Assembly (NCBI GenBank): GCA_020342235.1
Contig: CP073212.1
Span: 248,001 to 312,000 of the forward strand
Source of the DNA: Saccharomycopsis phalli
Lineage: Eukaryota; Ascomycota; Saccharomycetes; Ascoideales; Saccharomycopsidaceae
Direction: 5' to 3'
Length of the DNA: 64,000 bases
Position 1 is the stretch's first letter, and every line of letters starts with the position of its first letter. The translations under genes were made by a program, and so were the position numbers. Positions 1 through 64,000 of the stretch are shown here, one piece after another. Under the pieces are notes generated by a model. It saw only the letters and a list, made by a program, of their open reading frames with translations, did no database searches and was not told the origin of the DNA.

Positions 1-308
1 TGGAGTTGAACAAGTCGTGGATTCGCAAGACCAAGGCGTTCACGCAGCAGGCGCACTCGCGCATGAAGCAAATCAACCCCGAGTTTGACACGGGCGAAAA
101 GATCCAGTGTGTCATTTGCTTGGAGGACTTGAAACCGTACCAGGCAATGTTCACGTCCCCGTGCTCCCACTCATACCACTACAAGTGCATCCGCCGGGTG
201 ATACTACGCACTTACCCACAATTCTCGTGCCCAACGTGCCGGGCCTTGAGCGATTTGGAGGCCACTGAGGACACTGATAGCAGTGATGACGAGGACGATA
301 ATGCATGA
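1..308 (+). CDS. DMA1: RING-finger ubiquitin ligase, Dma1/Dma2-like, C-terminal part
   Basis: Only the last ~102 codons are in the window; the frame is open from position 3 and the gene begins upstream. The fragment holds a complete RING: a CVIC knuckle, a Cys/His cluster (CSHSYHYKC) and a closing CPTC, then an acidic Ser/Asp tail. The pattern (ICL...SPCxHSxHxxC...YPQFxCPxCR..DLEA) is that of the C-terminal RING of yeast Dma1/Dma2, FHA-RING E3 ligases acting in septin organisation and the spindle-position checkpoint. The FHA domain that would confirm this lies outside the window. No intron is visible in this part. Confidence 0.8.
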   Translation, partial: ELNKSWIRKTKAFTQQAHSRMKQINPEFDTGEKIQCVICLEDLKPYQAMFTSPCSHSYHYKCIRRVILRTYPQFSCPTCRALSDLEATEDTDSSDDEDDNA

Positions 309-1596
309 TCACGTGAGAATCACGCCACATAATAATGTAAGGATCACTCGTGACACGTGACAACATGCTCCATGGTATACCAGTGGGTTGTCATGTGTTG
401 GCGGTGTTGATATGGTGTATGAAATATATTAATCTACGTGCCTAGTCGGCCACTAGTTGAGTAGAGTTGGGTAGTTGAGTAGAGTAGAGTAGTAGAGACA
501 AAAACTAGATACAAGAAACTAAAAACCAGGAACTATATACTAGATACCAGATACTAGATACTAGATACTAGATACTAGATACTAGATACTAGATACTAGA
601 TACTAGATACTAGATACTAGATACTAGATACTAGAGACAAAAACTAGATACAAGAAACTAAAAACCAGGAACTAGATACTAGATACTAGATACTATATAC
701 TAGATACTAGATACTATATACTATATACTATATACTATATACTATATACTATATACTATATACTAGATACAAGATACTCAACACTCAATACCCAACACTC
801 AACACAACACTGAATCAAAGATGGCCAAAAGAAGCCAGATTTCAACTTCCCAAATCGTCGGCAACCATCGAACCAGTATTCTACTTGCATTGCCAAGACT
901 ATTAGATGGCAAAAGACTACAATACTGGTCAAGCCTTGCAGACTCTAGGCACGTTGCTCCAATTGATGTAGTTTGACGCCAGTGTTGTTTTCCATTTGAG
1001 ACGACGTGCCATCAACCTTGGAGCCTAGTATAGCCTACGATATTATCAAGCAGTAATGTAAAGCAATGATGTAAGCAGTGTAAGTACTGGTGTAGTGAGT
1101 AAAGTCAAGAATATTCCAAAACAGTGCGCCTGCATACTCACAATGTCGCATAACTTATTGTAACAGAACGACCCATTGGTACAAGGTGAACATCCATTTG
1201 CCAGCAACAATAGAGCCGGCAATTATGCTGGTCTCATCTACTGTGGCATTGTCCCTTTAGGACTACACAAGCAAAATACACCAGCAAAATACAGTTCTCG
1301 CACTACTGCAGACTTGGGTGTACTAGAACGATTGGGCTACCTGCCCTAAAATTTTTCACACCAAAAGTACAGCTCGGGAAACTATTACAGACGAGCCAGA
1401 AACTATTACAGACGAGTCCAAAACCAATTACAGACAAACCCCGGACAATACTCCCCCTGCCAATACGAAAAACCCTCCATTGGAAAAAGACACTGCCCCA
1501 GGGCATTTAATAATGCGGCTGTGGCCACATGACACAGCGCGTCAGCACGTGACCAGTGTATGTAGTGTGGCTCCAGTGAATTCCACGTGAGTACCA
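309..1596. other. Intergenic region, no gene seen
   Basis: About 1.3 kb between the DMA-like gene and SLX1. It holds the 7-bp minisatellite described separately at about 495-772. The remainder is ordinary non-coding sequence; frames on both strands are short and match no family. CACGTG cores lie near 313, 353, 1552 and 1586, the last two just before SLX1. Confidence 0.7.
495..772. repeat. 7-bp minisatellite with a duplicated 40-bp block
   Basis: The unit TACTAGA is repeated almost perfectly, drifting to TATACTA in the second half. A block of about 40 bp starting GAGACAAAAACTAG occurs twice (about 495 and 633), each time leading into the array, so the array seems to have grown by duplication of block plus repeats. 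Confidence 0.9.
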
Positions 1597-2355
1597 ATGG
1601 ACTTTTACTGTGTGTATCTTCTCCAGTCGCTCAAGACACGTGGATTTTATATTGGCTCGACGCCCGACCCGGAGCGGCGGCTACGACAGCACAACGGGCT
1701 TATTTCGCAAGGCGCGTTCCGCACGAAGCTGGAGCGCCATCGTCCGTGGGAAATGGTGCTTGTAGTGTATGGGTTCCCCAGTCGAGTGACGGCACTCCAG
1801 TTTGAGCATGCGCTCCAGCATCCGTTGCTGTCACGGTACTTTGTGATGTCACTCCAAAGGGGCCGATCTCCACGATACCATCTTGCCAATGTTCGTATGC
1901 TTGTTACAAGTAAATACTTTTCCCGGATGGACTTGCAGGTAGGATTGCTAAACCGGGACACCAGCAGGATATGGCAGGAAAACTATCATGAGATACCTGG
2001 GACTGTTGCTTGGCATCCATTTAGGGACGTGACCCACTGTGTAGAGTCGTGGTTACCAATGTCTGGGGTTGCCGCTGGTGGCGAGTGCCATGTATGTGGG
2101 CAGCTGGTGGCGCGGCCCATGGGCTGCCCCTGGTGCAGTGCTGCGTTCCACGAGACGTGTCTAGCGGCGACGTTGTTGCAAGACGACTGCCGGCACATTC
2201 TTCCATTTCGTGGGCTGTGTCCCAGATGCCAGGGTGCCATGTCATGGCGAAGTTTGATGGGAAACTACCTCAGATTACGAACAGATGCAAAGCACTGCGT
2301 CGACGCACCGCATGGGACCATAAGCCCACTAGCCACGCACGACCAACGGAGCTAG
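1597..2355 (+). CDS. SLX1: Structure-specific endonuclease subunit SLX1
   Basis: 252 residues. Slx1 is the nuclease subunit of Slx1-Slx4, which cuts branched DNA (flaps, Holliday junctions) in the nucleus. The GIY-YIG domain is at residues ~4-80: VYLL near the start, FYIG at 17-20, the RRLRQHN helix at 27-33 and a candidate metal-binding Glu70. The C-terminal zinc-binding module is also intact (C164, C167, C177, C180, H185, C188, C208, C211). Length is slightly below the ~300 residues of S. cerevisiae Slx1. The first ATG is used and sits ~10 bp after a CACGTG. One CTG codon (residue 45) is at a variable site. Confidence 0.93.
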   Translation: MDFYCVYLLQSLKTRGFYIGSTPDPERRLRQHNGLISQGAFRTKLERHRPWEMVLVVYGFPSRVTALQFEHALQHPLLSRYFVMSLQRGRSPRYHLANVRMLVTSKYFSRMDLQVGLLNRDTSRIWQENYHEIPGTVAWHPFRDVTHCVESWLPMSGVAAGGECHVCGQLVARPMGCPWCSAAFHETCLAATLLQDDCRHILPFRGLCPRCQGAMSWRSLMGNYLRLRTDAKHCVDAPHGTISPLATHDQRS

Positions 2356-2641
2356 TAACCAATGGAGGACCCTACTGAGGACCCGGGCGGAAGTCCGCGC
2401 CGAGCCGCCTGTGTTGGGCGGCTCCTGCGGGGCGGCTCCTGCGGGGCGGCTCCTGCTGGGCGGCTGGTGCCTGGCGGCTGGTGGTGTGCCAATCAGGCGA
2501 TGAGGCATGTATTGCGGCGCATCGCCATGCACATGTACAGTTGTACTAGTGTGGCCTAGCAACGTTTCTTTTTCGTCCCCAAGAGTCACTTTTCTCCCAG
2601 CAAAATCCACCGCTGGCACAAACGTTTGCAAAATTCATGGA

Positions 2642-3280
2642 ATGGCAGCTCCTACGCTAAAGACCATTCTCGACGACCAGGCGTGCGCACCATACTCCCA
2701 GCTCGAGTTCACAAACTTCCTCAGACGCACCCACTGCTTTGAGAACTTTGAGTTCCTCCAACAATTGGACCGTTTCCGCTTGGCATCCGCGACCCGCCAG
2801 AGGCAGCTCTGGCCCCAGATGCTCGCGCGGTTTGTCCACATCTCGTCGGACAGCGAAATAAACCTCAGCGGAGACATCCGCAACAAGCTCTTGCAAGACC
2901 CAGTGCCGTTACCGGTCGTGCTCGATGAGGCAAGGGCAGAAACGTACTTGTTGTTGCAAGATGCGTACATTCAGTTTTTGAAAAGCGTACGCAATCATGA
3001 GGACAACAAGCGGTACGTCAAGATTGAGCCGCCGCAGGCGCGGTTCACAGTGGCGGGTGACTACTGTTTGGTGCGGCCGTGCCCCTCGCCGTTGAGTGAC
3101 GACGGCGGCCGGACGAGCATGACGGAGTTGGAGATACCGGGGTTGGACGAGTACATCAAGAAGCAGGGCTACACGTACGACACGGTGCCCGAGTATGATT
3201 ATGAGCGGATTGCCGGGAAGCGGCGGTCGTTTCTTTCTAGGGACTGGAGGAAGATGGGGCGGAAGTTGAAGTTGATGTGA
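2642..3280 (+). CDS. RGS-domain protein
   Basis: 212 residues from the ATG at 2642; the frame is open further upstream but that part has no plausible start and reads as non-coding. Residues ~5-120 resemble an RGS domain: a TLKTIL-type start, then hydrophobic helices with FxxFLRRTHCxENFxFL, the usual opening of RGS helices. RGS proteins speed GTP hydrolysis by G-alpha subunits. The small size recalls yeast Rgs2 (regulator of Gpa2), but this one is about 100 residues shorter, so no symbol is given. The C-terminal 90 residues end in a basic segment. Confidence 0.65.
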   Translation: MAAPTLKTILDDQACAPYSQLEFTNFLRRTHCFENFEFLQQLDRFRLASATRQRQLWPQMLARFVHISSDSEINLSGDIRNKLLQDPVPLPVVLDEARAETYLLLQDAYIQFLKSVRNHEDNKRYVKIEPPQARFTVAGDYCLVRPCPSPLSDDGGRTSMTELEIPGLDEYIKKQGYTYDTVPEYDYERIAGKRRSFLSRDWRKMGRKLKLM

Positions 3281-4156
3281 GAATAGTGCCATGGGCCATG
3301 TATTATATTTGCAACGAGGAATGAATAAAGGTGTAACGAGGAATGAATAAAGATGCAACGAGGAATGAATTGATGTGCAGCGAGGCATGAATTGATGTAC
3401 AATGAGGAATGAATTGACGTTCAACCAGGAAATGAATTGACGTACAACGAGGAATGAATTGACGTGCAACGAGGAAATGAATAAATGTACAACGCATGTA
3501 TCACGTACAGCTCTGAGATGGATGTCTCAGACCAACATTGCTATACAGCCGGGCGACATGGTTCTATACGGTAGTTATATTGTGTGGCATATCTATTGTG
3601 TATATCTAGTATGGTATATTAAATGGCATGGGATATGATCTGGTACAGTGTACCGTCTGGTACGATGTGTCATCTTTAGGTACCAATACCAGTATATTAT
3701 CTATAGATACCCGTGCACTATCTAAGGTACGATATATTATCTAGGTGCGGTATATTATTTATAGGTAGGGTATATTATCTATAGGTAAGGTTACTGTCTA
3801 TATTGCCTATAGCAGTTCTATGGCGGTATATTATCTACCGGTTGCTATACGGTACCTATGCGGTACATAATCATACAGGTTCTCTACCAGTATATTATCT
3901 AGGTGCGGTATTTTCTAGGTGTGGTATTTTCTAGGTGCGGTATCATCTATAGGTTGCTATACAGTATATTATCTATACCAGTATCCACACCGGATCCTAT
4001 AAGTCCATCATCTACATCAGTTTCTATACAGTTCAAATACCAGTAATACCACTACATTATCCATACAGTACATCATACTGGCTCCTACGCCGGCACCCAT
4101 ACTGGTTTACAGTACATTATACAGATTTATATGGCCTATACCGACACCTAGAACAA
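3281..4156. repeat. Intergenic region made largely of two minisatellites
   Basis: Between the convergent RGS and nitroreductase genes. About 3308-3490 is a 20-22 bp repeat (core GAGGAATGAATTGA), about eight copies. About 3600-4140 is a second, degenerate 18-22 bp repeat (core GGTATATTATCTA). No gene is seen; frames on the opposite strand are repeat translations. Confidence 0.8.
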
Positions 4157-4750
4157 TCATCTATACACCTTGACTGGGTTTTCAATAAAATTCTTTTCAT
4201 TTGGAGCAGTCCCCACCAGGCCAAACGCCAACTGCGCAACCACGTGCCACGAACCGTCCACCTTATCCTTGAGAGCCTCCTGAACCGCGGCATTGAAATG
4301 CTGCAAGTTCGCACCCAAGCCCAACGCACTGAGCGCTTGCCAGACCCCGATTTCAGCCGCGCCGTTGGCGTGTGACGCCCAAACCGGAACCAAGTCCTTC
4401 AACCGCTCATACTTGGCAGACACAGTTTCAATGGTAGGCGCGTGGTCAAAAAACACCACAGTTCCGTAGGAGTCGTCCTTCAAAGATTGAGGACGCGCGT
4501 GGAACGGTTGGTCCTTGACGGCTTCGTAGACGTCTGTCCACAATTTTTTGTTGGCGTCGCCAAAGAGGACAATGGCTCTGATGTTTTGGATGTTGAACGG
4601 GGTCGGTCCGTTTTTGACAAACAACAGAGTAATGTCGGTGATTTGGTCCTCGGTGACTCCCGGAGGAAGTTCCGGTTTGATACCGTAGACGGTTCTTCTG
4701 CCAAGGACTAGTTCTTCCAAGACTTTTAGTTTCTGAGCGCCAAGCGACAT
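4157..4750 (-). CDS. HBN1: Nitroreductase-like protein, Hbn1/Frm2 family
   Basis: 197 residues from the ATG at 4750 (MSLGAQK), close to the 193 of yeast Hbn1 and Frm2. These are FMN-dependent nitroreductase-fold proteins tied to lipid signalling and oxidative-stress balance. The N-terminal RRTVYGI corresponds to the flavin-contacting RRS/RRT segment of the family, followed by the PTPFNIQNIR dimer and FMN region. The Gly/Ala-rich C-terminal half (ALSALGLGANLQH) and the PNEKNF..NPVKVY tail also fit. The frame extends upstream of 4750 but that stretch is low-complexity. Which of HBN1 or FRM2 it matches cannot be settled by eye. Confidence 0.82.
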   Translation of the reverse strand: MSLGAQKLKVLEELVLGRRTVYGIKPELPPGVTEDQITDITLLFVKNGPTPFNIQNIRAIVLFGDANKKLWTDVYEAVKDQPFHARPQSLKDDSYGTVVFFDHAPTIETVSAKYERLKDLVPVWASHANGAAEIGVWQALSALGLGANLQHFNAAVQEALKDKVDGSWHVVAQLAFGLVGTAPNEKNFIENPVKVYR

Positions 4751-4995
4751 TGTATGGAAAAGGGAAAAGATGAGGATAAGATAAAGATAAAAGAATAAAG
4801 ATAAGGACAAGGATAAGGGAGGAACGACTGCTATTTGTACCAATGGCCATGTGATTTCGTATCATTTTACGCAGAGTCGTTACATGATAAACACCCCCGA
4901 TCCGGGCACACAGTTTCCTGCTGACTAAATACACGTTATGTCATGCTGACTAAATACATATTATCTCATGCTGACTAAATACACGTTATTTCTTG

Positions 4996-5397
4996 CTATC
5001 TTCTATTAACCTTGTTCAACTTCCGCGCAGTATTGCCGTTATTCCGGGTGTTTTGCCCTCGAACCGGAAGTCCCATGGCATGCCGGAGACCGGCATACGA
5101 GCCAATCTCACGCTTCAACGCGATGTTGGCCCTGACATTATTCCGCGCAGCGTTCTCAATGGTAATCTCCGAAAGCTCCTTGGTAAGACTCATGATGTTC
5201 TTTTCCGAGAGCTGGAACACCTTCATTTTCGGGAAAAACCCGAGCTTGGCCACGATCCGGGTAGCCTCGGGGACCCCGAGCCCGTAAAACGTCTTTGAAA
5301 GGCCCTCCTGCGGTTAGCAAGCACTTCGCCCGTAATATCTACTTACAATCACCGAGAGCTTCGGCTTGATTGCTTTGCCGAGAATGTGAATCGCCAT
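4996..5397 (-). CDS. SWS2: Mitochondrial small-subunit ribosomal protein S13, SWS2 (spliced)
   Basis: Two exons: 5397-5347 (17 codons, starting [11 protein letters not shown]) and 5307-4996, giving 120 residues of the uS13 family in the mitochondrial ribosome. The intron, 5308-5346, is only 39 nt, with GTAAGT donor and CTAACCGCAG end. The splice is in phase 0 and restores the family N-terminus; exon 2 alone would lack it. The C-terminal [18 protein letters not shown] is the classic S13 RNA-binding motif. The ATG lies 40 bp from the FLX1 stop, and a TTACCCG site overlaps that stop. S. cerevisiae Sws2 is a little longer (143). Confidence 0.9.
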
Positions 5398-5437
5398 TAA
5401 CAATGTCGCTTGGGTCGCGCAATTTTTCACGGACGCG

Positions 5438-5444
5438 TTACCCG
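5438..5444. promoter_or_regulatory. Reb1-like TTACCCG site overlapping the FLX1 stop codon
   Basis: The first three bases are the FLX1 stop codon read on the other strand. The site is about 40 bp upstream of the SWS2 ATG and matches the Reb1 core TTACCCG. Confidence 0.55.
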
Positions 5445-6244
5445 CCCAACCACAGCTTTGACACCTCGTAGGTGAGAAACGTGACACACGAGGCGGGAAG
5501 CGACCGGAGAAGGTTGATCGAGAGCCCATTGTAGAACCCACGGATGCCTCCGGTGCTGTATATCTGCGCAGCGGTGTTGTATAACCCAGAAACCGCGTCG
5601 TACGACTGGAGCCGTGACTTGAGCACCTGGAAAGGGTAGAACGCGGTTGTAGACACGATTTTCGCGACACACGCAACATAAAGGTACTGGCCAACGGACA
5701 ACGGGCCCTGATGGCGATGCTTCATTGTGTCGTAGATGGTCATGTGGAGCGAGCCCTGGAAAACGGCAAACAACGACGGGGTGAAGCCCTTGAACCACGT
5801 GACCACGGGTTCGCGGAGGAGCAAATGGCGGATAGCATGGGCGGTGGATGCGTAGGCGTGTGGGGAGTTTTTGTTTGTCGACAAGAGACGAGTTTTGAGC
5901 ACCCAGATGGGGTTTGTGAGTAACGAGGTGAGCAATCCGGCGGCAATTGACGAGGACATGTAGTTTACCTGGGATGACTGGCCGTGGAGCGACTTTAGTT
6001 CCAGGTATATGGCGAAGTAGATGCTCCAGGAGGACGCGTTGCCGAGGAGGTTGATTGGGAGCCCACGATAGACGTTGCGGAACGAGGCAATGTCCTTGAC
6101 CACGGCAGTGATGGTTTTGAGCCCTGTTGTGGGGGATAGCTGGAGTCTAATTTTGAGGACGTCCAAAGGGTGGCATATTGCGGTTGACAATGCACCGGCA
6201 GTGAGGCCGGCGACGATTTCCGTTTGTCTTTTGGAGTACAGCAT
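5438..6244 (-). CDS. FLX1: Mitochondrial FAD carrier FLX1
   Basis: 268 residues; mitochondrial carrier family, six membrane spans in three repeats. The signature occurs three times: HPLDVLKIR near residue 26, NPIWVLKTRL in repeat 2 and YPFQVLKSRLQ in repeat 3. A Trp in the second motif (PIW) and PFQ in the third are typical of the FAD/folate/NAD/pyrimidine branch, and the MLYSKRQTEIVAGLTAGALS start resembles Flx1. It would move flavin across the inner mitochondrial membrane. Somewhat shorter than S. cerevisiae Flx1 (311), mainly in loops. No intron. Same strand as SWS2, upstream of it. Confidence 0.85.
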   Translation of the reverse strand: MLYSKRQTEIVAGLTAGALSTAICHPLDVLKIRLQLSPTTGLKTITAVVKDIASFRNVYRGLPINLLGNASSWSIYFAIYLELKSLHGQSSQVNYMSSSIAAGLLTSLLTNPIWVLKTRLLSTNKNSPHAYASTAHAIRHLLLREPVVTWFKGFTPSLFAVFQGSLHMTIYDTMKHRHQGPLSVGQYLYVACVAKIVSTTAFYPFQVLKSRLQSYDAVSGLYNTAAQIYSTGGIRGFYNGLSINLLRSLPASCVTFLTYEVSKLWLGG

Positions 6245-7754
6245 TACGTGATGGCCGTGATGTGCCGAGCTGGTGAGTGGTTGTTGAAATATGCAACTGT
6301 ATAAAATTTTGGTGGAACGAGAGCCAGTGGTATGGGGCGATGGAAGAGAGGAGAGAAATAAGAGAGAGGAGAGAGGAGAGAAATAGGAAAGAGAAGAGAA
6401 GAGAGAAAGAGAGATGAAAGAGAGAAAGAGAAGGGAAGAGAAGAGGGAAAGAGAAGAAATGAGAGTTGGAAGGGGAAAGAGGAAAGCGTTGGAAGAGGAA
6501 CAGAGGAAAATATGGAGATTGTGAAAAGGGACTAAAAAGGGACTAAAAAGGGACTAAAAAGAGATGGTGAAAAGAGCCAGCGGGGCGGGTCAATTTTGAG
6601 TGAGGAGTCTAGTCTAGAAGAGTCTAGTCTAGAAGAGTCTAGTCTAGAAGAGTCGAGAGTGTATATAGGATGGAGTATTGAATTGTTTATATATTTATTT
6701 ATATATTTAAATTTATTTATGTATTTATTTAAATTTAAATTTATTTATATTTGTATATATTATTTGTATATATATATTTGTATATATATATTTGTATATA
6801 TATATTTGTATATATATATTTGTATATATAATTTGTATATATATATTTATTTATCTATTTATTTATATATTTATTTATATATTTATATTTGTATACTTAT
6901 TTATCTAAATTTATTCATCTAAATTTATTTACATTTGTACATTTATTTATATCCATGTATATTCATGTATATTCATATTTTTTTATTCATTTAATATTAC
7001 CTGTTTCTCTGTATTACTTCATTACCCATTCTGTATTCTCTGTTCTTTATTTCCATTTCCGTCTCTGTCATTGCCGTTTATTATTTCCCTCTTTGTCATT
7101 CCCTCTTTGTTATTTCCTTCTTTGTCATTCCCTCTGTCATTTCCTCCATCGTTCTTCCATCATTACTCCGTCATTCCTCAATCATTACTCCTCCCCATTC
7201 CGTTTTCCATTTCAAAATCACTCCCATCATTCCCTCACCTCTACTTCCTCACCACCACCTCTTATTTCCCACTAAGGTTTGTAGCAAGAGCGAGCAATTT
7301 GCATGCATGCTACCTTGAGATGAAACACCATCAGTCATCACCAGGATCGCCCACGAGTATACAAACCGCAGCCTGTAGACAAGAACAACCAAATCTAGGC
7401 ACGACGACGCAGCCCGTCGCAACTAGCTAAGAGAAAATATACATTGCAAAACTTGGCCGTTTGGTAGTCCAGCTATCGACACATACCCGGCCGCAAACGT
7501 CAGTCGTGATGTAATTGCCTAGGGTGTTAGGAATCCTTGTCCTGTCTCGTGGCGCAGATTTTCAAACTTGCCTAGCGTTTTTACAACCCACGCAAAAAGA
7601 CTACTGGGTATATACCACACATTGGGCCAGAGAGACTCTAATCGCGAGGGCACCCGGATTTGCGCAACACACCTTCATTCACCGGACCATTAGAGCTAGA
7701 ACCGCTGGCCGCTCGCTCACTTATACAGTACATGTGTCTGGCCCCACGCACAGC
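6245..7754. repeat. Low-complexity intergenic region (purine, AT and pyrimidine tracts)
   Basis: About 6340-6500 is a GA-rich purine tract. 6525-6560 has three copies of the 10-mer AAAAGGGACT, and 6600-6655 a 15-bp repeat (GAGTCTAGTCTAGAA). About 6675-6960 is an AT-rich array of TTTGTATATATATA and ATTTATTT. About 7000-7270 is pyrimidine-rich (TCATTCCCTC type). Open frames here translate to Tyr/Ile/Leu or Ser/Phe monotony and are not genes. 7280-7754 is ordinary promoter-like DNA for the ubiquitin-fold gene. Confidence 0.8.
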
Positions 7755-8678
7755 ATGGCAGACACCGACTTCATCACAATAACGTTGCTCTTTGTCAACT
7801 CAATCCGACAGGACCTCACCATCAACGACACGTTTCTCCAAGTAAACAACTTGCCCTACGACTCCGTCGCCCAGGTCAGAATCGCAGACATCATCGGCTT
7901 CCTCATCACAAACTGGCAGCCGAAATGGGGCCAGAAGCCCTTGAATATTGCCCAGGTCCGCTTCATCCAGCTTGGCCGCTCGCTCCGCACTGCCTTGTCG
8001 TTAGGCGACTTGAATCTATCAAAGTCTGCAGTGTTCCACGTCAATCTCCGCCCGGTATCGGTCAAGGACACTTCCAACCGCCGCGCAAGCTTGTTGGTGC
8101 CGACGTCCCACAGCAAACGCACCACTCGTGTCTTCTCCAACAACGGCCAGCCAATGACAGTCAACACCACCGACGACATCAACTTTGCCGTCAACGACAA
8201 CGGCACCACCACAGTAATCGGCAACGAGGTCGACATCTCGACGTACTACAACGACCGCTACGGACTCAACATCCCTGGAAACCGCATGAGCCACAATATT
8301 CCTGGAAACCGCAACAGCTACTTTTCGTCGTCGCGGAACCGCCAGAGCTACTTCGAGGCGCCGACCACCGGCTCGTCGCAGTCGTACCTGATCAACCGCA
8401 GCTACCGGCGGCGCTACAGCGACGACACCACCGAAGAAGACGACGATCTCGAATCGGACGACATTGAACAGCTCGGCACTCTCCAGCCGCAGCCCGAGTT
8501 CCATCACGTGATCACGACGAGCAAGGGGTTGCGGGAGCAGGCGGCGCGGGACGCGCCCCCCGGGACGGTTCCGGGCGGCCCGCCGGCGGGGCTGCTACCC
8601 AGAGAGGCCCCCCGCACAGGGGCCCCGTCCCGGGGCGGGCCCCAGACTGACTCGCAGGGCTGCTGCACGATTGTGTAG
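7755..8678 (+). CDS. Ubiquitin-fold protein with C-terminal CaaX box (UBL3/MUB-like)
   Basis: 307 residues from the ATG at 7755 (MADTDFITITLLFVNSIRQ). Residues ~5-110 look like a ubiquitin-like domain of the UBL3/MUB kind: two beta strands, an extended loop, a helix, then KPLNIAQVRFIQLGRSL, matching the IRLIxxGRxL core. The protein ends CCTIV, so CTIV reads as a CaaX prenylation box with a second Cys just before it, which implies membrane anchoring. Between them are a Ser/Asn/Arg-rich linker with a duplicated NIPGNR motif, an acidic patch and a Gly/Pro-rich GC-heavy tail. The frame is open upstream, but MADTDF is the natural start. Function in yeast is unclear. Confidence 0.7.
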   Translation: MADTDFITITLLFVNSIRQDLTINDTFLQVNNLPYDSVAQVRIADIIGFLITNWQPKWGQKPLNIAQVRFIQLGRSLRTALSLGDLNLSKSAVFHVNLRPVSVKDTSNRRASLLVPTSHSKRTTRVFSNNGQPMTVNTTDDINFAVNDNGTTTVIGNEVDISTYYNDRYGLNIPGNRMSHNIPGNRNSYFSSSRNRQSYFEAPTTGSSQSYLINRSYRRRYSDDTTEEDDDLESDDIEQLGTLQPQPEFHHVITTSKGLREQAARDAPPGTVPGGPPAGLLPREAPRTGAPSRGGPQTDSQGCCTIV

Positions 8679-8791
8679 TTTGCAGGGCGATAAGGCAGAA
8701 GCACCGAAAATCTTTGTTACGCTTGTTTATTTCTTTCATGTCGCTTTTTTTTTATGTTATATACACTTTTTAATTCCCCCCAAAACCCGTA

Positions 8792-8809
8792 TGACTCACC
8801 CATGACTAA
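8792..8809. promoter_or_regulatory. Paired Gcn4-type sites upstream of ASN1
   Basis: TGACTCA at 8792-8798 is a perfect Gcn4/AP-1 site; TGACTAA at 8803-8809 is a common variant. They lie 58-75 bp before the ASN1 ATG and fit general amino-acid control of asparagine synthesis. Confidence 0.65.
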
Positions 8810-8834
8810 TTTTTCCACGCATGTGACCGCGCAG

Positions 8835-8841
8835 TATAAAT
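8835..8841 (+). promoter_or_regulatory. TATA box of ASN1
   Basis: TATAAAT about 30 bp before the ATG at 8867 and just downstream of the Gcn4-type sites; the 5' UTR would be very short. Confidence 0.45.
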
Positions 8842-8866
8842 TGCCCCGAGAAAAACTTCATCTCCA

Positions 8867-10579
8867 ATGTGTGGAATATTTGCAGCCTACCGCTTACCAG
8901 ACGCCCTGGCCTACAAGGACCAGGCGTTGAAACTCTCGAAACGGATCCGCCACCGTGGCCCGGACTGGAGCGGCAACTTCAAGTCACAAAACAACCACAC
9001 CATCCTCTGCCACGAGCGCTTGTCCATTGTCGGCGTGAGCTCGGGCGCCCAGCCAATCACCAGCGAGAACGACGCCTTGGCGCTCACCGTCAACGGCGAG
9101 ATCTACAACCACATCGCGTTGCGCGAGTCGTTCCCTGAGTACCCGTTCAAAACCGCCTCCGACTGTGAGACCATCATCCCATTGTACCAGAAGTACGACC
9201 TCGACGCGCCAAACCACTTGGACGGCATGTTTGCGTTTGTGCTCTACGACGAAAAGCGCGACCGTGTCGTCGCCGCACGAGACCCAATCGGAGTCATCAC
9301 CTTGTACATGGGCCGCAACTCCGCCCAGCCAAACACCCTCTATTTTGCCAGCGAGCTCAAGTGCCTCACTGAGGACTGCGACCTGATTGTCGCCTTCCCG
9401 CCAGGTCACGTGTACGACTCCGACACCGACCGGATCACGCGCTACTTCAACCCGTCGTGGTGGGACGAAAACAAGATCCCAACGACCCCGGTCGACTACG
9501 CAAAGTTGCGCCACACCTTGGAGTTGGCCGTCCGCAAGCGGCTCATGGCAGAGGTGCCGTTTGGTGTGCTTCTCTCCGGCGGATTGGACTCGTCGTTGAT
9601 CGCCTCGATTGCCGCACGTGAGGCTGCACGTGCCTCCGAGAACACCGACCTGGACGAGTTGGCAGGCGTTGACAAGGACGGGAACTTGCACTCCAGCAGC
9701 TGGGGGAAGGTGCATTCCTACGCCGTCGGCTTGAAGGATGCACCAGACTTGTTGGCCGCGCGCAAAGTCGCCAAGTTCATTGGCACCTTGCACCACGAGT
9801 TCACCTTCACCTTGGAGGAGGGCTTGGACGCGTTGAGCGACGTCATATACCACTTGGAGACCTACGACGTCACCACCATCCGCGCATCCACGCCAATGTA
9901 CTTGCTCAGCCGCAAAATCAAGGCCCAGGGCGTCAAGATGGTCTTGTCCGGCGAAGGCTCCGACGAGATCTTTGGCGGATACCTCTACTTTGGCGCAGCA
10001 CCAAACGCAGCCGAATTCCACACCGAGTGCGTGAAGCGGGTCAAGAACTTGCACTTTGCCGACTGTCTCCGTGCAAACAAGTCCACCATGGCCTGGGGCT
10101 TGGAAGCACGGGTGCCATTCTTGGACAAGGCGTTCCTCGACCTCACCATGAACATCGACCCGCGGGAGAAGCTCATCAAGCCAGAGGAGAAGCGCATCGA
10201 GAAGTACATCTTGCGTAAGGCGTTCGACACCTCCGATGACCCGGCCGCCAAGCCGTACTTGCCAGACGAGATCTTGTGGCGCCAAAAGGAGCAGTTTTCC
10301 GACGGTGTCGGCTATGGCTGGATCGACATGTTGAAGGACACTGCCGAGGCCACAATCTCCGACGAGCAGTTTGCCCATCCTAAGCCGGAATGGGGCGACG
10401 ACATCCCAACCACCAAGGAGGCCTACTGGTACCGCTTGAAGTTTGACGAGTTGTTCCCGCAAAAGGCGGCCGCGTCGACTGTGATGCGGTGGATTCCAAA
10501 GGCCGACTGGGGGTGCCACGAGGATCCAAGTGGACGATATGCCAAGTTGCACGAGCAAAAGGTTGACGAGGTGAAGTAA
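8867..10579 (+). CDS. ASN1: Asparagine synthetase (glutamine-hydrolysing)
   Basis: 570 residues, the length of yeast Asn1/Asn2 (572). It makes asparagine from aspartate, glutamine and ATP in the cytosol. The start MCGIFAA exposes the catalytic Cys2 after Met removal; glutaminase-domain hallmarks [17 protein letters not shown] and NGEIYNH follow. The synthetase half has the SGGLDSSL pyrophosphate loop and SGEGSDE motif. The C-terminus ([20 protein letters not shown]) is as in yeast. Codon use is strongly biased to TTG, AAG and GCC, suggesting high expression. Codon 173 is CTG at a position where I recall Ser in S. cerevisiae Asn1 (CDSIISFPPGH), a hint that CTG means Ser here. Confidence 0.97.
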
Positions 10580-10699
10580 TTGTTGACATTGTGGCGGGCT
10601 TGCAATTGGATTGGATATGTGACTTAATTAGACATGGTGGACACTGTGTGTATATAAACTATAAACCATCAATATTCGTGCTGTAGCCACTACATTGTA

Positions 10700-10960
10700 C
10701 CATGAGAGACCTGATGTATGTAGACCTGATGTATATAGACCTGGATGTATGTAGGCTTGGATGGAGATGTAGATCTGGATTGACATGTAGATCTGGATTG
10801 ACATATAAACCTGGATTGACATATGTAGACCTGAATTGACATATAAACCTGAATTGACATATAAACCTGGATTGACATATAAATCTGGATTGACATATAG
10901 ACTTGGATTGACATATAATCCTGGAGTAAACCTGGGGTAGACCTGGAGTAGATTATTGTT
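10700..10960. repeat. 21-bp class minisatellite downstream of ASN1
   Basis: Core CTGGATTGACATATA, with spacing changes and a GTAGACCTG variant at both ends; roughly a dozen degenerate copies. The opposite-strand frame reads as Tyr-Val-Asn-Pro repeats and is not a gene. Confidence 0.85.
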
Positions 10961-11034
10961 GAGGTTGGAAACCACAAGTCACCTACAACGGAGAAGCAAT
11001 TCTACGTTGAATGTACTCACGGCACAACATGCAC

Positions 11035-11310
11035 AACAATAATAATAACATTTATTTTTGTATTTAGCTATATATTGTCTCTGGCATTACGGTTATTCGA
11101 CAGATATATTTTCACTCAGGAGCATCAGGCCCCATTGCTGTTGAAGAAAACCCATTGTCAACCCTCACTTGATTGCTTGGGATTAAAAACTTCAATTTGG
11201 AGCAATCATATTGTCGGTACTTAGTACTTGTACTGATTGTGTAAGCCTGGTCGCCCTTGTTGCCGAGTGTGACCGCTGAATCTCGCCATATGTCGGAGGA
11301 GTCATGTTCC
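11035..11310 (+). mobile_element. Fragment of an old LTR-type retroelement, copy A (broken)
   Basis: About 270 bp clearly related to 15545-15860. Shared blocks include GTATTTAGCTATATATTGTCTC, here cited only by its ends, and ATTCGACAGATATATTTTC. The two have diverged substantially, so insertion is not recent. In the better-kept copy the distal part reads like a Gag zinc-knuckle region, hence the tentative Ty1/copia assignment. Only a small part of an element is present and it is not coding-competent. A long non-coding repeat of another kind remains possible. Confidence 0.4.
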
Positions 11311-11689
11311 ACACGCTCTGGCAAAACTATACAAGTTTATGGATTGATTAACAAACACTTTCCAATAGCTCTGGACATGGTAAATCATGTATGATGGAGG
11401 GGGAATCCCACATCTTTTGTACTTTGGGTCATTGCCAAATAGTTTGAGTAACGAGCCGTCTGTGTGGCTTTTTCCACTGAGTAGTTGTGATGCTCAGTTG
11501 AGGATTGTCTTGGGGCTGCAAGCGCTTCCGTAGTTTAAGGAAACAAGTAAATTTCAATTCAATCGTCACTACCGTTTGATTATTCAATTACAAAGCAACA
11601 AAACTCATATAACTAACTAAACATCTGAGCACAAGTTTGTAACAATGCCACATTCTCTGGATAATGAAATCGGTATTGACAATTATACA

Positions 11690-11850
11690 GTAAACCTATG
11701 TAGTAGACTATAGAGTAGACCTGTAGAGTAGACTTATGGAATAGATTACGGAACAGACCTATGGAATAAATCTGGAGTATACTTCTAAATTACACTATGA
11801 AATAGACTTATGCAATAGACCTAGAGTAGACCTGGTGTGCAATAGAATAC
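11690..11850. repeat. GTAGACCT-type minisatellite
   Basis: Degenerate ~20-bp units such as AGAGTAGACCT and TATGGAATAGA. It shares the GTAGACCTGG core with the array on the other side of the relic at 11035-11310. Confidence 0.75.
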
Positions 11851-12628
11851 ACAACTTGAAAGTGCTACGACCATAACTAATCCAAAATTGTAATTACCAC
11901 GTTGAAACAAAATTCCTCCATTGCGAGATTCAGCAGTCAAACTTACCCAAGGGCACCAGGCTTATCTAACAAGTACTACGAATTGAGAAAACTAATCAAT
12001 TGTAATAATACTAGGATACGAGTTGGTAAAGGAACTAAATATACTCGCTTGACAACTCAAAGTGACTATTTATACTTGAGAAAAGACGCCAGCCAAAGAG
12101 AAAGACAATACTGTTGTAGGAAATGTTTCTAATTAGGCCATTTACTTTGACACACGTGAAATATCAAAAGAATCGGAAACAAAATATTAGAAAAACTCTC
12201 AACTCCATTACAGCAATCAAGGAATAATCTCAGTCAATTATGTGAGTACTGATGGACTTATCATCAGGTGCCTCAGGATTTCTCACCCACTGCCCCCAGA
12301 ATATTTATAAACGAATACACTTGTCAAATAACGACATCTTCAGAGACAATACAACCAAATACAATAATACCATGTAAATCAAGACTGACCGCAATTCCTC
12401 CGCTACGCCTACTCATGTACACGTGACACACAGCCTCTTTAAGCTGGCACTATATATACACCACCAGATATTTTGCTACATCTTGCCACATCCCACAAAG
12501 TCCCCAACCAACTCCATTGCCCATGTATAATCATCCATCACTACAGTCTTGGTAATTCGCTGCAGATCCCGTCCGCACCACTTACCCGGCCTGGACCATA
12601 ACTCCAGCAAAAACATTTGTAACTCACC

Positions 12629-14899
12629 ATGGATTTCGAGTCAACCGAGGATTTGGACGGGGTGCGATTACCATGGAACGCGTTCCCCACGTCGAGTCTC
12701 GACACGGCCAATCTCTCTGTGCCCCTCTCGTGTCTCTATACCCCGCTCCACGAGAAGGAAGACCTTCTGATTATCCAGGATAATCCCGTAGTCAACAAGA
12801 CCTCCGGCACGGTACTAAACCCGTTTTGCCATGTCGACATGGGTTCGCGCACCTGGACGTGTCCCATTTCGAACTCGCGAAGCCCGCTTCCGGCACACCT
12901 TGTGGAAAACCCCCAGTGGTTGCAAGAGATTATGACCAACACCACCATCGAGTACAGCTTGGACAAACAGGCGCAGTTCCCGTGCATATATCTCATTATG
13001 ATCGACCTTGCGACCGACGCGGAAAACTTGCAGGCTCTCAAGGACACGATTCTCTCGTCGCTCAGCATTCTTCCTGAAAATGCGCTAGTCGGCCTCATGA
13101 CGTTTGGCAAGCACGTCAGCATCTACCAGTTGTCCGACGACAGCAGCTGCACCAACTACGTCTTCAACGGGGCCAAAATGTACTCCATGACCCAGCTCCG
13201 CACCAAGCTCGGCATCATTTCCAACGACATGCGTTCACCAAACACCGACCTGTACATTGGCTCCAAGTTCTTCCAGCCGTTGTACCGCTGCGAATTCGTG
13301 ATCCAGATGGTCTTGGACAGCATCACCGATAGCCTCTTTGCCGTCAACCACGCAAAGGAACGTCCTTTGCGCTGCACAGGAACCGCAATCGCCATTGCCA
13401 TCAACTTGCTCGAGACGTGCTTCCCAAAAACCGGAGTCGAGATCCTCGCCTTCCTCTCCGGCCCGGCTAACCACGGGCCCAAGGGCAAGATCACCACCTC
13501 TCTCTTGAAAGATCACTTGCGGTCCCACAAGGACATCCAGAAGAACAAATACCTGACCGACAGCAAGAAATTCTACTCGATGTTGGCGTCCCGGGCTTGC
13601 AAGCAGGGCTACATCACCAACTTCTTCATTGGAAGTCTTGACCAGGTCGGATTGTACGAAATGACGTCGCTCAGCGACCAGTCTGGGGGCAGCGTGATCT
13701 TCTCGGATTCGTTCCAGACATCTATCTTCAAGAACTCGTTGATCAAGTACTTGCAGAACCAACCCGATGAAGAAACCCCCGAGGACACAACATACGGTTT
13801 GAACGGATCTCTTGAGGTCAAAACCTCCGCCAGCCTTAAAATCACCGGTATGATAGGTCACGTGACATCGTTGCAGAAGAGTGGGACCAACGTCGACGGG
13901 CAGCAGATTGGGGTTGGGGGTACCAATTCGTGGAAGTTGCTGAAGATTTTCTGCAATTCAACGTATGCTGTCTACTTCAACATCAGCAAAACCGTCAACC
14001 AGAAAGTGCCAAGTAGCAACGGTGCGTTTATTCAGTTCCTCTTTTACTACCAGCATCCAAGCGGGAACTACAGGCTTCGCGTGACTACGATCCAGCGACC
14101 TGTGTATAATTTCAGCACCAGCAAACAGATGTTTGTCGGGTGTTTTGACCAGGAAGCCGCAGTGGTTGCGATTGCGCGCATTGTATCCCATCGGATCTTT
14201 GTCACTGGCGAAAACCCCGAGACCACCAAGAATTGGTTGGACCAGGTGTTGGTGACGTTGATGAAGAACTTTGCCAGCATCAGCAGCGAGAAAAACATCG
14301 AGATCAGCAGTGGGTTCAACATGTTCCCTCAGTTTATATACAATCTCCGCCGGTCGTTTTTGTTGAGGCTTTTCAACTACTCGCCAGACGAGTCTGTCTA
14401 CTACAACCACATTCTTCTCCATGAGGACACAAACAACTCGCTTATCATCATCCAGCCTACGCTCACGAGCTACGAGCAGAACCCGGACGATCCGCAGCAG
14501 ATTGACTGCGAGCCGGTGCTTTTGGACTCGATCTCGGTGAAACCGACGCGGATTTTGCTTTTGGATACGTTTTTCGAGGTGCTAATATACCATGGCGAGA
14601 CCATTGCCAACTGGAAGCAGCTTGGGTATCAGAACGATCCGGAGTATGAGGACTTCAAGCAGTTTTTGCAAATGCCAAAGAATGAGGTTACCAATATCCT
14701 CATTGACCGTACGCCGCTCCCACGGTTTATTGACTGTGACGAAGGTGGATCGCAGTCGCGGTTTCTCTATTCGAAGCTCAATCCTACAAATTCGTATAAT
14801 TCGCAGAATATTTACGGAGGCGGAGGGGCGGTGATTTTGACTGACGATGTTTGTTTGCAGACGTTTATACAGGAGATAACTTTGCGAGTGAAGAAGTAG
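12629..14899 (+). CDS. NEL1: Sec23 paralogue with degenerate zinc finger (Nel1-like Sar1 GAP)
   Basis: 756 residues, co-linear with Sec23 from MDFESTEDLDGVRLPWN to the gelsolin-like C-terminus. Sec23 is the COPII inner-coat subunit and GAP for Sar1. The catalytic Arg-finger motif is kept (GGSQSRF, Arg711). The zinc finger is not: in the region matching yeast C56/C61/C80/C83 only one ligand survives (C78); the positions around residues 55-60 and 81 are Asn, Gly/Ser and Ser. The trunk and beta-barrel regions are also much more divergent than in true Sec23. This fits yeast Nel1, a cytosolic Sec23 paralogue that keeps Sar1 GAP activity but is not a coat subunit. A fast-evolving true Sec23 is the alternative; finding a canonical SEC23 elsewhere would settle it. 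Confidence 0.75.
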   Translation: MDFESTEDLDGVRLPWNAFPTSSLDTANLSVPLSCLYTPLHEKEDLLIIQDNPVVNKTSGTVLNPFCHVDMGSRTWTCPISNSRSPLPAHLVENPQWLQEIMTNTTIEYSLDKQAQFPCIYLIMIDLATDAENLQALKDTILSSLSILPENALVGLMTFGKHVSIYQLSDDSSCTNYVFNGAKMYSMTQLRTKLGIISNDMRSPNTDLYIGSKFFQPLYRCEFVIQMVLDSITDSLFAVNHAKERPLRCTGTAIAIAINLLETCFPKTGVEILAFLSGPANHGPKGKITTSLLKDHLRSHKDIQKNKYLTDSKKFYSMLASRACKQGYITNFFIGSLDQVGLYEMTSLSDQSGGSVIFSDSFQTSIFKNSLIKYLQNQPDEETPEDTTYGLNGSLEVKTSASLKITGMIGHVTSLQKSGTNVDGQQIGVGGTNSWKLLKIFCNSTYAVYFNISKTVNQKVPSSNGAFIQFLFYYQHPSGNYRLRVTTIQRPVYNFSTSKQMFVGCFDQEAAVVAIARIVSHRIFVTGENPETTKNWLDQVLVTLMKNFASISSEKNIEISSGFNMFPQFIYNLRRSFLLRLFNYSPDESVYYNHILLHEDTNNSLIIIQPTLTSYEQNPDDPQQIDCEPVLLDSISVKPTRILLLDTFFEVLIYHGETIANWKQLGYQNDPEYEDFKQFLQMPKNEVTNILIDRTPLPRFIDCDEGGSQSRFLYSKLNPTNSYNSQNIYGGGGAVILTDDVCLQTFIQEITLRVKK

Positions 14900-15296
14900 G
14901 AGGTTTTGAGTGAAGAAGTAGGATGCGTTTCGAGTGAGGTGTAAAGAAATTTGTAGGTAAATAGAGATAAGAGTAAAGAAATGATCCGACTTGAGTAAGA
15001 AATGTTTGATGGTGGTTGTGTTGAATGGGTTAATAGATGATCAGTTGATCATTGGGCACAAACCAAACGACGGTGAAAATGAGTTGTATATAGTCAAATT
15101 GTGGTGTGAATAATAGTCAACCTGGGTTATTAAATATTGTCAAATTGTGCTATAAATAATGGCAATCTGAGTTGCAATCTGAGTTATAGACAATAGCACG
15201 AGTTATTAAGCAACCACACAATTGACCAAACTGTAATTTACGATGGTATCCGATTATTTAAATGATCAACGATCGACTGGTTGAGATCACAAAGTT

Positions 15297-15500
15297 AAAT
15301 GTGCTGAGCAAGTTGGGTTGAGCAAGTTGAACTGAGCAAGTTGGATAACCAGTTGGACCAGTTGAATTAACCAGTTGGACTGAACAAGTTGAATTGAGAA
15401 AGTTGACTTGAGAAAGTTGACTTGAGAAAGTTGAATTGAAAAAGTTGAATTGATCAGGATCAAGTAAGTGGGATTGACCAGTTGAATTACCAGTTATCAT
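15297..15500. repeat. Minisatellite with AAGTTGAATTGA-type unit
   Basis: About fifteen degenerate copies of a 15-17 bp unit (GAGCAAGTTGAACT, GAGAAAGTTGACTT and similar). Confidence 0.85.
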
Positions 15501-15544
15501 TTGAATTACTAGCTAATCAGTTGAATTCAGTCATCAGTTAAGTT

Positions 15545-15860
15545 AAGTTAAGTATATTTAGTTCTGTATTTAGCTATATATTGTCTCCGGAAACACGGTG
15601 ATTCGACAGATATATTTTCACTCAGGAACATCCTGAGGCAGCATTCTATTGAAGAAAACCCTTTATAACCCTAAACGGTTATATGGGCTGAAAAACTTCA
15701 ATGGGAGCAGTGTTGTTAGTGGTTTAACGTGACTGGCTATTGGTTATGCGAGAAGCCTGGCCATCCTTCGGCTAAATGCCGGCGCTATCCGGCCGCTGAA
15801 TCTCGTGACGATGGGCGCACGACTCGTCGGGGTCGTTCATTGCTCGTTTGCGAGACTTCC
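15545..15860 (+). mobile_element. Fragment of an old LTR-type retroelement, copy B (broken), with Gag zinc-knuckle-like segment
   Basis: Related along its length to copy A at 11035-11310. The distal part, on the plus strand around 15745-15790, reads as a CEKPGH...KC zinc-knuckle-like segment followed by an Arg-rich stretch, as in Gag of Ty1/copia-type elements. It lies ~60 bp from a tRNA-like sequence, the kind of site such elements prefer. It is a short relic, not an intact element; divergence between copies suggests it is old. Family assignment is tentative. Confidence 0.42.
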
Positions 15861-15917
15861 TTGTATTGCCCTTCTGAGGCGTAGTGTGCTCTTTCTGGAG
15901 ACTTTCTTGAGTATTGG

Positions 15918-16004
15918 GGCGGTTTGGTGGGGCTCGAACCCGGTAACTACCTCATGATGCGCCCTCCATAAGGCATGAGGTGTTTTCCATTCGGCCAAAC
16001 CTCC
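15918..16004 (-). tRNA. tRNA-like sequence, possibly a degenerate or intron-bearing tRNA
   Basis: On the minus strand TGGCCGAATGG fits the A-box consensus and GGTTCGAGCCC the B-box. Ends GGAGGTT and AACCGCC can pair with one mismatch. Between the boxes is a perfect 8-bp inverted repeat (ACCTCATG/CATGAGGT), which could be an anticodon stem extended by an intron. However, the D arm and T stem pair poorly, no clear anticodon loop emerges and no T-run terminator follows. It may be a pseudogene or a relic. Isotype not assigned. Confidence 0.35.
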
Positions 16005-16230
16005 TGCCCCCAGTCATCAGTTGAACCATGGTGTACATGGTGTACATCACTGACCTGTATTTATATACATCTACATCACAGAATCGGGAACCTGGCATGG
16101 CTACAATTGAATAATTATTAACGCACAGTTGAGTGACTGCGCATGTATCTTCAAGAGATATCATGTCATGCTGTGTTGATACCGCGTATTGGCACTGGGT
16201 GTGAGTACCGAGTCTCCATTGGACATACCC

Positions 16231-16237
16231 CGGGTAA
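16231..16237. promoter_or_regulatory. Reb1-like site (CGGGTAA)
   Basis: Reverse complement of TTACCCG, about 43 bp before the ATG at 16280. Confidence 0.45.
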
Positions 16238-16279
16238 CTCCCGTATTTAACCTGGCGCGGTGTGGCTCAAGTGACAAAA

Positions 16280-17167
16280 ATGACTCCACTCAAGGTTGGG
16301 TTTGTGCCTGAGCATTTCTCGACGCCGCTCCATTTTGCTGCGACCAAGGGATTCTTCAGCAAGGCTGGGCTCGAGGTCGAGCTTGTGCCGTTTTTGGCCG
16401 GCTCGGGCCATCTTATCCAGTGTCTTGGCGACAAGTCCATCGACGTGGCAATTGGGCTCACTGAGGCGTTTGTGAGGGGAATCGCCAACGGGAACGAGCT
16501 GTACCACATTGTGGGTACCTACGTCGAGTCGCCACTCTGCTGGTCTGTGTCTACCGGCTATGGGCGGGACGACATTGCGCGCGTGGAGGATCTCCAGGAC
16601 AAGCGCTTGGCGGTGAGCCGCCTTGGGTCCGGGTCGTATGTGATGTCATATGTGTTGGGCAAGCAACACGGGTTCACGCGGCCGTACTTTGGTAGCCACC
16701 CGACGTTGTCTACGTTTGAGCGGCTCCGTGCGTCGGTGAATGAGAAGCCCGGCGAGGAGCCGCTGGACGGGTTTATGTGGGAGTACTTCACGACGAAGCG
16801 GTACTACGACAACCAGGAGCTCAAACAGATTGGCAAGATCTATACCCCGTGGCCGTCGTGGGTTGTGACATGTCAGAGTGGGCTTGCAAAGTCGGATGCG
16901 CTTGAGCGGTTTTTGCTGGCGGTGCAGGAGGGCATTGCGTACTTCCGCGGGCACGAGCCGGAGGCGGTTGAGTACATTTCGTCGGAGCTCGACTACAGCG
17001 AGGAAGACGCGACGGAGTGGCTCAAGACGGTGCGATTTGCGGAGACGGTTGCGCGGGTTGACGGTGCGAGTGTGATCTGGAATACTCTTGAGGTGCTTGA
17101 GGATGCAGGGGTAGTGAGCGGCGAGCGGCAGGAAGTGAAGACCCGATTGCAGAACCAAGTGCGGTAG
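16280..17167 (+). CDS. NMT1/THI5-like periplasmic-binding-fold protein (Ca3427-like)
   Basis: 295 residues from ATG 16280 (MTPLKVGFVPEHFSTPLHFAATKGFF). The architecture is a type II solute-binding fold of the SsuA/THI5 group: a KVGFVPEHFSTPL first strand, a G(F)FSKAGLEVEL segment, DVAIGLTEAFVRG, then a second lobe with WEYFTTKRYYD. It resembles the single-domain fungal proteins typified by Candida albicans Ca3427, which have an NMT1/THI5-like domain but are not established thiamine enzymes. The THI5 active-site Cys motif CCCFC is absent, so pyrimidine synthesis should not be assumed. No signal peptide, so probably cytosolic. Ligand unknown. Confidence 0.78.
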   Translation: MTPLKVGFVPEHFSTPLHFAATKGFFSKAGLEVELVPFLAGSGHLIQCLGDKSIDVAIGLTEAFVRGIANGNELYHIVGTYVESPLCWSVSTGYGRDDIARVEDLQDKRLAVSRLGSGSYVMSYVLGKQHGFTRPYFGSHPTLSTFERLRASVNEKPGEEPLDGFMWEYFTTKRYYDNQELKQIGKIYTPWPSWVVTCQSGLAKSDALERFLLAVQEGIAYFRGHEPEAVEYISSELDYSEEDATEWLKTVRFAETVARVDGASVIWNTLEVLEDAGVVSGERQEVKTRLQNQVR

Positions 17168-17288
17168 AGTATCTGAATATACAGAGGCGGTCTTGCATAT
17201 ACGTAGTGCCAAGAGCAGGTTGGTGGTGCACCTTGTGCCTCACTGTCGCAGTTGGTTGTACAAAAATACCTACATGCTCATGCATGAC

Positions 17289-18017
17289 TCAGTTGATTAG
17301 ATAATTTATTTGTAGCTTGCTAGTGGGGGAGTGTCGTTTCGTCCGGTACTGCTGCCCGAGTCCCTGGGTGCTCTTTGCCCCGTGGAGCTTCTGCGGCAGA
17401 AACAGGCTCTTGGGCGGCGGGTACGTGTAGTCCTGGTACTCGTACGCAAAATTCGCGGGCGCAAACTCCCCCGGCGGGTAGTCTACCGCCAAACCCTGGC
17501 TGGACGGCGGGGTGGGTATCGCAGCCATGGGGTAGGCGCTGGACGAGATGAAGTTCATTGACTTTTGCTTGTATAGTTTCTTGTTGAAGCGGCTGTGGGG
17601 GTTCTTGTGCGTGCGTGAGATGTGGGCATTGAGCTGGTCGATCCGGCTAAACGCCTGGCTGCAGTCTGAGCAGACGTGCGATTTTTCACCGTGTACGGAG
17701 TTCAAATGGCGGTTGCACTCGTTGGACGAGGCAAATCCTAGCACAGTGTACGGGCAGCCATGATAGGAGCAGTAGTAGGAGCGCTGGACGTTATGGTAGT
17801 CAAAGTGGAGGGCCAAGTCGTATATAGTTTGGAAGGACAATTTGCAGTGGTTGCAGTTATAGAGCCCACGCTTGCGGTTCTTGACAATGTAGTCCTTGAT
17901 ATCGGGCGAGGTGACGATGCGGTAGTACCTGCTATTCCGATCTTTCTTGAACCGCGAGACCAAGCGGTCGTATTCATCTTTTCTCATTCCAGTCTCTGCA
18001 ATGAAATCCATGTTCAT
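17289..18017 (-). CDS. C2H2 zinc-finger protein, three fingers
   Basis: 242 residues. Three C2H2 fingers: C55/C58/H71/H75, C83/C88/H104/H109 and C116/C119/H132/H137. The middle finger contains CPYTVLGFASSNE, also present as CPFTVLGFANQRE in the gene at 33615. The N-terminal 50 residues are basic and polar. The C-terminal 100 residues are rich in Pro/Tyr/Ala/Lys and end KLQINYLIN. Likely a nuclear DNA-binding factor; I cannot name an orthologue. Convergent with the NMT1/THI5-like gene, 121 bp between stops. Confidence 0.75.
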   Translation of the reverse strand: MNMDFIAETGMRKDEYDRLVSRFKKDRNSRYYRIVTSPDIKDYIVKNRKRGLYNCNHCKLSFQTIYDLALHFDYHNVQRSYYCSYHGCPYTVLGFASSNECNRHLNSVHGEKSHVCSDCSQAFSRIDQLNAHISRTHKNPHSRFNKKLYKQKSMNFISSSAYPMAAIPTPPSSQGLAVDYPPGEFAPANFAYEYQDYTYPPPKSLFLPQKLHGAKSTQGLGQQYRTKRHSPTSKLQINYLIN

Positions 18018-18568
18018 ATAAGTTCATTTGGGGGATACCTCACGGGCAATTGTCTGGGAGCCTAAAATACCAGAAGACACAAGAAGATATTTATTTGAAA
18101 AAAAAAAGAAAGCTTATAGGTTCGAGTCAAAAATGTCCAAAAAGATACCACGGGTGCCTATCCTTGCAGGGATACGCGTCGCGACTTGTCTGATGGATGT
18201 GATTCCAGGTTTCATTCCGGTAAACGCACATGAGGGTTGGTCGCCATTGTCTTGCTTTCTTCTAGAATACTTCTGAATACAATCCTGCCCCTGCCCCTCC
18301 CGGTCTAGCAGAGCCCCGTCTACCTCCCCTGAGACAACTGCCAGATGTAATCTACCCCGTGTGCAGTGCGCTACTGGTTTCAACCGTGCGCTACCGTGAG
18401 CTACCGTACCCTCGACTGCCCCAACCGTGCCCTCGGCCAGCCTCAACCGTGTGCTGCCATGCGCTAACCGTGTCCTCGACCGTGCGCTAACCGTACCCTC
18501 GACCGTGCGCTAACCGTACCCTCGACCGTCCCAACCGTGCGCTGCCATACCCTCGACCTGGCCCAATG
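18018..18568. other. Intergenic region with CCGTGCGCTA-type repeat
   Basis: 18360-18555 holds 10-20 bp degenerate repeats built from CAACCGTGC, GCTACCGT and CCCTCGAC, near the 3' end of the carrier gene. The remainder is the promoter side of the zinc-finger gene, with an A-run at 18098. No gene seen. Confidence 0.7.
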
Positions 18569-20218
18569 TCACAATTGCAGTTCCACGACATATGTCACCA
18601 CAATCGGAAGACTCACCACCAACAAAGGGTACTGGCAAAGAAGATACACCGACAAGCAGTCCATCTGGACCGTGTCGCCACCCGGCTCCGTGTTCGCCGC
18701 CGTGAAATAAAACTGCGTCGTCGCCGACGGGAGTGACCACGTGACCACAATCACGAAGTAAATCATGTCGTCGGTGATCCAGCCAAGGCTCCGCAACTTG
18801 TTGGCCCAGAGAATGCCAATAATCGGCACCACGCAGAGCTTGAGCACCGTCAACGACGCCGCGCTGAGGAAAAACTTGCCGTTCCCGCGGACGCTGAGCC
18901 GTGACATTGTGGTTCCGAGCAAGAGCAATCCGAGCGGAACCGACGCCTGGCCAATGTAGGCGGTGTAGTCGAGGATAAAGCTCAACGGCGGGAGCGCGTC
19001 TGGGGCGTCTGGCACGTGTTTTGTGGTGTGGACGAACAACGCCTTGAGCCAGGGCACAAGGGCGATCAACACCGAAAGAAGCAATGCTACAGACAGCGGG
19101 CGGAGGAAGTTTTGCAACAAGAAGACGAGCCATTGGAGATGGTACTTTGTCACGAGCGGCACCGAGGACCCTGCGTTTTGCATATCGCGGCGCGTGATCC
19201 CGGTGTCGGTCGTGGTGATCCGGCTGAGGGTGTTCATGCGCAGGAACGCTGCTTGGTTGTGGGCATTGCTGTACTCGTCGATCACGTGGCGCACGTCTTG
19301 CGACGGGAGCGTGCGGAGCTCGAGGTTCCTCAGGGTCGTTTGGCGGAGCCCGCTCGTTGACAGGCGGGCTGAGGTGTCGAGCCGCTGCACATAGTTGCCC
19401 GTGCTGCTAGCTACAGACGACAGGAGGCTCGTGACCAGAAGCCCCAGAGGCCTGCTGGGCGGGTCGCTGGGCGGGTAATCCTTTTGCTCCGGGATGCCCA
19501 GGACCCTTGGATTATCCCTCTGCTCCGGGCGGCTCGGGTCGCCCGAATCATCCTTTTGCTCCAGGCGGCTCAGGACCCTCGGATTATCCATCTGCTCCGG
19601 GCGGCTCAGGACCCTCGGATTATCCATCTGCTCCGGGCGGCTCAGGACCCTCGGATTATCCATATGCTCCGGATTGGGCCAGTCGTTCGCATCACCCTTT
19701 TGATCCAGGCCATGGAAATCATACTCAATCAACCGGAATCCCCCAAGATTAAACATGACAAAGAGAAACGTCGCCAAGAAAATACACACATACGCAATGC
19801 CCTTGTTCCCCTGCTCGGGGGTAAACACTAAGCCGCTGTCTAGCGTCTGGATATATGCAATTGGAAGGTCCGAAATGTTTGGAAGCATGCCTGCAGCCAC
19901 CATGCCGCCATACCATTTGCGCGGCACCGGAGTAAACACAATGACGAGCACGGCAAAAAACGCCCCGAGCCCGTAGAGAAGCACTGCGCTGAGGCAGATG
20001 ACGCCGATGTGCTCGAGGTCGGCGATCGAGATGCTCGAGACGATCTTGTTGAACGCCAAACAGGGCAAGATCACCATCACAATCATGTCGGAGATGTTCC
20101 GGGTGACGTCCACAGTGAGAATATTCAAGCGTGCAAGCAAGTATCCCGTTGCCATGATCATATAGATTTTGAATATCGGCCGTACTGCCGAGTAAATCAC
20201 TGACCCAAGAACAACCAT
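18569..20218 (-). CDS. Auxin-efflux-carrier (AEC) family membrane transporter
   Basis: 549 residues from ATG 20218 (MVVLGSVIYSAVRPIFKIYMIMATGYLLAR); a GTG six codons earlier is less likely. Family features: an N-terminal half with four to five spans, including the helix MATGYLLARLNIL and the NISDMIVMVILPCLAF motif, a long central loop, and a C-terminal half with five spans. It belongs with yeast Ecm3/YLR152C/YNL095C, ER or vacuolar AEC proteins of unknown substrate. The central cytosolic loop carries about six copies of a 12-residue repeat (EQMDNPRVLSRP), from a 36-bp DNA repeat at about 19490-19675; this is not part of the family fold and probably varies between strains. Confidence 0.85.
   Translation of the reverse strand: MVVLGSVIYSAVRPIFKIYMIMATGYLLARLNILTVDVTRNISDMIVMVILPCLAFNKIVSSISIADLEHIGVICLSAVLLYGLGAFFAVLVIVFTPVPRKWYGGMVAAGMLPNISDLPIAYIQTLDSGLVFTPEQGNKGIAYVCIFLATFLFVMFNLGGFRLIEYDFHGLDQKGDANDWPNPEHMDNPRVLSRPEQMDNPRVLSRPEQMDNPRVLSRLEQKDDSGDPSRPEQRDNPRVLGIPEQKDYPPSDPPSRPLGLLVTSLLSSVASSTGNYVQRLDTSARLSTSGLRQTTLRNLELRTLPSQDVRHVIDEYSNAHNQAAFLRMNTLSRITTTDTGITRRDMQNAGSSVPLVTKYHLQWLVFLLQNFLRPLSVALLLSVLIALVPWLKALFVHTTKHVPDAPDALPPLSFILDYTAYIGQASVPLGLLLLGTTMSRLSVRGNGKFFLSAASLTVLKLCVVPIIGILWANKLRSLGWITDDMIYFVIVVTWSLPSATTQFYFTAANTEPGGDTVQMDCLSVYLLCQYPLLVVSLPIVVTYVVELQL
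19490..19675. repeat. 36-bp in-frame repeat inside the AEC gene
   Basis: Five to six copies of a 36-bp unit, the last three nearly identical, encoding the 12-residue unit of the central loop. The period is a multiple of three, so copy-number change keeps the frame. Confidence 0.9.
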
Positions 20219-20333
20219 GTGCTGCCATTGTGTCACCGGTGCGCAGTCGTACCACCAGTCACGTGCCGTGCCAGGGCGGTGGGCCGATCGCCAAAACCAG
20301 TAACTGTAAACACGCGAATAATCTCTTCTTCAA

Positions 20334-21581
20334 ATGGGATTTAAGGACCGTGCAGTAAAAGGGTTGGTGTGGCTAGCCGACAAGGAGCCGAGAGCACCGC
20401 GCGACCCCGATTTCGACGTCAGCAGCGAGGCCCGATCCGCGTTCTCCAACCACTCCTCAGGTGACACCGTCATCAGCCAAATCACCTCGTCGGGATCATC
20501 GACGTTTTCATGGCACGACGACTCCGATCTGATGAGCGACACAGAGCCGCCGCTCCTGCGGCAGAAAAGCATTGACACCACGTTTTCTACTGGGGTGTTC
20601 CACCAGCAGTTCATGGACCGGGCGGGGGTGCCCCAGTGGCATTTGGAATTCCATGGGCCCAGCTTTGCGCTCGGCGTGCTTGTTACCGCCGTCGCAGTGT
20701 TTTTCAGCCCGTTTTTCCTCCACTACATTGCCATGGCGCTCCAATTGGCGCTCGTGGTACTAAAGAGCGCAGCCATTTGTCTGGCACTAGTGGCGTGTCT
20801 CTATTTCGCATACAAGTTCCGGAGCGACGAAAAAAGGCCTCGTGGCTTGACTCCTGACGAGAAAAAGCCCCATGGCTTGACTCCCGACGAATTGGGGCTT
20901 ATTCGCGCATTGGCTGAGCAGAAGGTCGAGCGTCGCATGCTACATGAAAGTTCCAAGGCACTGCGGCTGGACAAGTATCATTCCAAAGGGCATTTGGGGA
21001 GACGGACAAGTCTGCCTGAGCGAGTTTTACAACGGCTGCCTAAAAAAGGACATGAGAAAGGATATGACAAAGGACATGACAAAGGGCAAGGATATGCCAA
21101 GGGACATGAATTTCAAAAGGCTGCTGAATTTCAAAAGGCTGCTGAATTTCAAAAGGCTGCTGAATTTCAAAAGGCTGCTGAATTTCAAAAGGCCACTCAA
21201 TTCCAGAATCACGAAGCAAACCAATTGTACCAGCCGGAGTCTCAAAAGGGAAGCAGCCACATTAGACTGCCGGATCTACGGAATCCGCCAAAAGAGTTGC
21301 CGACCCACATGGAGCCTCCAAAGCACCGGCAGCCAATCAGGCTCGACAATGTGGCCAACAATAGCCGAGTCAGGTTCCCAAGTCAGAGGACCGTCCGAAG
21401 TACCCTGCCGCAGACTAAGCGGCGGAGCCAGCTGACGTTTGACTTGGGGTCGTTTAACCAGGACGACGACAGCATTTTTTCCAGTGCGCGTCCCACGTCG
21501 TCAAAGTACAGCGACGTGGAGTCGGTGGTCCTGAGCCGGACGTATCAGAATTTTATTGCCAATGCAAAAAAGGGGGCGTAG
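20334..21581 (+). CDS. Unrecognised two-span membrane protein with EFQKAA repeats
   Basis: 415 residues; not recognised. Residues 1-110 are Ser/Asp-rich and soluble. Residues ~118-162 form two hydrophobic helices (FALGVLVTAVAVFFSPFFL and LALVVLKSAAICLALVACL) with a short turn, so both ends face the same side, probably the cytosol. After this come lysine-rich tandem repeats: DEKxPxGLTP twice, then a KGHxKG-type tract, then five copies of EFQKAA (18-bp DNA unit, ~21110-21200). The tail is basic and Ser/Arg-rich. Divergent from the AEC gene with a 115-bp shared promoter region. Confidence 0.6.
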   Translation: MGFKDRAVKGLVWLADKEPRAPRDPDFDVSSEARSAFSNHSSGDTVISQITSSGSSTFSWHDDSDLMSDTEPPLLRQKSIDTTFSTGVFHQQFMDRAGVPQWHLEFHGPSFALGVLVTAVAVFFSPFFLHYIAMALQLALVVLKSAAICLALVACLYFAYKFRSDEKRPRGLTPDEKKPHGLTPDELGLIRALAEQKVERRMLHESSKALRLDKYHSKGHLGRRTSLPERVLQRLPKKGHEKGYDKGHDKGQGYAKGHEFQKAAEFQKAAEFQKAAEFQKAAEFQKATQFQNHEANQLYQPESQKGSSHIRLPDLRNPPKELPTHMEPPKHRQPIRLDNVANNSRVRFPSQRTVRSTLPQTKRRSQLTFDLGSFNQDDDSIFSSARPTSSKYSDVESVVLSRTYQNFIANAKKGA

Positions 21582-22393
21582 CATATTGGTAGGTCAAGAC
21601 TGGGCTAATATATAATGCATGTCTTGTAGATGAAAACGGGTGAGGTGGAGTAAGTATAGATAACGGTACAGTAAAGTATGGATAAAGGTACAGTAAAGAT
21701 TAGATGATAACTAATATTTGAATGAACTTGTCATGGTAGCATGGTAGTCATGAATATTATCATGGCAGTTGTAGATATTATCATGGTAGTCATGGATATT
21801 ATCGTGGTAGTCATGTTTATTATTACGGTAGTCATGTTTATTATCAACCCGTAACCAATCATGGCTGTATCAGTGAACTTTACATTTTATAGCACATGGT
21901 TACTGTAAATTTTCGATCCACTGCTTAGATTTTGGCTTTGGACTTGAACATGACATGCCGGGTTATAAGAGTGTGGTCCAGGAATATAGACTGATGAACT
22001 ATGCACTATGCACTGATATAGACACAGCTAGAGATAAAACTAGAGATATAGCAAGAGATATAACTATAGACTGATGTAGACATAACCATAGACTGATACA
22101 GACTGATATAAACTCTCTATCATCTTTAATCTCTCATCTGTATCTCACATCTATATCTCTAATCTGTATCTCACATCTATATCTCTAATCTGTATCTCAC
22201 ATCTATATCTCTAATCTGTATCTCACATCTATATCTCTAATCTGTATCTCACATCTATATCTCTAATCTGTATCTCACATCTGTATCTCCATCTATCTTC
22301 ATCTCTCACCCACCCGGCCTACATCGCCAATGCTTATAGACTATCTTAGCCAGTATCCTACATACCAGTGCATGGCCACGTGCAAGGACAAAC
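21582..22393. repeat. Intergenic region with two minisatellites
   Basis: 21720-21850 has a 21-bp degenerate repeat (CATGGTAGTCATG...ATTAT). 22130-22300 has a near-perfect 26-bp repeat (core CTAATCTGTATCTCACATC), six copies. The sequence between is AT-rich, with no gene. Confidence 0.85.
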
Positions 22394-23140
22394 ATGCTTC
22401 ACAAACTTGTGTCACCCCGAACACTACGAACAATGACATCGGTATTAGAAGAGAAAAAGAAAGCCGCCGCGTTCCTTGCAGTGGACACCGAGTTCCCTAA
22501 AGTATCCAACCCCAAGGTCGTCGGCATCGGATCCGGCTCCACCGTGGTGTATGTCGCGCAACGGATTGGTCAGTTGCCAAATAAGAGCCAGTTTGTGTGC
22601 ATTCCTACGGGCGCCCAGTCGAAGCAATTGATCATCGACAACGGCTTGAACTTGGGCAGCATCGAACAGTACCCGGAAATCGACATTGCCTTTGACGGCG
22701 CCGACGAGGTCGATGAGTCACGCAACTTGATCAAGGGCGGAGGCGCGTGCTTGTTCCAGGAGAAATTGGTGTCGAAGGCCGCCAAGAAGTTCATTGTCGT
22801 GGCCGACTACACTAAAAAGTCCACGGCCTTGGGCGCCAAGTGGAAGCAGGGGGTTCCAATCGAGGTCGTGCCAATTGCCTACAGCAAGGTCGTCAAGGAC
22901 TTGTGGAAGTTGGGCGCGAAAAACGTCACTGTTCGACAAGGCGGCAAAGCCAAGGCCGGGCCGGTTGTGACTGACAACAACAACTTTTTAATTGATGCCG
23001 ACTTTGGCGAGATTGCTGCGCCAAACAAGCTCCACGACGAGATCAAGGCGTTGGTCGGGGTGGTTGAGACTGGATTATTTGATGGCGGCGAAGTCGCGGC
23101 TGCGTACTTTGGTTTCCCAGATAGCGTCAAGACATTATAA
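22394..23140 (+). CDS. RKI1: Ribose-5-phosphate isomerase
   Basis: 248 residues, type A isomerase of the pentose phosphate pathway, interconverting ribose-5-P and ribulose-5-P in the cytosol. Motifs: [13 protein letters not shown] phosphate loop, [11 protein letters not shown] and [13 protein letters not shown] with the catalytic acid/base residues, then [10 protein letters not shown]. cerevisiae Rki1 has 258 residues. A second in-frame ATG at 22433 would remove 13 basic residues that could be a spurious or weak targeting leader; I keep the first. Compact spacing to RPS7 (135 bp). Confidence 0.94.
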
Positions 23141-23275
23141 ACATGTGATAATACCTGTAGATATACACGTGCTATGCACGCGCGAGCGTTTGCGGACATC
23201 CCGACACCACACGAGGTGCTCCAAAAAAATTTCGGTATACCTGAAAAACAGCCCTACTCGCAAAGCTAATACACA

Positions 23276-23997
23276 ATGTCTGCCAACAGCAAGATCTTAT
23301 CTAAGGAGCCAACTGAGCTTGAGTTGCAAGTTGCACAAGCCTTCATTGACTTGGAGTCGCACTCCCCAGAATTGAAGCCAGACTTGAGATTGTTGCAATT
23401 CAAGTCCATTAGAGAAGTAAGTATCAATGGCGGAACCTAGAGTACTTGATAAAAGAAGGGATACTGGAGATTTTCGCACACGAAGATTGATGAAGGCTGT
23501 TCGTCATTCGATTATCAGCTATAATATAGGAACCATTCTGTGGCACTCCTGATAGCATACTAACAGCATAGATTGAGGTTTCCGGTGGAAAGAAGGCCAT
23601 TGCCATCTTCGTCCCAGTGCCATCGTTGGCTGCTTACCACAAGGTCCAGATCAGATTGACCAGAGAGTTGGAGAAGAAGTTCCCAGACAGACACGTTGTC
23701 TTCTTGGCCGAGAGAAGAATCTTGCCAAGACCAGGCAGAAGCTCTAGACAAGAGCAAAAGAGACCAAGATCTAGAACCTTGACTGCTGTTCACGACAAGA
23801 TCTTGGAGGACTTGGTGTTCCCAACCGAGATCATCGGAAAGAGAACCAAGTACTTGGTTGGTGGTAACAAGGTCCAAAAGGTCTTGTTGGACTCCAAGGA
23901 CTCTTCCAACGTGGACTACAAGTTGGAATCGTTCCAGTCTGTTTACAACAAGTTGACTGGTAAGCAAGTTGTTTTTGAAATCCCAGGTGACTATTAA
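23276..23997 (+). CDS. RPS7: 40S ribosomal protein eS7 (spliced)
   Basis: Exon 1 23276-23416 (47 codons, [18 protein letters not shown]) and exon 2 23572-23997 give 188 residues, as expected for eS7 (190 in S. cerevisiae). Intron 23417-23571, 155 nt: GTAAGT donor, TACTAAC branch site and CAGCATAG end, so this ribosomal-protein intron is longer than the others in the window, although its branch site is also close to the AG. The splice restores [14 protein letters not shown]. Codons are extremely biased (TTG, AGA, AAG), as in highly expressed yeast genes. Part of the small ribosomal subunit. Confidence 0.97.
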
Positions 23998-25035
23998 TCT
24001 GTATAACTAATAAACGGAAATCATGATTAGTCTGTGGCGGTGTATTGGTAGGAGTATTTAATGAAGTGATTGGTGAGATTGTGAATGATTTGTAGTGGGT
24101 ATTTTCATGGAGTGATTGGTGAGATTTATGAATGATTAGTAGTGAGATTTCCATGCAATGATTCTACATCTCTTTATTACTGCTTAATATTAGACGTATT
24201 ACGTGGGTATTTTCATGTCATGATTGTTGCAAGATTTCCATGGATATGATTCTACACCTGTATTGCTGCTTAAAATTAAATGTATGGCGTGGGTATTGTT
24301 TGGAAAATGTTCCTTGATGTAGGTCAATTATTAGTGCTTCTTAGTATGTAACCGAGACTTGTCCGAATAAGCTTGCAGCAAGCTTCCTGGATGATTATCA
24401 AGTAACAAATACAATATATATGGGAGTCTAGGAGACATTATTAAATAATTGTTTGTAGTTGAATTCAAAACAGTGATAATATAGACTAGTGTAGGGTGGA
24501 TAATATTGACTGGTGTAGTGGATAGTAGGTGGTCAAATGGGGTAGTCGAATAGGTCGGATAGGGTAGTCAAACAATAAGTCAGACAATAAGTCAAACAAT
24601 AGCGTATTAACAATGGGTCGTGAATAATACGGTTGTCGAATTACAGTAGTCGAATTATACGTAGTCGAATACAATAGCCTAACATTAGTTGAACGTGGTC
24701 CAATGTAGTAGTCCAATATAGTAGTCCAAAGTAAAAGTCCGGAGTAATAGTCCGATATAGTAGTCTAGTATAATAGCCTAAGTTCTAGACTATATCCGAG
24801 CCAATATAATAGTCAAATAAGTCAAGAGACAAATATCTAGTAGAATGCCACCACCTACACATTGAACCAGTTATGCCAAGTATCCAACATGACAGGTAAC
24901 CAATTCACTCCAAATGCTAATACGGGAATCGGAAAAATAACAACCTATATTAAACTAAACCATAAATAGTTACTATATTAAACTAGGGTATAAGAAGCGG
25001 AAGAAGAAGTAAAAACAATAGTATCGTGTGCCCGT
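23998..25035. repeat. Intergenic region with ~100-bp and short tandem repeats
   Basis: 24030-24320 has two to three degenerate copies of a ~100-bp unit (GTGGGTATTTTCATG ... GATTCTACA). 24480-24800 has a 16-20 bp repeat built on TAGTCGAATA or AGTCCAATA. No gene; RPS7 and ARF3 converge on this gap. Confidence 0.75.
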
Positions 25036-25619
<584 letters not shown>

Positions 25620-25807
25620 GGCTAATTTATTTTTTTTGAAAGAGTGTAGTAGTTATGCACAAAGATTATCGATTGCAATCGCGAATGAATGCTCACACCC
25701 AGTTGCCAAACGTGGTAGCTGTCCAAAACTGAAATTTTTCAGGCTGCCATTCCCGGCCTAAACCCAGGCAGGGGGTGCGTGCGCTTACATGGTGCTGCAG
25801 GTCAATG

Positions 25808-27544
25808 CTACATCATTTGTACATAGCTCGTGGGGAAGAGTCCTCGTTGGCCCTTAATTTCCCCCATGGTCCACCCGCTGCCGTCATCGGCCTGCACAAT
25901 GGTAACCACGTCTCCGGCTGCAAGCGACACCTCGTCGCTGCCGTCAGCTTCGTACGCATACAAAGCCCGCGCCTGTGGCACCTTCTTCCCGCTCTTGCGC
26001 GACACAACTTTTGGCGGACTTTTCTTCACCACAATAAAGCTCGTAGGCACAAGCCCCTCGGACCCGTCCTGCTTGCGGATATTCGTCCACCCGGACCCGT
26101 CGTCCGGCTCCACGATATCAAACTTTTCGCCAGCACTGATGCTTGCTTCGCCATCCTCGGTGGCTTGGTAGGCATATGTCGCCAGTCCTTCCAGTGGAGA
26201 TCCCTCGCGAGAGCTGATGCTGAGGGTTCGGACCGCAGCTACTGGGTCCTTGTCGCTTTTTCCCCGGAGGAACCCCAACCGGCTCTTTTTCTTGGCCTTG
26301 AGTGGCTGGTTTACGGTCATGTCGACGTCGCCGACCGACGTTTGGATCGTCTGCATCTCGACCTCAGCGGCCACACGCTGGTTGTCGTCGACAATGAACC
26401 TCCGGAGACTCTGGATCGACTCGTCCACGTAGTAGTGCATCGGCCTGTCCTTGGCCCCACCCTGCTTCAACGCCTGTTTGCTGCGGTTCAAGTCGCTGAT
26501 CTTCTCCTGTAATCGCTCGCACGCCGCGTCCTTGTCCTGGTACGTCTTGTTGGCCGCCTGTAAACTCGCCTTGAGCTCCCGCAACTCCGGTTCACTGGTG
26601 ACTATCGCCTCGTCATCGTGCCAAATGGGCGACGGCTGGTAGTAAAAGTCCTGGGGCTCCTTCCAGGGCTCGACGTTGTGCTTGATGTACATGATGGTGT
26701 CAAGATTGTATGTGTTTTTGCCAATGATCCCGACAAGCGACTGGAGATGCAGGCTCGACGAGCCGTTGGCCGAGCTCTCGAGGGTGATTGCTCGGTTCCA
26801 CAACAGGTTCATCTCGACGACCTTGAACTCAATCAAGTCCTGCAACCCGTCCAAGATCTCCGGCAAGTCCTGGTAGTAGTACTTGTCCTTCAACCGGTTG
26901 GTCTGGTTGATCTTGATGACGTACCCGTTCTTGGCGCAGTTCATCTTGGTCTCCTTCTCACCCAACTTCTTCTGCTTCGACGTCGACCCGGACCTCTCGG
27001 CCTTCACCCGGATATGCTCCATATCCTGACAACACCCATCGTACCCCAGCTTCGCCTTCTTCAACTCCGCATACGCACCGTCCCGCTCCTTGGTCACGAG
27101 CAGGTGCAAGTCCTGGTACTTCTTATGCAACACCTCCGTCATCCGCTGGAAATGCGCAATCTTGTCTGCTACCTCGCTCAGAAACTCCGTGCCCAAGGCC
27201 ATTTTGTCCCGCGCAACGTTCTCGGTCTGGTTCAAGATCTCGTTCCACACCACCAAGCTCGAGCTCTCAAGCGACCCCGGAGTCACCGACGGCTCGTCGC
27301 CAACACTCACCAGCGCACTGATCCGCGCCTTCTTCTTGAACGACTCCGAGCAGAGCTGCTGCAACTTCGTGGCATAGTCCTTCTCAATCGCCGCACGCTG
27401 CCGGTAGAACTGCTCCACGTCGCTGAGCCACTGGAGATTGTTGCTGCACCACTTGTCTGTCTTTTTGAACGAGTCCTAATGTCAGTGTTGCCGACGTGCG
27501 TGCGTACTTACCCTTAATTCGCTGCCTACACTGACGTCCACCAT
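25808..27544 (-). CDS. BZZ1: F-BAR/SH3 protein BZZ1 (spliced)
   Basis: Exon 1 27544-27512 (MVDVSVGSELR) and exon 2 27475-25808 give 566 residues. The intron is only 36 nt (27476-27511): GTAAGT donor and ACTGACATTAG end, the shortest here. It joins ...GSELR to DSFKKTDKWCSNNLQWLSDVEQFY, the family start of the F-BAR domain. Domains: F-BAR ~10-280, coiled coil ~290-330, two SH3 domains at ~440-500 (TYAYQATEDGEASISAGE) and ~510-566 (ARALYAYEADGSDEVSL). Bzz1 binds Las17/WASP and bends membrane at actin patches during endocytosis. Missing the intron would yield a non-ATG start. Confidence 0.95.
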
Positions 27545-27582
27545 GTCGATTGGGTCTGCCTACGCGGGTATATATCAAGGGC

Positions 27583-27589
27583 CGGGTAA
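27583..27589. promoter_or_regulatory. Reb1-like site (CGGGTAA)
   Basis: About 40 bp upstream of the BZZ1 ATG (27544, minus strand). Confidence 0.45.
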
Positions 27590-27639
27590 TTGGGATCAGA
27601 CTGTGGGCTGCAGCAGGCACAACTTACGGTAGTCACGCC

Positions 27640-28020
27640 AGATACAAAGCTGCAACTGATAATACCAGGCTAGCAACTGGAAATACAAAGCTGCAACTAA
27701 CAATACAAAGCTAGCAACTGGCAAATACGCAAGGCTAGTTCGGCCCGAAAGCTAAAGGGAAGTAAAATACACAATTCAAGGCTAGTCCAATGCAAATACA
27801 ATTGAAGGCTATTTCTGCCCAACTAGGCTCCAAACCCTCAATTCAAGGCTATTTCGGTCAAACTAGGCAAATACTCAAGGCTAGTCCAAGGCAATACTCA
27901 AGGCTATTCCAGGGCAATACTCAAGTCTATCAACTAGGTAGGAACTCAATTCAAGCATAATTCGCCCCAAGATAAGTAGCAAAACCCATTCAAGCCTAAT
28001 TCGGCGAGATAAGCAGCAAA
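27640..28020. repeat. Minisatellite with CAAGGCTAGTCC-type unit
   Basis: About fifteen copies of 17-25 bp units centred on CAAGGCTA, with variants AATACTCAAGGCTA and CAATTCAAGGCTATTTC; degenerate towards 28020. It fills most of the gap between BZZ1 and the DUF2009 gene. Confidence 0.85.
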
Positions 28021-28060
28021 ACCCAATCCACTTAGTTAATTCCACCACCTAGTAACCCAC

Positions 28061-29752
28061 CTAATTAAACCCAGAAAAACCAGAGAGAAGCAAAAACTTA
28101 AAATACTTTTGCTTGTGAATCTCATTGGCCCACTCCCACGTACTCGTCAACCGTCCGTCGATGCAACTGCCTGCGCTGAAAAAGTCATTGGCCCCGCTGC
28201 CATTAAACGCCTTGGTATAAAAGTTTTGCAAAATAAGCTTCACCAACACCTCGGTCGAGCCAAACTCCAGGTCGATAAGCTGGCTGAGAAACTTGTCCCT
28301 CGAAAAATCCGTCTCGATTTGGTAAAGGCATGTGTCAACCGGGTTGAGGATCTTTGGCACCTGCAAGTACTTGTCCAAGAAAAACAACCCATTTGGGACC
28401 GTCGGGTCGCCAAGGTGGATGTACGACGACCCGATCCAGTAGCCCGACCGCCGCTTCACCTTCTCCACGATAACAAGCATCTGCGCGTACAACTTGGGGC
28501 AGAGCTTGACCCGGTTGAGTCCCTGGCCCGTCTGCATAAGCAGGTAGTCCCCGGAGACGAGCAAGTCGTCGTCGGCCAACGACCACAAGTGGATCATCTC
28601 CTTCATGATCTCGGACCACAAGTGGAGCGACTGCCGAACGTAGTCGTACTGCCGTTCGTGATTGTGGGTCAATCGCGACCCGTCCCGGCCTTGCTTGATG
28701 TCCAAGGAGTACTCCGAGTGCTCAAAGTCCAGCAACCGGCCGAGCAACGTCTCAATAGGCCGCCGGTTGGCGCTGGTGAACGCATGAAAGTCCCCAATCG
28801 AGTAGAGAACCTGCTCAATCTCCTCTGGGCTGAACCCTCGGCTGTACCGCTCGGTCAACGTCTTGATCGCCGCCTGCTTGGCCCTGATTTCCCGTTGTAC
28901 CTGAGCCCGCGGCTTGTGTCTTGCCAGGATCTCTGCTGTCGCATTGAGAAGCAATGCGTCGTCTAGAAGCCCGAGCGCACGCTTATCGACGCGGCTGTCG
29001 AGAAACGAGTGTACCGTGGTGATGGGCTTGTAAAAGTCAAACTCCATGTGCGCCTTGATCTGGGGAAGCCGCGAGTCCATGATCATGTAGATGCACTTGC
29101 CAAAGTTGTCGGTGAACCGGTCCGGGTTTAAGATCTTGTACCGCCGGCCGACCTCAAACACGCTCTGAAACCACTCCTCGTTGTCCTTGAACTGCTTGTT
29201 CACTAGCAACTCCGTGCCTAACTTGATGTTCTTGGACACCACGAGCCCGAGCAAGATCAGACAAATCTCCTTCAACTGCGCGACAATTCGCTTCGACTTC
29301 GACTGGTACGAGAAGATGTCGATCTTGTTGGTGTAGTCGCTCACATTCAACGCGGAGTCCAAGAGCCGGAACAACTGCCGTTCGTCAGCCGTCAACCGAA
29401 GTGGAATGTACTGCGCCTGCCGCTTGATCTCGGCCAAAAGCCTAGCATCGGTGATTTCTTCCTCGGAAACAGGCTCAGCCTCGGGCTCCTCGGGCTCCGG
29501 CTCCATCTCCGCCTTCGCCTGCTTCGTATGGAGCCTCCGCTTCCCACGACGGTGGATCCGCGAGAAACACGCCTCGCAAAACTTGTCGTCACAGTTGATA
29601 CAGTACACGTCCGCGGGCTTGTCGCTACATTCTACACAGATATCCGAATCATCAGCATTTCCACGCGTGTCGTCGATCTCGTCCACACCATCTGGCTCGC
29701 TCAACTCCACGTCGTCGTTCTCCAATATATCATTCAAACTGAGCCCACTCAT
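28061..29752 (-). CDS. DUF2009/UPF0652 family protein with B-box-type zinc finger
   Basis: 563 residues from ATG 29752 (MSGLSLNDILENDD); an in-frame ATG at 29800 would add 16 residues that do not look conserved. Residues ~35-75 hold a B-box-like zinc finger (CVECSDKPADVYCINCDDKFCEAC with following His residues), then an acidic Glu/Pro spacer. The remaining ~430 residues match the broadly conserved DUF2009 domain (IPLRLTADERQLFRLLDSALNVSDYTNKID and CIYMIMDS), of unknown function. It follows RPC19 in tandem with a 51-bp gap, so its promoter must lie within or behind RPC19's coding end, where a TCACGTGA palindrome occurs. Confidence 0.8.
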   Translation of the reverse strand: MSGLSLNDILENDDVELSEPDGVDEIDDTRGNADDSDICVECSDKPADVYCINCDDKFCEACFSRIHRRGKRRLHTKQAKAEMEPEPEEPEAEPVSEEEITDARLLAEIKRQAQYIPLRLTADERQLFRLLDSALNVSDYTNKIDIFSYQSKSKRIVAQLKEICLILLGLVVSKNIKLGTELLVNKQFKDNEEWFQSVFEVGRRYKILNPDRFTDNFGKCIYMIMDSRLPQIKAHMEFDFYKPITTVHSFLDSRVDKRALGLLDDALLLNATAEILARHKPRAQVQREIRAKQAAIKTLTERYSRGFSPEEIEQVLYSIGDFHAFTSANRRPIETLLGRLLDFEHSEYSLDIKQGRDGSRLTHNHERQYDYVRQSLHLWSEIMKEMIHLWSLADDDLLVSGDYLLMQTGQGLNRVKLCPKLYAQMLVIVEKVKRRSGYWIGSSYIHLGDPTVPNGLFFLDKYLQVPKILNPVDTCLYQIETDFSRDKFLSQLIDLEFGSTEVLVKLILQNFYTKAFNGSGANDFFSAGSCIDGRLTSTWEWANEIHKQKYFKFLLLSGFSGFN

Positions 29753-29803
29753 GCGCCTTTTTCTTGCTACGCCAAACAAAAAAATTTTCAACTGCCCCAT
29801 GCA

Positions 29804-29811
29804 TCACGTGA
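29804..29811. promoter_or_regulatory. TCACGTGA palindrome overlapping the RPC19 stop codon
   Basis: An 8-bp E-box (Cbf1/Pho4-type core CACGTG). Its first three bases are the RPC19 stop on the minus strand; it lies ~52 bp upstream of the DUF2009 ATG and may serve that gene. Confidence 0.4.
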
Positions 29812-30281
29812 CGCGATAGTCGTTGCCGGAGATCTTCTCGGCAAACCTGTGCTCCACGACCTCGCAAAGGTCCCGTAAGTCGTCCAAGCCTTTCTGGAGT
29901 GCCTCAATTGCCGTGATCTTGCCATATGTCTGGATCCGGAGATGCAATTTTGTCTCCGAGGGATGTGGGATCGAGTATCCGCAAAACTCCACCTCTGGGT
30001 TCCGGATAATTATCAGCTTCAACGCATTGCCCAACGTGTGATCCTCATCCATGATCTGAAATGACACTGCAGTTCCGTCTTCACTTGCACCGGGCAACTA
30101 AATGTTAGTATGTGATCTTGACTCTCAGCAATTGCTGTCTGTCGTGCAAAGCTACTCCCATTGTGCAAAGCTATCCATCGCACCACGCGATACTCACCAT
30201 CTTAATCTTCTCGTGGTCCAACTCCTCCTCTTCCTCCTCGACCTCATCTACAGCAGCCATTTCGACATCTTGCGCAGCCAT
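29804..30281 (-). CDS. RPC19: RNA polymerase I/III shared subunit AC19 (spliced)
   Basis: Exon 1 30281-30198 (28 codons: MAAQDVEM..., an acidic run, then DHEKIKM) and exon 2 30097-29804 give 125 residues. Intron 30098-30197 is 100 nt, GTGAGT donor, TACTAAC branch site five bases before the terminal TAG. Exon 2 opens LPGASEDGTAVSFQIMDEDHTLGNALK, the alpha-like dimerisation motif, followed by CGYSIPHPSE. This is the Rpb11-like subunit that pairs with AC40 in RNA polymerases I and III. S. cerevisiae Rpc19 has 142 residues. Confidence 0.95.
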
Positions 30282-30325
30282 TTTGAGCTTGAAATTTTTC
30301 CCTGGTGCACAATGTAGTGCAGGGG

Positions 30326-30332
30326 TTACCCG
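30326..30332. promoter_or_regulatory. Reb1-like TTACCCG site
   Basis: In the 254-bp divergent promoter between RPC19 and the gene at 30536, 45 bp upstream of the RPC19 ATG. Confidence 0.5.
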
Positions 30333-30535
30333 GTGTACAGCGGATTTCTGTTCTCCACAACCAGTGGATAATCACAGGATTTGCGATTATTGCCGCCTAG
30401 TGACAAAGTTTTGGCGCGGCAGGATACATTCCCTTTCGGACATTGTATGCTCTTACAGTTGCCTGTATAAAAAGACCCATGACTGCCGATCGCATGCTTT
30501 ATATATAGCATCATGGCCAGCCGGTCTCCTAAACA

Positions 30536-31831
30536 ATGCAGTGTGCCCTCGAAGGCAGCCAGTGCAGCCCGTTGGCGGCTCAGCTAGAGGCACGTGCGGC
30601 CTACCACAACGGCCTGGTACCTGCGCGGCTCGGGACATGCTACCGGCGTCTCTTGTTGGTGCTTCTCAAGTCGATCGACTACTACATTCTCATCTTCCCC
30701 AGCGACTCGTCCAAGCAGCGCGACTTTGTGTTCATCCGCACCCGCATTTTGGTGCCGGCTGTGCGTGCCGTGCTCCAGGATACCTGGAATAAGCCGCATA
30801 TTCTCAAAGCCACCGCGATCCTCCGCCAGCTTCTCGTGTTCCTGGGATACAAGTTCCGTAAGTTGGTGTTGCGCAACTTGCAGTTTTACTCCATCATTCT
30901 CAGGGACAAGGTGCTCCACCAGCGCGACTACAAGCTAGTGGGCCGCATTCTTGCCGAGTTGTCCAAGATTGAGCATCTCTTCCGCGCACCACAGGAGAAC
31001 CCCGTGCTCCAGCACTCGGTGGTGTCGGCGTTGTCGCGAGAAATCAGCGAGTTCGAGGCCCTGTTGCTCCGGGTTCGGCCCATCAAGGGATATCTCATTG
31101 ACAAGTACTATTTCCAGCAAAGCAAGTACCTGTGCTGGTGGGAATTTCTCTGCGCCAAGGATCCAGTTTGCGCCGTGGCAGAGCTGCATGACGTCCACGC
31201 GTACATTGGCTCGTGCAGCAACTTTTGTAACCAGGAGTTTGAACAGTATTACCAAATCAGGTCCCCCGACGACTACGAATACTCAACGTCTCCGTTGGTG
31301 GAGCCAGAGCACATGCACAGCTTGAGCAGTTGCCATGTGCAAGATCTCGCCTCGCTTCTCTGTCGCGGCGTTCACACGTTTGTTCGCTCATTGGCCGCCT
31401 TTATCCGCACCAACTTCCCTGGTTTGAAGCACTGCGCCGAAGCGTTGACGGAGTTTGCCCAGTGCACGGTCGACGAGCTCGTGCCATTGACGTTCTGTCT
31501 CCGCGACTTTGTGTTGCGTCTTGCGCTGGTGCCTGGCGAATTCACCGTCGATGCCTGTTTTTTTCGCCTGGAGCAGTCTCCAGTCGCAAAGTACATTCAC
31601 CAGGTGCTTGAGTTTGAAAACAATCTCAGCATGATTGTGTTTGCCCTATGCATCAAGAAGAACCCACTGCTTGATATTGTGGCGTACTTGGAGCGGTTTT
31701 CGGATGCAAATGCGCCGGAAGTGCAAGTTCTTCCCTTGCTGTGTCATGCGGACTCGGACATTTTGACTATCCAGCTGATTTGTGCGGAGATGTTTAGTGA
31801 GGCGAGTTTTGCGGTTTTCAAGGTGGAATGA
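30536..31831 (+). CDS. Unrecognised 431-residue protein
   Basis: Complete frame with an ATG at 30536 and normal yeast-like codon use; no family recognised. It is predicted mostly alpha-helical, Leu- and Cys-rich, without signal peptide, convincing membrane span or repeat. Notable segments: RRLLLVLLKSIDYYILIFPSD, cited by its ends at residues ~37-57, ILRQLLVFLGYKFRKLVLRNL (~92-112) and a HxxDLASLLCRGVHTFVRSLAAFIR helix later, suggesting a helical-repeat or bundle fold. Divergent from RPC19 and sharing its promoter region. It is followed immediately by a TGGAAGTGG repeat. Confidence 0.6.
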   Translation: MQCALEGSQCSPLAAQLEARAAYHNGLVPARLGTCYRRLLLVLLKSIDYYILIFPSDSSKQRDFVFIRTRILVPAVRAVLQDTWNKPHILKATAILRQLLVFLGYKFRKLVLRNLQFYSIILRDKVLHQRDYKLVGRILAELSKIEHLFRAPQENPVLQHSVVSALSREISEFEALLLRVRPIKGYLIDKYYFQQSKYLCWWEFLCAKDPVCAVAELHDVHAYIGSCSNFCNQEFEQYYQIRSPDDYEYSTSPLVEPEHMHSLSSCHVQDLASLLCRGVHTFVRSLAAFIRTNFPGLKHCAEALTEFAQCTVDELVPLTFCLRDFVLRLALVPGEFTVDACFFRLEQSPVAKYIHQVLEFENNLSMIVFALCIKKNPLLDIVAYLERFSDANAPEVQVLPLLCHADSDILTIQLICAEMFSEASFAVFKVE

Positions 31832-32376
31832 AGTGGTGGAAGTGGTGGAAGTGGTGGAAGTGGTGGAAGTGGTGGAAGTGGTGGAAGTTAATTGAAAGTT
31901 AATTGACGTGGGTAAAATAAAATAAATAGTAAATTATGTGAGTGGTGGATTGATGTGGGTGAATTGATGTGGGTGAATTGACGACTGATATTGATGACTG
32001 ATAAATTATGTACCAATATGTGAATAGATAAATCACGTCAATTGTAATCCAATGTTGATAATCCATTGATCCAATGTTCATCATCACGTCAATGGTCAAC
32101 CATAACTAAATGGCAAATTCATCAAAATACAACATTGCACATCTAAATAAAATGCCGGACAATTGTGCAAAATACAAGAAAACAGTTTGCTACAACATCA
32201 ACCACTATAATACTTATATATGTACACTAATAGACGCAGCATCGCTCGTAGCTACAAACATCTAAGCAGCTTAACTAGCACTCATCCAATACATGGACCA
32301 GCACATGAGCAATCCTCAGTCGGTACTTCCAACGTTACTCTGCCTACCATTAACCACCACCAACCAATACAACCGT
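31832..32376. repeat. Intergenic region with 9-bp repeat after the stop codon
   Basis: 31832-31890 has six to seven perfect copies of GTGGAAGTG. The rest to 32376 is AT-rich, with a looser GATGTGGGTGAATT duplication near 31950-31985. No gene. Confidence 0.85.
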
Positions 32377-32893
32377 CTACTTCAAGTACCGTTGGGCCTG
32401 CTCCTTCACCCGCTTCAAGTACTCCGGCTTATTTTTGGAAAAAGCCTTCCAGGCCTCCTCTTGCGCCGGGGAATTCGGATTCGGGTCGTTCAAAAGCTCT
32501 TGCACACCCAAGACAATCTGCTTCAACGTAATCGCAGGTTTCCAGTCTTGTTCCTCGTTCAAAATACTCAAACAAACCGTGCCCGATGGATACACATTGG
32601 GATGGTAGAAGCCCGCTGGAAACTTCACTTTCGGAGGCTTTGACGGGAAATCCTCAGGAAAATTTATCGTCACAGGATACACAGACTCGCCCCATATCGT
32701 GTCGGCCTTGCCCGGTATACCAGCAGTCCATGTTTGCAAGTTCAACGACCCATCCAGGTTCTTAGTCGGCTTCGCATAGAAGCCAAAAGGATGGTCCTTC
32801 CGCCATGACTTTCTGTCTGATTAATAATGTTCCATATCTCATCGCCTCCACTCACCTTTCTTCCTGTAACCGTGCAGTCCGCAACCCACTCAT
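32377..32893 (-). CDS. UBC9: SUMO-conjugating E2 enzyme UBC9 (spliced)
   Basis: Exon 1 32893-32856 ([12 protein letters not shown] plus two bases) and exon 2 32812-32377 give 157 residues, exactly the S. cerevisiae length. The intron (32813-32855, 43 nt; GTGAGT donor, ATCAGACAG end) splits an Arg codon and joins to [15 protein letters not shown]. Active site: [15 protein letters not shown] with the catalytic Cys. The N-terminal basic stretch binds SUMO. Its branch site is weaker (TTAAT). A CTG codon at 32755-32757, in PTKN-x-DGS where relatives have Ala/Pro, would give a better fit as Ser. It transfers SUMO in nucleus and cytoplasm. Confidence 0.96.
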
Positions 32894-33614
32894 GTGTGTT
32901 TGGTCCAACACCCAAATTCCGGCCTCAATATACAGCGGTGTTACCCGGATCGGAACAGAAGTCATGGTAACCCAATTTTGTTGCTAAGCATCTCTTGAGC
33001 CGCGCAATGCTAGCAAACAATGGTGGCTGTTGGTGACAACATCACGCATGCGTCTTCAAACTTGCCAATACATATTTGCTGGCAATCGACAATATATACC
33101 GGCAGTACTCCCCAGATGCGTCACGTGATTGTATACCCACCAGGTTTTGGCCAAATATTTGCACATCTGTCAAAGATCTAATTATAGTATTGATCTGCTT
33201 TGAGACTTGATTCGGCTTGGTTTGGTTGTTTATGTTTGTAATGTCTTTAATTAAGGAAATGTTTTATATCGTGCCCCAACTGGGTTACGCGATTTGCAGA
33301 TTGGGGATCCGACAAACTTTATTCCCGTTTGCAGGGTTTTTTCTCAATTTTGTCTCTTATATCTTCTCTTTATTTTGAAAATCTATCTTTGTCCTTCTTC
33401 CTCTTCTTCTTCCTTATTTCTTCCTCTTCTTCTTCCTTATTTCTTCCTTGTCCTTTCCTCTTCTCACTTCTCACCTTTCCCAATTTGCATCTTTGGAAAA
33501 TGCGCCCCAAGTCGTGCTGCTATATTTATAAACGTCAAGCTGTTTCAGAACCAATAGTATGCAGATCTGACAGTTTATATATAAACAGTTAGTCTCTTTG
33601 AACATCCACAAACA
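32894..33614. other. Intergenic region (divergent promoters of UBC9 and a zinc-finger gene)
   Basis: Apart from the TTACCCG site there is a TCACGTGA at about 33120 and a pyrimidine tract at 33360-33470 built from TTCCTCTTCTTC units. No gene. Confidence 0.65.
32941..32947. promoter_or_regulatory. Reb1-like TTACCCG site
   Basis: About 48 bp upstream of the UBC9 ATG. Confidence 0.5.
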
Positions 33615-34616
33615 ATGACCCCGACCCCAATTGATTTCGAGCAACAGCTCTTGAGTCACCCTGAGATTATGGAGTACATCAAGTTGCCCACACCACAGAA
33701 ATTGAAACTCCGCTGCAGCAAACCAAACTGCTTACAGCGGGCTGCTCACTTCACCAGTTATATGGAACTCGCGCGTCACATGAATACCCACCGGAATTTT
33801 GTGCCAGAATTCCGGTGCAACGGCAAGCACACATTTGCAAACAATTGCCCATTCACAGTACTTGGATTTGCAAATCAGCGCGAATGGAAAGAGCACCGGC
33901 AAATCAGACGGTGTGATCACTGCCACATGCTCTTCAGCCGCATCGACAATCTCAAGACACACATCCGCAAAGATCGCAACAATATCAGCCCATGCCACCG
34001 GAAAATCCAGCGAGATAGCAGTCCAAAAGTTGCCAAATCTGTGCACCTGGACTCGACCAAGTTGCCAAGACGCACATGCCCTGCACCAAAGCCCCGCAGC
34101 AGGTCGGACCCTGTTCAGTTCCAAGATACATTGTTCAGTTCAAACTTTATAACCCAAGGGCAGTGCACTTTTCTTGATGAGCCACTTTTCTTGGAGGACT
34201 CTGCTCCAGGTACCTACTTTGGTGACTTTGTTCCAGGTACTTATTTTGGTGACTTTGCTCCAGGTTCTTATTTTGACGACTCCACTCCAGGAGTCTATTT
34301 TGACGACTCTACACCAGGTTCCAATGTTGATGACTCCACGCCAGGTATTTTGTTTGAAAACTCTAGTCCTGGTTTTCCTCTTAAAAATTCTGGTCCTGGT
34401 TTTCCCCTTGAAAACTCTGGTCCTGGTTTTGCTCTTGAAAATCCCATTCAAGGTGTTCCCTTGGAATTGCAACCACGCTCTACCCAAGAAGGCACTACAT
34501 TTCTAATGACCAGCCAGCATGGGTCAAATCACACTTCCAACTTCTACTCAGAGCCCACCTCTACATTGGACTCTTTGAATTTTTACATGGGATATATACT
34601 TGGGGAACGTATTTGA
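33615..34616 (+). CDS. C2H2-type zinc-finger protein with PGxxF acidic repeats
   Basis: 333 residues. Residues ~30-130 resemble the finger region of the gene at 17289: C34/C39/H55/H59, then C68...CPFTVLGFANQREWKEH, then C100/C103/H116. The last finger lacks an obvious final His at the usual spacing. Residues ~190-275 are about nine copies of an 8-10 residue acidic, aromatic repeat (DSxPGxYFD and SGPGFPLEN), from 27-30 bp DNA units at ~34190-34450. Such a Phe/Asp-rich array could be an activation or condensate-forming region (inference). No orthologue named; probably a paralogue of the 17289 gene. Confidence 0.7.
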   Translation: MTPTPIDFEQQLLSHPEIMEYIKLPTPQKLKLRCSKPNCLQRAAHFTSYMELARHMNTHRNFVPEFRCNGKHTFANNCPFTVLGFANQREWKEHRQIRRCDHCHMLFSRIDNLKTHIRKDRNNISPCHRKIQRDSSPKVAKSVHLDSTKLPRRTCPAPKPRSRSDPVQFQDTLFSSNFITQGQCTFLDEPLFLEDSAPGTYFGDFVPGTYFGDFAPGSYFDDSTPGVYFDDSTPGSNVDDSTPGILFENSSPGFPLKNSGPGFPLENSGPGFALENPIQGVPLELQPRSTQEGTTFLMTSQHGSNHTSNFYSEPTSTLDSLNFYMGYILGERI

Positions 34617-35634
34617 TTGTACAACTGGCATTATTTATAGACTGCATTAAATGGACATTATACATTAAATGGATTGTAGGAGAATGACTATGTTGGTTAG
34701 AGTGATTGTAAAATGGCTGGGATAAATATGCCTGTGTTGAGGTATTTTGAATTATTGGGCAAGTTCTCTGTATAATGAATAAGTTCCATGTGAGGAGAAT
34801 TTAACAAGGGATTGTATTGAATTGCTAAAATATATAGCTGGTGTTTATCATACAGTTGGTATTATTTTATCATAGTAATTTGGTATTGCTGTATCATCGT
34901 ATATTGTATTGTCACGATAATTTCTACACTTGAAAAAAAGTCCAAATACAACGATAAAACTTGACAGACCTGGAAGAACTAGCATGATAATGTCAGGGAA
35001 ATGGAATAAAACACTAGAAAATAAAAGAAAATTAGAAATAAAAAATTCAAGAATAGGCTGTATTTCATGAATATACTTGTAAGCTGTAATGACAACGCAC
35101 AATCACGTGGCTTGTATATTAAGGACTTGTACCTGAGTTACGTTAAGCCAGCTCCTTTATGGAAGGTCCATTATATTTAAAATACAGTAGATACAATTCC
35201 ATCGGCCAAGACAACTTTGTACATGTTTTGGTGACTGATGGAAATTAAAATTTGGACATGTCGCCAGCCAAAGTTAGGAACCAATGTATTGACTGTATGC
35301 ACATAGTAGAGATGATATATAAGTCGCTGGATCCTATATATATTGGTGATATTATATTGCAGTGATTATTTGGAGGTTATTTGGAGATTATACTGCAAGT
35401 CTTCTTTTGCCTTGTACATTGCGTATACAGAGAACATCAGTGTGGAATTGAACACCAGCGTAAAATTAAACATCAGTGTGGAATTAATGAAATAGGTATT
35501 TTTGAGGATTAAAATAAACCCACGCCAAGGGTTTTTACAAAACCCCATTATCTCGTTGAGCAGCAGGTATCACTAAACTGACATCGATGCCACACCGGGT
35601 AACACCACTATTACCCGCATTTTTAGTAACAATC
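34617..35634. other. Intergenic region, no gene seen
   Basis: 1 kb of AT-rich DNA without an evident tandem repeat. A minus-strand hydrophobic frame at 34848-35102 has no homology I recognise and atypical codons; I do not call it. Two TTACCCG-type sites lie at the VMA16 end. Confidence 0.55.
35596..35617. promoter_or_regulatory. Two Reb1-like sites (CGGGTAA and TTACCCG)
   Basis: Inverted pair at 35596-35602 and 35611-35617, 18-39 bp upstream of the VMA16 ATG. Confidence 0.5.
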
Positions 35635-36294
35635 ATGAAATCGGCCATTACCACATCAAGTATGGTAGCTGCTGGGTATCTTAGTGTTTTCACGGTCTTG
35701 GTTGTTGGAGGATGTAAGTATGAATTTGCCGTGATGGGCGTGTACTGACCATTAGATCTTTTATTCACTGGGCATGGTGAGACGTTCAATGTCGGTGAGT
35801 TTCTAGCGACAACGTCACCATATCTCTGGGCCAGTTTGGGGATAACTGCCTGTATAGGATTCAGTGTTGTGGGTGCGGCGTGGGGAATTTTCATCACGGG
35901 TGCCTCGATTATTGGAGCTGGTGTGAAGGCTCCGCGAATAACCACAAAGAACTTGATTTCGATTATCTTCTGTGAGGTTGTGGCGATCTACGGGTTGATT
36001 ATGGCGATTGTGTATACGTCGAAGTTGACGAGCGCGTCATCGGAGGCGTTATACAGCAAGGACAATTTGTATACTGGGTATGCCTTGTTCTGGGGCGGTA
36101 TTACTGTGGGATTGAGCAACTTGATTTGCGGGATATGTGTGGGGATCACAGGGTCGACTGCGGCTGTTTCCGACGCGGCTGACAGTGCGTTGTTTGTGAA
36201 GATATTGGTGATTGAGATCTTTGGCTCTGTGTTGGGGTTGTTTGGGCTTATTGTGGGGTTGTTGATGGGCGGTAAGGCCAATGAGTTTAGCTAG
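35635..36294 (+). CDS. VMA16: V-ATPase proteolipid subunit c'' (spliced)
   Basis: Exon 1 35635-35713 ([18 protein letters not shown]...) and exon 2 35756-36294 give 205 residues (213 in S. cerevisiae). The 42-nt intron (35714-35755; GTAAGT donor, TACTGACCATTAG end) splits a Tyr codon and restores [28 protein letters not shown]. Five hydrophobic helices; the [14 protein letters not shown] helix carries the essential proton-binding Glu; [12 protein letters not shown] and [13 protein letters not shown] are hallmarks. Subunit c'' sits in the rotating Vo ring of the vacuolar proton pump. The branch site CTGAC is shared with the BZZ1 intron. Confidence 0.96.
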
Positions 36295-36911
36295 GTGTCA
36301 ATGTGGTTAGCTAGTAAGATCAAAGTGAGGTGACTAGATGGTTCCAAAGGACTACAATTATGCAATGAATAGATGTGCTCTAGTTGTATAGTAATGAATA
36401 TGCAGAATTATCATGTGAGTATGTGAAGGAGAGGTACATGGGTATATGTATGAGAGAATGGTAGAATAAGAGAGTGGTGGAATATAGAATGGTAAATAGA
36501 ATGATGGAACATATAATGGTAGAATATATAATGGTAGAATATATAATGGTAGAATATATAATGGTAGAATATATAATGGTAGAATATATAATGGTAGAAT
36601 ATAGAATGATAGACAATGATAGACAATAATAGACAATTTATAATACAGCAGTCTACCTAGTGCCAAACCAACAGGAAAATGCTGGTATAAAAGCAAAGCT
36701 CACATACAAATCTCACATAATACAAGTCTCACATAATACAAAATAAAACATGCAGTATTCAATCCAGCATACAATATAACTTGATATTTATAGATTAAAG
36801 TATATGGTACAATGCATGGTATATTCAAGATCTAAATATATCCACCCACTTTACAAGTTTTAGCGCATACCCAGTCACCAGATACCAGAGTCCTTGCAAA
36901 TTCACAGTCGC
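36295..36911. repeat. Intergenic region with 15-bp minisatellite
   Basis: 36470-36610 has about eight copies of ATGGTAGAATATATA, six of them perfect. The remainder shows nothing gene-like. Confidence 0.9.
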
Positions 36912-37289
36912 CTATTCACTGAAATTCCCCGAATCATGGTATTCCTTATCTTCCTCTTCTGGCTCTTCTCTTCGCAATCCATATCCTTCGCCATCCTCCT
37001 CGGGCTTCTCATTGAGCTCTTCACAAGCATCTACCCAGTCAGAATACACGTCAACCGGTGCACTTAGCAACGTCACCGTGGTGTGGAACGTCTGTCCACA
37101 AACCTTGCACTTTAAACTGCCAATCAACGACTTCTTGTCGATCTTGCAAATGATGGATTTCTCGTGGTTGCAGAACAAGCACGAAAAGGTCGCCTCCAAC
37201 TTCTGCACCACCCGCTTAGTGGGTTTTCTCGCCGACTTTTTCCGTCCCTACATGTTAGTTTTGCCTTCCATTGCTCGAGTACGTACCAT
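36912..37289 (-). CDS. ELF1: Transcription elongation factor ELF1 with ATG-only first exon (spliced)
   Basis: Exon 1 is the ATG alone (37289-37287). The intron 37248-37286 (39 nt) has donor GTACGT and end CTAACATGTAG; exon 2 is 37247-36912. Product 112 residues: GRKKSARKPTKRVVQKL basic N-terminus, zinc ribbon CLFC...CKVCGQTF, then the W-containing DVYSDWVDACEEL helix and acidic tail. Elf1 is the conserved RNA polymerase II elongation factor acting on chromatin. No ATG exists in exon 2 that would keep the basic N-terminus, so splicing is needed. S. cerevisiae Elf1 has 145 residues. Confidence 0.92.
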
Positions 37290-37331
37290 TTATAAACTCT
37301 GGCACAGGCCGCGACATTTCATATACACGTG

Positions 37332-37338
37332 TTACCCG
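37332..37338. promoter_or_regulatory. Reb1-like TTACCCG site in the ELF1/CIC1 divergent promoter
   Basis: Midway in the 98-bp gap between the two start codons, so it can serve both genes. Confidence 0.5.
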
Positions 37339-37359
37339 GTACATGAGAGATGAGGTTCG

Positions 37360-37370
37360 AAAATTTTTTT
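37360..37370. promoter_or_regulatory. RRPE-like AAAATTTTT element before CIC1
   Basis: The ribosomal-RNA-processing element core AAAAWTTTT, 18 bp upstream of the ATG of a ribosome-biogenesis gene. Confidence 0.4.
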
Positions 37371-37387
37371 GAAAAAGCCAGTCCACA

Positions 37388-38650
37388 ATGCCACCCAGAA
37401 GAAGCAAAAACTCGCTGAAAAATCCCGTCGGTTCGCCGTTGCGGTCACCAAAGACGGTCAAGAATAACGCAAAGGACAAAAGTTTGCAGCAGGAGATGGC
37501 CAAGGCCAAGGATAGTGGCCTTGTGGCGGCTAAGATAGTCATCGCTGCGGTCCACCAATTGGCAGAATACAGCAAGCGACAGCAGGATGAGGACAAGAAA
37601 AGCGAGTTGATCGAGGACGAGAGACATCTTGATGACGACCTTGAGTTGGTTTTCCAGTTCAAGAAGTACTTGACGCAAGAAACCCGGCTCAAGCCGAAAC
37701 TGGTGCGGCTCGAGCATCCAGTGTACCCATTGAGCGACGACTTCAAGATATGTTTAATAGTGCGCGACTCGGTGTTCAAGAGCGAGGCGGATGTTGAGCA
37801 GATAGAGGAGGCCAAAATCCCGTACTTGGCGAAGATTCTTCCATTCAAGGAATTGTACGACGAATACAAGACATATGACCAGAAACGGCAGCTTGCGGGA
37901 TCATATGATCTCTTTCTCGCCGACGACGGTGTTGTCACAAATCTTCCTTCGATCTTGGGTAAGACTTTCTACCGCAGCAAGGTGCCAGTGCCGATTAAAG
38001 TGGTATCCACCAGCAGCACCAAGAGCTTTTCTCTCGACACAATCCGCAGCAAAATTGAACAGGCAGTATCGTCGACGCATTTCCTCGTGCGACCAAGCAG
38101 CAATCTCTCGATCAGAATCGGGAATATCGCCAACCTCACAGAGAAGGAGAACATCAGCAACACCCAGACCGCATTGCAGCAGGTCACTGAGAAGTACAGT
38201 CAGTTTGGAGTCCGTGCTGTCTACATTAAGCTCAAGGCTTCACCTGCGTTGCCGTTGTTTTATGACGACAATTTGGGATTGCCCGAGACTGAGGAGAGTG
38301 CTGCCGCCAAGACTGTGGTATCTGATAGCGAGTATGTGGTGGGTGACCAGCAGATTATTGCAAAGGGCGTGAAGTTGTCTGCATTTGAACAGGGCTTGTT
38401 GGAAATTGGACAATTTGACGAGGAGCCTGAGTTTGTGGAGAGAAAGAAGAAGAAGGCCAAGGGGAAAACCGAAAACAAAACTGGGGCTGCCAAGGAAAAA
38501 AACGGGGCCACTGCCAAGGAAAAAGCCGAGGCCACTGTCAAGGAAAAAACCGAAACCACTGCCAAGGGAAAGAGTGAGAATGATAAGGGACAGACTAACA
38601 AGAAAAGAAACAAAAGTAACCAGTCTATAAATAAGAGAATCAAAGTGTGA
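37388..38650 (+). CDS. CIC1: Ribosome-biogenesis factor Cic1/Nsa3 (ribosomal L1 fold)
   Basis: 420 residues. A basic N-terminus (~1-60) is followed by an L1-like domain at ~85-320: DLELVFQFKKYLTQETRLKPKLVRLEHPVYPL, cited by its ends, then DLFLADDGVVTNLP, RPSSNLSIRIGN and VYIKLKASPALPL. The GVKLSAFEQGLLEIG segment matches the C-terminal part of yeast Cic1 (376 residues) better than Utp30. Cic1 binds pre-60S particles near ITS2 in the nucleolus. The lysine-rich tail carries about four degenerate KEKxxATxKEK repeats before a nuclear-localisation-like end (KKRNKSN..NKRIKV). Confidence 0.85.
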   Translation: MPPRRSKNSLKNPVGSPLRSPKTVKNNAKDKSLQQEMAKAKDSGLVAAKIVIAAVHQLAEYSKRQQDEDKKSELIEDERHLDDDLELVFQFKKYLTQETRLKPKLVRLEHPVYPLSDDFKICLIVRDSVFKSEADVEQIEEAKIPYLAKILPFKELYDEYKTYDQKRQLAGSYDLFLADDGVVTNLPSILGKTFYRSKVPVPIKVVSTSSTKSFSLDTIRSKIEQAVSSTHFLVRPSSNLSIRIGNIANLTEKENISNTQTALQQVTEKYSQFGVRAVYIKLKASPALPLFYDDNLGLPETEESAAAKTVVSDSEYVVGDQQIIAKGVKLSAFEQGLLEIGQFDEEPEFVERKKKKAKGKTENKTGAAKEKNGATAKEKAEATVKEKTETTAKGKSENDKGQTNKKRNKSNQSINKRIKV

Positions 38651-38761
38651 GCATATAATATCTGACCATAATGTAAGCCTTTGTAGTGTTAGGGTAGAAT
38701 TACTAGCCAAAGTGGTATTTTTAAAGGGTCCTGTACTGTCCCTTGGGAATTGTTGATAGCG

Positions 38762-39434
38762 TCATTGCTCTTTTACAATTACTTGTGGAACGGATCTTAG
38801 AAGCTGAAATGTTGGTGTGTTGTTTATGTATGGTGTTGATTTTGTTTCCTTATCTTTGGTATGTTTCACCTCAGATGGAATAGAGCATCTGCATGTTGCT
38901 TCAGTATAGTCAAATGTAATGCGATAGGCAAATGTGTTACGAATGCCTGTGGGAAAGTGTAGAAGTTGGCGAAAAAGTAAATATGAAAAGATGAGAACAT
39001 GAGAACATGTGTAAAGATCAAAGATTAGTAAAGACAAGTAGAAAGGGCATGGCACGAAACAAGAATTTAATAACCAAACACCTACTCATGTCAAAGTCGG
39101 TAAAACTCATTTTTATATCCATGACTAAACTAATTTCCGTCACATCACCTGGGCTGTAGATCATGGCAAGTTTATACTCCACGTTATGACAGTTTGCACG
39201 CTGATAAACAGCAAAGCCAAGTAAGCTTGAGTAGTCATTACCTATTTTGTGGATTGCCAATTTACAAGGCATTCAAATTAGCAGAACCAGAACTCTAAAG
39301 ACATTTACACCATATTTGTCTGGGGCAGGAACAGCACCAAGGAAAACGGCTATATTATCTACACTAAAATCAAATAACCAGTTATATCACCCCAATACTC
39401 CAGGGGCGAGACTCCATAGCTCCTTTTGAGTCAT
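38762..39434 (-). pseudogene. Interrupted coding-like frame, unrecognised
   Basis: Starting from ATG 39434 (MTQKELW), one minus-strand frame stays coding-like to ~39086 except for two TGA codons (39387-39389 and 39273-39275). A possible 139-nt intron (39085-38947; GTAGGT...CACAG) would link it to a 60-codon segment ending at 38762. Pieces such as FLGAVPAPDKYGVNVF and YKLAMIYSPGDVTEI look protein-like but match no family I know. It may be a decaying host gene, a gene whose introns I have not resolved, or chance. The wider gap 38651-39697 holds nothing else obvious. Confidence 0.3.
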
Positions 39435-39643
39435 TTCTCTTTGTCAGTTTCTTAAAGATCAAGTTGAAAGTTCACATCTCTGTCGCAGAGTTTTCTTTCG
39501 ACAACTACGTAGCACCGTTCTCGGTCATGGACGGCAAAGTATAAATCTCCTCTAGGAGCCTACTATAACTATAGCCTTAAATAAATATTATTATTATACG
39601 TTAACCAACATCTTGGACATCAAACTTGTCACTGGCACTGTCC

Positions 39644-39650
39644 CGGGTAA
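39644..39650. promoter_or_regulatory. Reb1-like site (CGGGTAA)
   Basis: 48 bp upstream of the MRPL38 ATG, within CCCGGGTAACCCG. Confidence 0.5.
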
Positions 39651-39697
39651 CCCGATGAAATTCTTTCATTCGCGTACATGCGATTCTTCACCACAAG

Positions 39698-40096
39698 ATG
39701 ATCTATCTAAAGACCATGCTCAAGGTGATTGACAACTCTGGTGCACAATTTGCCGAGTGCATCAAGGTGCTAAAGAAGGCGCCGACGAGTTCTGCGCGGT
39801 TGGGCGATAAAATAGTCGTGGTTGTGCAGAAGGCCCGGCCAATCACCAGCACCATCACGGGAGCTTCCAACGCCAACCGGGTCAAGAGAGGAGATATTGT
39901 GCATGCGGTTGTGGTGAGACAGAAGCAGAATTACAAGCGGGACGACGGGTCGTTTGTGAAGTTTGGTGATAATGCGTGTGTGCTAATCAACAAGAACAAC
40001 AACGATCCATTGGGCACGAGAATATCAGGTGTGGTGGCCAAGGAGGTGAAGCAGGGGTATGGGAAAATCGCCACCTTGGCTCCAAAGGTGGTTTAG
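39698..40096 (+). CDS. MRPL38: Mitochondrial large-subunit ribosomal protein uL14
   Basis: 132 residues, a complete bacterial-type L14: [46 protein letters not shown], and [25 protein letters not shown]. Length is like yeast Mrpl38 (138). It belongs to the mitochondrial large ribosomal subunit and, as in yeast, shows little extra leader. No intron. A strong Reb1-like site sits just upstream. Confidence 0.95.
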
Positions 40097-40689
40097 TGGG
40101 TGGTTGGTACGGTTGAGCTGAGCAGTAGGCTTGTATATAGATCAATCTACAAAGGCATATAATGTGATTGAGCGACTTGTAGGATGGCTAAGATGGAATG
40201 TTGTCACAGTTTTAGTCTATGGCATAAGATTTTGTAAAGTGTATGAATTCTCGCTTGATGTTCTGGTTGCGATTATGCATACTGATACCGGTGGTTTTTG
40301 ATACTGGTGGTTGCTATTTATAACATTACCCATCCTAGCCATTGAATATATAGGGTCTATTTGTAGCAATGGAAATTGCAACATATTTCCTGACTTTGTT
40401 GGATTGACATGTTTTCCCAGCGGTTTCACATAAGCCATGCTGGTATCTAGATTTGTATCAATTGGAAAACTTATAATCTTTGACCAGATTTGGCCATTTG
40501 CTTGGCCTTTGTCTCTAATAGTCTTGCAAATATTTGTATAATATCATAGATTGCCATTTGATTTTGAAGTTTCTGCCGAGTTTCTGCTGTCTCTGCTGTC
40601 TCTTCAGTTTCTGCCGTCTCTTCAGTTTCTGCTATATCTTCAGTTTCTGTAGTCTTGGTTCCCAAATCTACCTCTGCTTTGTACTCCAA
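40097..40689. other. Intergenic region containing a coding-like extension behind the TGL stop
   Basis: 40097-40470 shows nothing gene-like. 40471-40689 on the minus strand continues the lipase reading frame after its TAG stop for 72 codons, with an AETEET acidic repeat and a helical QNQMAIYDIIQIFARLLE segment (see findings). Confidence 0.6.
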
Positions 40690-42747
40690 CTACTTTTGAT
40701 AATCCTCCGGCCCAAATTCCGGCTTGGGCCTGTCCTTCTTGTCCTTGGGCGAGGACAACGAGTTCATGGAATAAAACTTCAGAATGGCCGACCTTCCCCC
40801 AGACAAGGGCTCATTCAACGAGTTGTGCCGGGAGAAATGTAGCCGGATTGAAGAGGTGCTGTTGATGGTGGAGACGGAGTTCTGTCTGCGCAAATGGCCG
40901 ATTTTACGAAGGCTCCCATGGGAAATGGAGCGAGTAAATGAGGACGGGGTGCGAACCAGGAAGTTAAAGTTTGTTTCCTTGACGTCGTCCTCGGAAGTAT
41001 CTTGATCGTCGGTGTTGACGGGACAGTTGACAAGAGGCAATGGAAAACCTGCGACATTAATCTTGTTGGAGATGAGCCGGGAGCGGAGGTAAGAGATGCA
41101 CTCGTCCAAGAGAAACTCGGTGTAGCAGTGGTTGCGGATCATGGATATTTTCGGCCAAGTAGAGCGAGCGCCACGGACGGTTGTGTCGAGCACAAACTGC
41201 GGAGTTGGGTTGACGAGCATCTTGCCCAACTCTGCGATACGGAGCTCAGGCAAGATTGTAATGTCGCCCGAGTACCGCTGGGTGAGCACTGATTTAATTT
41301 TCTTGCACAAGTTGCGGGCAAAGCCGGTTTCCCTGGCCAAGTCGAGCATGTGGATGAGTTCGGCGGTGACGCAGCCGTAGAGCGAGTTGAAGTAGCTTTT
41401 GATGATTGCGCTGGACTCGTTTTCGATTTCGCCGCCGACGGCAGCAAGCGAGAGTTTTAAAAACGGGGCTACGTGTGGATTTACCTGGCATGCGACGATG
41501 TGGTCGACGTTGAACATCTCGCTGAGTCTTGTGATGGGCAAGTCGTTGTCGACTGAACCATCGACGAACTTCACAGAGACATGGTTCCACTCGCGGGTCT
41601 TCCCCGAGGAAGGGTCCTTTTCGTAGAGAATAGTGGACGGGAAGATGCCGGGGAGAGCACAGGAAGCACAGACTGCGGACCAGATCAAGACGTTGGGCGA
41701 AGTGATGTAGTTGAGTAGGCTTGGCTGTTCATGGAAGGACACTGGGGACACTGTAACGTTGAGGATGCGTCCAGTGCGGTTGTATGCCTCTCTGAAGGTG
41801 AGGTCGCCGAGGAAGTGCTTCATGGTGCTGATCAAGTAGCGGTTGTCGAACCAGGTGCCGGAGTGGACGAAGCGCAACAAGTTGACGAGCACGGACTGCT
41901 TGCTGTCTGCGGAATCGCTGAAGATGACAAACTCTCTGGAAAGGATGTCGGACAACAAGCCGTCGATTTCCAGCGGGGTGTGCACCAGAAGAATGCTGGC
42001 GACAATGGCGCCAGCGGAGCTGCCGGAGACGATCCGCGGAAGCAAGTTCTGCTCGAGCAACGTCGACAAGACCCCGATGTGGAAGAGCCCGAAGCACCCT
42101 CCGCCCGAGAGCACCAACGCAGTGCGGCCAATCGCCTTGCGGGTCTGGATAAGCATGCCAAGCAAGTAACGGTCGTCGATGCCGGTGTCGGCCTCTAGCA
42201 AGCATCCCAACGAGAGCTTGCACTCTTCAAGGTACTGCTCGATCAACGTCTTGGTGCCGGCCAGCGAATGCCGGTACAAGTTGACGTTCTGGATGTTGCC
42301 AATGTTGCGGGTCCAGGTGGTCCGGATCAAGTACAAGAGCTTCTTGTAGTTCCGCTTCTCGCGCGCATACCGGAGCTGCTGCAACCGGAGCGAAATCAAC
42401 TTGTAGTCGTACAAGTTCGACACCGGATCGGCCTTCCACTCTTCGTTGCCAAGCACCAAGTCGAGCTTGAGTGCCAACTCCAGCCACTCGTCGTACGAAA
42501 TCGCAACTTTCTGCTGCGCCGTGAGCGACGTCACCACCTGCTCCATCTCGTCGGGAGGACCCACTAAATGCTTCACCACGGGCACAACCCGGAGGATTCG
42601 CGAGAGCAAGTCGAGCACCCACTCGAAAAGAAGCGCAAACTCAAATCCAAACGACCTCGCAAAAAGCGAGCCGCACCGGCCCTGTGGCTCGGACACCGGC
42701 TCGCTAGTAGAGGCGTGCTGCTTGATGAGCCGTTCGGTGAAGTTCAT
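40690..42747 (-). CDS. Patatin-type triacylglycerol lipase, Tgl3/4/5 family
   Basis: 685 residues from ATG 42747 (MNFTERLIKQH); upstream codons lack an ATG. An N-terminal hydrophobic segment (~33-58) could bind the lipid droplet. Patatin core: oxyanion loop SGGGCFGLFHIGV (~214-226), nucleophile motif GSSAG (Ser244) and the DGS...ND motif with the catalytic Asp (~370). The C-terminal region is Ser/Arg-rich (RRQNSVSTINSTSSIR). Size and motifs suit Tgl4/Tgl5 (storage-lipid mobilisation, lysophospholipid acyltransfer); Tgl3 is less likely. The TAG stop is followed by a further in-frame coding-like segment, so the true C-terminus may be longer. Confidence 0.88.
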   Translation of the reverse strand: MNFTERLIKQHASTSEPVSEPQGRCGSLFARSFGFEFALLFEWVLDLLSRILRVVPVVKHLVGPPDEMEQVVTSLTAQQKVAISYDEWLELALKLDLVLGNEEWKADPVSNLYDYKLISLRLQQLRYAREKRNYKKLLYLIRTTWTRNIGNIQNVNLYRHSLAGTKTLIEQYLEECKLSLGCLLEADTGIDDRYLLGMLIQTRKAIGRTALVLSGGGCFGLFHIGVLSTLLEQNLLPRIVSGSSAGAIVASILLVHTPLEIDGLLSDILSREFVIFSDSADSKQSVLVNLLRFVHSGTWFDNRYLISTMKHFLGDLTFREAYNRTGRILNVTVSPVSFHEQPSLLNYITSPNVLIWSAVCASCALPGIFPSTILYEKDPSSGKTREWNHVSVKFVDGSVDNDLPITRLSEMFNVDHIVACQVNPHVAPFLKLSLAAVGGEIENESSAIIKSYFNSLYGCVTAELIHMLDLARETGFARNLCKKIKSVLTQRYSGDITILPELRIAELGKMLVNPTPQFVLDTTVRGARSTWPKISMIRNHCYTEFLLDECISYLRSRLISNKINVAGFPLPLVNCPVNTDDQDTSEDDVKETNFNFLVRTPSSFTRSISHGSLRKIGHLRRQNSVSTINSTSSIRLHFSRHNSLNEPLSGGRSAILKFYSMNSLSSPKDKKDRPKPEFGPEDYQK

Positions 42748-43299
42748 GGTGTGGGTTTGGGGAGTGTTTTTCGCAGTTTGTATTCCCCATGGCAATGCAT
42801 GACATGCAGCTGACAGGGTATAAAAGGATTGAGTGGTTTTGGTATATACGGAAACGTGAATATTGGGTGGGAAGGTGAGGAGGAGAATAGGAAGAGAGTG
42901 GGGAGATGCGCAGGTGGATTTGATGAGCGGTAAACTAGCTTGTAGGATGGATTCTTGAGGTGTCTACAGTTGGTCAAGTAGTCATTCGAGGCGTGAAAAC
43001 TAGTCAGGCAAAGCAACACAGGATGTAGCAAATGGTGTGATATTGGATATTCCTGGATATTTCATGTGCAATTTATTCATATTCATGTTTATTTAGGTAT
43101 ATTTATATGTCTATTCATGTCTAGTTATATGTCTATTTATATATGTCTATTTCATGCCTATTCATATCCATGCCTATTCATTTCATCGTCTAATTTAACA
43201 TATGCTACATAGCCCTGTAACATATCCCACACCGTGCTGCCAACCGCGTTCCACTTACTGAATTGACTCACAAATCACAACAAAGAACACGTCTTATAA

Positions 43300-43395
43300 T
43301 AACAATCTTCATTCGTATCTTTAGCCATGTACCGTCTCTGAAAATACAGCTTATTCAAGCATTCTTCTCAGCAAGAGCACATTGACTATGCGTTA
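43300..43395 (+). mobile_element. Possible third, more diverged scrap of the same old retroelement
   Basis: Alignable by eye with the first ~95 bp of the relics at 11035 and 15545 (TTTAGC, GTCTCTGAAAATAC and TTCTCAGCAAGAGCA against their counterparts). Small, broken and old; weak evidence. Confidence 0.25.
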
Positions 43396-43609
43396 AAATC
43401 TCACTAGTGCAGTTGTATCCAGCTCTCAACATATGCACCAGATATGGCTGCTACTCAGAGAAACAAGTTTATATCCTCAACAAAATAGCCATGGAGTAAA
43501 TAACATCACCCCCAATATGCAGACGTATTCCTGCGTTTTCAATCTAGCCCATACATCTAGCTTCAATCTGTCCTACACATTCTACAACATTCCACTCACT
43601 CCACTCACC

Positions 43610-43735
43610 CGAAATTATCCACACACATCTTCTTACAGGCTTATATCTCCACCGATCCACACACATCTTCTTACAGACTTACATCACCACCAATCCACAC
43701 ACATCTTCCTACAGGCTTACACCTCCATCATATCC
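43610..43735. repeat. 38-bp tandem repeat, three copies
   Basis: Units start CCACACACATCTTC and end in ACATCACCA or ATATCTCCA-like variants; located just beyond the STS1 stop. Confidence 0.85.
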
Positions 43736-43752
43736 AACTATTTCATCTATTA

Positions 43753-44811
43753 CTAATGCAAAGTACTATCCATAATGGCGTAGCTGTTGTGGTTCACAGG
43801 ATTATTCCCACTGCTGAAATTCGTAGCCAACAGCTCCTCACCATCAGCACTCTCTCGCTTATATACTCCCGCATACCCTCCGCCACCAAGCTGCAAAAGA
43901 CCCTCGCCAGTTAATCGGTACTCCTCCACTTTCCGCCTCACAAACTCAACCAACTTGTCAAACTTGTCACAGTTGCTCTTGCGCTGATGCTCCAAGAGCT
44001 TCTCAAGTAAGTTAAACTCCAACATGTGGAAAACGTTCATATCCTTCTCGCTGACCGTCACATCCTCGTCCACGGCACAAAACGCATTCATGATGCTCCA
44101 CCAGGCGTTGGATAACTGCTCGTAAATGTTGCTGTAGTGGTACAAGTCGTACTTGCTCACCTGAAACAACGGGATCCGGTGCACAGCCTCAGTAGCACCG
44201 TCAATAAACCGCAAGCAGTCCACAAAGTTGCCCTCAACTGGCGGTAAGAAGTTCAAGATAAAATCAGACAAAATCAGATAAAACTCCACCAAGCTCTTAT
44301 GCACCCTGAGAAACGAATACTCAGACTCAGGCTCCACCTTGTACGGCAACTTGCTTATTATCTTGTCCTGTATATACCCATTCAAATACTTCAAAGACTC
44401 GTCCACAGTGGGGTTCACAAGCCCACTGCCCTTCTTCTCATTGTATATCATTTGATTCAACTCAGGCCGTTCGTCAATCATCTTTATCACCAAGTCACTC
44501 AACTGTTTCTTGTCCAACAACTCCACCAACCGGTTAATCGGAAGCTGCTTCCCAGCAAAATCAGAAGCCTGATTCCGCACCTTCTTGTGGCGGTTAGTCG
44601 GCAACGGCTTCATCCGCCGCCCATTTATCACACGTGTCGACCCTTCTTCCTCATCAAAGCTGAATCGCCGCTTCAGCGTTTTTCTAAACGTTGGCACCTT
44701 CTTACTCCGCACAGTACGGCTGTTTAAGGATGCAGAGGCGTCATTATAAGTGGAACTGTTTGCAGTTTCAAATTTAGGCTCAAACCCCCAAGAAAACCCG
44801 AGATTAGTCAT
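43753..44811 (-). CDS. STS1: Proteasome nuclear tethering factor STS1 (Cut8 family)
   Basis: 352 residues (S. cerevisiae Sts1 319). Basic N-terminus with a likely bipartite nuclear-localisation signal (RRFSFDEEE...GRRMKPLPTNRHKK). The Cut8 core begins LVELLDKKQLSDLVIKMIDERPEL (~95-118), followed by the helical bundle to ~300. Sts1 with importin-alpha targets proteasomes to the nucleus. The C-terminus has a Gly-rich LLQLGGGGYAGVYKRE segment and a Ser/Asn-rich tail. Divergent from SRB6. Confidence 0.9.
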   Translation of the reverse strand: MTNLGFSWGFEPKFETANSSTYNDASASLNSRTVRSKKVPTFRKTLKRRFSFDEEEGSTRVINGRRMKPLPTNRHKKVRNQASDFAGKQLPINRLVELLDKKQLSDLVIKMIDERPELNQMIYNEKKGSGLVNPTVDESLKYLNGYIQDKIISKLPYKVEPESEYSFLRVHKSLVEFYLILSDFILNFLPPVEGNFVDCLRFIDGATEAVHRIPLFQVSKYDLYHYSNIYEQLSNAWWSIMNAFCAVDEDVTVSEKDMNVFHMLEFNLLEKLLEHQRKSNCDKFDKLVEFVRRKVEEYRLTGEGLLQLGGGGYAGVYKRESADGEELLATNFSSGNNPVNHNSYAIMDSTLH

Positions 44812-44941
44812 GTTTCTGTAGCAGTGAGCAAAACAAAAAAAAGTTCAACGGGAGTTTCGGTTGTTAAATGTCACAAGGAGCCGGAAGACTAGTTGTGATT
44901 TTTTGTAGTAGCAGAAAATTAAAAGAAAAGATGGGAAATGT

Positions 44942-44948
44942 TTACCCG
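44942..44948. promoter_or_regulatory. Reb1-like TTACCCG site
   Basis: In the STS1/SRB6 divergent promoter, 42 bp before the preferred SRB6 ATG (44990). Confidence 0.5.
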
Positions 44949-44989
44949 GCCATATGTACATTGACTTTGGAGAGACGGGACTTTTAACT

Positions 44990-45406
44990 ATGCAGCAAAA
45001 GTACATAAACTACCTCAACAAGGTAGACAGTAACACTGATTTGCTTCTCAAACGGTACCGGGAGTTGATTGAGTTGTCATTGATTACTGAGGAGCCGCCA
45101 GACCCAGAGGAATTGGAGGAGGACGATGGGCGCACCAACACCAGTTTGAATGTGATTGCGTCCAAGGCATTGTCTATTGAGTCCAATGTATATAGTATTA
45201 TCAAGCTTTTGGAGGAATTGTTGCATATTACGAGGTCTTTGAAGGAGAACTGGATTTTGAACCGGCTTCCCAACGCAATTTGCGATCTCCAGGAGCATTA
45301 TAGCGAGGCGACAATCAGTAACTACGAGCAGCAGAACCGGGTTCTCCAGGGTATGGTTGATGAGTTGGTTCATCGGATTTCGTATGTTTCAGGGGAGTCG
45401 CTGTAG
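44990..45406 (+). CDS. SRB6: Mediator subunit Med22/Srb6
   Basis: 138 residues from ATG 44990 (MQQKYINYLNKVDSN), aligned with MSNQALYEKLEQT of yeast Srb6; an in-frame ATG at 44954 would add 12 residues and would start only 6 bp after the TTACCCG site. Head-module signature: LLEELLHITRSLKENWILNRLP, cited by its ends at ~72-93, matches LLILTRSIKEKWLLNQIP of Srb6. All-helical, with an acidic central loop. Part of the Mediator head with Med11. Confidence 0.88.
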   Translation: MQQKYINYLNKVDSNTDLLLKRYRELIELSLITEEPPDPEELEEDDGRTNTSLNVIASKALSIESNVYSIIKLLEELLHITRSLKENWILNRLPNAICDLQEHYSEATISNYEQQNRVLQGMVDELVHRISYVSGESL

Positions 45407-45429
45407 AAGTAGGTAGGAATGTTGGAGAA

Positions 45430-45545
45430 AGGAAGAGGGGAGAAGAAAATGGAAGAAGAAAATGGAAGAAGAAAATGGAAGAAGAAAATGGAAGAAGAAA
45501 ATGGAAGAAGAAAATGGAAGAAGAAAATGGAAGAGAAAATGGAAA
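45430..45545. repeat. 13-bp purine minisatellite
   Basis: About nine copies of ATGGAAGAAGAAA just after the SRB6 stop. A 76-codon frame over it is repeat translation, not a gene. Confidence 0.9.
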
Positions 45546-45655
45546 AAGAAACTGAAAGAAAAGAAAGAGCACGAAAAAGTCAAATGACATGCAAATATAA
45601 ACAGAGCATACAACCATATGCAAATACAAAAAAAAAAGCTAGAGCATAATACTAA

Positions 45656-45897
45656 CTATAAATCCTGACACCAGTTGCAAATGTTGCAGTGTTTCTGCTT
45701 TCTCCAGCTAATTGGGATGACAGGCACCAAAAAAATTGTGACAAACCGTTTATGTTTCCGAGCAACCACTGCGTAGTTGTGGCAATGCGGACATTGCTCG
45801 GGCTTTCCTCCGGGCAAATCCTTGTTGAATTCGTGGCCTATTGTTAGTAAATCCCAGTGGAGCTACAATACTCACTTCCTATAAGTATAAAGAACAT
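45656..45897 (-). CDS. Small zinc-ribbon protein, 67 residues (spliced)
   Basis: Exon 1 45897-45876 (MFFILIG plus one base) and exon 2 45837-45656; intron 45838-45875, 38 nt, GTGAGT donor and CTAACAATAG end. The product has an Asp/Gly/Pro start (SHEFNKDLPGGKPEQ), CPHC knuckle, a hydrophobic FVTIFLVPVIPISW segment, then CNIC and a CQDL end. This CPxC...FFVPxxP...CxxC layout is the fungal zinc-ribbon (zinc_ribbon_15-like) small protein family of unknown role. Neither exon is long enough to be obvious alone; the in-phase splice (A|GC, Ser) and typical intron support it. Confidence 0.82.
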
Positions 45898-45950
45898 GTA
45901 TGATTATTCATTTATTGTACGCTCAAATCCCTTGCTATCACGTGCCGCGT

Positions 45951-47138
45951 CTAGTCTGCGCTGTGCACTGCAATCAAATTTGGCATACCCCAACATTTGT
46001 ACCCTATAATCCTTGCTATATAACAGACTCCCTCGGTCTCAATACCGTCGTAACCACCCAATGGAAGGTCCCAGTCACTGCCGACAACGTAGAATGGCGG
46101 GAATTGGATGCCCAACTTCAACACCTCGGTTCTTATAAAGAGCACTGCCCCGCCAACCGAATCAATTTCCACCATCTCATCGATGCTATTCCGTCCTTCC
46201 TTTTCAAGATCCTCGTGCAAGCTGCCCATGTGTTTCATTCCACTCGCGTCGTGTGGAACAAACAAATACGTCTCGTCAGCTCCTTTGACCGCTTCCTTTT
46301 GGCTCTCCACCAACTTGGCTCGGTCCTCTTTGCTGAGCATCGCACGGTTTCCTCTCCATGCGTTTCTGTCGTAGTCCATCAGGTCACCTCGGTTCACCAT
46401 CGGCGTGATAATGTCCTTACCACTGTCCATGAACAAACGCAACATTTCAGGCTCCACCTTGACAATATCTGCGTCAATAGTAAGAACCGCAGTCTCAAGG
46501 TCCACGCCAATGTTGACAAGGAAATTCCGGGCCAATGCGATCTTCTTCCGGCGAGTCTTTTGGAACTGGTCGTCGTGCCGAGCTCCTCTGTCCATGGAGC
46601 TACCCAAAAATGGCGCATACCCGGCAACCACCCGGTTAAACACCTTGTCATGGGTACCGTCATACAAGTCCTCGAGCGTGCTCTTCACGTGGTTGAAGGC
46701 CTCCTCGTTTACACATAACATTGCAAAACTGAGCTTGGAAAAGTCGTAGTTCAAGCTGAGCACCACGTCCAAAAAGTCCTTGAAGTTCCGACCCTTGCCA
46801 AACGAATCCATGTCGGCAGCAATCGCCATCACCATCACCGAACTGCCCACGCCAAAGTTTTCCGGTTTATACTGAGGTGTGTATGTGATGGTGAATTTCT
46901 CGTAAATGTTAGGGCCAGGCGACACAAAGTGCGTCTTGACCACATCCAGTGCGGATGCTCCAACAGTTTTGGGCTGGTTATTGTCCAACCGGTTGTTCTC
47001 CATACGGTCGTTCTCAATCTGGACATTGTTGTAGAAATCCTCGTACGAATGCACAGACCGGTTATAAAAGTAGTTCCCAATGAGAATGACATTGACAACC
47101 AATACCAAACACAGATATAGCACGATCTTGCGACTCAT
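45951..47138 (-). CDS. Mannosyltransferase of the Anp1/Van1/Mnn9 family (GT62), paralogue 1
   Basis: 395 residues. Type II membrane protein: short cytosolic MSRK, a signal anchor (IVLYLCLVLVVNVILIGNYF, residues ~5-24), stem, then the catalytic domain. Donor-binding DxD is DADIV, in the LTIDADIVKVEP context. The family end motif EIDSVGGAVLFIRTEVLKLG...GIETEG..Y.A is clear. Relative to Mnn9/Anp1 it has an insertion around GSDWDLPLGGYDG. These Golgi alpha-mannosyltransferases extend N-glycan outer chains. It is less similar to MNN9, VAN1 and ANP1 than they are to each other, so no symbol is given. Its paralogue is divergent at 47871. Confidence 0.85.
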   Translation of the reverse strand: MSRKIVLYLCLVLVVNVILIGNYFYNRSVHSYEDFYNNVQIENDRMENNRLDNNQPKTVGASALDVVKTHFVSPGPNIYEKFTITYTPQYKPENFGVGSSVMVMAIAADMDSFGKGRNFKDFLDVVLSLNYDFSKLSFAMLCVNEEAFNHVKSTLEDLYDGTHDKVFNRVVAGYAPFLGSSMDRGARHDDQFQKTRRKKIALARNFLVNIGVDLETAVLTIDADIVKVEPEMLRLFMDSGKDIITPMVNRGDLMDYDRNAWRGNRAMLSKEDRAKLVESQKEAVKGADETYLFVPHDASGMKHMGSLHEDLEKEGRNSIDEMVEIDSVGGAVLFIRTEVLKLGIQFPPFYVVGSDWDLPLGGYDGIETEGVCYIARIIGYKCWGMPNLIAVHSAD

Positions 47139-47870
47139 TTTGAGTGTGTGAGCAAACTGTAGTTGTTGACGCGGTTGCTGAAGGTGGCTTGTGGAAAAAC
47201 GGCTACTAAAAACGGCCCTTGGTTGGTAGAATTGGCCTTTGGATGATGTTTACTAAAGACAGCAACGTGTGTGAGCTTTCAGTATTTTGCTATTATTCAA
47301 TAGCAGACTAGCAAAGTTGTTTGCTGTTTAGTGAATAGCAAAGTGTAAGCTGCAAAGTGAAAGTCTGAGCAAGAAAAAAAAAACTGCCAATGATGCGACT
47401 CAAATAGGTATGGAGATCAAGTAATAACTTAAAATTTTATCAACAATAGAGCTAAAAAAAGCAGAGGTCAATGAATATCCGAAAACGTAAAAATATCCGG
47501 TTCAAAGCGTCACCGGCATCAGACGCTCTTTCATCATGCACCCTACTGTCTAGAGCTTCACCCGATTATACAACCCCCTACACAGTGTATAACAATATAG
47601 ATATGTGTCGAATCTAATCAATGTGCCACGAATAAAAGGGGTAGTAGCATTAGGCTAGAACCCCACCAGTGACAATATGGCTACTATTCTCATGCTAGTC
47701 CTCGAAACTGCATCACAGCATACTACCTTCACCGACAGCGATCAGTCGACAAAGTGCAGCACTGTGCTTGGGACAAATCTGTATCTACACTGTACCCATA
47801 TACACGTGAGTGTTGCGTGCCCTGGTCCGTGATTGGAAAATGCAATGGACCTTTTTTGCAGGGTACACCC
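47139..47870. other. Divergent promoter between the GT62 paralogues
   Basis: 732 bp, no gene. Near 47806 a GTGAGT and at about 47859 a TTTTTTGCAG flank a possible 5' UTR intron of the plus-strand gene, but no branch site is obvious. Confidence 0.5.
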
Positions 47871-49079
47871 ATGGTACGGCATAGCAAGGGTCTTTATCTG
47901 GTGGGTATTCTACTAAGTTTGGTGGTGCTCGTGCTGGTGAGCGGGTACTTTGCCTTGTGGAGCACCCAGGCGTCGCACAATATTGTGCAAACCAACCAGC
48001 GGAACCTGAAATTGGCTGCGTTTAGTAAAGAATGTCCAGAGAATCCGGTGGTGGGCCAACGAGGGTATGATCGGAATGACGTGTCGGTGAGTAGGGAGGA
48101 CAACAAGTGGTACTATGAGAGTGTGACGTTTGTGAACAAGGAGACGTATCCCCAGCAAGAGGACGGAGAGTTCAACTATGCAAGTGAAGTTGTAGTACTA
48201 TCATCGATAGTCGACCAGAGCTCGTATGGGAATGAGAAGGAGCGGAATTTCAAGTCGTTTGTCGGGGTATTGGGCCGCATCAACTACCCGCACTCCAAGA
48301 TCCACTTGGGATTTTCTGTAAGGTCCAAGATCGAGTACGAGACGATCTTGGCATATGTCACCGAGTACTATTCAAGCGAGGATCTGCCAGAGTGGGCCGG
48401 TGCCGGGCCAGAAAAGTTTGGCAAGATTTCTGTGCTCCGGGCACCATTTGTGGAGCGGCTGACCGTCAATAGAAAAAACCGGCACGACGAGAACTTGCAG
48501 CGGAAACGTCGTCTGGTGATTGCCAAAGCACGCAACTTTTTGGTGAACAACGTCGTGGGCCACGAGAAGTACACGCTCTTTGTCGACAGCGACATCATCG
48601 ACATTCCACCGGATCTCGTCAACTACTTCATCAAGTCCGATAAGGACGTGCTTGTGCCGCGGGTGATGCAAGGCAACTGTTTGGACTACGACCAAAACAG
48701 CTGGCAGGGGAAACGGACGCGGCCAAGCCACGCCGAACTCGAGCTTCTCAACCAGGACCCTTCGTTCATATACGTTCCTCGCCGAGCCAAGCAGCTGAGC
48801 CTCTTGATCGACTTGTCACGGGGTCTTCCTTTGAACAGCAAGGAAGCGTTCAATCACTTGGTTCCAATTGACTCCGTTGGAGGCGCAGTGTTGTTTGTCA
48901 AGAACGAAATCTTCAAGCTGGGGATCCAGTTTCCGCCGTTGTACATTGTCGGCACCGATTTCCGCAGAAAAGAAGGTTACGACGGGATCGAAACCGAGGG
49001 TCTCTGCTACCAGGCAAAGGCTTACGGCTACCAGTGCTACGGTGCTCCAGACGTTGTTGCTCAGCACTACGATTCGTAG
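47871..49079 (+). CDS. Mannosyltransferase of the Anp1/Van1/Mnn9 family (GT62), paralogue 2
   Basis: 402 residues from ATG 47871 (MVRHSKGLYLVGILL); the frame runs upstream to a GTG but that part is unlikely. A signal anchor lies at ~7-30 (YLVGILLSLVVLVLVSGYFA), then a stem. The catalytic domain has LFVDSDIIDIPPDLV (DxD), KDVLVPRVMQGNCLDYD, and PIDSVGGAVLFVKNEIFKLGIQFPP...GIETEG. It shares with paralogue 1 the YDGIETEG insertion, absent from Mnn9, so the two arose by duplication within this branch. Golgi lumenal mannosylation is inferred from the family. Confidence 0.85.
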   Translation: MVRHSKGLYLVGILLSLVVLVLVSGYFALWSTQASHNIVQTNQRNLKLAAFSKECPENPVVGQRGYDRNDVSVSREDNKWYYESVTFVNKETYPQQEDGEFNYASEVVVLSSIVDQSSYGNEKERNFKSFVGVLGRINYPHSKIHLGFSVRSKIEYETILAYVTEYYSSEDLPEWAGAGPEKFGKISVLRAPFVERLTVNRKNRHDENLQRKRRLVIAKARNFLVNNVVGHEKYTLFVDSDIIDIPPDLVNYFIKSDKDVLVPRVMQGNCLDYDQNSWQGKRTRPSHAELELLNQDPSFIYVPRRAKQLSLLIDLSRGLPLNSKEAFNHLVPIDSVGGAVLFVKNEIFKLGIQFPPLYIVGTDFRRKEGYDGIETEGLCYQAKAYGYQCYGAPDVVAQHYDS

Positions 49080-52000
49080 AATGGGCCTTGATGCTGGCAA
49101 ACCACAGTACACTGCTGTGTACTTGCGCTGTATTCTCATCTGTATACCCTTGGCGAAGCTTCTTTGAACACGCTTGATAGCACTACAGTATTGTGTGGGT
49201 CATATAGTGTGGTACCTTTGTGGGCTGTACCAATTTTCAGTGTAACTTGCAAGGTCACTCAGAAATCCATCTCTTGGAGAAGCATACTGGTGTTTTGGTT
49301 AACCTGTACAGTAATGTAGTTACATGCACTGTTGGAAGCTCCCAACTTGAACCTGTATGGTTCTCAGCTTGAACCTATATGGCTCCCAAATTGAACCTGC
49401 ATGGCTCCCATCTCACTAGTGTTTGCTTCAAAATATATGCCATGGTAATAGTGCCACGTAATTATACTGACCTTGTAATACGGTATCTACAAATATATTC
49501 TTGCAAACACATACACTTGACTTTGGCTAATGCATTGATAGGCCGCTGTCCTAGATGACCCTACTCCCACATGCAGGGGCCTAGCCCGACAGACCAAGCC
49601 CCTTTTTTGATGTTGTCAGCATGATTAAGGAAGTATCCAAGATCCTAAGAATTACACCCAAGCAAGCGCATCACATGTATTAATGTATGGCCAACCCAAA
49701 ACCATCGTATCCAGCAATACGAAAGCAGTCTTGTGGATCGTCAGTTTCACGGGGCCAATACCTGAAATTGCACGCGCACATGACTAATGAACGCGTTCTG
49801 AGTACGACGTTTTAAAAATAAAGGGGTTCAAGGACAGAACTGGTTTCGCGCTGACATAGAGTTAAAGTTTGGTGTGGTTGACAGATACAGGAAAATTTAA
49901 CCACCCTATCATGTTAGCTTTGCAAGTCACCAACTAATACCTGTATTTAGGAACTGGCATGGCTGGGTTAGATTGCTAGTATCGGCTTGCCTCCTATGGT
50001 CTATATCATGTACACACCAATGAGTGTTACCTTGCATCTCCAACTTAACCACCTTGTGTTAGATCACCTACCTTGGTTTATGCACCACGGTTAATATCGG
50101 TGATTTACCTCAATAGAATTAGCAACAGTACCCAGAAATACTAAATACCTAAATTGATTTTCCTCAGCATTTACTCGTTAATAAATACATGTACAACTAG
50201 CCTCAACGGTAATTTTCAAAATGCCTCACTTGATAATTTGGTTACTCTTTACATAATACGATAATCTGTTTTGGTCAACAAATGGCAAGGCCCATGCTGT
50301 AGAATCATTCCTAAAATCAATCTCAGTTATTCCTAAAATCAATTTTGAGTTTTCATTTCAAGGGTTCCTTGGGCAGCCATTTAGTAGCGCAGCCCTCTGT
50401 TCAACCCTGTAATACCAATCCTTTACAGGAGTCCAGTATAGTCATTGACCATTTATAAATAACAATAATAATTATAAACCTATATTGCCTGTGTTAAAAT
50501 CACTTTATTTCCGTACTTAATTTATCACTGAAAGTTTAACTATTCTGGTCACTTTCTTGATTTTGGATCATCTAGTTTTATCAACGAAATGACATTGTGA
50601 AAATATTCACTCAATAAACAAAAAAATAAAAAGAGATTGGCAAAAAAATTAGAATAAAAGCATCAAATAATTCAAGGTAGCAAATAGGAATGACTACAAA
50701 TGGGGTGATTGAAAATGGAAATGCCTACATACCGTCAAGTAGCCAGGGCCCTGTCATATAGAAAACGTGAAATTCATATACCCTATGGCCTTTGTCTTTT
50801 CATACCGGTTCTCAAATTCCATAATTTAGTAATCAATGACTGTTGGAATTTCCACGAATACACTGTAGGCATAAACACATACCAAGATCTCACGGGAAAA
50901 ATACACCAATAAAGAAATACCCATACTAGTCTCGTCTCTACAGAATAAAAAACAAAATCGAGTAACCAATCAACACAAAACTGACTTTAAACGGCCTCGC
51001 CATAGATACAATCACGTGAAAAGTGATGTTGGGAATTCCCAATAGAGAAGGCTAGCAAACAGTAAAAATGAACCAGCTAGCAAGAAGCCTCAAAGGTGCT
51101 TACTGATTTCTCCAGTCAACATATTGTTCAAGACAAGTCGTATCCTATTTCACCCATAGATCCCACTCTTTTTTAACAAGAACGAGTGTCTTGTCATTAT
51201 TTCAACTTTGCCACGATGAAGGAAGCAGCGGAGGACATATGTCACGTGACTATGTAGAAAATGTATACACTCTACTATCCTAAACTGAGAAATTATTAAC
51301 TCACCGGTTTAATTTATTAAACAATGGACCCGTGCTTGCAAAGTCACAGATTATTGTAAATTGCTTTTGCAATATTCCAAAATGAGCATTGAATATTTAA
51401 TAGATTGTGTAGTATCTACATTACAACAAATGATTAAGACGGTTGTCATAAGGTCAGGAACATTACTACATGCAAGAACCTACCAGTTCCACTAATAGTA
51501 TTCTAAAAGTCAGAGAAAAGCGTCGAGGAATTCTCAAAGCAAGTTTCACAATAGTTTACGAAAAATATGCATCACTAATTCTTGCACTACTGGAATGGGT
51601 CTGTTGAAATTTCACTCCGCAGCTATTGTTTACCCTTTCCAAATCAAACAAGTTTCCTAGACTAAATACTTTCATCTGCACACGTGACTCTCTTACTGAT
51701 CTAGTTACATACTAATCTGTATCCAAGGCTATAGCTAGGCTCTCAGGGGAGATTGATACTTTGCTGTTACGACCGATATTTACTACTGAATCATCCAACT
51801 AATACTGTATTGAATTTTTTTTCAACCACCTGCCATTAAGACATGATCATGGTAGTTAACAATTAAATTTATTCAAGTGGAGCCAGTATGGTAAAATCGG
51901 GATGTATCCAAACTGAAGAATAAAATGTAAATCAGGTTACAAACTCAATCCATGCCATTTTTAATGTAATAGGGCAAGTACCAAGGGAAGCTGTTTTATT

Positions 52001-53492
52001 CCCAAATCCAAAGTATGTTAAGAGCGGTATAATATCCAGAATGCAGGCTTTCCCAGGTTTGGTAATTCATTAAAAATTAGCGGTACTCGTATTTAGGGAT
52101 ATTTTTAGACTGGGTATTTCTCTGTCTTGAACAAATACATTCAATGTAGCCAAGCGCAAGTTCTTGCAACTGTATGGCAGGTCTGGATTGGTCGATTTTC
52201 TTACCCAAGAATTCGATTTCTAATCTAAAAAGTATATTTCTGATCTAAAAAGTATATTTCTGACTTGTGAAGTATATTCTGACTCAAGACGCGATTTTCT
52301 ATTGATGGTCGCCCATCGATTGTAAGCCTCTCTAAGAATGTTCCAGACCTTAACTTAGCACCTAACATCAAACACGGTAATGCACAATGAAAATTCTTAA
52401 GCTGCCATTCTCTGATACGCAAAAAAGGAGAATCATCTACTTAGTTTTATTTAGCTGTACTTGCATGGTACTTGATGTGAAAGTCAAGTTATTTTTATGT
52501 TTACGATTCTTTGGTATATGGTCAATACGAGAAGACACTTGGTTTTGTAGGTTGTTCAGAGTTTGTAGACGATCTAGGGTTGATATATTGTTCAGAGTTG
52601 ATTGTTCTACCAAGATTCTTGGATTGTTACACTGAGACACGCCAAGGTTAGAAACCAATGCAAGCATTAGGGTATCAAGGTTCAATGTAGCAGATACATT
52701 CCTGTTGTCGGTTGTAAGATTTTCAGTTTGACACACACCTATGCAAATTTAAATAAAAAAGGAGCCATAAATAGATGTGTAATACAAAACAGGCAGGTGT
52801 ATAGCGGCGAATCTACGAGCTGTCCATGAACGGCTGGTGTTGATTGGCAGCTATTTAAAGCAAAGTCAGTTTGAGGCTTTGGCTGACGACATTAAGACGC
52901 ATTGAACTACCAAGTATCAGCAGCTTTGCCAAAAGGGATTGGCTTATTGACGCGCTACGGGGCTGAAAATCTCAAGGAAGACACGCTAGTGGTTATGTCT
53001 GAAACTTTTCAGTTGACCGTTGGATCTTGTGCAGATGGGCCAAACAATAGAGGCTAAAATATGCGGGACACCCTACTGAATGCAGAGATTAAGTTTCCCA
53101 AAATATGCAAGTTTCATTGCAGCATGGTAGCACCATAATGAATGCCAAGAGGGCGAAATCTGGATAGTTTTGCCATGATATATTGTAAGGAGTGAGAGAC
53201 TAGAACGGGATGTAGCAAATCAATAGACAAGAATGGGGTGTAGCCGGATGGCCAATCGATTATATCTTGTATATTCAATGTGGGACTTTGACTCTACGCT
53301 AGGAATAAAAACAGAACATGGATTAGAAGTAAATGAATTGATACAGTAATGGCTATGCTAGCACATGCTAAGCGAAAAGAATCCCAATAACAGGATCATC
53401 TTCATAGGACGAAGGGCAAAACAACACGGCAATCATAGACCAGTATTGTAAATTTTAGGAGCAAGCACTCAATGGATATTCTAAAATCCTCC
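49080..53492. other. 4.4-kb gene-free AT-rich region, candidate regional centromere
   Basis: The longest gene-free stretch in the window. Open frames do not exceed ~100 codons and none has family resemblance. Unlike other gaps it is mainly unique sequence: only short repeats occur (a GAACCTGTATGGCTCC-like unit four times at ~49330-49410, a TTCCTAAAATCAA pair at ~50310-50345, and an AAAAAGTATATTTCTGA pair at ~52226-52262). Many segments are near 30% GC by eye. CUG-Ser yeasts such as Clavispora and Candida auris have small regional centromeres in such gene-free, GC-poor spots. No conserved centromere motif can be expected, so this is inference. Confidence 0.4.
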
Positions 53493-54134
53493 TTACAACA
53501 AGAGGACACCAGCGAAACCGGCGATGGCAGCAGCACCGACGGCCAACTTGTTACCGGCACCAGCAGAGATGACAGAGGCAGTTCCGTTGGCACTGATGTT
53601 AGCTGGAGCTTGGCCCTTGCTGACGTGGAGAGTGTTGGTAAGGGTAGCAGTGCTGCTCAAGGTGACACCGTTGGTGACATCGACATCAGCTGGGCTGGTG
53701 GTGGCAGCAGCGGCAACAGCAGAGGACTCTGGGGCAGAAGCAGCACCGAAAACTGGGCCAGTGGCAGCAGCAGATTCTGGAGCAGAAGCAGCAGAAGCTG
53801 GAGCAGAGGTAGCAGCCTCAGCAGCAGCGGAGGACTCTGGGGCAGAGGAAGCAGCCTCGGAAGCAGCAGAGGACTCTGGAGCAGAGGTAGCAGCGGCCTC
53901 AGCAGCAGCCTCAGAAGCAGTCAATGGGCAGAAAGTGGTGAACTCGGTCTCAACGGACTCGTTGGTGACAGTGACAATGGTGACACCGGTGGTGACCTCG
54001 ACTGGGAAACAAGTCTTGGTACCGCAAGAAGTAATGGTGACAACGGTGGTCTCGATGTCGTTGACGGTGGTGGTGTTGACCTGAGCAGCGACAGCGGCGA
54101 TCAAAGCAGAAGCAAGGATAGTTTTGGCGTACAT
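53493..54134 (-). CDS. GPI-anchored cell-wall protein, Pga59/Pga62-like
   Basis: 213 residues. Signal peptide at 1-18 (MYAKTILASALIAAVAAQ). The N-terminal domain has the yeast wall module VVTITSCGTKTCFPVEV, then TTGVTIVTVTNES and TEFTTFCPLTA, with paired Cys. The long Ala/Ser/Glu/Pro tract (SAPESSAA-type repeats, ~85-150) is a probable O-mannosylated stalk. The C-terminus has a small-residue omega region (SAGAG or nearby) and hydrophobic tail LAVGAAAIAGFAGVLLL, i.e. a GPI signal. Very strong codon bias suggests an abundant wall protein. The length equals that of C. albicans Pga62 as I recall it, but I leave the symbol open. Confidence 0.8.
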   Translation of the reverse strand: MYAKTILASALIAAVAAQVNTTTVNDIETTVVTITSCGTKTCFPVEVTTGVTIVTVTNESVETEFTTFCPLTASEAAAEAAATSAPESSAASEAASSAPESSAAAEAATSAPASAASAPESAAATGPVFGAASAPESSAVAAAATTSPADVDVTNGVTLSSTATLTNTLHVSKGQAPANISANGTASVISAGAGNKLAVGAAAIAGFAGVLLL

Positions 54135-54359
54135 TTCTAGCGAAGGAATAAAGAGATAATAAACGAGAGGATTATTGATGGATAAATGGCAAAGAGTCTA
54201 GGTATTTATACCAGAGCTAGCTGTTGGCGACATGCCGGGCGACGCGGGACACCTACACCGGTCCGGTCCGCAAATCGTCCATTTGCAGTGACGATTATGT
54301 GCCCGGCACGGGTGGTTGCCACAGGGGAAATTTGCAAGTTGCATTGGTGCGAATTAACC

Positions 54360-55352
54360 ATGAATAGGGGCGACGCTAGCAGCAGGGGTCAGAAACGGCC
54401 CGACTTTCGTCTTCAGGAGCTTGTTGCAGTGATAAACCTGTATCTGGTGCTGCAAATCAACGGTAGGCAGTTTGCGCCTAACCAGAAGAAGCAAATGGCA
54501 AGCTTTGTACGGAACGACTTGCAGGCCAATGACGACGTATATCTTGTGGTTAGCATACTGCCATCCGACCCAGACTTTCCGTTTGAGCTCACCTCATTGA
54601 AGGTCTCGCTCTGTGTGCCGAAAAACTACCCAATGAAAAAGAACCGTAGCGACGTCGCGGGAAACCGGCCGTCGATTGTGGTGCTCAACGAGGACATACC
54701 CAGGGGAATCGGCTACAATGTCGAACAAGGGTTTGCTACAATTGTGTCTGTGTCGTGTATGAAGAAAAAAAACAAGGCCAGCGAGATCCAGCTTGTAGGG
54801 CACAAGAACTTGGTGGGCAACTTGCAGTCGTTGGATTGCAATTTGCTGGCGTTCTTGGCCAAGAAAAAACGCGACACCTTCAAAATCGTCAAGCAGGTGC
54901 CAAGGAGTTCCCCACCACAGGATAAGCCCCAGGATAAGCCCCAGGACAAGCCTTTGTTTGTGTCCGAGTCCCTGGAGTACAGGAAAAAGGTCAATGACGC
55001 CAAAGCCAAGCTCGGTGGGGAATTGAAGTTTGTTGAAAAGACCAGTAGTGGTGAAGTATACAGCTTTGCCCTCAAAGACCCAGGCAGTTGGTTCATGGAT
55101 AGTCCAGGGGATTCGCCCTTGAAGCACACCGTGCAGCAATTAGCGACGACGAAGATCGTAGCATATGTGTTACTACCGTATGATTCTGGTCCGCCCCAGC
55201 TCCGATCGTTTAATGAAAAGGGCGACTTTTTCGACAGCGTGGTCAAGAACTTTAATTCCGCGGTGCCACAGTCTCTGCCGTCGATATTTGCCTGGATGAA
55301 TTTTCTCAACTCTCGGTTTTATCTCTTGGGCGGGCTTCCGCACGTGGTATAA
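54360..55352 (+). CDS. Unrecognised protein, possible RWD-like domain
   Basis: 330 residues from ATG 54360 (MNRGDASSRGQKRPDF). An in-frame ATG at 54186 would add 58 residues, but these look non-coding and would leave only 51 bp to the divergent wall-protein gene. Residues ~20-140 have an FPFELTSLKVSLCVPKNYPMKK...PSIVVLN pattern reminiscent of RWD/UBC-like folds (beta sheet, then the YPxxxP turn); this is weak. A DKPQDKPQDKP tandem follows, then a second globular part ending WMNFLNSRFYLLGGLPHVV. Function unknown. Confidence 0.6.
   Translation: MNRGDASSRGQKRPDFRLQELVAVINLYLVLQINGRQFAPNQKKQMASFVRNDLQANDDVYLVVSILPSDPDFPFELTSLKVSLCVPKNYPMKKNRSDVAGNRPSIVVLNEDIPRGIGYNVEQGFATIVSVSCMKKKNKASEIQLVGHKNLVGNLQSLDCNLLAFLAKKKRDTFKIVKQVPRSSPPQDKPQDKPQDKPLFVSESLEYRKKVNDAKAKLGGELKFVEKTSSGEVYSFALKDPGSWFMDSPGDSPLKHTVQQLATTKIVAYVLLPYDSGPPQLRSFNEKGDFFDSVVKNFNSAVPQSLPSIFAWMNFLNSRFYLLGGLPHVV
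55320..55352 (+). other. Short C-terminal end of the unknown gene abutting a minisatellite
   Basis: The stop at 55350-55352 lies about 12 bp before the 14-15 bp array begins, as also seen for SRB6, the 30536 gene and STS1: arrays often start right after a stop codon. Confidence 0.5.
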
Positions 55353-55666
55353 TTGCATGATGTATTATAGATTCATGTAGTGTGGATTCATGTAGAATAG
55401 ACTCACGTGTATTGTAACTCATGTATTGTAACTCATGTATTGTAGATTCATCATAGATTGTAGACTGATGTATTGTAGATTCACATGTATTGTAAACTCT
55501 GTATTGTAGACTCTGTATTGTAGACTCATGTATTATAACACATGTATATAACACATGTATAACTCACGTTTACAACTCACGTTTACAACTCACGTATTGT
55601 ACCTCATGCAGTGGAGATTCACGCCTCAACCAATCCCTGTACACGTGCTCCACAAGTCCTTCAACC
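55353..55666. repeat. Minisatellite of 14-15 bp between convergent genes
   Basis: About fifteen degenerate copies of TGTATTGTAGACTCA and TGTATTGTAACTCA from 55365 to 55600; some grade into ACTCACGTTTACA units. Confidence 0.85.
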
Positions 55667-56803
55667 TTACAACTTGGTACGGAGATAATACACAGCCTCT
55701 TTGTTTCCCGCAAGCAACTTCTCTAACTGGGTATCCACAATTCTGGTCTTGTCGCCGTGGTACTTCACCTCCGGATAATTTTCCCGATTCTCATGAGCCA
55801 ATTTTGCCCTGTAATCTGCAGTATGCTTGATAATCTCAACTAGCTCGTCAGGCACCTCGCAGTTGAGGCAATGATCTCCGTTCGGTACCGTATATTCAAC
55901 AAGATACTCACCAGGGATCGTGGATCGGATATATCTTGCCGCGTCGGGGTTCCACATTGATTTTCCCCCATTTACAAGCGTCACGGGTGTCGTGAGCGAC
56001 GAGTAGAGACGCATCAAGTGCGGCACAGAATACAACGAGTGATAGTACGAGACAAGCTGTTGCTTCACGGTGGACTTGCTCTTCACCAAACTGCCGTCAT
56101 AATACTTTTCGTCCGCAAGAAAGTCCGCCAATATCCGCTTGTCAAACTTGGCATAGAACGGAACCCGCGAAAAACCCTCGTCAAACTGCTCCTCAGAGTC
56201 AAACGTGTCCTTGAGAATCTTGCCTAAAATCTTGAATCGCCGAGCAGACTGTGCCATCTTCTCGGGGTCGTCAGAGACATATCCTACAGGCTCTACGGCA
56301 ATGATGGTGTCCAAGACGTTGGCATCAAACGAGGCAGCAAAAAGCCCCGAAGTCGCGCCCAACGAATGGCCCACAAAGATAACCTTGTGGGTGATATCGT
56401 TGATAAACTCGCCACTTGTCTGCTGCTCGTGACGAATCAATTGCAATACATCCCTCCCAGCCTCCTCCCAGAAATAGGTCCATCCCAACTTGCCCGTATT
56501 GGCAAGCGCACTGTCACCGTGTGTCACGTGATCAAAGGCCGCGACCAGCCGCACGTACATTTGCGAGCCACCATGGGCATCTGAGTGCCGGTAGAGTTTA
56601 TCAATGTGGTACTTCCATATCGACTTGTTCATCCCCGTGCCGTGGGAGAAAATAAAGTCTAGCACAATCGCACCGGCCGGCACCGGCTGGGTGTTGTGAT
56701 ACTTGCGGTACGCTATTTTCAACCGGTCGTTCATCAAGGCAGTGGCGCCGGGATACCGCGGGAAGGCAGCATCTATCACACAAGTCTTGGTGGTGTAAGA
56801 CAT
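55667..56803 (-). CDS. LPX1: Peroxisomal alpha/beta-hydrolase, Lpx1-like lipase
   Basis: 378 residues (yeast Lpx1 387). Alpha/beta-hydrolase core: LDFIFSHGTGMNKSIW oxyanion loop, nucleophile elbow GHSLG (Ser147), and a late VPNGDHCLNCE segment giving the catalytic His. The final three residues are TKL, a plausible variant of the PTS1 peroxisomal signal (yeast Lpx1 ends QKL). Lpx1 is an acylglycerol lipase in peroxisomes. No intron. Confidence 0.87.
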   Translation of the reverse strand: MSYTTKTCVIDAAFPRYPGATALMNDRLKIAYRKYHNTQPVPAGAIVLDFIFSHGTGMNKSIWKYHIDKLYRHSDAHGGSQMYVRLVAAFDHVTHGDSALANTGKLGWTYFWEEAGRDVLQLIRHEQQTSGEFINDITHKVIFVGHSLGATSGLFAASFDANVLDTIIAVEPVGYVSDDPEKMAQSARRFKILGKILKDTFDSEEQFDEGFSRVPFYAKFDKRILADFLADEKYYDGSLVKSKSTVKQQLVSYYHSLYSVPHLMRLYSSLTTPVTLVNGGKSMWNPDAARYIRSTIPGEYLVEYTVPNGDHCLNCEVPDELVEIIKHTADYRAKLAHENRENYPEVKYHGDKTRIVDTQLEKLLAGNKEAVYYLRTKL

Positions 56804-58367
56804 TGTTCAAGATAATAGGATAAGCCAGCCTTTTTATGACAGAAAACCCTGCCCCACACCGCATCGAATTTCTTACTGAGACGGGTTACCCTGCTACAAA
56901 CGGTTGCGAGGTGCAACCAGGGCAATGATGGAGTTGACATGGGTGAACCGGCGGCCGCGGTATAAACAATGGATGGACCGGTGGCCGCGTGGAACGGTAA
57001 TTTCCAGCAGCTAATTAGGGTGCATTCAAAAAAAAAATTTTTTTCACAATTGGCAAAACGCCTTAGTTTTGCCCAAGGTGTCTCTAATATACTGCTTTAA
57101 TTGATGATGTAATGCAAAAGCAGGTCACGTTTAGCATTCTTCACCTGCAACCCTGCTCGGAAACATGACCGTTTTAGGATTGAAAAAAATGAGGTTGACA
57201 TAGACTTCGGAGAAGAAAACAAAATCTTGGCGCGTTTCAAGGACATATATAAAATTTTTCTTCCCTTGTACAATCTTGCAACCGTACTCAATGATAAATA
57301 TTAAACGGAATTGCTCTACATCATTGTTTACGCATCGGCCTATTGTCCAGCTCGATCACTTGACGTGATGCCGATCCGCTCGCCCAGTGTGCTCGGAAAA
57401 TCACTCGGAAGCACGGGACAAGATCTTGTAAAATCTTAAAGACCTAGGTTATTGCAATGCTTTTAGCGGCAGAATGACCCAAATACGTGGCTAAACAATG
57501 CATGGTGATTATATTAGCCGGACCGGTGATCGTATTCACCAAGAATTCGCTAAGGGACTCAAGCCAGCAGAAAGAAAACGGAACTAGGCGGGTTTAGCGT
57601 TTGCCCAGACATCTGGAATGCCCTAATAGAGACATTCCGGGCATTTATCGAGATTCAGCTTGGCATATAGTAATTTGCAACCAGTACTGGAACCCCAGTG
57701 TTTAGCTAAGAACCGAGCAAACAAGAACCAGCGGGCTTACAAATGTTCGGGATCTACAGTATAGAAACTAAAGTTCAACCCCATATTTACCCCAACTTTT
57801 TTAATTGCTTAGTTTCACTATTTTGAAACAAAATGCGGAGCGTTTTGGTGGATGTGTCTTTGGTGGGTGTTTTTGGTGGATGTGTCTTTGGTGGATGTGC
57901 TCCACATAATTTCTTGTTTTTTGTGGGGTAAGCTTGGCCGCATACAGCAGCGCTTGTTGGAACCTATACCTGTTGCACAATTAATCATACGATACCTAGC
58001 TTAACTTAATGACCATAACTCGTTGGCCAATGTATTTGCGTTCTTCGCTCAGTTGGTCAGTGCACTTTTTCAGCAGCAGAATTTTGATGCTGCAGCACCT
58101 TGCATAATGTACAGTTGTTCTAAGAACAATCACTTACAAACCTAGAAAATAATTTTTAAATAAACACCCATATTTTAGCAATAATAAAGCAAGAATGTTG
58201 GTTTGATCATTTGCCGTTTAAACTGGTGTGTTGTTGCGTGTATAGGGCGCTTTTTTCCGCCTTTGAATGGCCCACGTCTGACATGAAGACGTCAAAAAGT
58301 TTTTTTAGCGCTTCCCCGGTGAAAATGCTATAAATACTCACAATGTCCCCCGGATTTTCAGTACATC
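56804..58367. other. Long divergent promoter region of LPX1 and the sugar transporter
   Basis: 1.56 kb, no gene. 57026-57050 is an A9/T7 tract. 57845-57905 has three to four copies of GTGGATGTGTCTTTG-like units. A TATAAAT at 58331 lies 37 bp before the transporter ATG. The long upstream region suits a carbon-source-regulated transporter. Confidence 0.6.
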
Positions 58368-59957
58368 ATGAGTTCTCAATCTAGTCAAGAACACAAAATA
58401 ACTACTACGACTCGTTCGTATATCGGGCTTCGGGGCAACAAGCTTCATAATGCAGTGTCGTTCATTGCTGGTATGGGGTTCCTTCTCTTTGGTTACGACC
58501 AGGGTGTGATGGGATCGTTGCTTACGCTCGACACTTTTAGAGAGACTTTTGATGAGATTGATACCGCTCGACACCCTAAAAAGGCTACTTTCCAGGGTTT
58601 TGTGATTGCAGTTTACGAAATTGGTTGTTTGGCAGGTGCGGTTTTCACCATGTACTTTGGAGACAAGTTTGGTCGGAGAAAGACAATTTTAATTGGCTGT
58701 ATTGTTATGATCATTGGAGCTATTATCCAGGCCTCGTCTTTTAGTGTTGGCCAATTGATTGCCGGAAGAATCGTCACTGGATTGGGAAACGGTATGAATA
58801 CCTCCACTGTCCCAGTGTGGCAATCCGAGTGTGCAAAGGCAGAGAAGCGTGGTAAGTTGGTGATGGTCCAGGGTGCATTGATCACCGGTGGTATCTGTAT
58901 CTCTTACTGGATTGACTTTGGATTCTTCTTTGTCAAGAACAACTCTGCCTCTTGGAGATTCCCAATTGCGTTCCAGATCATCTTCCCACTCTTTATTTTG
59001 CCGGTGATTATGAAGTTGCCAGAGTCCCCAAGATGGTTGCTCAAGACCGGAAACAGAGAGGAGGCCATCAAGGTGTTTTCAGCGTTGGAAGACGAGTCGG
59101 AAGACAGTCCAACCATCCTCAAGGAGGTCGATGAGGTTACCTATGCTTTGGAGCACGAGCAATCCGGCGGAAAGACCAGTTTCAGAGACTTGCTTAAGCA
59201 GGGCGAGGCCAAGACCTTCCACCGTGTTATGTTAGCCGTTTGGTCGCAGATTATGCAACAGATCACCGGTATCAACTTGATTACTTACTATGCCGGTACT
59301 ATTTTCGAGCAGTACATCCACATGAGTCCATTCAACTCGCGTATCTTGGCTGCATGTAACGGTACTGAGTATTTCATTGCCTCGTGGATCGCCTTCTACA
59401 CCATTGAGCGAATTGGCCGTCGTCCTCTCATGTTGTTTGGTGCTGCTGGTCAGGCAGTGAGTATGGCTATTTTAACCGGAACCACCTGGGCCTCGGCCAA
59501 CAAAGCCAACAGCGGAGGTTCTGGTATTGCTGCTGCTGTGTTTTTGTTTGTGTTCAACACCTTCTTTGCCATTGGTTGGTTGGGAATGACCTGGTTGTAC
59601 CCAGCCGAAATCACCCCATTGAACGTGCGTGCTGCTGCCAACGGTTTGAGTACTGCTGCCAACTGGGCATTCAACTTTATGGTGGTGATGATTACTCCAG
59701 TTGCCTTTGAGAACATTGGATGCTACACTTACACTATTTTCGCTGCGATCAACTTGTTGATGGTTCCTACCGTGTACTTTTTCTACCCAGAAACTGCTGG
59801 AAGATCCTTGGAGGAGATGGACAGAATCTTTGCCCTTTCCAACACCAAGACTCCATGGGACGTTGTCAAGATCGCAAAGGAGTTGCCATTTGAGTATCAG
59901 AATAACCATGATCCTACTGACGTGGAGAAGTCTGCTGCTAATGAGCACGTTTATTAG
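58368..59957 (+). CDS. MFS sugar/polyol proton symporter, Stl1-like
   Basis: 529 residues, twelve spans. Sugar-porter motifs: GFLLFGYDQGVMGSLL in TM1, GDKFGRRKT in loop 2-3, PESPRWLL in the central loop, GQ-type ERIGRRPLM in loop 8-9 and PETAGRSLEEMD after TM12. The NTSTVPVWQSE and YWIDFG segments and YEIGCLAGA put it nearest to yeast Stl1 (glycerol/H+) and related xylose/polyol carriers of CUG yeasts, not the hexose Hxt group. Codons are highly biased. Facing it is an SDR of the sorbose-reductase type, so polyol or ketose import is a reasonable guess; the substrate is unproven. Confidence 0.85.
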   Translation: MSSQSSQEHKITTTTRSYIGLRGNKLHNAVSFIAGMGFLLFGYDQGVMGSLLTLDTFRETFDEIDTARHPKKATFQGFVIAVYEIGCLAGAVFTMYFGDKFGRRKTILIGCIVMIIGAIIQASSFSVGQLIAGRIVTGLGNGMNTSTVPVWQSECAKAEKRGKLVMVQGALITGGICISYWIDFGFFFVKNNSASWRFPIAFQIIFPLFILPVIMKLPESPRWLLKTGNREEAIKVFSALEDESEDSPTILKEVDEVTYALEHEQSGGKTSFRDLLKQGEAKTFHRVMLAVWSQIMQQITGINLITYYAGTIFEQYIHMSPFNSRILAACNGTEYFIASWIAFYTIERIGRRPLMLFGAAGQAVSMAILTGTTWASANKANSGGSGIAAAVFLFVFNTFFAIGWLGMTWLYPAEITPLNVRAAANGLSTAANWAFNFMVVMITPVAFENIGCYTYTIFAAINLLMVPTVYFFYPETAGRSLEEMDRIFALSNTKTPWDVVKIAKELPFEYQNNHDPTDVEKSAANEHVY

Positions 59958-60504
59958 ATATATTTAATTTTTATTGTTGTTGAACATGTAGAGTGAAGTC
60001 GTTAAAATGGGAAAATTGCAAGTACCCAGAATGTGATGAGTCGAGGTGAAAATTAAGTCATGCACCTACTTTTCTTTTTTGAAATGGCTTTGCATTTTTC
60101 AATAGTTCCTCCGGACTTTGGCCTTGCATAAGGCCCTTGATCCGAGGCATATTTCTTTTCCAATTTCGTATTTTCCAATTTCGTATTTTCCAATTTCGTA
60201 TTTTCCAATTTCGTATTATCCAGGTTTGTCTAAGCTAATGTGATTCGTCACCATTGAGTTTTCCAGACTTTCCGCCTCGTATAGTAGGACCGACTCCGGG
60301 TTTTGTTTTCCAGTCCCAGGCCGAGCTTTCCATTAAGTGGTTGTGTCAGCATGACTGTCAGATGTTTAAATTGTAAAGCGGGTGTATTTTGCATTTCAAC
60401 AGAAATAGTGATGATAGAAATTAGCGATTGCAGAAATCCAGACTACACCAGTACATCTACAGCAAACCAATTACACCGAACCATTCGTCAATATATATTC
60501 TTAT
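59958..60504. repeat. Intergenic region with 15-bp repeat
   Basis: 60160-60215 holds four copies of CAATTTCGTATTTTC. The rest shows no gene; the two neighbours converge here. Confidence 0.8.
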
Positions 60505-61374
60505 CTAAATTGCAGTGTATCCACCGTCTACCGCAATGTCGGTACCAGTGATATAGGAAGCAGCATCCGAAGCCAAGTACAAGTAGGCACTAGCAACCTC
60601 ATATGGCAAGGACTCACGGCCCATTGGCACCAAGGACCACATTTTCCCTCGGCTGGACCGTGGGAGATGGTCGTTGAGTCCTGTATCACAGTAGCCTGGC
60701 GAAACCGAGTTGACTCTAGCAAACCCGGCCCATTCCACAGCAAGGGACTTGGCCAAGTGCTTGACAGCAGCCTTTGACACGTTGTACGGTGTCAAGTTCA
60801 TTGGCACGTTGACGATGGAGGCGGACATTGAAGCGGTGATGATGAACGAGCCGTGGCCGTTTTTTTTAAACACCTTGCCGACGGAGCGTGCACAGTAGTA
60901 GACTCCGTTCAAGTTCACGTCCATCAACTGGTTCCAGCTTTTCCCGTCGTCGTTCTTCTCGTCGATGATGTTGCCGGTCTTCCACACAATTCCTGCGTTG
61001 GCGACAAACACGTCGATGGTGCCAAACTCCTCCTCGATGCTCGTGACGACCTCCTCGACGTGCGCAGCGTTTGAGACGTCGCACTGGAAACTCTTGACTG
61101 TGGTTTTGTTGTCAAGGGCCAATGTCTTGGCCTGGGAGCTGCAGTCGACGTAATCGACCAATATCACGGTGGCTCCAGACTGGGCAAACGTGTCACAAAT
61201 GGCGTAGCCAATGCCCCGGGCAGCACCGGTGACGACTGCGACTTTGCCCTGGAGCGAAAGAAGGTCGTTGATGTGACGTTTTGTCGGGTATGGGCGAGGG
61301 AGTTCCTGGGTGAACTCGTTGGAGATGTACGAGCGGACAGGCTCCTCACCGGGGATTTTCAGTGGGATGGTCAT
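60505..61374 (-). CDS. SOU1: NADPH-dependent sorbose-reductase-like SDR (Sou1 type)
   Basis: 289 residues, classical short-chain dehydrogenase. Cofactor loop TGAARGIG (49-56), NAG (126-128), catalytic Ser182/Ser184, Tyr197 and Lys201 (YNVSK), and PGYCDTGLNDHL. The N-terminal extension (PLKIPGEEPVRSYISNEFTQELPRPYPTK, cited in part) is typical of C. albicans Sou1/Sou2 and fungal mannitol/sorbose reductases. Sou1 reduces L-sorbose to D-sorbitol; specificity may differ here (mannitol, xylulose). Convergent with the polyol/sugar transporter. Confidence 0.8.
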   Translation of the reverse strand: MTIPLKIPGEEPVRSYISNEFTQELPRPYPTKRHINDLLSLQGKVAVVTGAARGIGYAICDTFAQSGATVILVDYVDCSSQAKTLALDNKTTVKSFQCDVSNAAHVEEVVTSIEEEFGTIDVFVANAGIVWKTGNIIDEKNDDGKSWNQLMDVNLNGVYYCARSVGKVFKKNGHGSFIITASMSASIVNVPMNLTPYNVSKAAVKHLAKSLAVEWAGFARVNSVSPGYCDTGLNDHLPRSSRGKMWSLVPMGRESLPYEVASAYLYLASDAASYITGTDIAVDGGYTAI

Positions 61375-61629
61375 TGATGGAATTCCACGAGGATGGGCCG
61401 AGGATTTAAATAGGCAGCTCCCTCCACCAACTGTGGTAGGGCCTACCCCGGATTTTTGTCCGGTGGAGGATGTTTACAACGGGTGCATTGCATGGCATGG
61501 CATGGCGCGGGAGCACTCCCAAGAGTGTTGAACAAAATACAATCAATGGGGAACCAAGTGCGATAGTGGAACGAATGGGATACAGAAATGCCTACTAGAA
61601 TAATCTGGGCTCGTGTAGTGGATGGTATA

Positions 61630-62916
61630 TTAAGTCATGTCGTCCAAGACCCTGTCCAACGTAGATGCCACCTCTTGCACCTCCTCCAAGGTGTTGTACA
61701 ACGGCACAGGTGCCAAGCGGATGACGTTTGGCCGCCGCTCGTCTCCAATAATACCATTGAGCCGAAGACCGGCAAACACCCTTTCCATAATGTCGCCGTA
61801 AAACAACAACGACAACTGCGCGCCCCGCTGGACAGGGTCCTGTGGGGTGATGATCATGAACTTGGTGCGGTAGTGACGCGACAGGGCCAATTTCTCATAC
61901 AAAGCCGAGGTCAATTCGCGCGAGCGGCCGGTGAGCCACTGCATGGAGCTCTTGACGTCGCCCCGGACGCTCTGGAAAATGTCTAGCGACGCACTCAAGG
62001 CTACCACGTCCAAGACGGATGGATTGCTTTGCCGGAAGCCCAAGGCGCCGACAATCGGATGGAACTCTTCCTTCATCTGAAACCGCTCGTGCTCGTTGTT
62101 GCCCCACCACCCAGCAAGCCGTGGCAAGTCGCTGTTGGTCGAATGCTGCTGGTGGATAAAGTACCCTCCAATGCCACCTGGCCCGGCATTCAAGTACTTG
62201 TACGAGCACCAGCAGGCGAAATCGACGTCCCAGCGGTGGAGATCGAGCTGGACGTTGCCAACGGCATGAGCCAAGTCCCATCCGACTACGATTCCAAGAG
62301 CCTTGGCATGACGCGTGATGGTCTCAATGTCAAACAACTGACCCGAGTAGTACTGGACCCCGGGCAAGCAGACTAGCGCCAAGTCGTCCTTGTGCGCGGT
62401 GATTGCCTCGAGGATATCCTCGGTGTGCAAGACGTATTGGCCAGGCCGGGGCGCGAGCTGGACCAAATGATCTTCTGGGGTCCCGAACGCGTCGATGCGG
62501 TCGCAATTGAGCTTGACTTGGTTGAGAAACGCATAGTAGTCCGACGGGAACGCGCCCTTTTCAAACAAGATCTTGGATCGCTTGCCTGACGGCCGGTAGA
62601 ACGCGGTGAGAAGCGCATTGAGGTTGCTGGTAAGAGTGGCCATTACCCCGACCTCAGAGTCGCGGGCGCCGACCAAAGCGGCCAAGGCGGGCACAAGGGG
62701 CAAGTCGACGTCCATCCAGTTGGTTTTCGGGTGGCTGAAGTGGGCCTCGACGGCTTGTCTGCCCCAGGCGTCGAGCTCGGAGTTGAGGCGGTTGCGGGTG
62801 GCTAGCGGCATCAAGCCAAGGGAGTTGCCACAGAAGTAGATGCACGGGCGCGGGTCCTGGGCGATTCCAAGCGACTGGCGCGTGGGAAGCTGGAAAAGGT
62901 GCCGATAAGAGTCCAT
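61630..62916 (-). CDS. BNA5: Kynureninase
   Basis: 428 residues from ATG 62916 (MDSYRHLFQLPTRQSL); upstream frame lacks ATG. PLP fold type I: CGNSLGLMP near the N-terminus, FPSDYYAF, GWDLAHAVGNV, and the Schiff-base Lys240 in CWCSYKYLNAGPGG. The C-terminal Arg-containing NVIRLAPVPLYNT is typical. It converts 3-hydroxykynurenine to 3-hydroxyanthranilate in NAD synthesis from tryptophan. S. cerevisiae Bna5 has 453 residues. Divergent from the MLP-like gene with 95 bp between starts. Confidence 0.95.
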   Translation of the reverse strand: MDSYRHLFQLPTRQSLGIAQDPRPCIYFCGNSLGLMPLATRNRLNSELDAWGRQAVEAHFSHPKTNWMDVDLPLVPALAALVGARDSEVGVMATLTSNLNALLTAFYRPSGKRSKILFEKGAFPSDYYAFLNQVKLNCDRIDAFGTPEDHLVQLAPRPGQYVLHTEDILEAITAHKDDLALVCLPGVQYYSGQLFDIETITRHAKALGIVVGWDLAHAVGNVQLDLHRWDVDFACWCSYKYLNAGPGGIGGYFIHQQHSTNSDLPRLAGWWGNNEHERFQMKEEFHPIVGALGFRQSNPSVLDVVALSASLDIFQSVRGDVKSSMQWLTGRSRELTSALYEKLALSRHYRTKFMIITPQDPVQRGAQLSLLFYGDIMERVFAGLRLNGIIGDERRPNVIRLAPVPLYNTLEEVQEVASTLDRVLDDMT

Positions 62917-62958
62917 GGTGAATCTTGTGAGCGTCGCAGTTAACTTTGGCCCGTCGTC

Positions 62959-62965
62959 CGGGTAA
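62959..62965. promoter_or_regulatory. Reb1-like site (CGGGTAA) in the BNA5/MLP divergent promoter
   Basis: 43 bp from the BNA5 ATG and 47 bp from the MLP-like ATG. Confidence 0.5.
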
Positions 62966-63011
62966 CTGCGCACACGGTATTTTTCTGGCTGCCAGTTTTC
63001 AAGGCAAACCA

Positions 63012-64000
63012 ATGTTACCAGACGCCACAGACACGGAGCAGGCCAACGGAGCCATTGAGCAGCTTGCGGTGGTGCTTGGGGTGGGAGTTCTGGAGTTTTC
63101 CGGCGCGAGCCGCGGGCTTTTGGAGGCGGTCCGGGCAAAGTACGATGAGCTAGTGAGCGAGAACACGGTATTGAACGTCCAGTTGAAGCGCACTGGCCAG
63201 GGCGCGGTGCAGCGTCTCCAGGAGACAGTAGAGGAGAGTCAGCGGGCCGAGCGGGACGCGGCGGGGCACGTGCAAGAGTTGCGCGCGCGTGTCGAGCAGC
63301 TCGAGCAGGAGAAGCAGCAGTTGCAGCGCGCGGACGAGCGCGACGCGCGGGCCGAGTTGGTGGCGAAAATCGGTGACGACAACTTGCAATTGAAGCAGGA
63401 GCTAGCTGCGGTGAAGCAGAGCAACGTCGAGCTCCGGAAGCAGCTCATTGCCGGCGAGGACAAGACGTACGAGCTCCACAGCAAGGCGCTCGAGACGCAG
63501 TACGCGCTTGACGAAAAGACGAGCAAGCTCGAGCTTGCTGAGCGGGAGCTTGCGTGGAGCCGGGCGGCGCTTACTAGGAAGACGGACGAGTTGGGCGAGC
63601 AGCAGGAACAGGCTGCGTCCGAGCTCGGGCGGCTCCGGACGGAGTTGGCGCGGGCCGCGGGCGACGCACAGGCCGCTGCGCGGCGGCTCGAGGTGGCCGA
63701 GGCATTACGTCGCGACATGGACCGCGACTTGGCCGGATACGTGGTGAAGTACGAGCTGAGCAAGGGCCAGGCAAAACTTGCAGAGGAGCTGTTTTTCAAC
63801 GAGGTGAGCAGCAAGGACAAGTTGATTGAGATCCTCAAGAGCAACGTCGAGGGCCTCGGGCAGCAGCTTGAGGCCGCCGAGCGGGAATACCGCGAGAAGT
63901 TGGCAGCCGCAGAGGAGAAGCTCGAGCGGCAGCGGCGGGTAATCGCCGAGAGCGACGCGCGGGAGCGCGAATTGCAGGACGCGGCTGAACCGGCGCTTGG
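63012..64000 (+). CDS. MLP1: Large coiled-coil protein, Mlp1/TPR-like, N-terminal part
   Basis: Open from ATG 63012 (MLPDATDTEQANGAIEQL) to the window edge, 329 codons, so the gene is truncated here. After ~30 residues the product is continuous coiled coil (heptads rich in Glu, Gln, Leu, Arg). Segments LDEKTSKLELAERELAW and FFNEVSSKDKLIEIL recall the N-terminal region of yeast Mlp1 and TPR (KTxEL..., then a KxRLVDLLESQ-like motif). Mlp proteins form the nuclear basket of the pore. Codon use is very GC-rich (GCG, CGG, GAG). Another long coiled-coil protein is possible, so the symbol is tentative. Confidence 0.6.
   Translation, partial: MLPDATDTEQANGAIEQLAVVLGVGVLEFSGASRGLLEAVRAKYDELVSENTVLNVQLKRTGQGAVQRLQETVEESQRAERDAAGHVQELRARVEQLEQEKQQLQRADERDARAELVAKIGDDNLQLKQELAAVKQSNVELRKQLIAGEDKTYELHSKALETQYALDEKTSKLELAERELAWSRAALTRKTDELGEQQEQAASELGRLRTELARAAGDAQAAARRLEVAEALRRDMDRDLAGYVVKYELSKGQAKLAEELFFNEVSSKDKLIEILKSNVEGLGQQLEAAEREYREKLAAAEEKLERQRRVIAESDARERELQDAAEPAL

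Follow-up and report, generated by a model that had tools for sequence, protein, structure and literature searches.

The window analysed here, a stretch of 64,000 nt from Saccharomycopsis phalli, raises the question of whether a budding yeast can splice introns of about 40 nt as a matter of routine. All nine introns proposed by a sequence-only reading, seven short ones (36–43 nt) and two longer ones (100 and 155 nt), were recovered (Table 1), and each of them has a GTAAGT, GTGAGT or GTACGT donor and a YAG acceptor. The branch motif CTRAC is found in eight of the nine. Among the short introns it takes the form CTAAC or CTGAC in six of seven, followed by 5–6 nt with YAG included, and the weak motif pointed out for UBC9 is TTAAT followed by 7 nt. 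The earlier wording that the branch site touches the 3′ splice site is too strong, because every one of the nine introns has at least one base between the branch motif and YAG.

Table 1. Introns in the window, with strand, terminal motifs and flanking exons.
Gene	Length (nt)	Intron (strand)	Donor...3′ end	Exon 1	Exon 2	Remark
SWS2 (mitochondrial uS13m)	39	5308-5346 (-)	GTAAGT...GCTAACCGCAG	5347-5397	4996-5307	
RPS7	155	23417-23571 (+)	GTAAGT...TACTAACAGCATAG	23276-23416	23572-23997	
ARF3/ARF6-like GTPase	38	25555-25592 (-)	GTAAGT...TACTAACCGCAG	25593-25619	25036-25554	
BZZ1-like F-BAR/SH3	36	27476-27511 (-)	GTAAGT...CACTGACATTAG	27512-27544	25808-27475	
RPC19	100	30098-30197 (-)	GTGAGT...TACTAACATTTAG	30198-30281	29804-30097	
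UBC9	43	32813-32855 (-)	GTGAGT...TTATTAATCAGACAG	32856-32893	32377-32812	
VMA16 (V-ATPase c″)	42	35714-35755 (+)	GTAAGT...TACTGACCATTAG		35756-36294	Exon 1 start codon uncertain
ELF1	39	37248-37286 (-)	GTACGT...AACTAACATGTAG	37287-37289	36912-37247	Directly after start codon
Small zinc-ribbon gene	38	45838-45875 (-)	GTGAGT...TTACTAACAATAG	45876-45897	~45656-45837	

Removal of the seven short introns joins reading frames, and in all seven the unspliced reading meets a stop at most 21 codons from the donor. The second of two frame-based scans also joined the frames around the two longer introns, in genes labelled RPC19 and RPS7 by the sequence-only reading. The RPS7 frame needs the TAG and not the CAG five bases earlier. 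For five of the seven short introns (UBC9, SWS2, VMA16, BZZ1 and ARF3) the alignment of the spliced product with a known, solved relative runs through the junction, and in no case is there a gap at that point. SWS2 is gap-free against S. cerevisiae SWS2 over residues 1–120 and matches Pfam Ribosomal_S13, ARF3, whose junction follows residue 9, is gap-free from residue 6 on against human ARF6 and matches Pfam Arf, and VMA16 is gap-free against V-ATPase c″ over residues 31–220 (junction after residue 42). UBC9 aligns without gaps to all 157 residues of S. cerevisiae UBC9; an intron ending at its first CAG was rejected, because only the distal CAG restores the protein. BZZ1 has the thinnest of the five alignments: against an F-BAR protein it scores 46 bits, six residues are aligned ahead of the junction, and gaps occur further on though not at the junction itself; the protein also has Pfam FCH and SH3 matches. 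In ELF1 the first exon is the start codon only, the frame joins and the Pfam Zn_ribbon_Elf1 match begins at residue 2. The zinc-ribbon intron is the weakest of the seven: the frame joins and the unspliced reading stops, and the Pfam Zn_ribbon_15 match is sub-threshold and lies outside the junction.

A consensus of GTRNGT, CTRAC and YAG with set gap ranges has six matches in the window, where third-order Markov sequences predict 0.34 (200 simulations, maximum 3). The donor spectrum obtained de novo is led by GTAAGT, with 7 observed against 0.12 expected. The two frame-based scans, which gave 4 and 12 candidates against 0–3 and 2–8 in controls, both missed VMA16 and UBC9 and were too strict, because many introns sit just after the start codon.

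The same signals were sought in the whole genome (14.15 Mb, 8 contigs) with the reversed pattern as control. GTAAGT...CTAAC...YAG with a span of 24–62 nt occurs 222 times against 76 in the control, and ultra-short introns are thus a genome-wide habit. The claim that they are unlike those of Saccharomyces and Candida albicans holds beyond the window too (medians of 148 nt in S. cerevisiae and 100 nt in C. albicans; PMC2483917). Modest excesses were also seen for the GTGAGT donor (83 versus 52) and for the CTGAC branch motif (72 versus 48). No excess appears for GTAAGT...CTAAC...YAG at spans of 55–93 nt genome-wide (41 versus 83); as this doubling of the real count shows, the reversed pattern is a poorly calibrated control. 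These counts cover introns up to 93 nt, and two of the nine introns in the window are longer.

A genome-wide histogram of length and branch-to-AG spacing, which had been suggested as a check, was drawn from 100 of the 222 matches and the coordinates of the two smaller sets, chance matches included. Lengths of 34–49 nt account for 90 of the 100 matches listed, some of which are chance, and the share across the three signal combinations is 90/100 (of 222), 71/83 and 56/72, against 52% under uniform gaps. The median length of the detected short class is about 41 nt. The branch A has a median position of 35 among the 100 of 222 matches listed; its distribution, built on few data with chance matches included, rises from 28, peaks at 35 (18/147) and then falls. 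Only 7 of 147 donor G to branch A distances fall below position 29, some of them by chance.

On the 3′ side, 90 of the 100 matches listed have 4–8 nt after CTAAC, YAG included, in a pattern that allowed 4–12. The commonest ending is CTAACNNYAG (46 of the 100 listed, of 222), so the mode of the branch-to-AG (BP-AG) distance is 3 nt by the definition of Irimia and Roy, and the form one base shorter (2 nt) makes up 4 of the 100 listed. The acceptor two bases closer, CTAACYAG, shows no genome-wide enrichment (3 versus 6 in the control), and a nearer YAG must be skipped to keep the frame in ERG13, RPS7 and UBC9. SWS2 and ARF3 do share their final decamer, CTAACCGCAG, as had been noticed, but we rejected it as a special element: it ends in the commonest way, and its genome-wide occurrences number 22 where the reversed control has 37, so little can be read into the sharing. 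The ten bases before the branch contain T at 0.29 and C at 0.20 among the 100 of 222 matches listed. The introns thus combine a narrow BP-AG distribution, within the 4–12 nt allowed, with the absence of a polypyrimidine tract, as do the constrained introns of hemiascomycetes.

Outside the window, in C1:1-248000, six of eight matches to the genome-wide GTAAGT and GTGAGT patterns join coding frames: ERG13 (38 nt), a sugar transporter (35 nt), CDC50 (36 nt), a SIZ1-like gene (35 nt), SLX9 (37 nt) and a mitochondrial L51-domain protein (47 nt). Conserved domains span the junction in ERG13 and the sugar transporter, and the other two matches are without coding support.

A looser pattern with a gap of 30–89 matched five times in the window, where 1.0 was expected (200 simulations, maximum 4), ten times in 312 kb (4.6 expected) and five times in C1:1-248000 (4.7 expected). 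The five in the window include RPC19, which alone looks real, and a match to the ARF3 intron that starts from a more upstream donor-like site; the rest are chance-like. Long introns with TACTAAC gave 10 matches in 312 kb against 12, 10 and 4 in controls, and therefore provide no measure of the long class. ARAGORN detected no tRNA either in the window or at 25 loci, and one in 312 kb when introns were allowed; Rfam had no match in the window. In a codon-usage test for CUG-Ser decoding, CTG is rarer than CTC although GTG exceeds GTC; the surroundings of CTG are more polar than those of Leu codons (p 0.0002), yet they differ from those of Ser codons as well (p 0.003).

Tight branch-to-AG spacing had been linked to Yarrowia, and rightly so, though not to Yarrowia only: BP-AG distances are 2 nt in Yarrowia, 3 nt in C. 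guilliermondii (13 introns) and 4–5 nt in C. lusitaniae (10 introns; PMC2483917), and the latter two are the closest precedents. Constrained hemiascomycete introns share the strong CTAAC and a preferred BP-AG distance with those described here, the most constrained are reported to have no 3′ polypyrimidine tract, and the 3 nt preferred by C. guilliermondii is the mode in S. phalli (Irimia and Roy, 2008; PMC2483917). Yarrowia lipolytica also has branch and 3′ splice sites that are nearly fused, and a dominant length peak at 41–60 nt (Mekouar, 2010; PMC2911113). Its introns, however, range from 41 to 3,478 nt with a median of 204, whereas most detected here are below 50 nt, and it prefers GTGAGT with a mean gap of one nucleotide, against GTAAGT and a gap before YAG of mostly two (PMC2911113). 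The S. phalli introns are thus not of the Yarrowia type, as their BP-AG mode is 3 and not 2 nt and their main donor is GTAAGT (222 versus 76, compared with 83 versus 52 for GTGAGT).

What is distinctive is the length, since the tight spacing is already known from Yarrowia and CUG-clade Candida. Medians for budding yeasts in the literature covered span 63 to 467 nt. For the hemiascomycetes above they stand at 65 nt in C. guilliermondii (13 introns), 98 nt in C. lusitaniae (10 introns) and 204 nt in Yarrowia (PMC2483917), against about 41 nt for the class detected here. Saccharomycopsis schoenii likewise has some introns as short as 37 nt, but its median is 113 nt and its range extends to 2,318 (PMC13148404). 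Schizosaccharomyces pombe (median 56 nt) and Cryptococcus (55 nt) are free-living fungi too, and their introns are likewise short, but these are many and have a weaker branch consensus (PMC2483917), and the branch to 3′ splice site spacing in S. pombe averages 12 nt (PMC9508853). Near-uniform tiny introns are known from Paramecium, the Bigelowiella nucleomorph and Trichomonas type B, but these are of roughly 19–25 nt and in unrelated lineages (PMC2483917; PMC12316389), and in Paramecium and the nucleomorph almost without a branch consensus (PMC2483917). In the open-licence literature that we searched, we came across no budding yeast described as having introns of such uniform shortness. The sequence-only reading had placed the lengths near the physical minimum for yeast splicing; they are indeed short, but "minimum" goes further than the data, as ciliates, nucleomorphs and Trichomonas go shorter.

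At the level of the DNA, the short introns are confirmed. Six-base donors and five-base branch motifs do recur by chance, as the 76 reversed-control matches genome-wide and the two unsupported matches outside the window illustrate. It is nevertheless extremely improbable that faulty gene models or chance combinations of motifs account for the short introns, a reading already contradicted by the excess in the window (6 versus 0.34), by frame rescue and homology over the junction in five genes, and by the domains spanning the ERG13 and sugar transporter junctions. We consider it highly probable that these are ordinary U2-type GT-AG introns, with a short class compressed to about 34–49 nt near two floors that we infer to be steric. 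This draws on directly observed sequence features, the genome-wide distribution, frame rescue, the skipping of too-close AGs and a genome that encodes U2, a U2AF65-like protein, Slu7 and Prp18. The first floor would be set by the distance from donor G to branch A (mode 35), and the second by that from branch to AG, with at least one base, and most commonly two, between CTAAC and YAG. Splicing in the cell would follow the usual two steps: U1 and then U6 would pair with GTAAGT, U2 would pair with CTRAC through its canonical GUAGUA, and the acceptor would be an AG lying outside the inner limit. As the introns leave no space for a polypyrimidine tract, U2AF would be expected to act mainly through its protein-docking parts.

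The U2 snRNA at C5:1143621 carries the canonical GTAGTA, Prp18 was found in a genome search, and the two homologues singled out for inspection, Slu7 (in a match that crosses one TAA) and U2AF (a U2AF65-like protein, 61 bits against a curated family cut-off of 310), are both present. Neutral shrinkage through a bias towards deletions, halted at a steric floor and with no preferred length, is a plausible account to which we give somewhat less than even weight. In its favour, the introns are barely longer than the floor allows, and with Slu7 and Prp18 retained no special machinery is indicated; deletion pressure against a floor should, however, place the branch-A peak at the floor and not at 35 (18/147, few data with chance matches). 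A changed spliceosome that tolerates or enforces short spans, for example by loss of Smu1/RED or decay of RNA binding by U2AF, seems quite unlikely. RED_N had no match, as would be expected from such a loss, but it was matched nowhere, in a search without a positive control, and is uninformative. In the U2AF65-like protein the docking segments ULM and UHM are recognised, and a comparison with solved structures (E up to 0.01) matched no U2AF RRM to the central part, but an RRM-like stretch there does match RBM12 (24.9 bits), and diverged RRMs may be usual among budding yeasts. The search for U2AF35 gave eight zinc-finger matches, of which none was assigned to it.

Beyond compression of ordinary introns near two floors, the introns might obey a two-sided length rule, with 28–42 nt from donor to branch and 4–8 nt from branch to AG almost exclusively, and with the favoured length of each span a few bases longer than its floor; we regard this as unlikely. 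Human extracts need roughly 50 nt, and the estimate for the human B complex is 52 nt. If the rule were true, spans so far below these values would therefore imply a more compact B complex or shorter U6/U2 helices.

The limits of the major spliceosome for minimal introns are known mostly from human extracts and odd protists, and S. phalli appears to offer a natural experiment on the shortest introns that ordinary splicing machinery can process. If most of its introns do measure 34–49 nt, they would supply minimal substrates ready-made by nature, whose sharp edges could be mapped onto spliceosome structures, and would test why Slu7 and Prp18 persist despite a very short branch-to-AG distance. 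Annotation is affected too: gene finders that accept no intron below 50 nt would overlook or disrupt the majority of the spliced genes found here.

Translation of the window showed that all nine introns proposed by the sequence-only reading lie where that reading had placed them and have canonical ends. These are seven short ones (SWS2, ARF3, BZZ1, UBC9, VMA16, ELF1 and a zinc-ribbon gene) and two long ones, in genes to which it gave the probable names RPC19 and RPS7. The lengths are 36, 38, 38, 39, 39, 42, 43, 100 and 155 nt. If left unspliced, each of the seven short introns leads to a stop within 21 codons. Once spliced, UBC9, SWS2, VMA16, BZZ1 and ARF3 align without gaps at the junction to relatives of solved structure, BZZ1 being the thinnest case (46 bits, six residues aligned before the junction). 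In ELF1 the start codon alone lies upstream of the intron and the Pfam match begins at residue 2, and for the zinc-ribbon gene the support is frame and motif alone. The UBC9 intron presumably shares codon and phase with that of S. cerevisiae UBC9. The window also holds two adjacent, divergent Anp1 family genes and a 547-codon open frame without Pfam match, antisense to a frame whose translation resembles asparagine synthetase.

Coordinates of features mentioned in the text (C, contigs of the assembly G000; L009, locus of the U2AF65-like protein)
Feature	Coordinates	Strand	Remark
U2AF65-like candidate	L009 1381-2967 = G000 C4:1604875-1606329		U2AF59-type segment and UHM
CCCH zinc-finger match	C1:685244-685306	-	candidate U2AF35 gene
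Intron-like match	C1:685530-685567	-	38 nt
Donor-to-acceptor stretch	C7:985278-985358		81 nt
Donor-to-acceptor stretch	C7:992867-992947		81 nt
Anp1 family gene	window 45951-47249	-	
Anp1 family gene	window 47673-49079	+	
Open frame, 547 codons	window 8984-10627	-	no Pfam match
Frame resembling asparagine synthetase	window 8840-10579	+	presumed from translation

Chance is a poor explanation for such motifs. Under a third-order Markov model the short consensus was expected 0.34 times in the window and observed 6 times (maximum 3 in 200 simulations), and in the preceding stretch, C1:1-248000, 1.7 times against 6 observed (maximum 4 in 40 simulations). Both stretches have 6 pattern matches, the window as well as the 248 kb before it. 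Donors could also be recovered de novo from the sequence preceding CTAACN{1,4}YAG at the right distance (46 matches in 312 kb). GTAAGT tops this list (7 observed, 0.12 expected), GTGAGT occurs twice (0.18 expected), and GTATGT is absent from the 12 commonest donors listed. Measured in 12-kb steps across C1:1-312000, GC drifts between 0.38 and 0.51, with the window among the GC-richer parts. In this stretch ARAGORN found no tRNA by default and, when introns were permitted, a single tRNA-Leu(CAA), below expectation for a yeast.

The eight GTAAGT/GTGAGT matches in C1:1-248000, where the CTGAC pattern has none, were translated. Six join coding frames (35, 35, 36, 37, 38 and 47 nt), while two, of 39 and 61 nt, do not. 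In ERG13 the Pfam domain (residues 3-174) crosses the junction, which follows residue 19; in a sugar transporter the junction follows residue 22, inside a domain of residues 9-448. CDC50, SLX9, a SIZ1-like protein and an L51-domain protein were also identified by Pfam, with the junction outside the matched part.

Genome-wide, GTAAGTN{9,39}CTAACN{1,9}YAG gave 222 matches against 76 for the reversed pattern. With a first gap of 40-70 (55-93 nt) there was no excess, 41 matches against 83; the reversed control is poorly calibrated, since here it is twice the real count, and the fall from 222 to 41 between equal-size gap windows is the better measure. Among the first 100 listed of the 222 (contigs C1-C3), 90 are 34-49 nt long (median 41.5). 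The same class holds 71 of the 83 GTGAGT matches and 56 of the 72 CTGAC matches; the reversed patterns gave 52 and 48 matches at all lengths. Uniform gaps would give a share of 52% (binomial p from 4e-6 to 2e-16). Genome-wide counts stop at 93 nt, and long introns, 2 of the 9 in the window, could not be distinguished from controls in the 312-kb scan. Two very similar 81-nt donor-to-acceptor stretches lie ~7.6 kb apart on C7 and may stem from duplication of a gene that carries a longer intron.

The ultra-short length and tight branch-to-AG spacing claimed for the window recur in this genome-wide distribution of pattern matches, as a 34-49 nt class with a spacing peak at 5 nt. After CTAAC, YAG included, 5 nt follow in 46 of the first 100 listed, 4 nt in 4, 6-8 nt in 40 and 9-12 nt in 10. 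Shortening by one more base, to CTAACYAG (3 nt), gives no enrichment: 3 matches, with 6 in the control. The nearest YAG is skipped and the following one used in ERG13 (CTAACAGCCAG), RPS7 (CTAACAGCATAG) and UBC9 (TTAATCAGACAG), because the reading frame requires it. In 9 of the 124 core sequences (34-49 nt, with CTAAC followed by 4-8 nt) an AG stands between branch motif and matched YAG, and in this core length modulo three shows no clear bias (46, 45, 33). In S. pombe a 6-nt branch-to-3' splice site gap lowered reporter protein and 9-12 nt was best, the authors suggesting a possible steric clash (PMC9508853). The commonest spacing here comes to 6 when the count starts just past the branch A and runs to the last intron base; the S. 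pombe count may or may not include the AG.

The donor-to-branch span is similarly confined. In 147 sequences (the 100 listed GTAAGT and 47 GTGAGT matches) the branch A falls at positions 28-42 in 132, before 28 in 6 and beyond 42 in 9; in the core of 124 its mean position is 34.8 (SD 3.4). Human splicing needs ~50 nt, and the estimate for the human B complex is ~52 nt, made up of 17 nt in a U6 helix, 14 nt in a U2 helix and 21 nt to span 15 nm (PMC6692369). The span here is only ~35 nt, down to 28-30. By our own, non-structural estimate, if pairing were limited to six bases at the donor and seven at the branch, 35 would leave 22 nt, roughly enough for 15 nm, and 28-30 would be too short.

The splicing machinery was searched as well. 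A U2 snRNA carrying GTAGTA was found. Slu7, one of two factors named for inspection by the sequence-only reading, is present (51.7 bits, the match running across one TAA), as is Prp18 (133.9 bits). Both are kept here despite their described role in favouring branch-distant 3' sites (PMC9508853). For the other factor, U2AF, the best U2AF65 candidate (525 residues) covers nearly the whole model, at 61 bits, under the curated cut-off of 310. It has a segment similar to S. pombe U2AF59 (25 bits), which we take to be the U2AF23-binding part, and a C-terminal UHM similar to human U2AF65 (36.8 bits). No U2AF RRM among solved structures matched the central part (E up to 0.01), though residues 307-359 match an RBM12 domain. 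U2AF docking without tract binding would fit this species' protein, since the introns have no pyrimidine-rich stretch (first 100 listed of 222). The RED_N profile gave no match in a search where no control gave one either, so this negative is uninformative. A CCCH match, a candidate U2AF35 gene, lies ~220 bases downstream of an intron-like match on the same strand.

Donor position +4 is A, which differs from S. cerevisiae and C. albicans; across Saccharomycotina, PMC10581693 ties this choice to METTL16 and SNRNP27K. According to PMC2483917, the branch-to-AG distance is constrained to 2 nt in Yarrowia, 3 in C. guilliermondii and 4-5 in C. lusitaniae, and is constrained also in E. gossypii and D. 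hansenii. In the same paper, median intron lengths run from 63 to 467 nt in ten budding yeasts and are 55-56 nt in Cryptococcus and S. pombe, with shorter medians in E. cuniculi (32), Giardia (32), Paramecium (25), Dicyema (25), nucleomorphs (19 and 46) and Ostreococcus tauri (52). In Yarrowia, lengths reach 3,478 nt but peak mainly at 41-60 nt (PMC2911113), and S. schoenii has a minimum of 37 and a median of 113 (PMC13148404). Judged from sequence patterns, the predicted short-intron class is a real, clean feature, which would put this budding yeast, S. phalli, at the lower end of known intron lengths.
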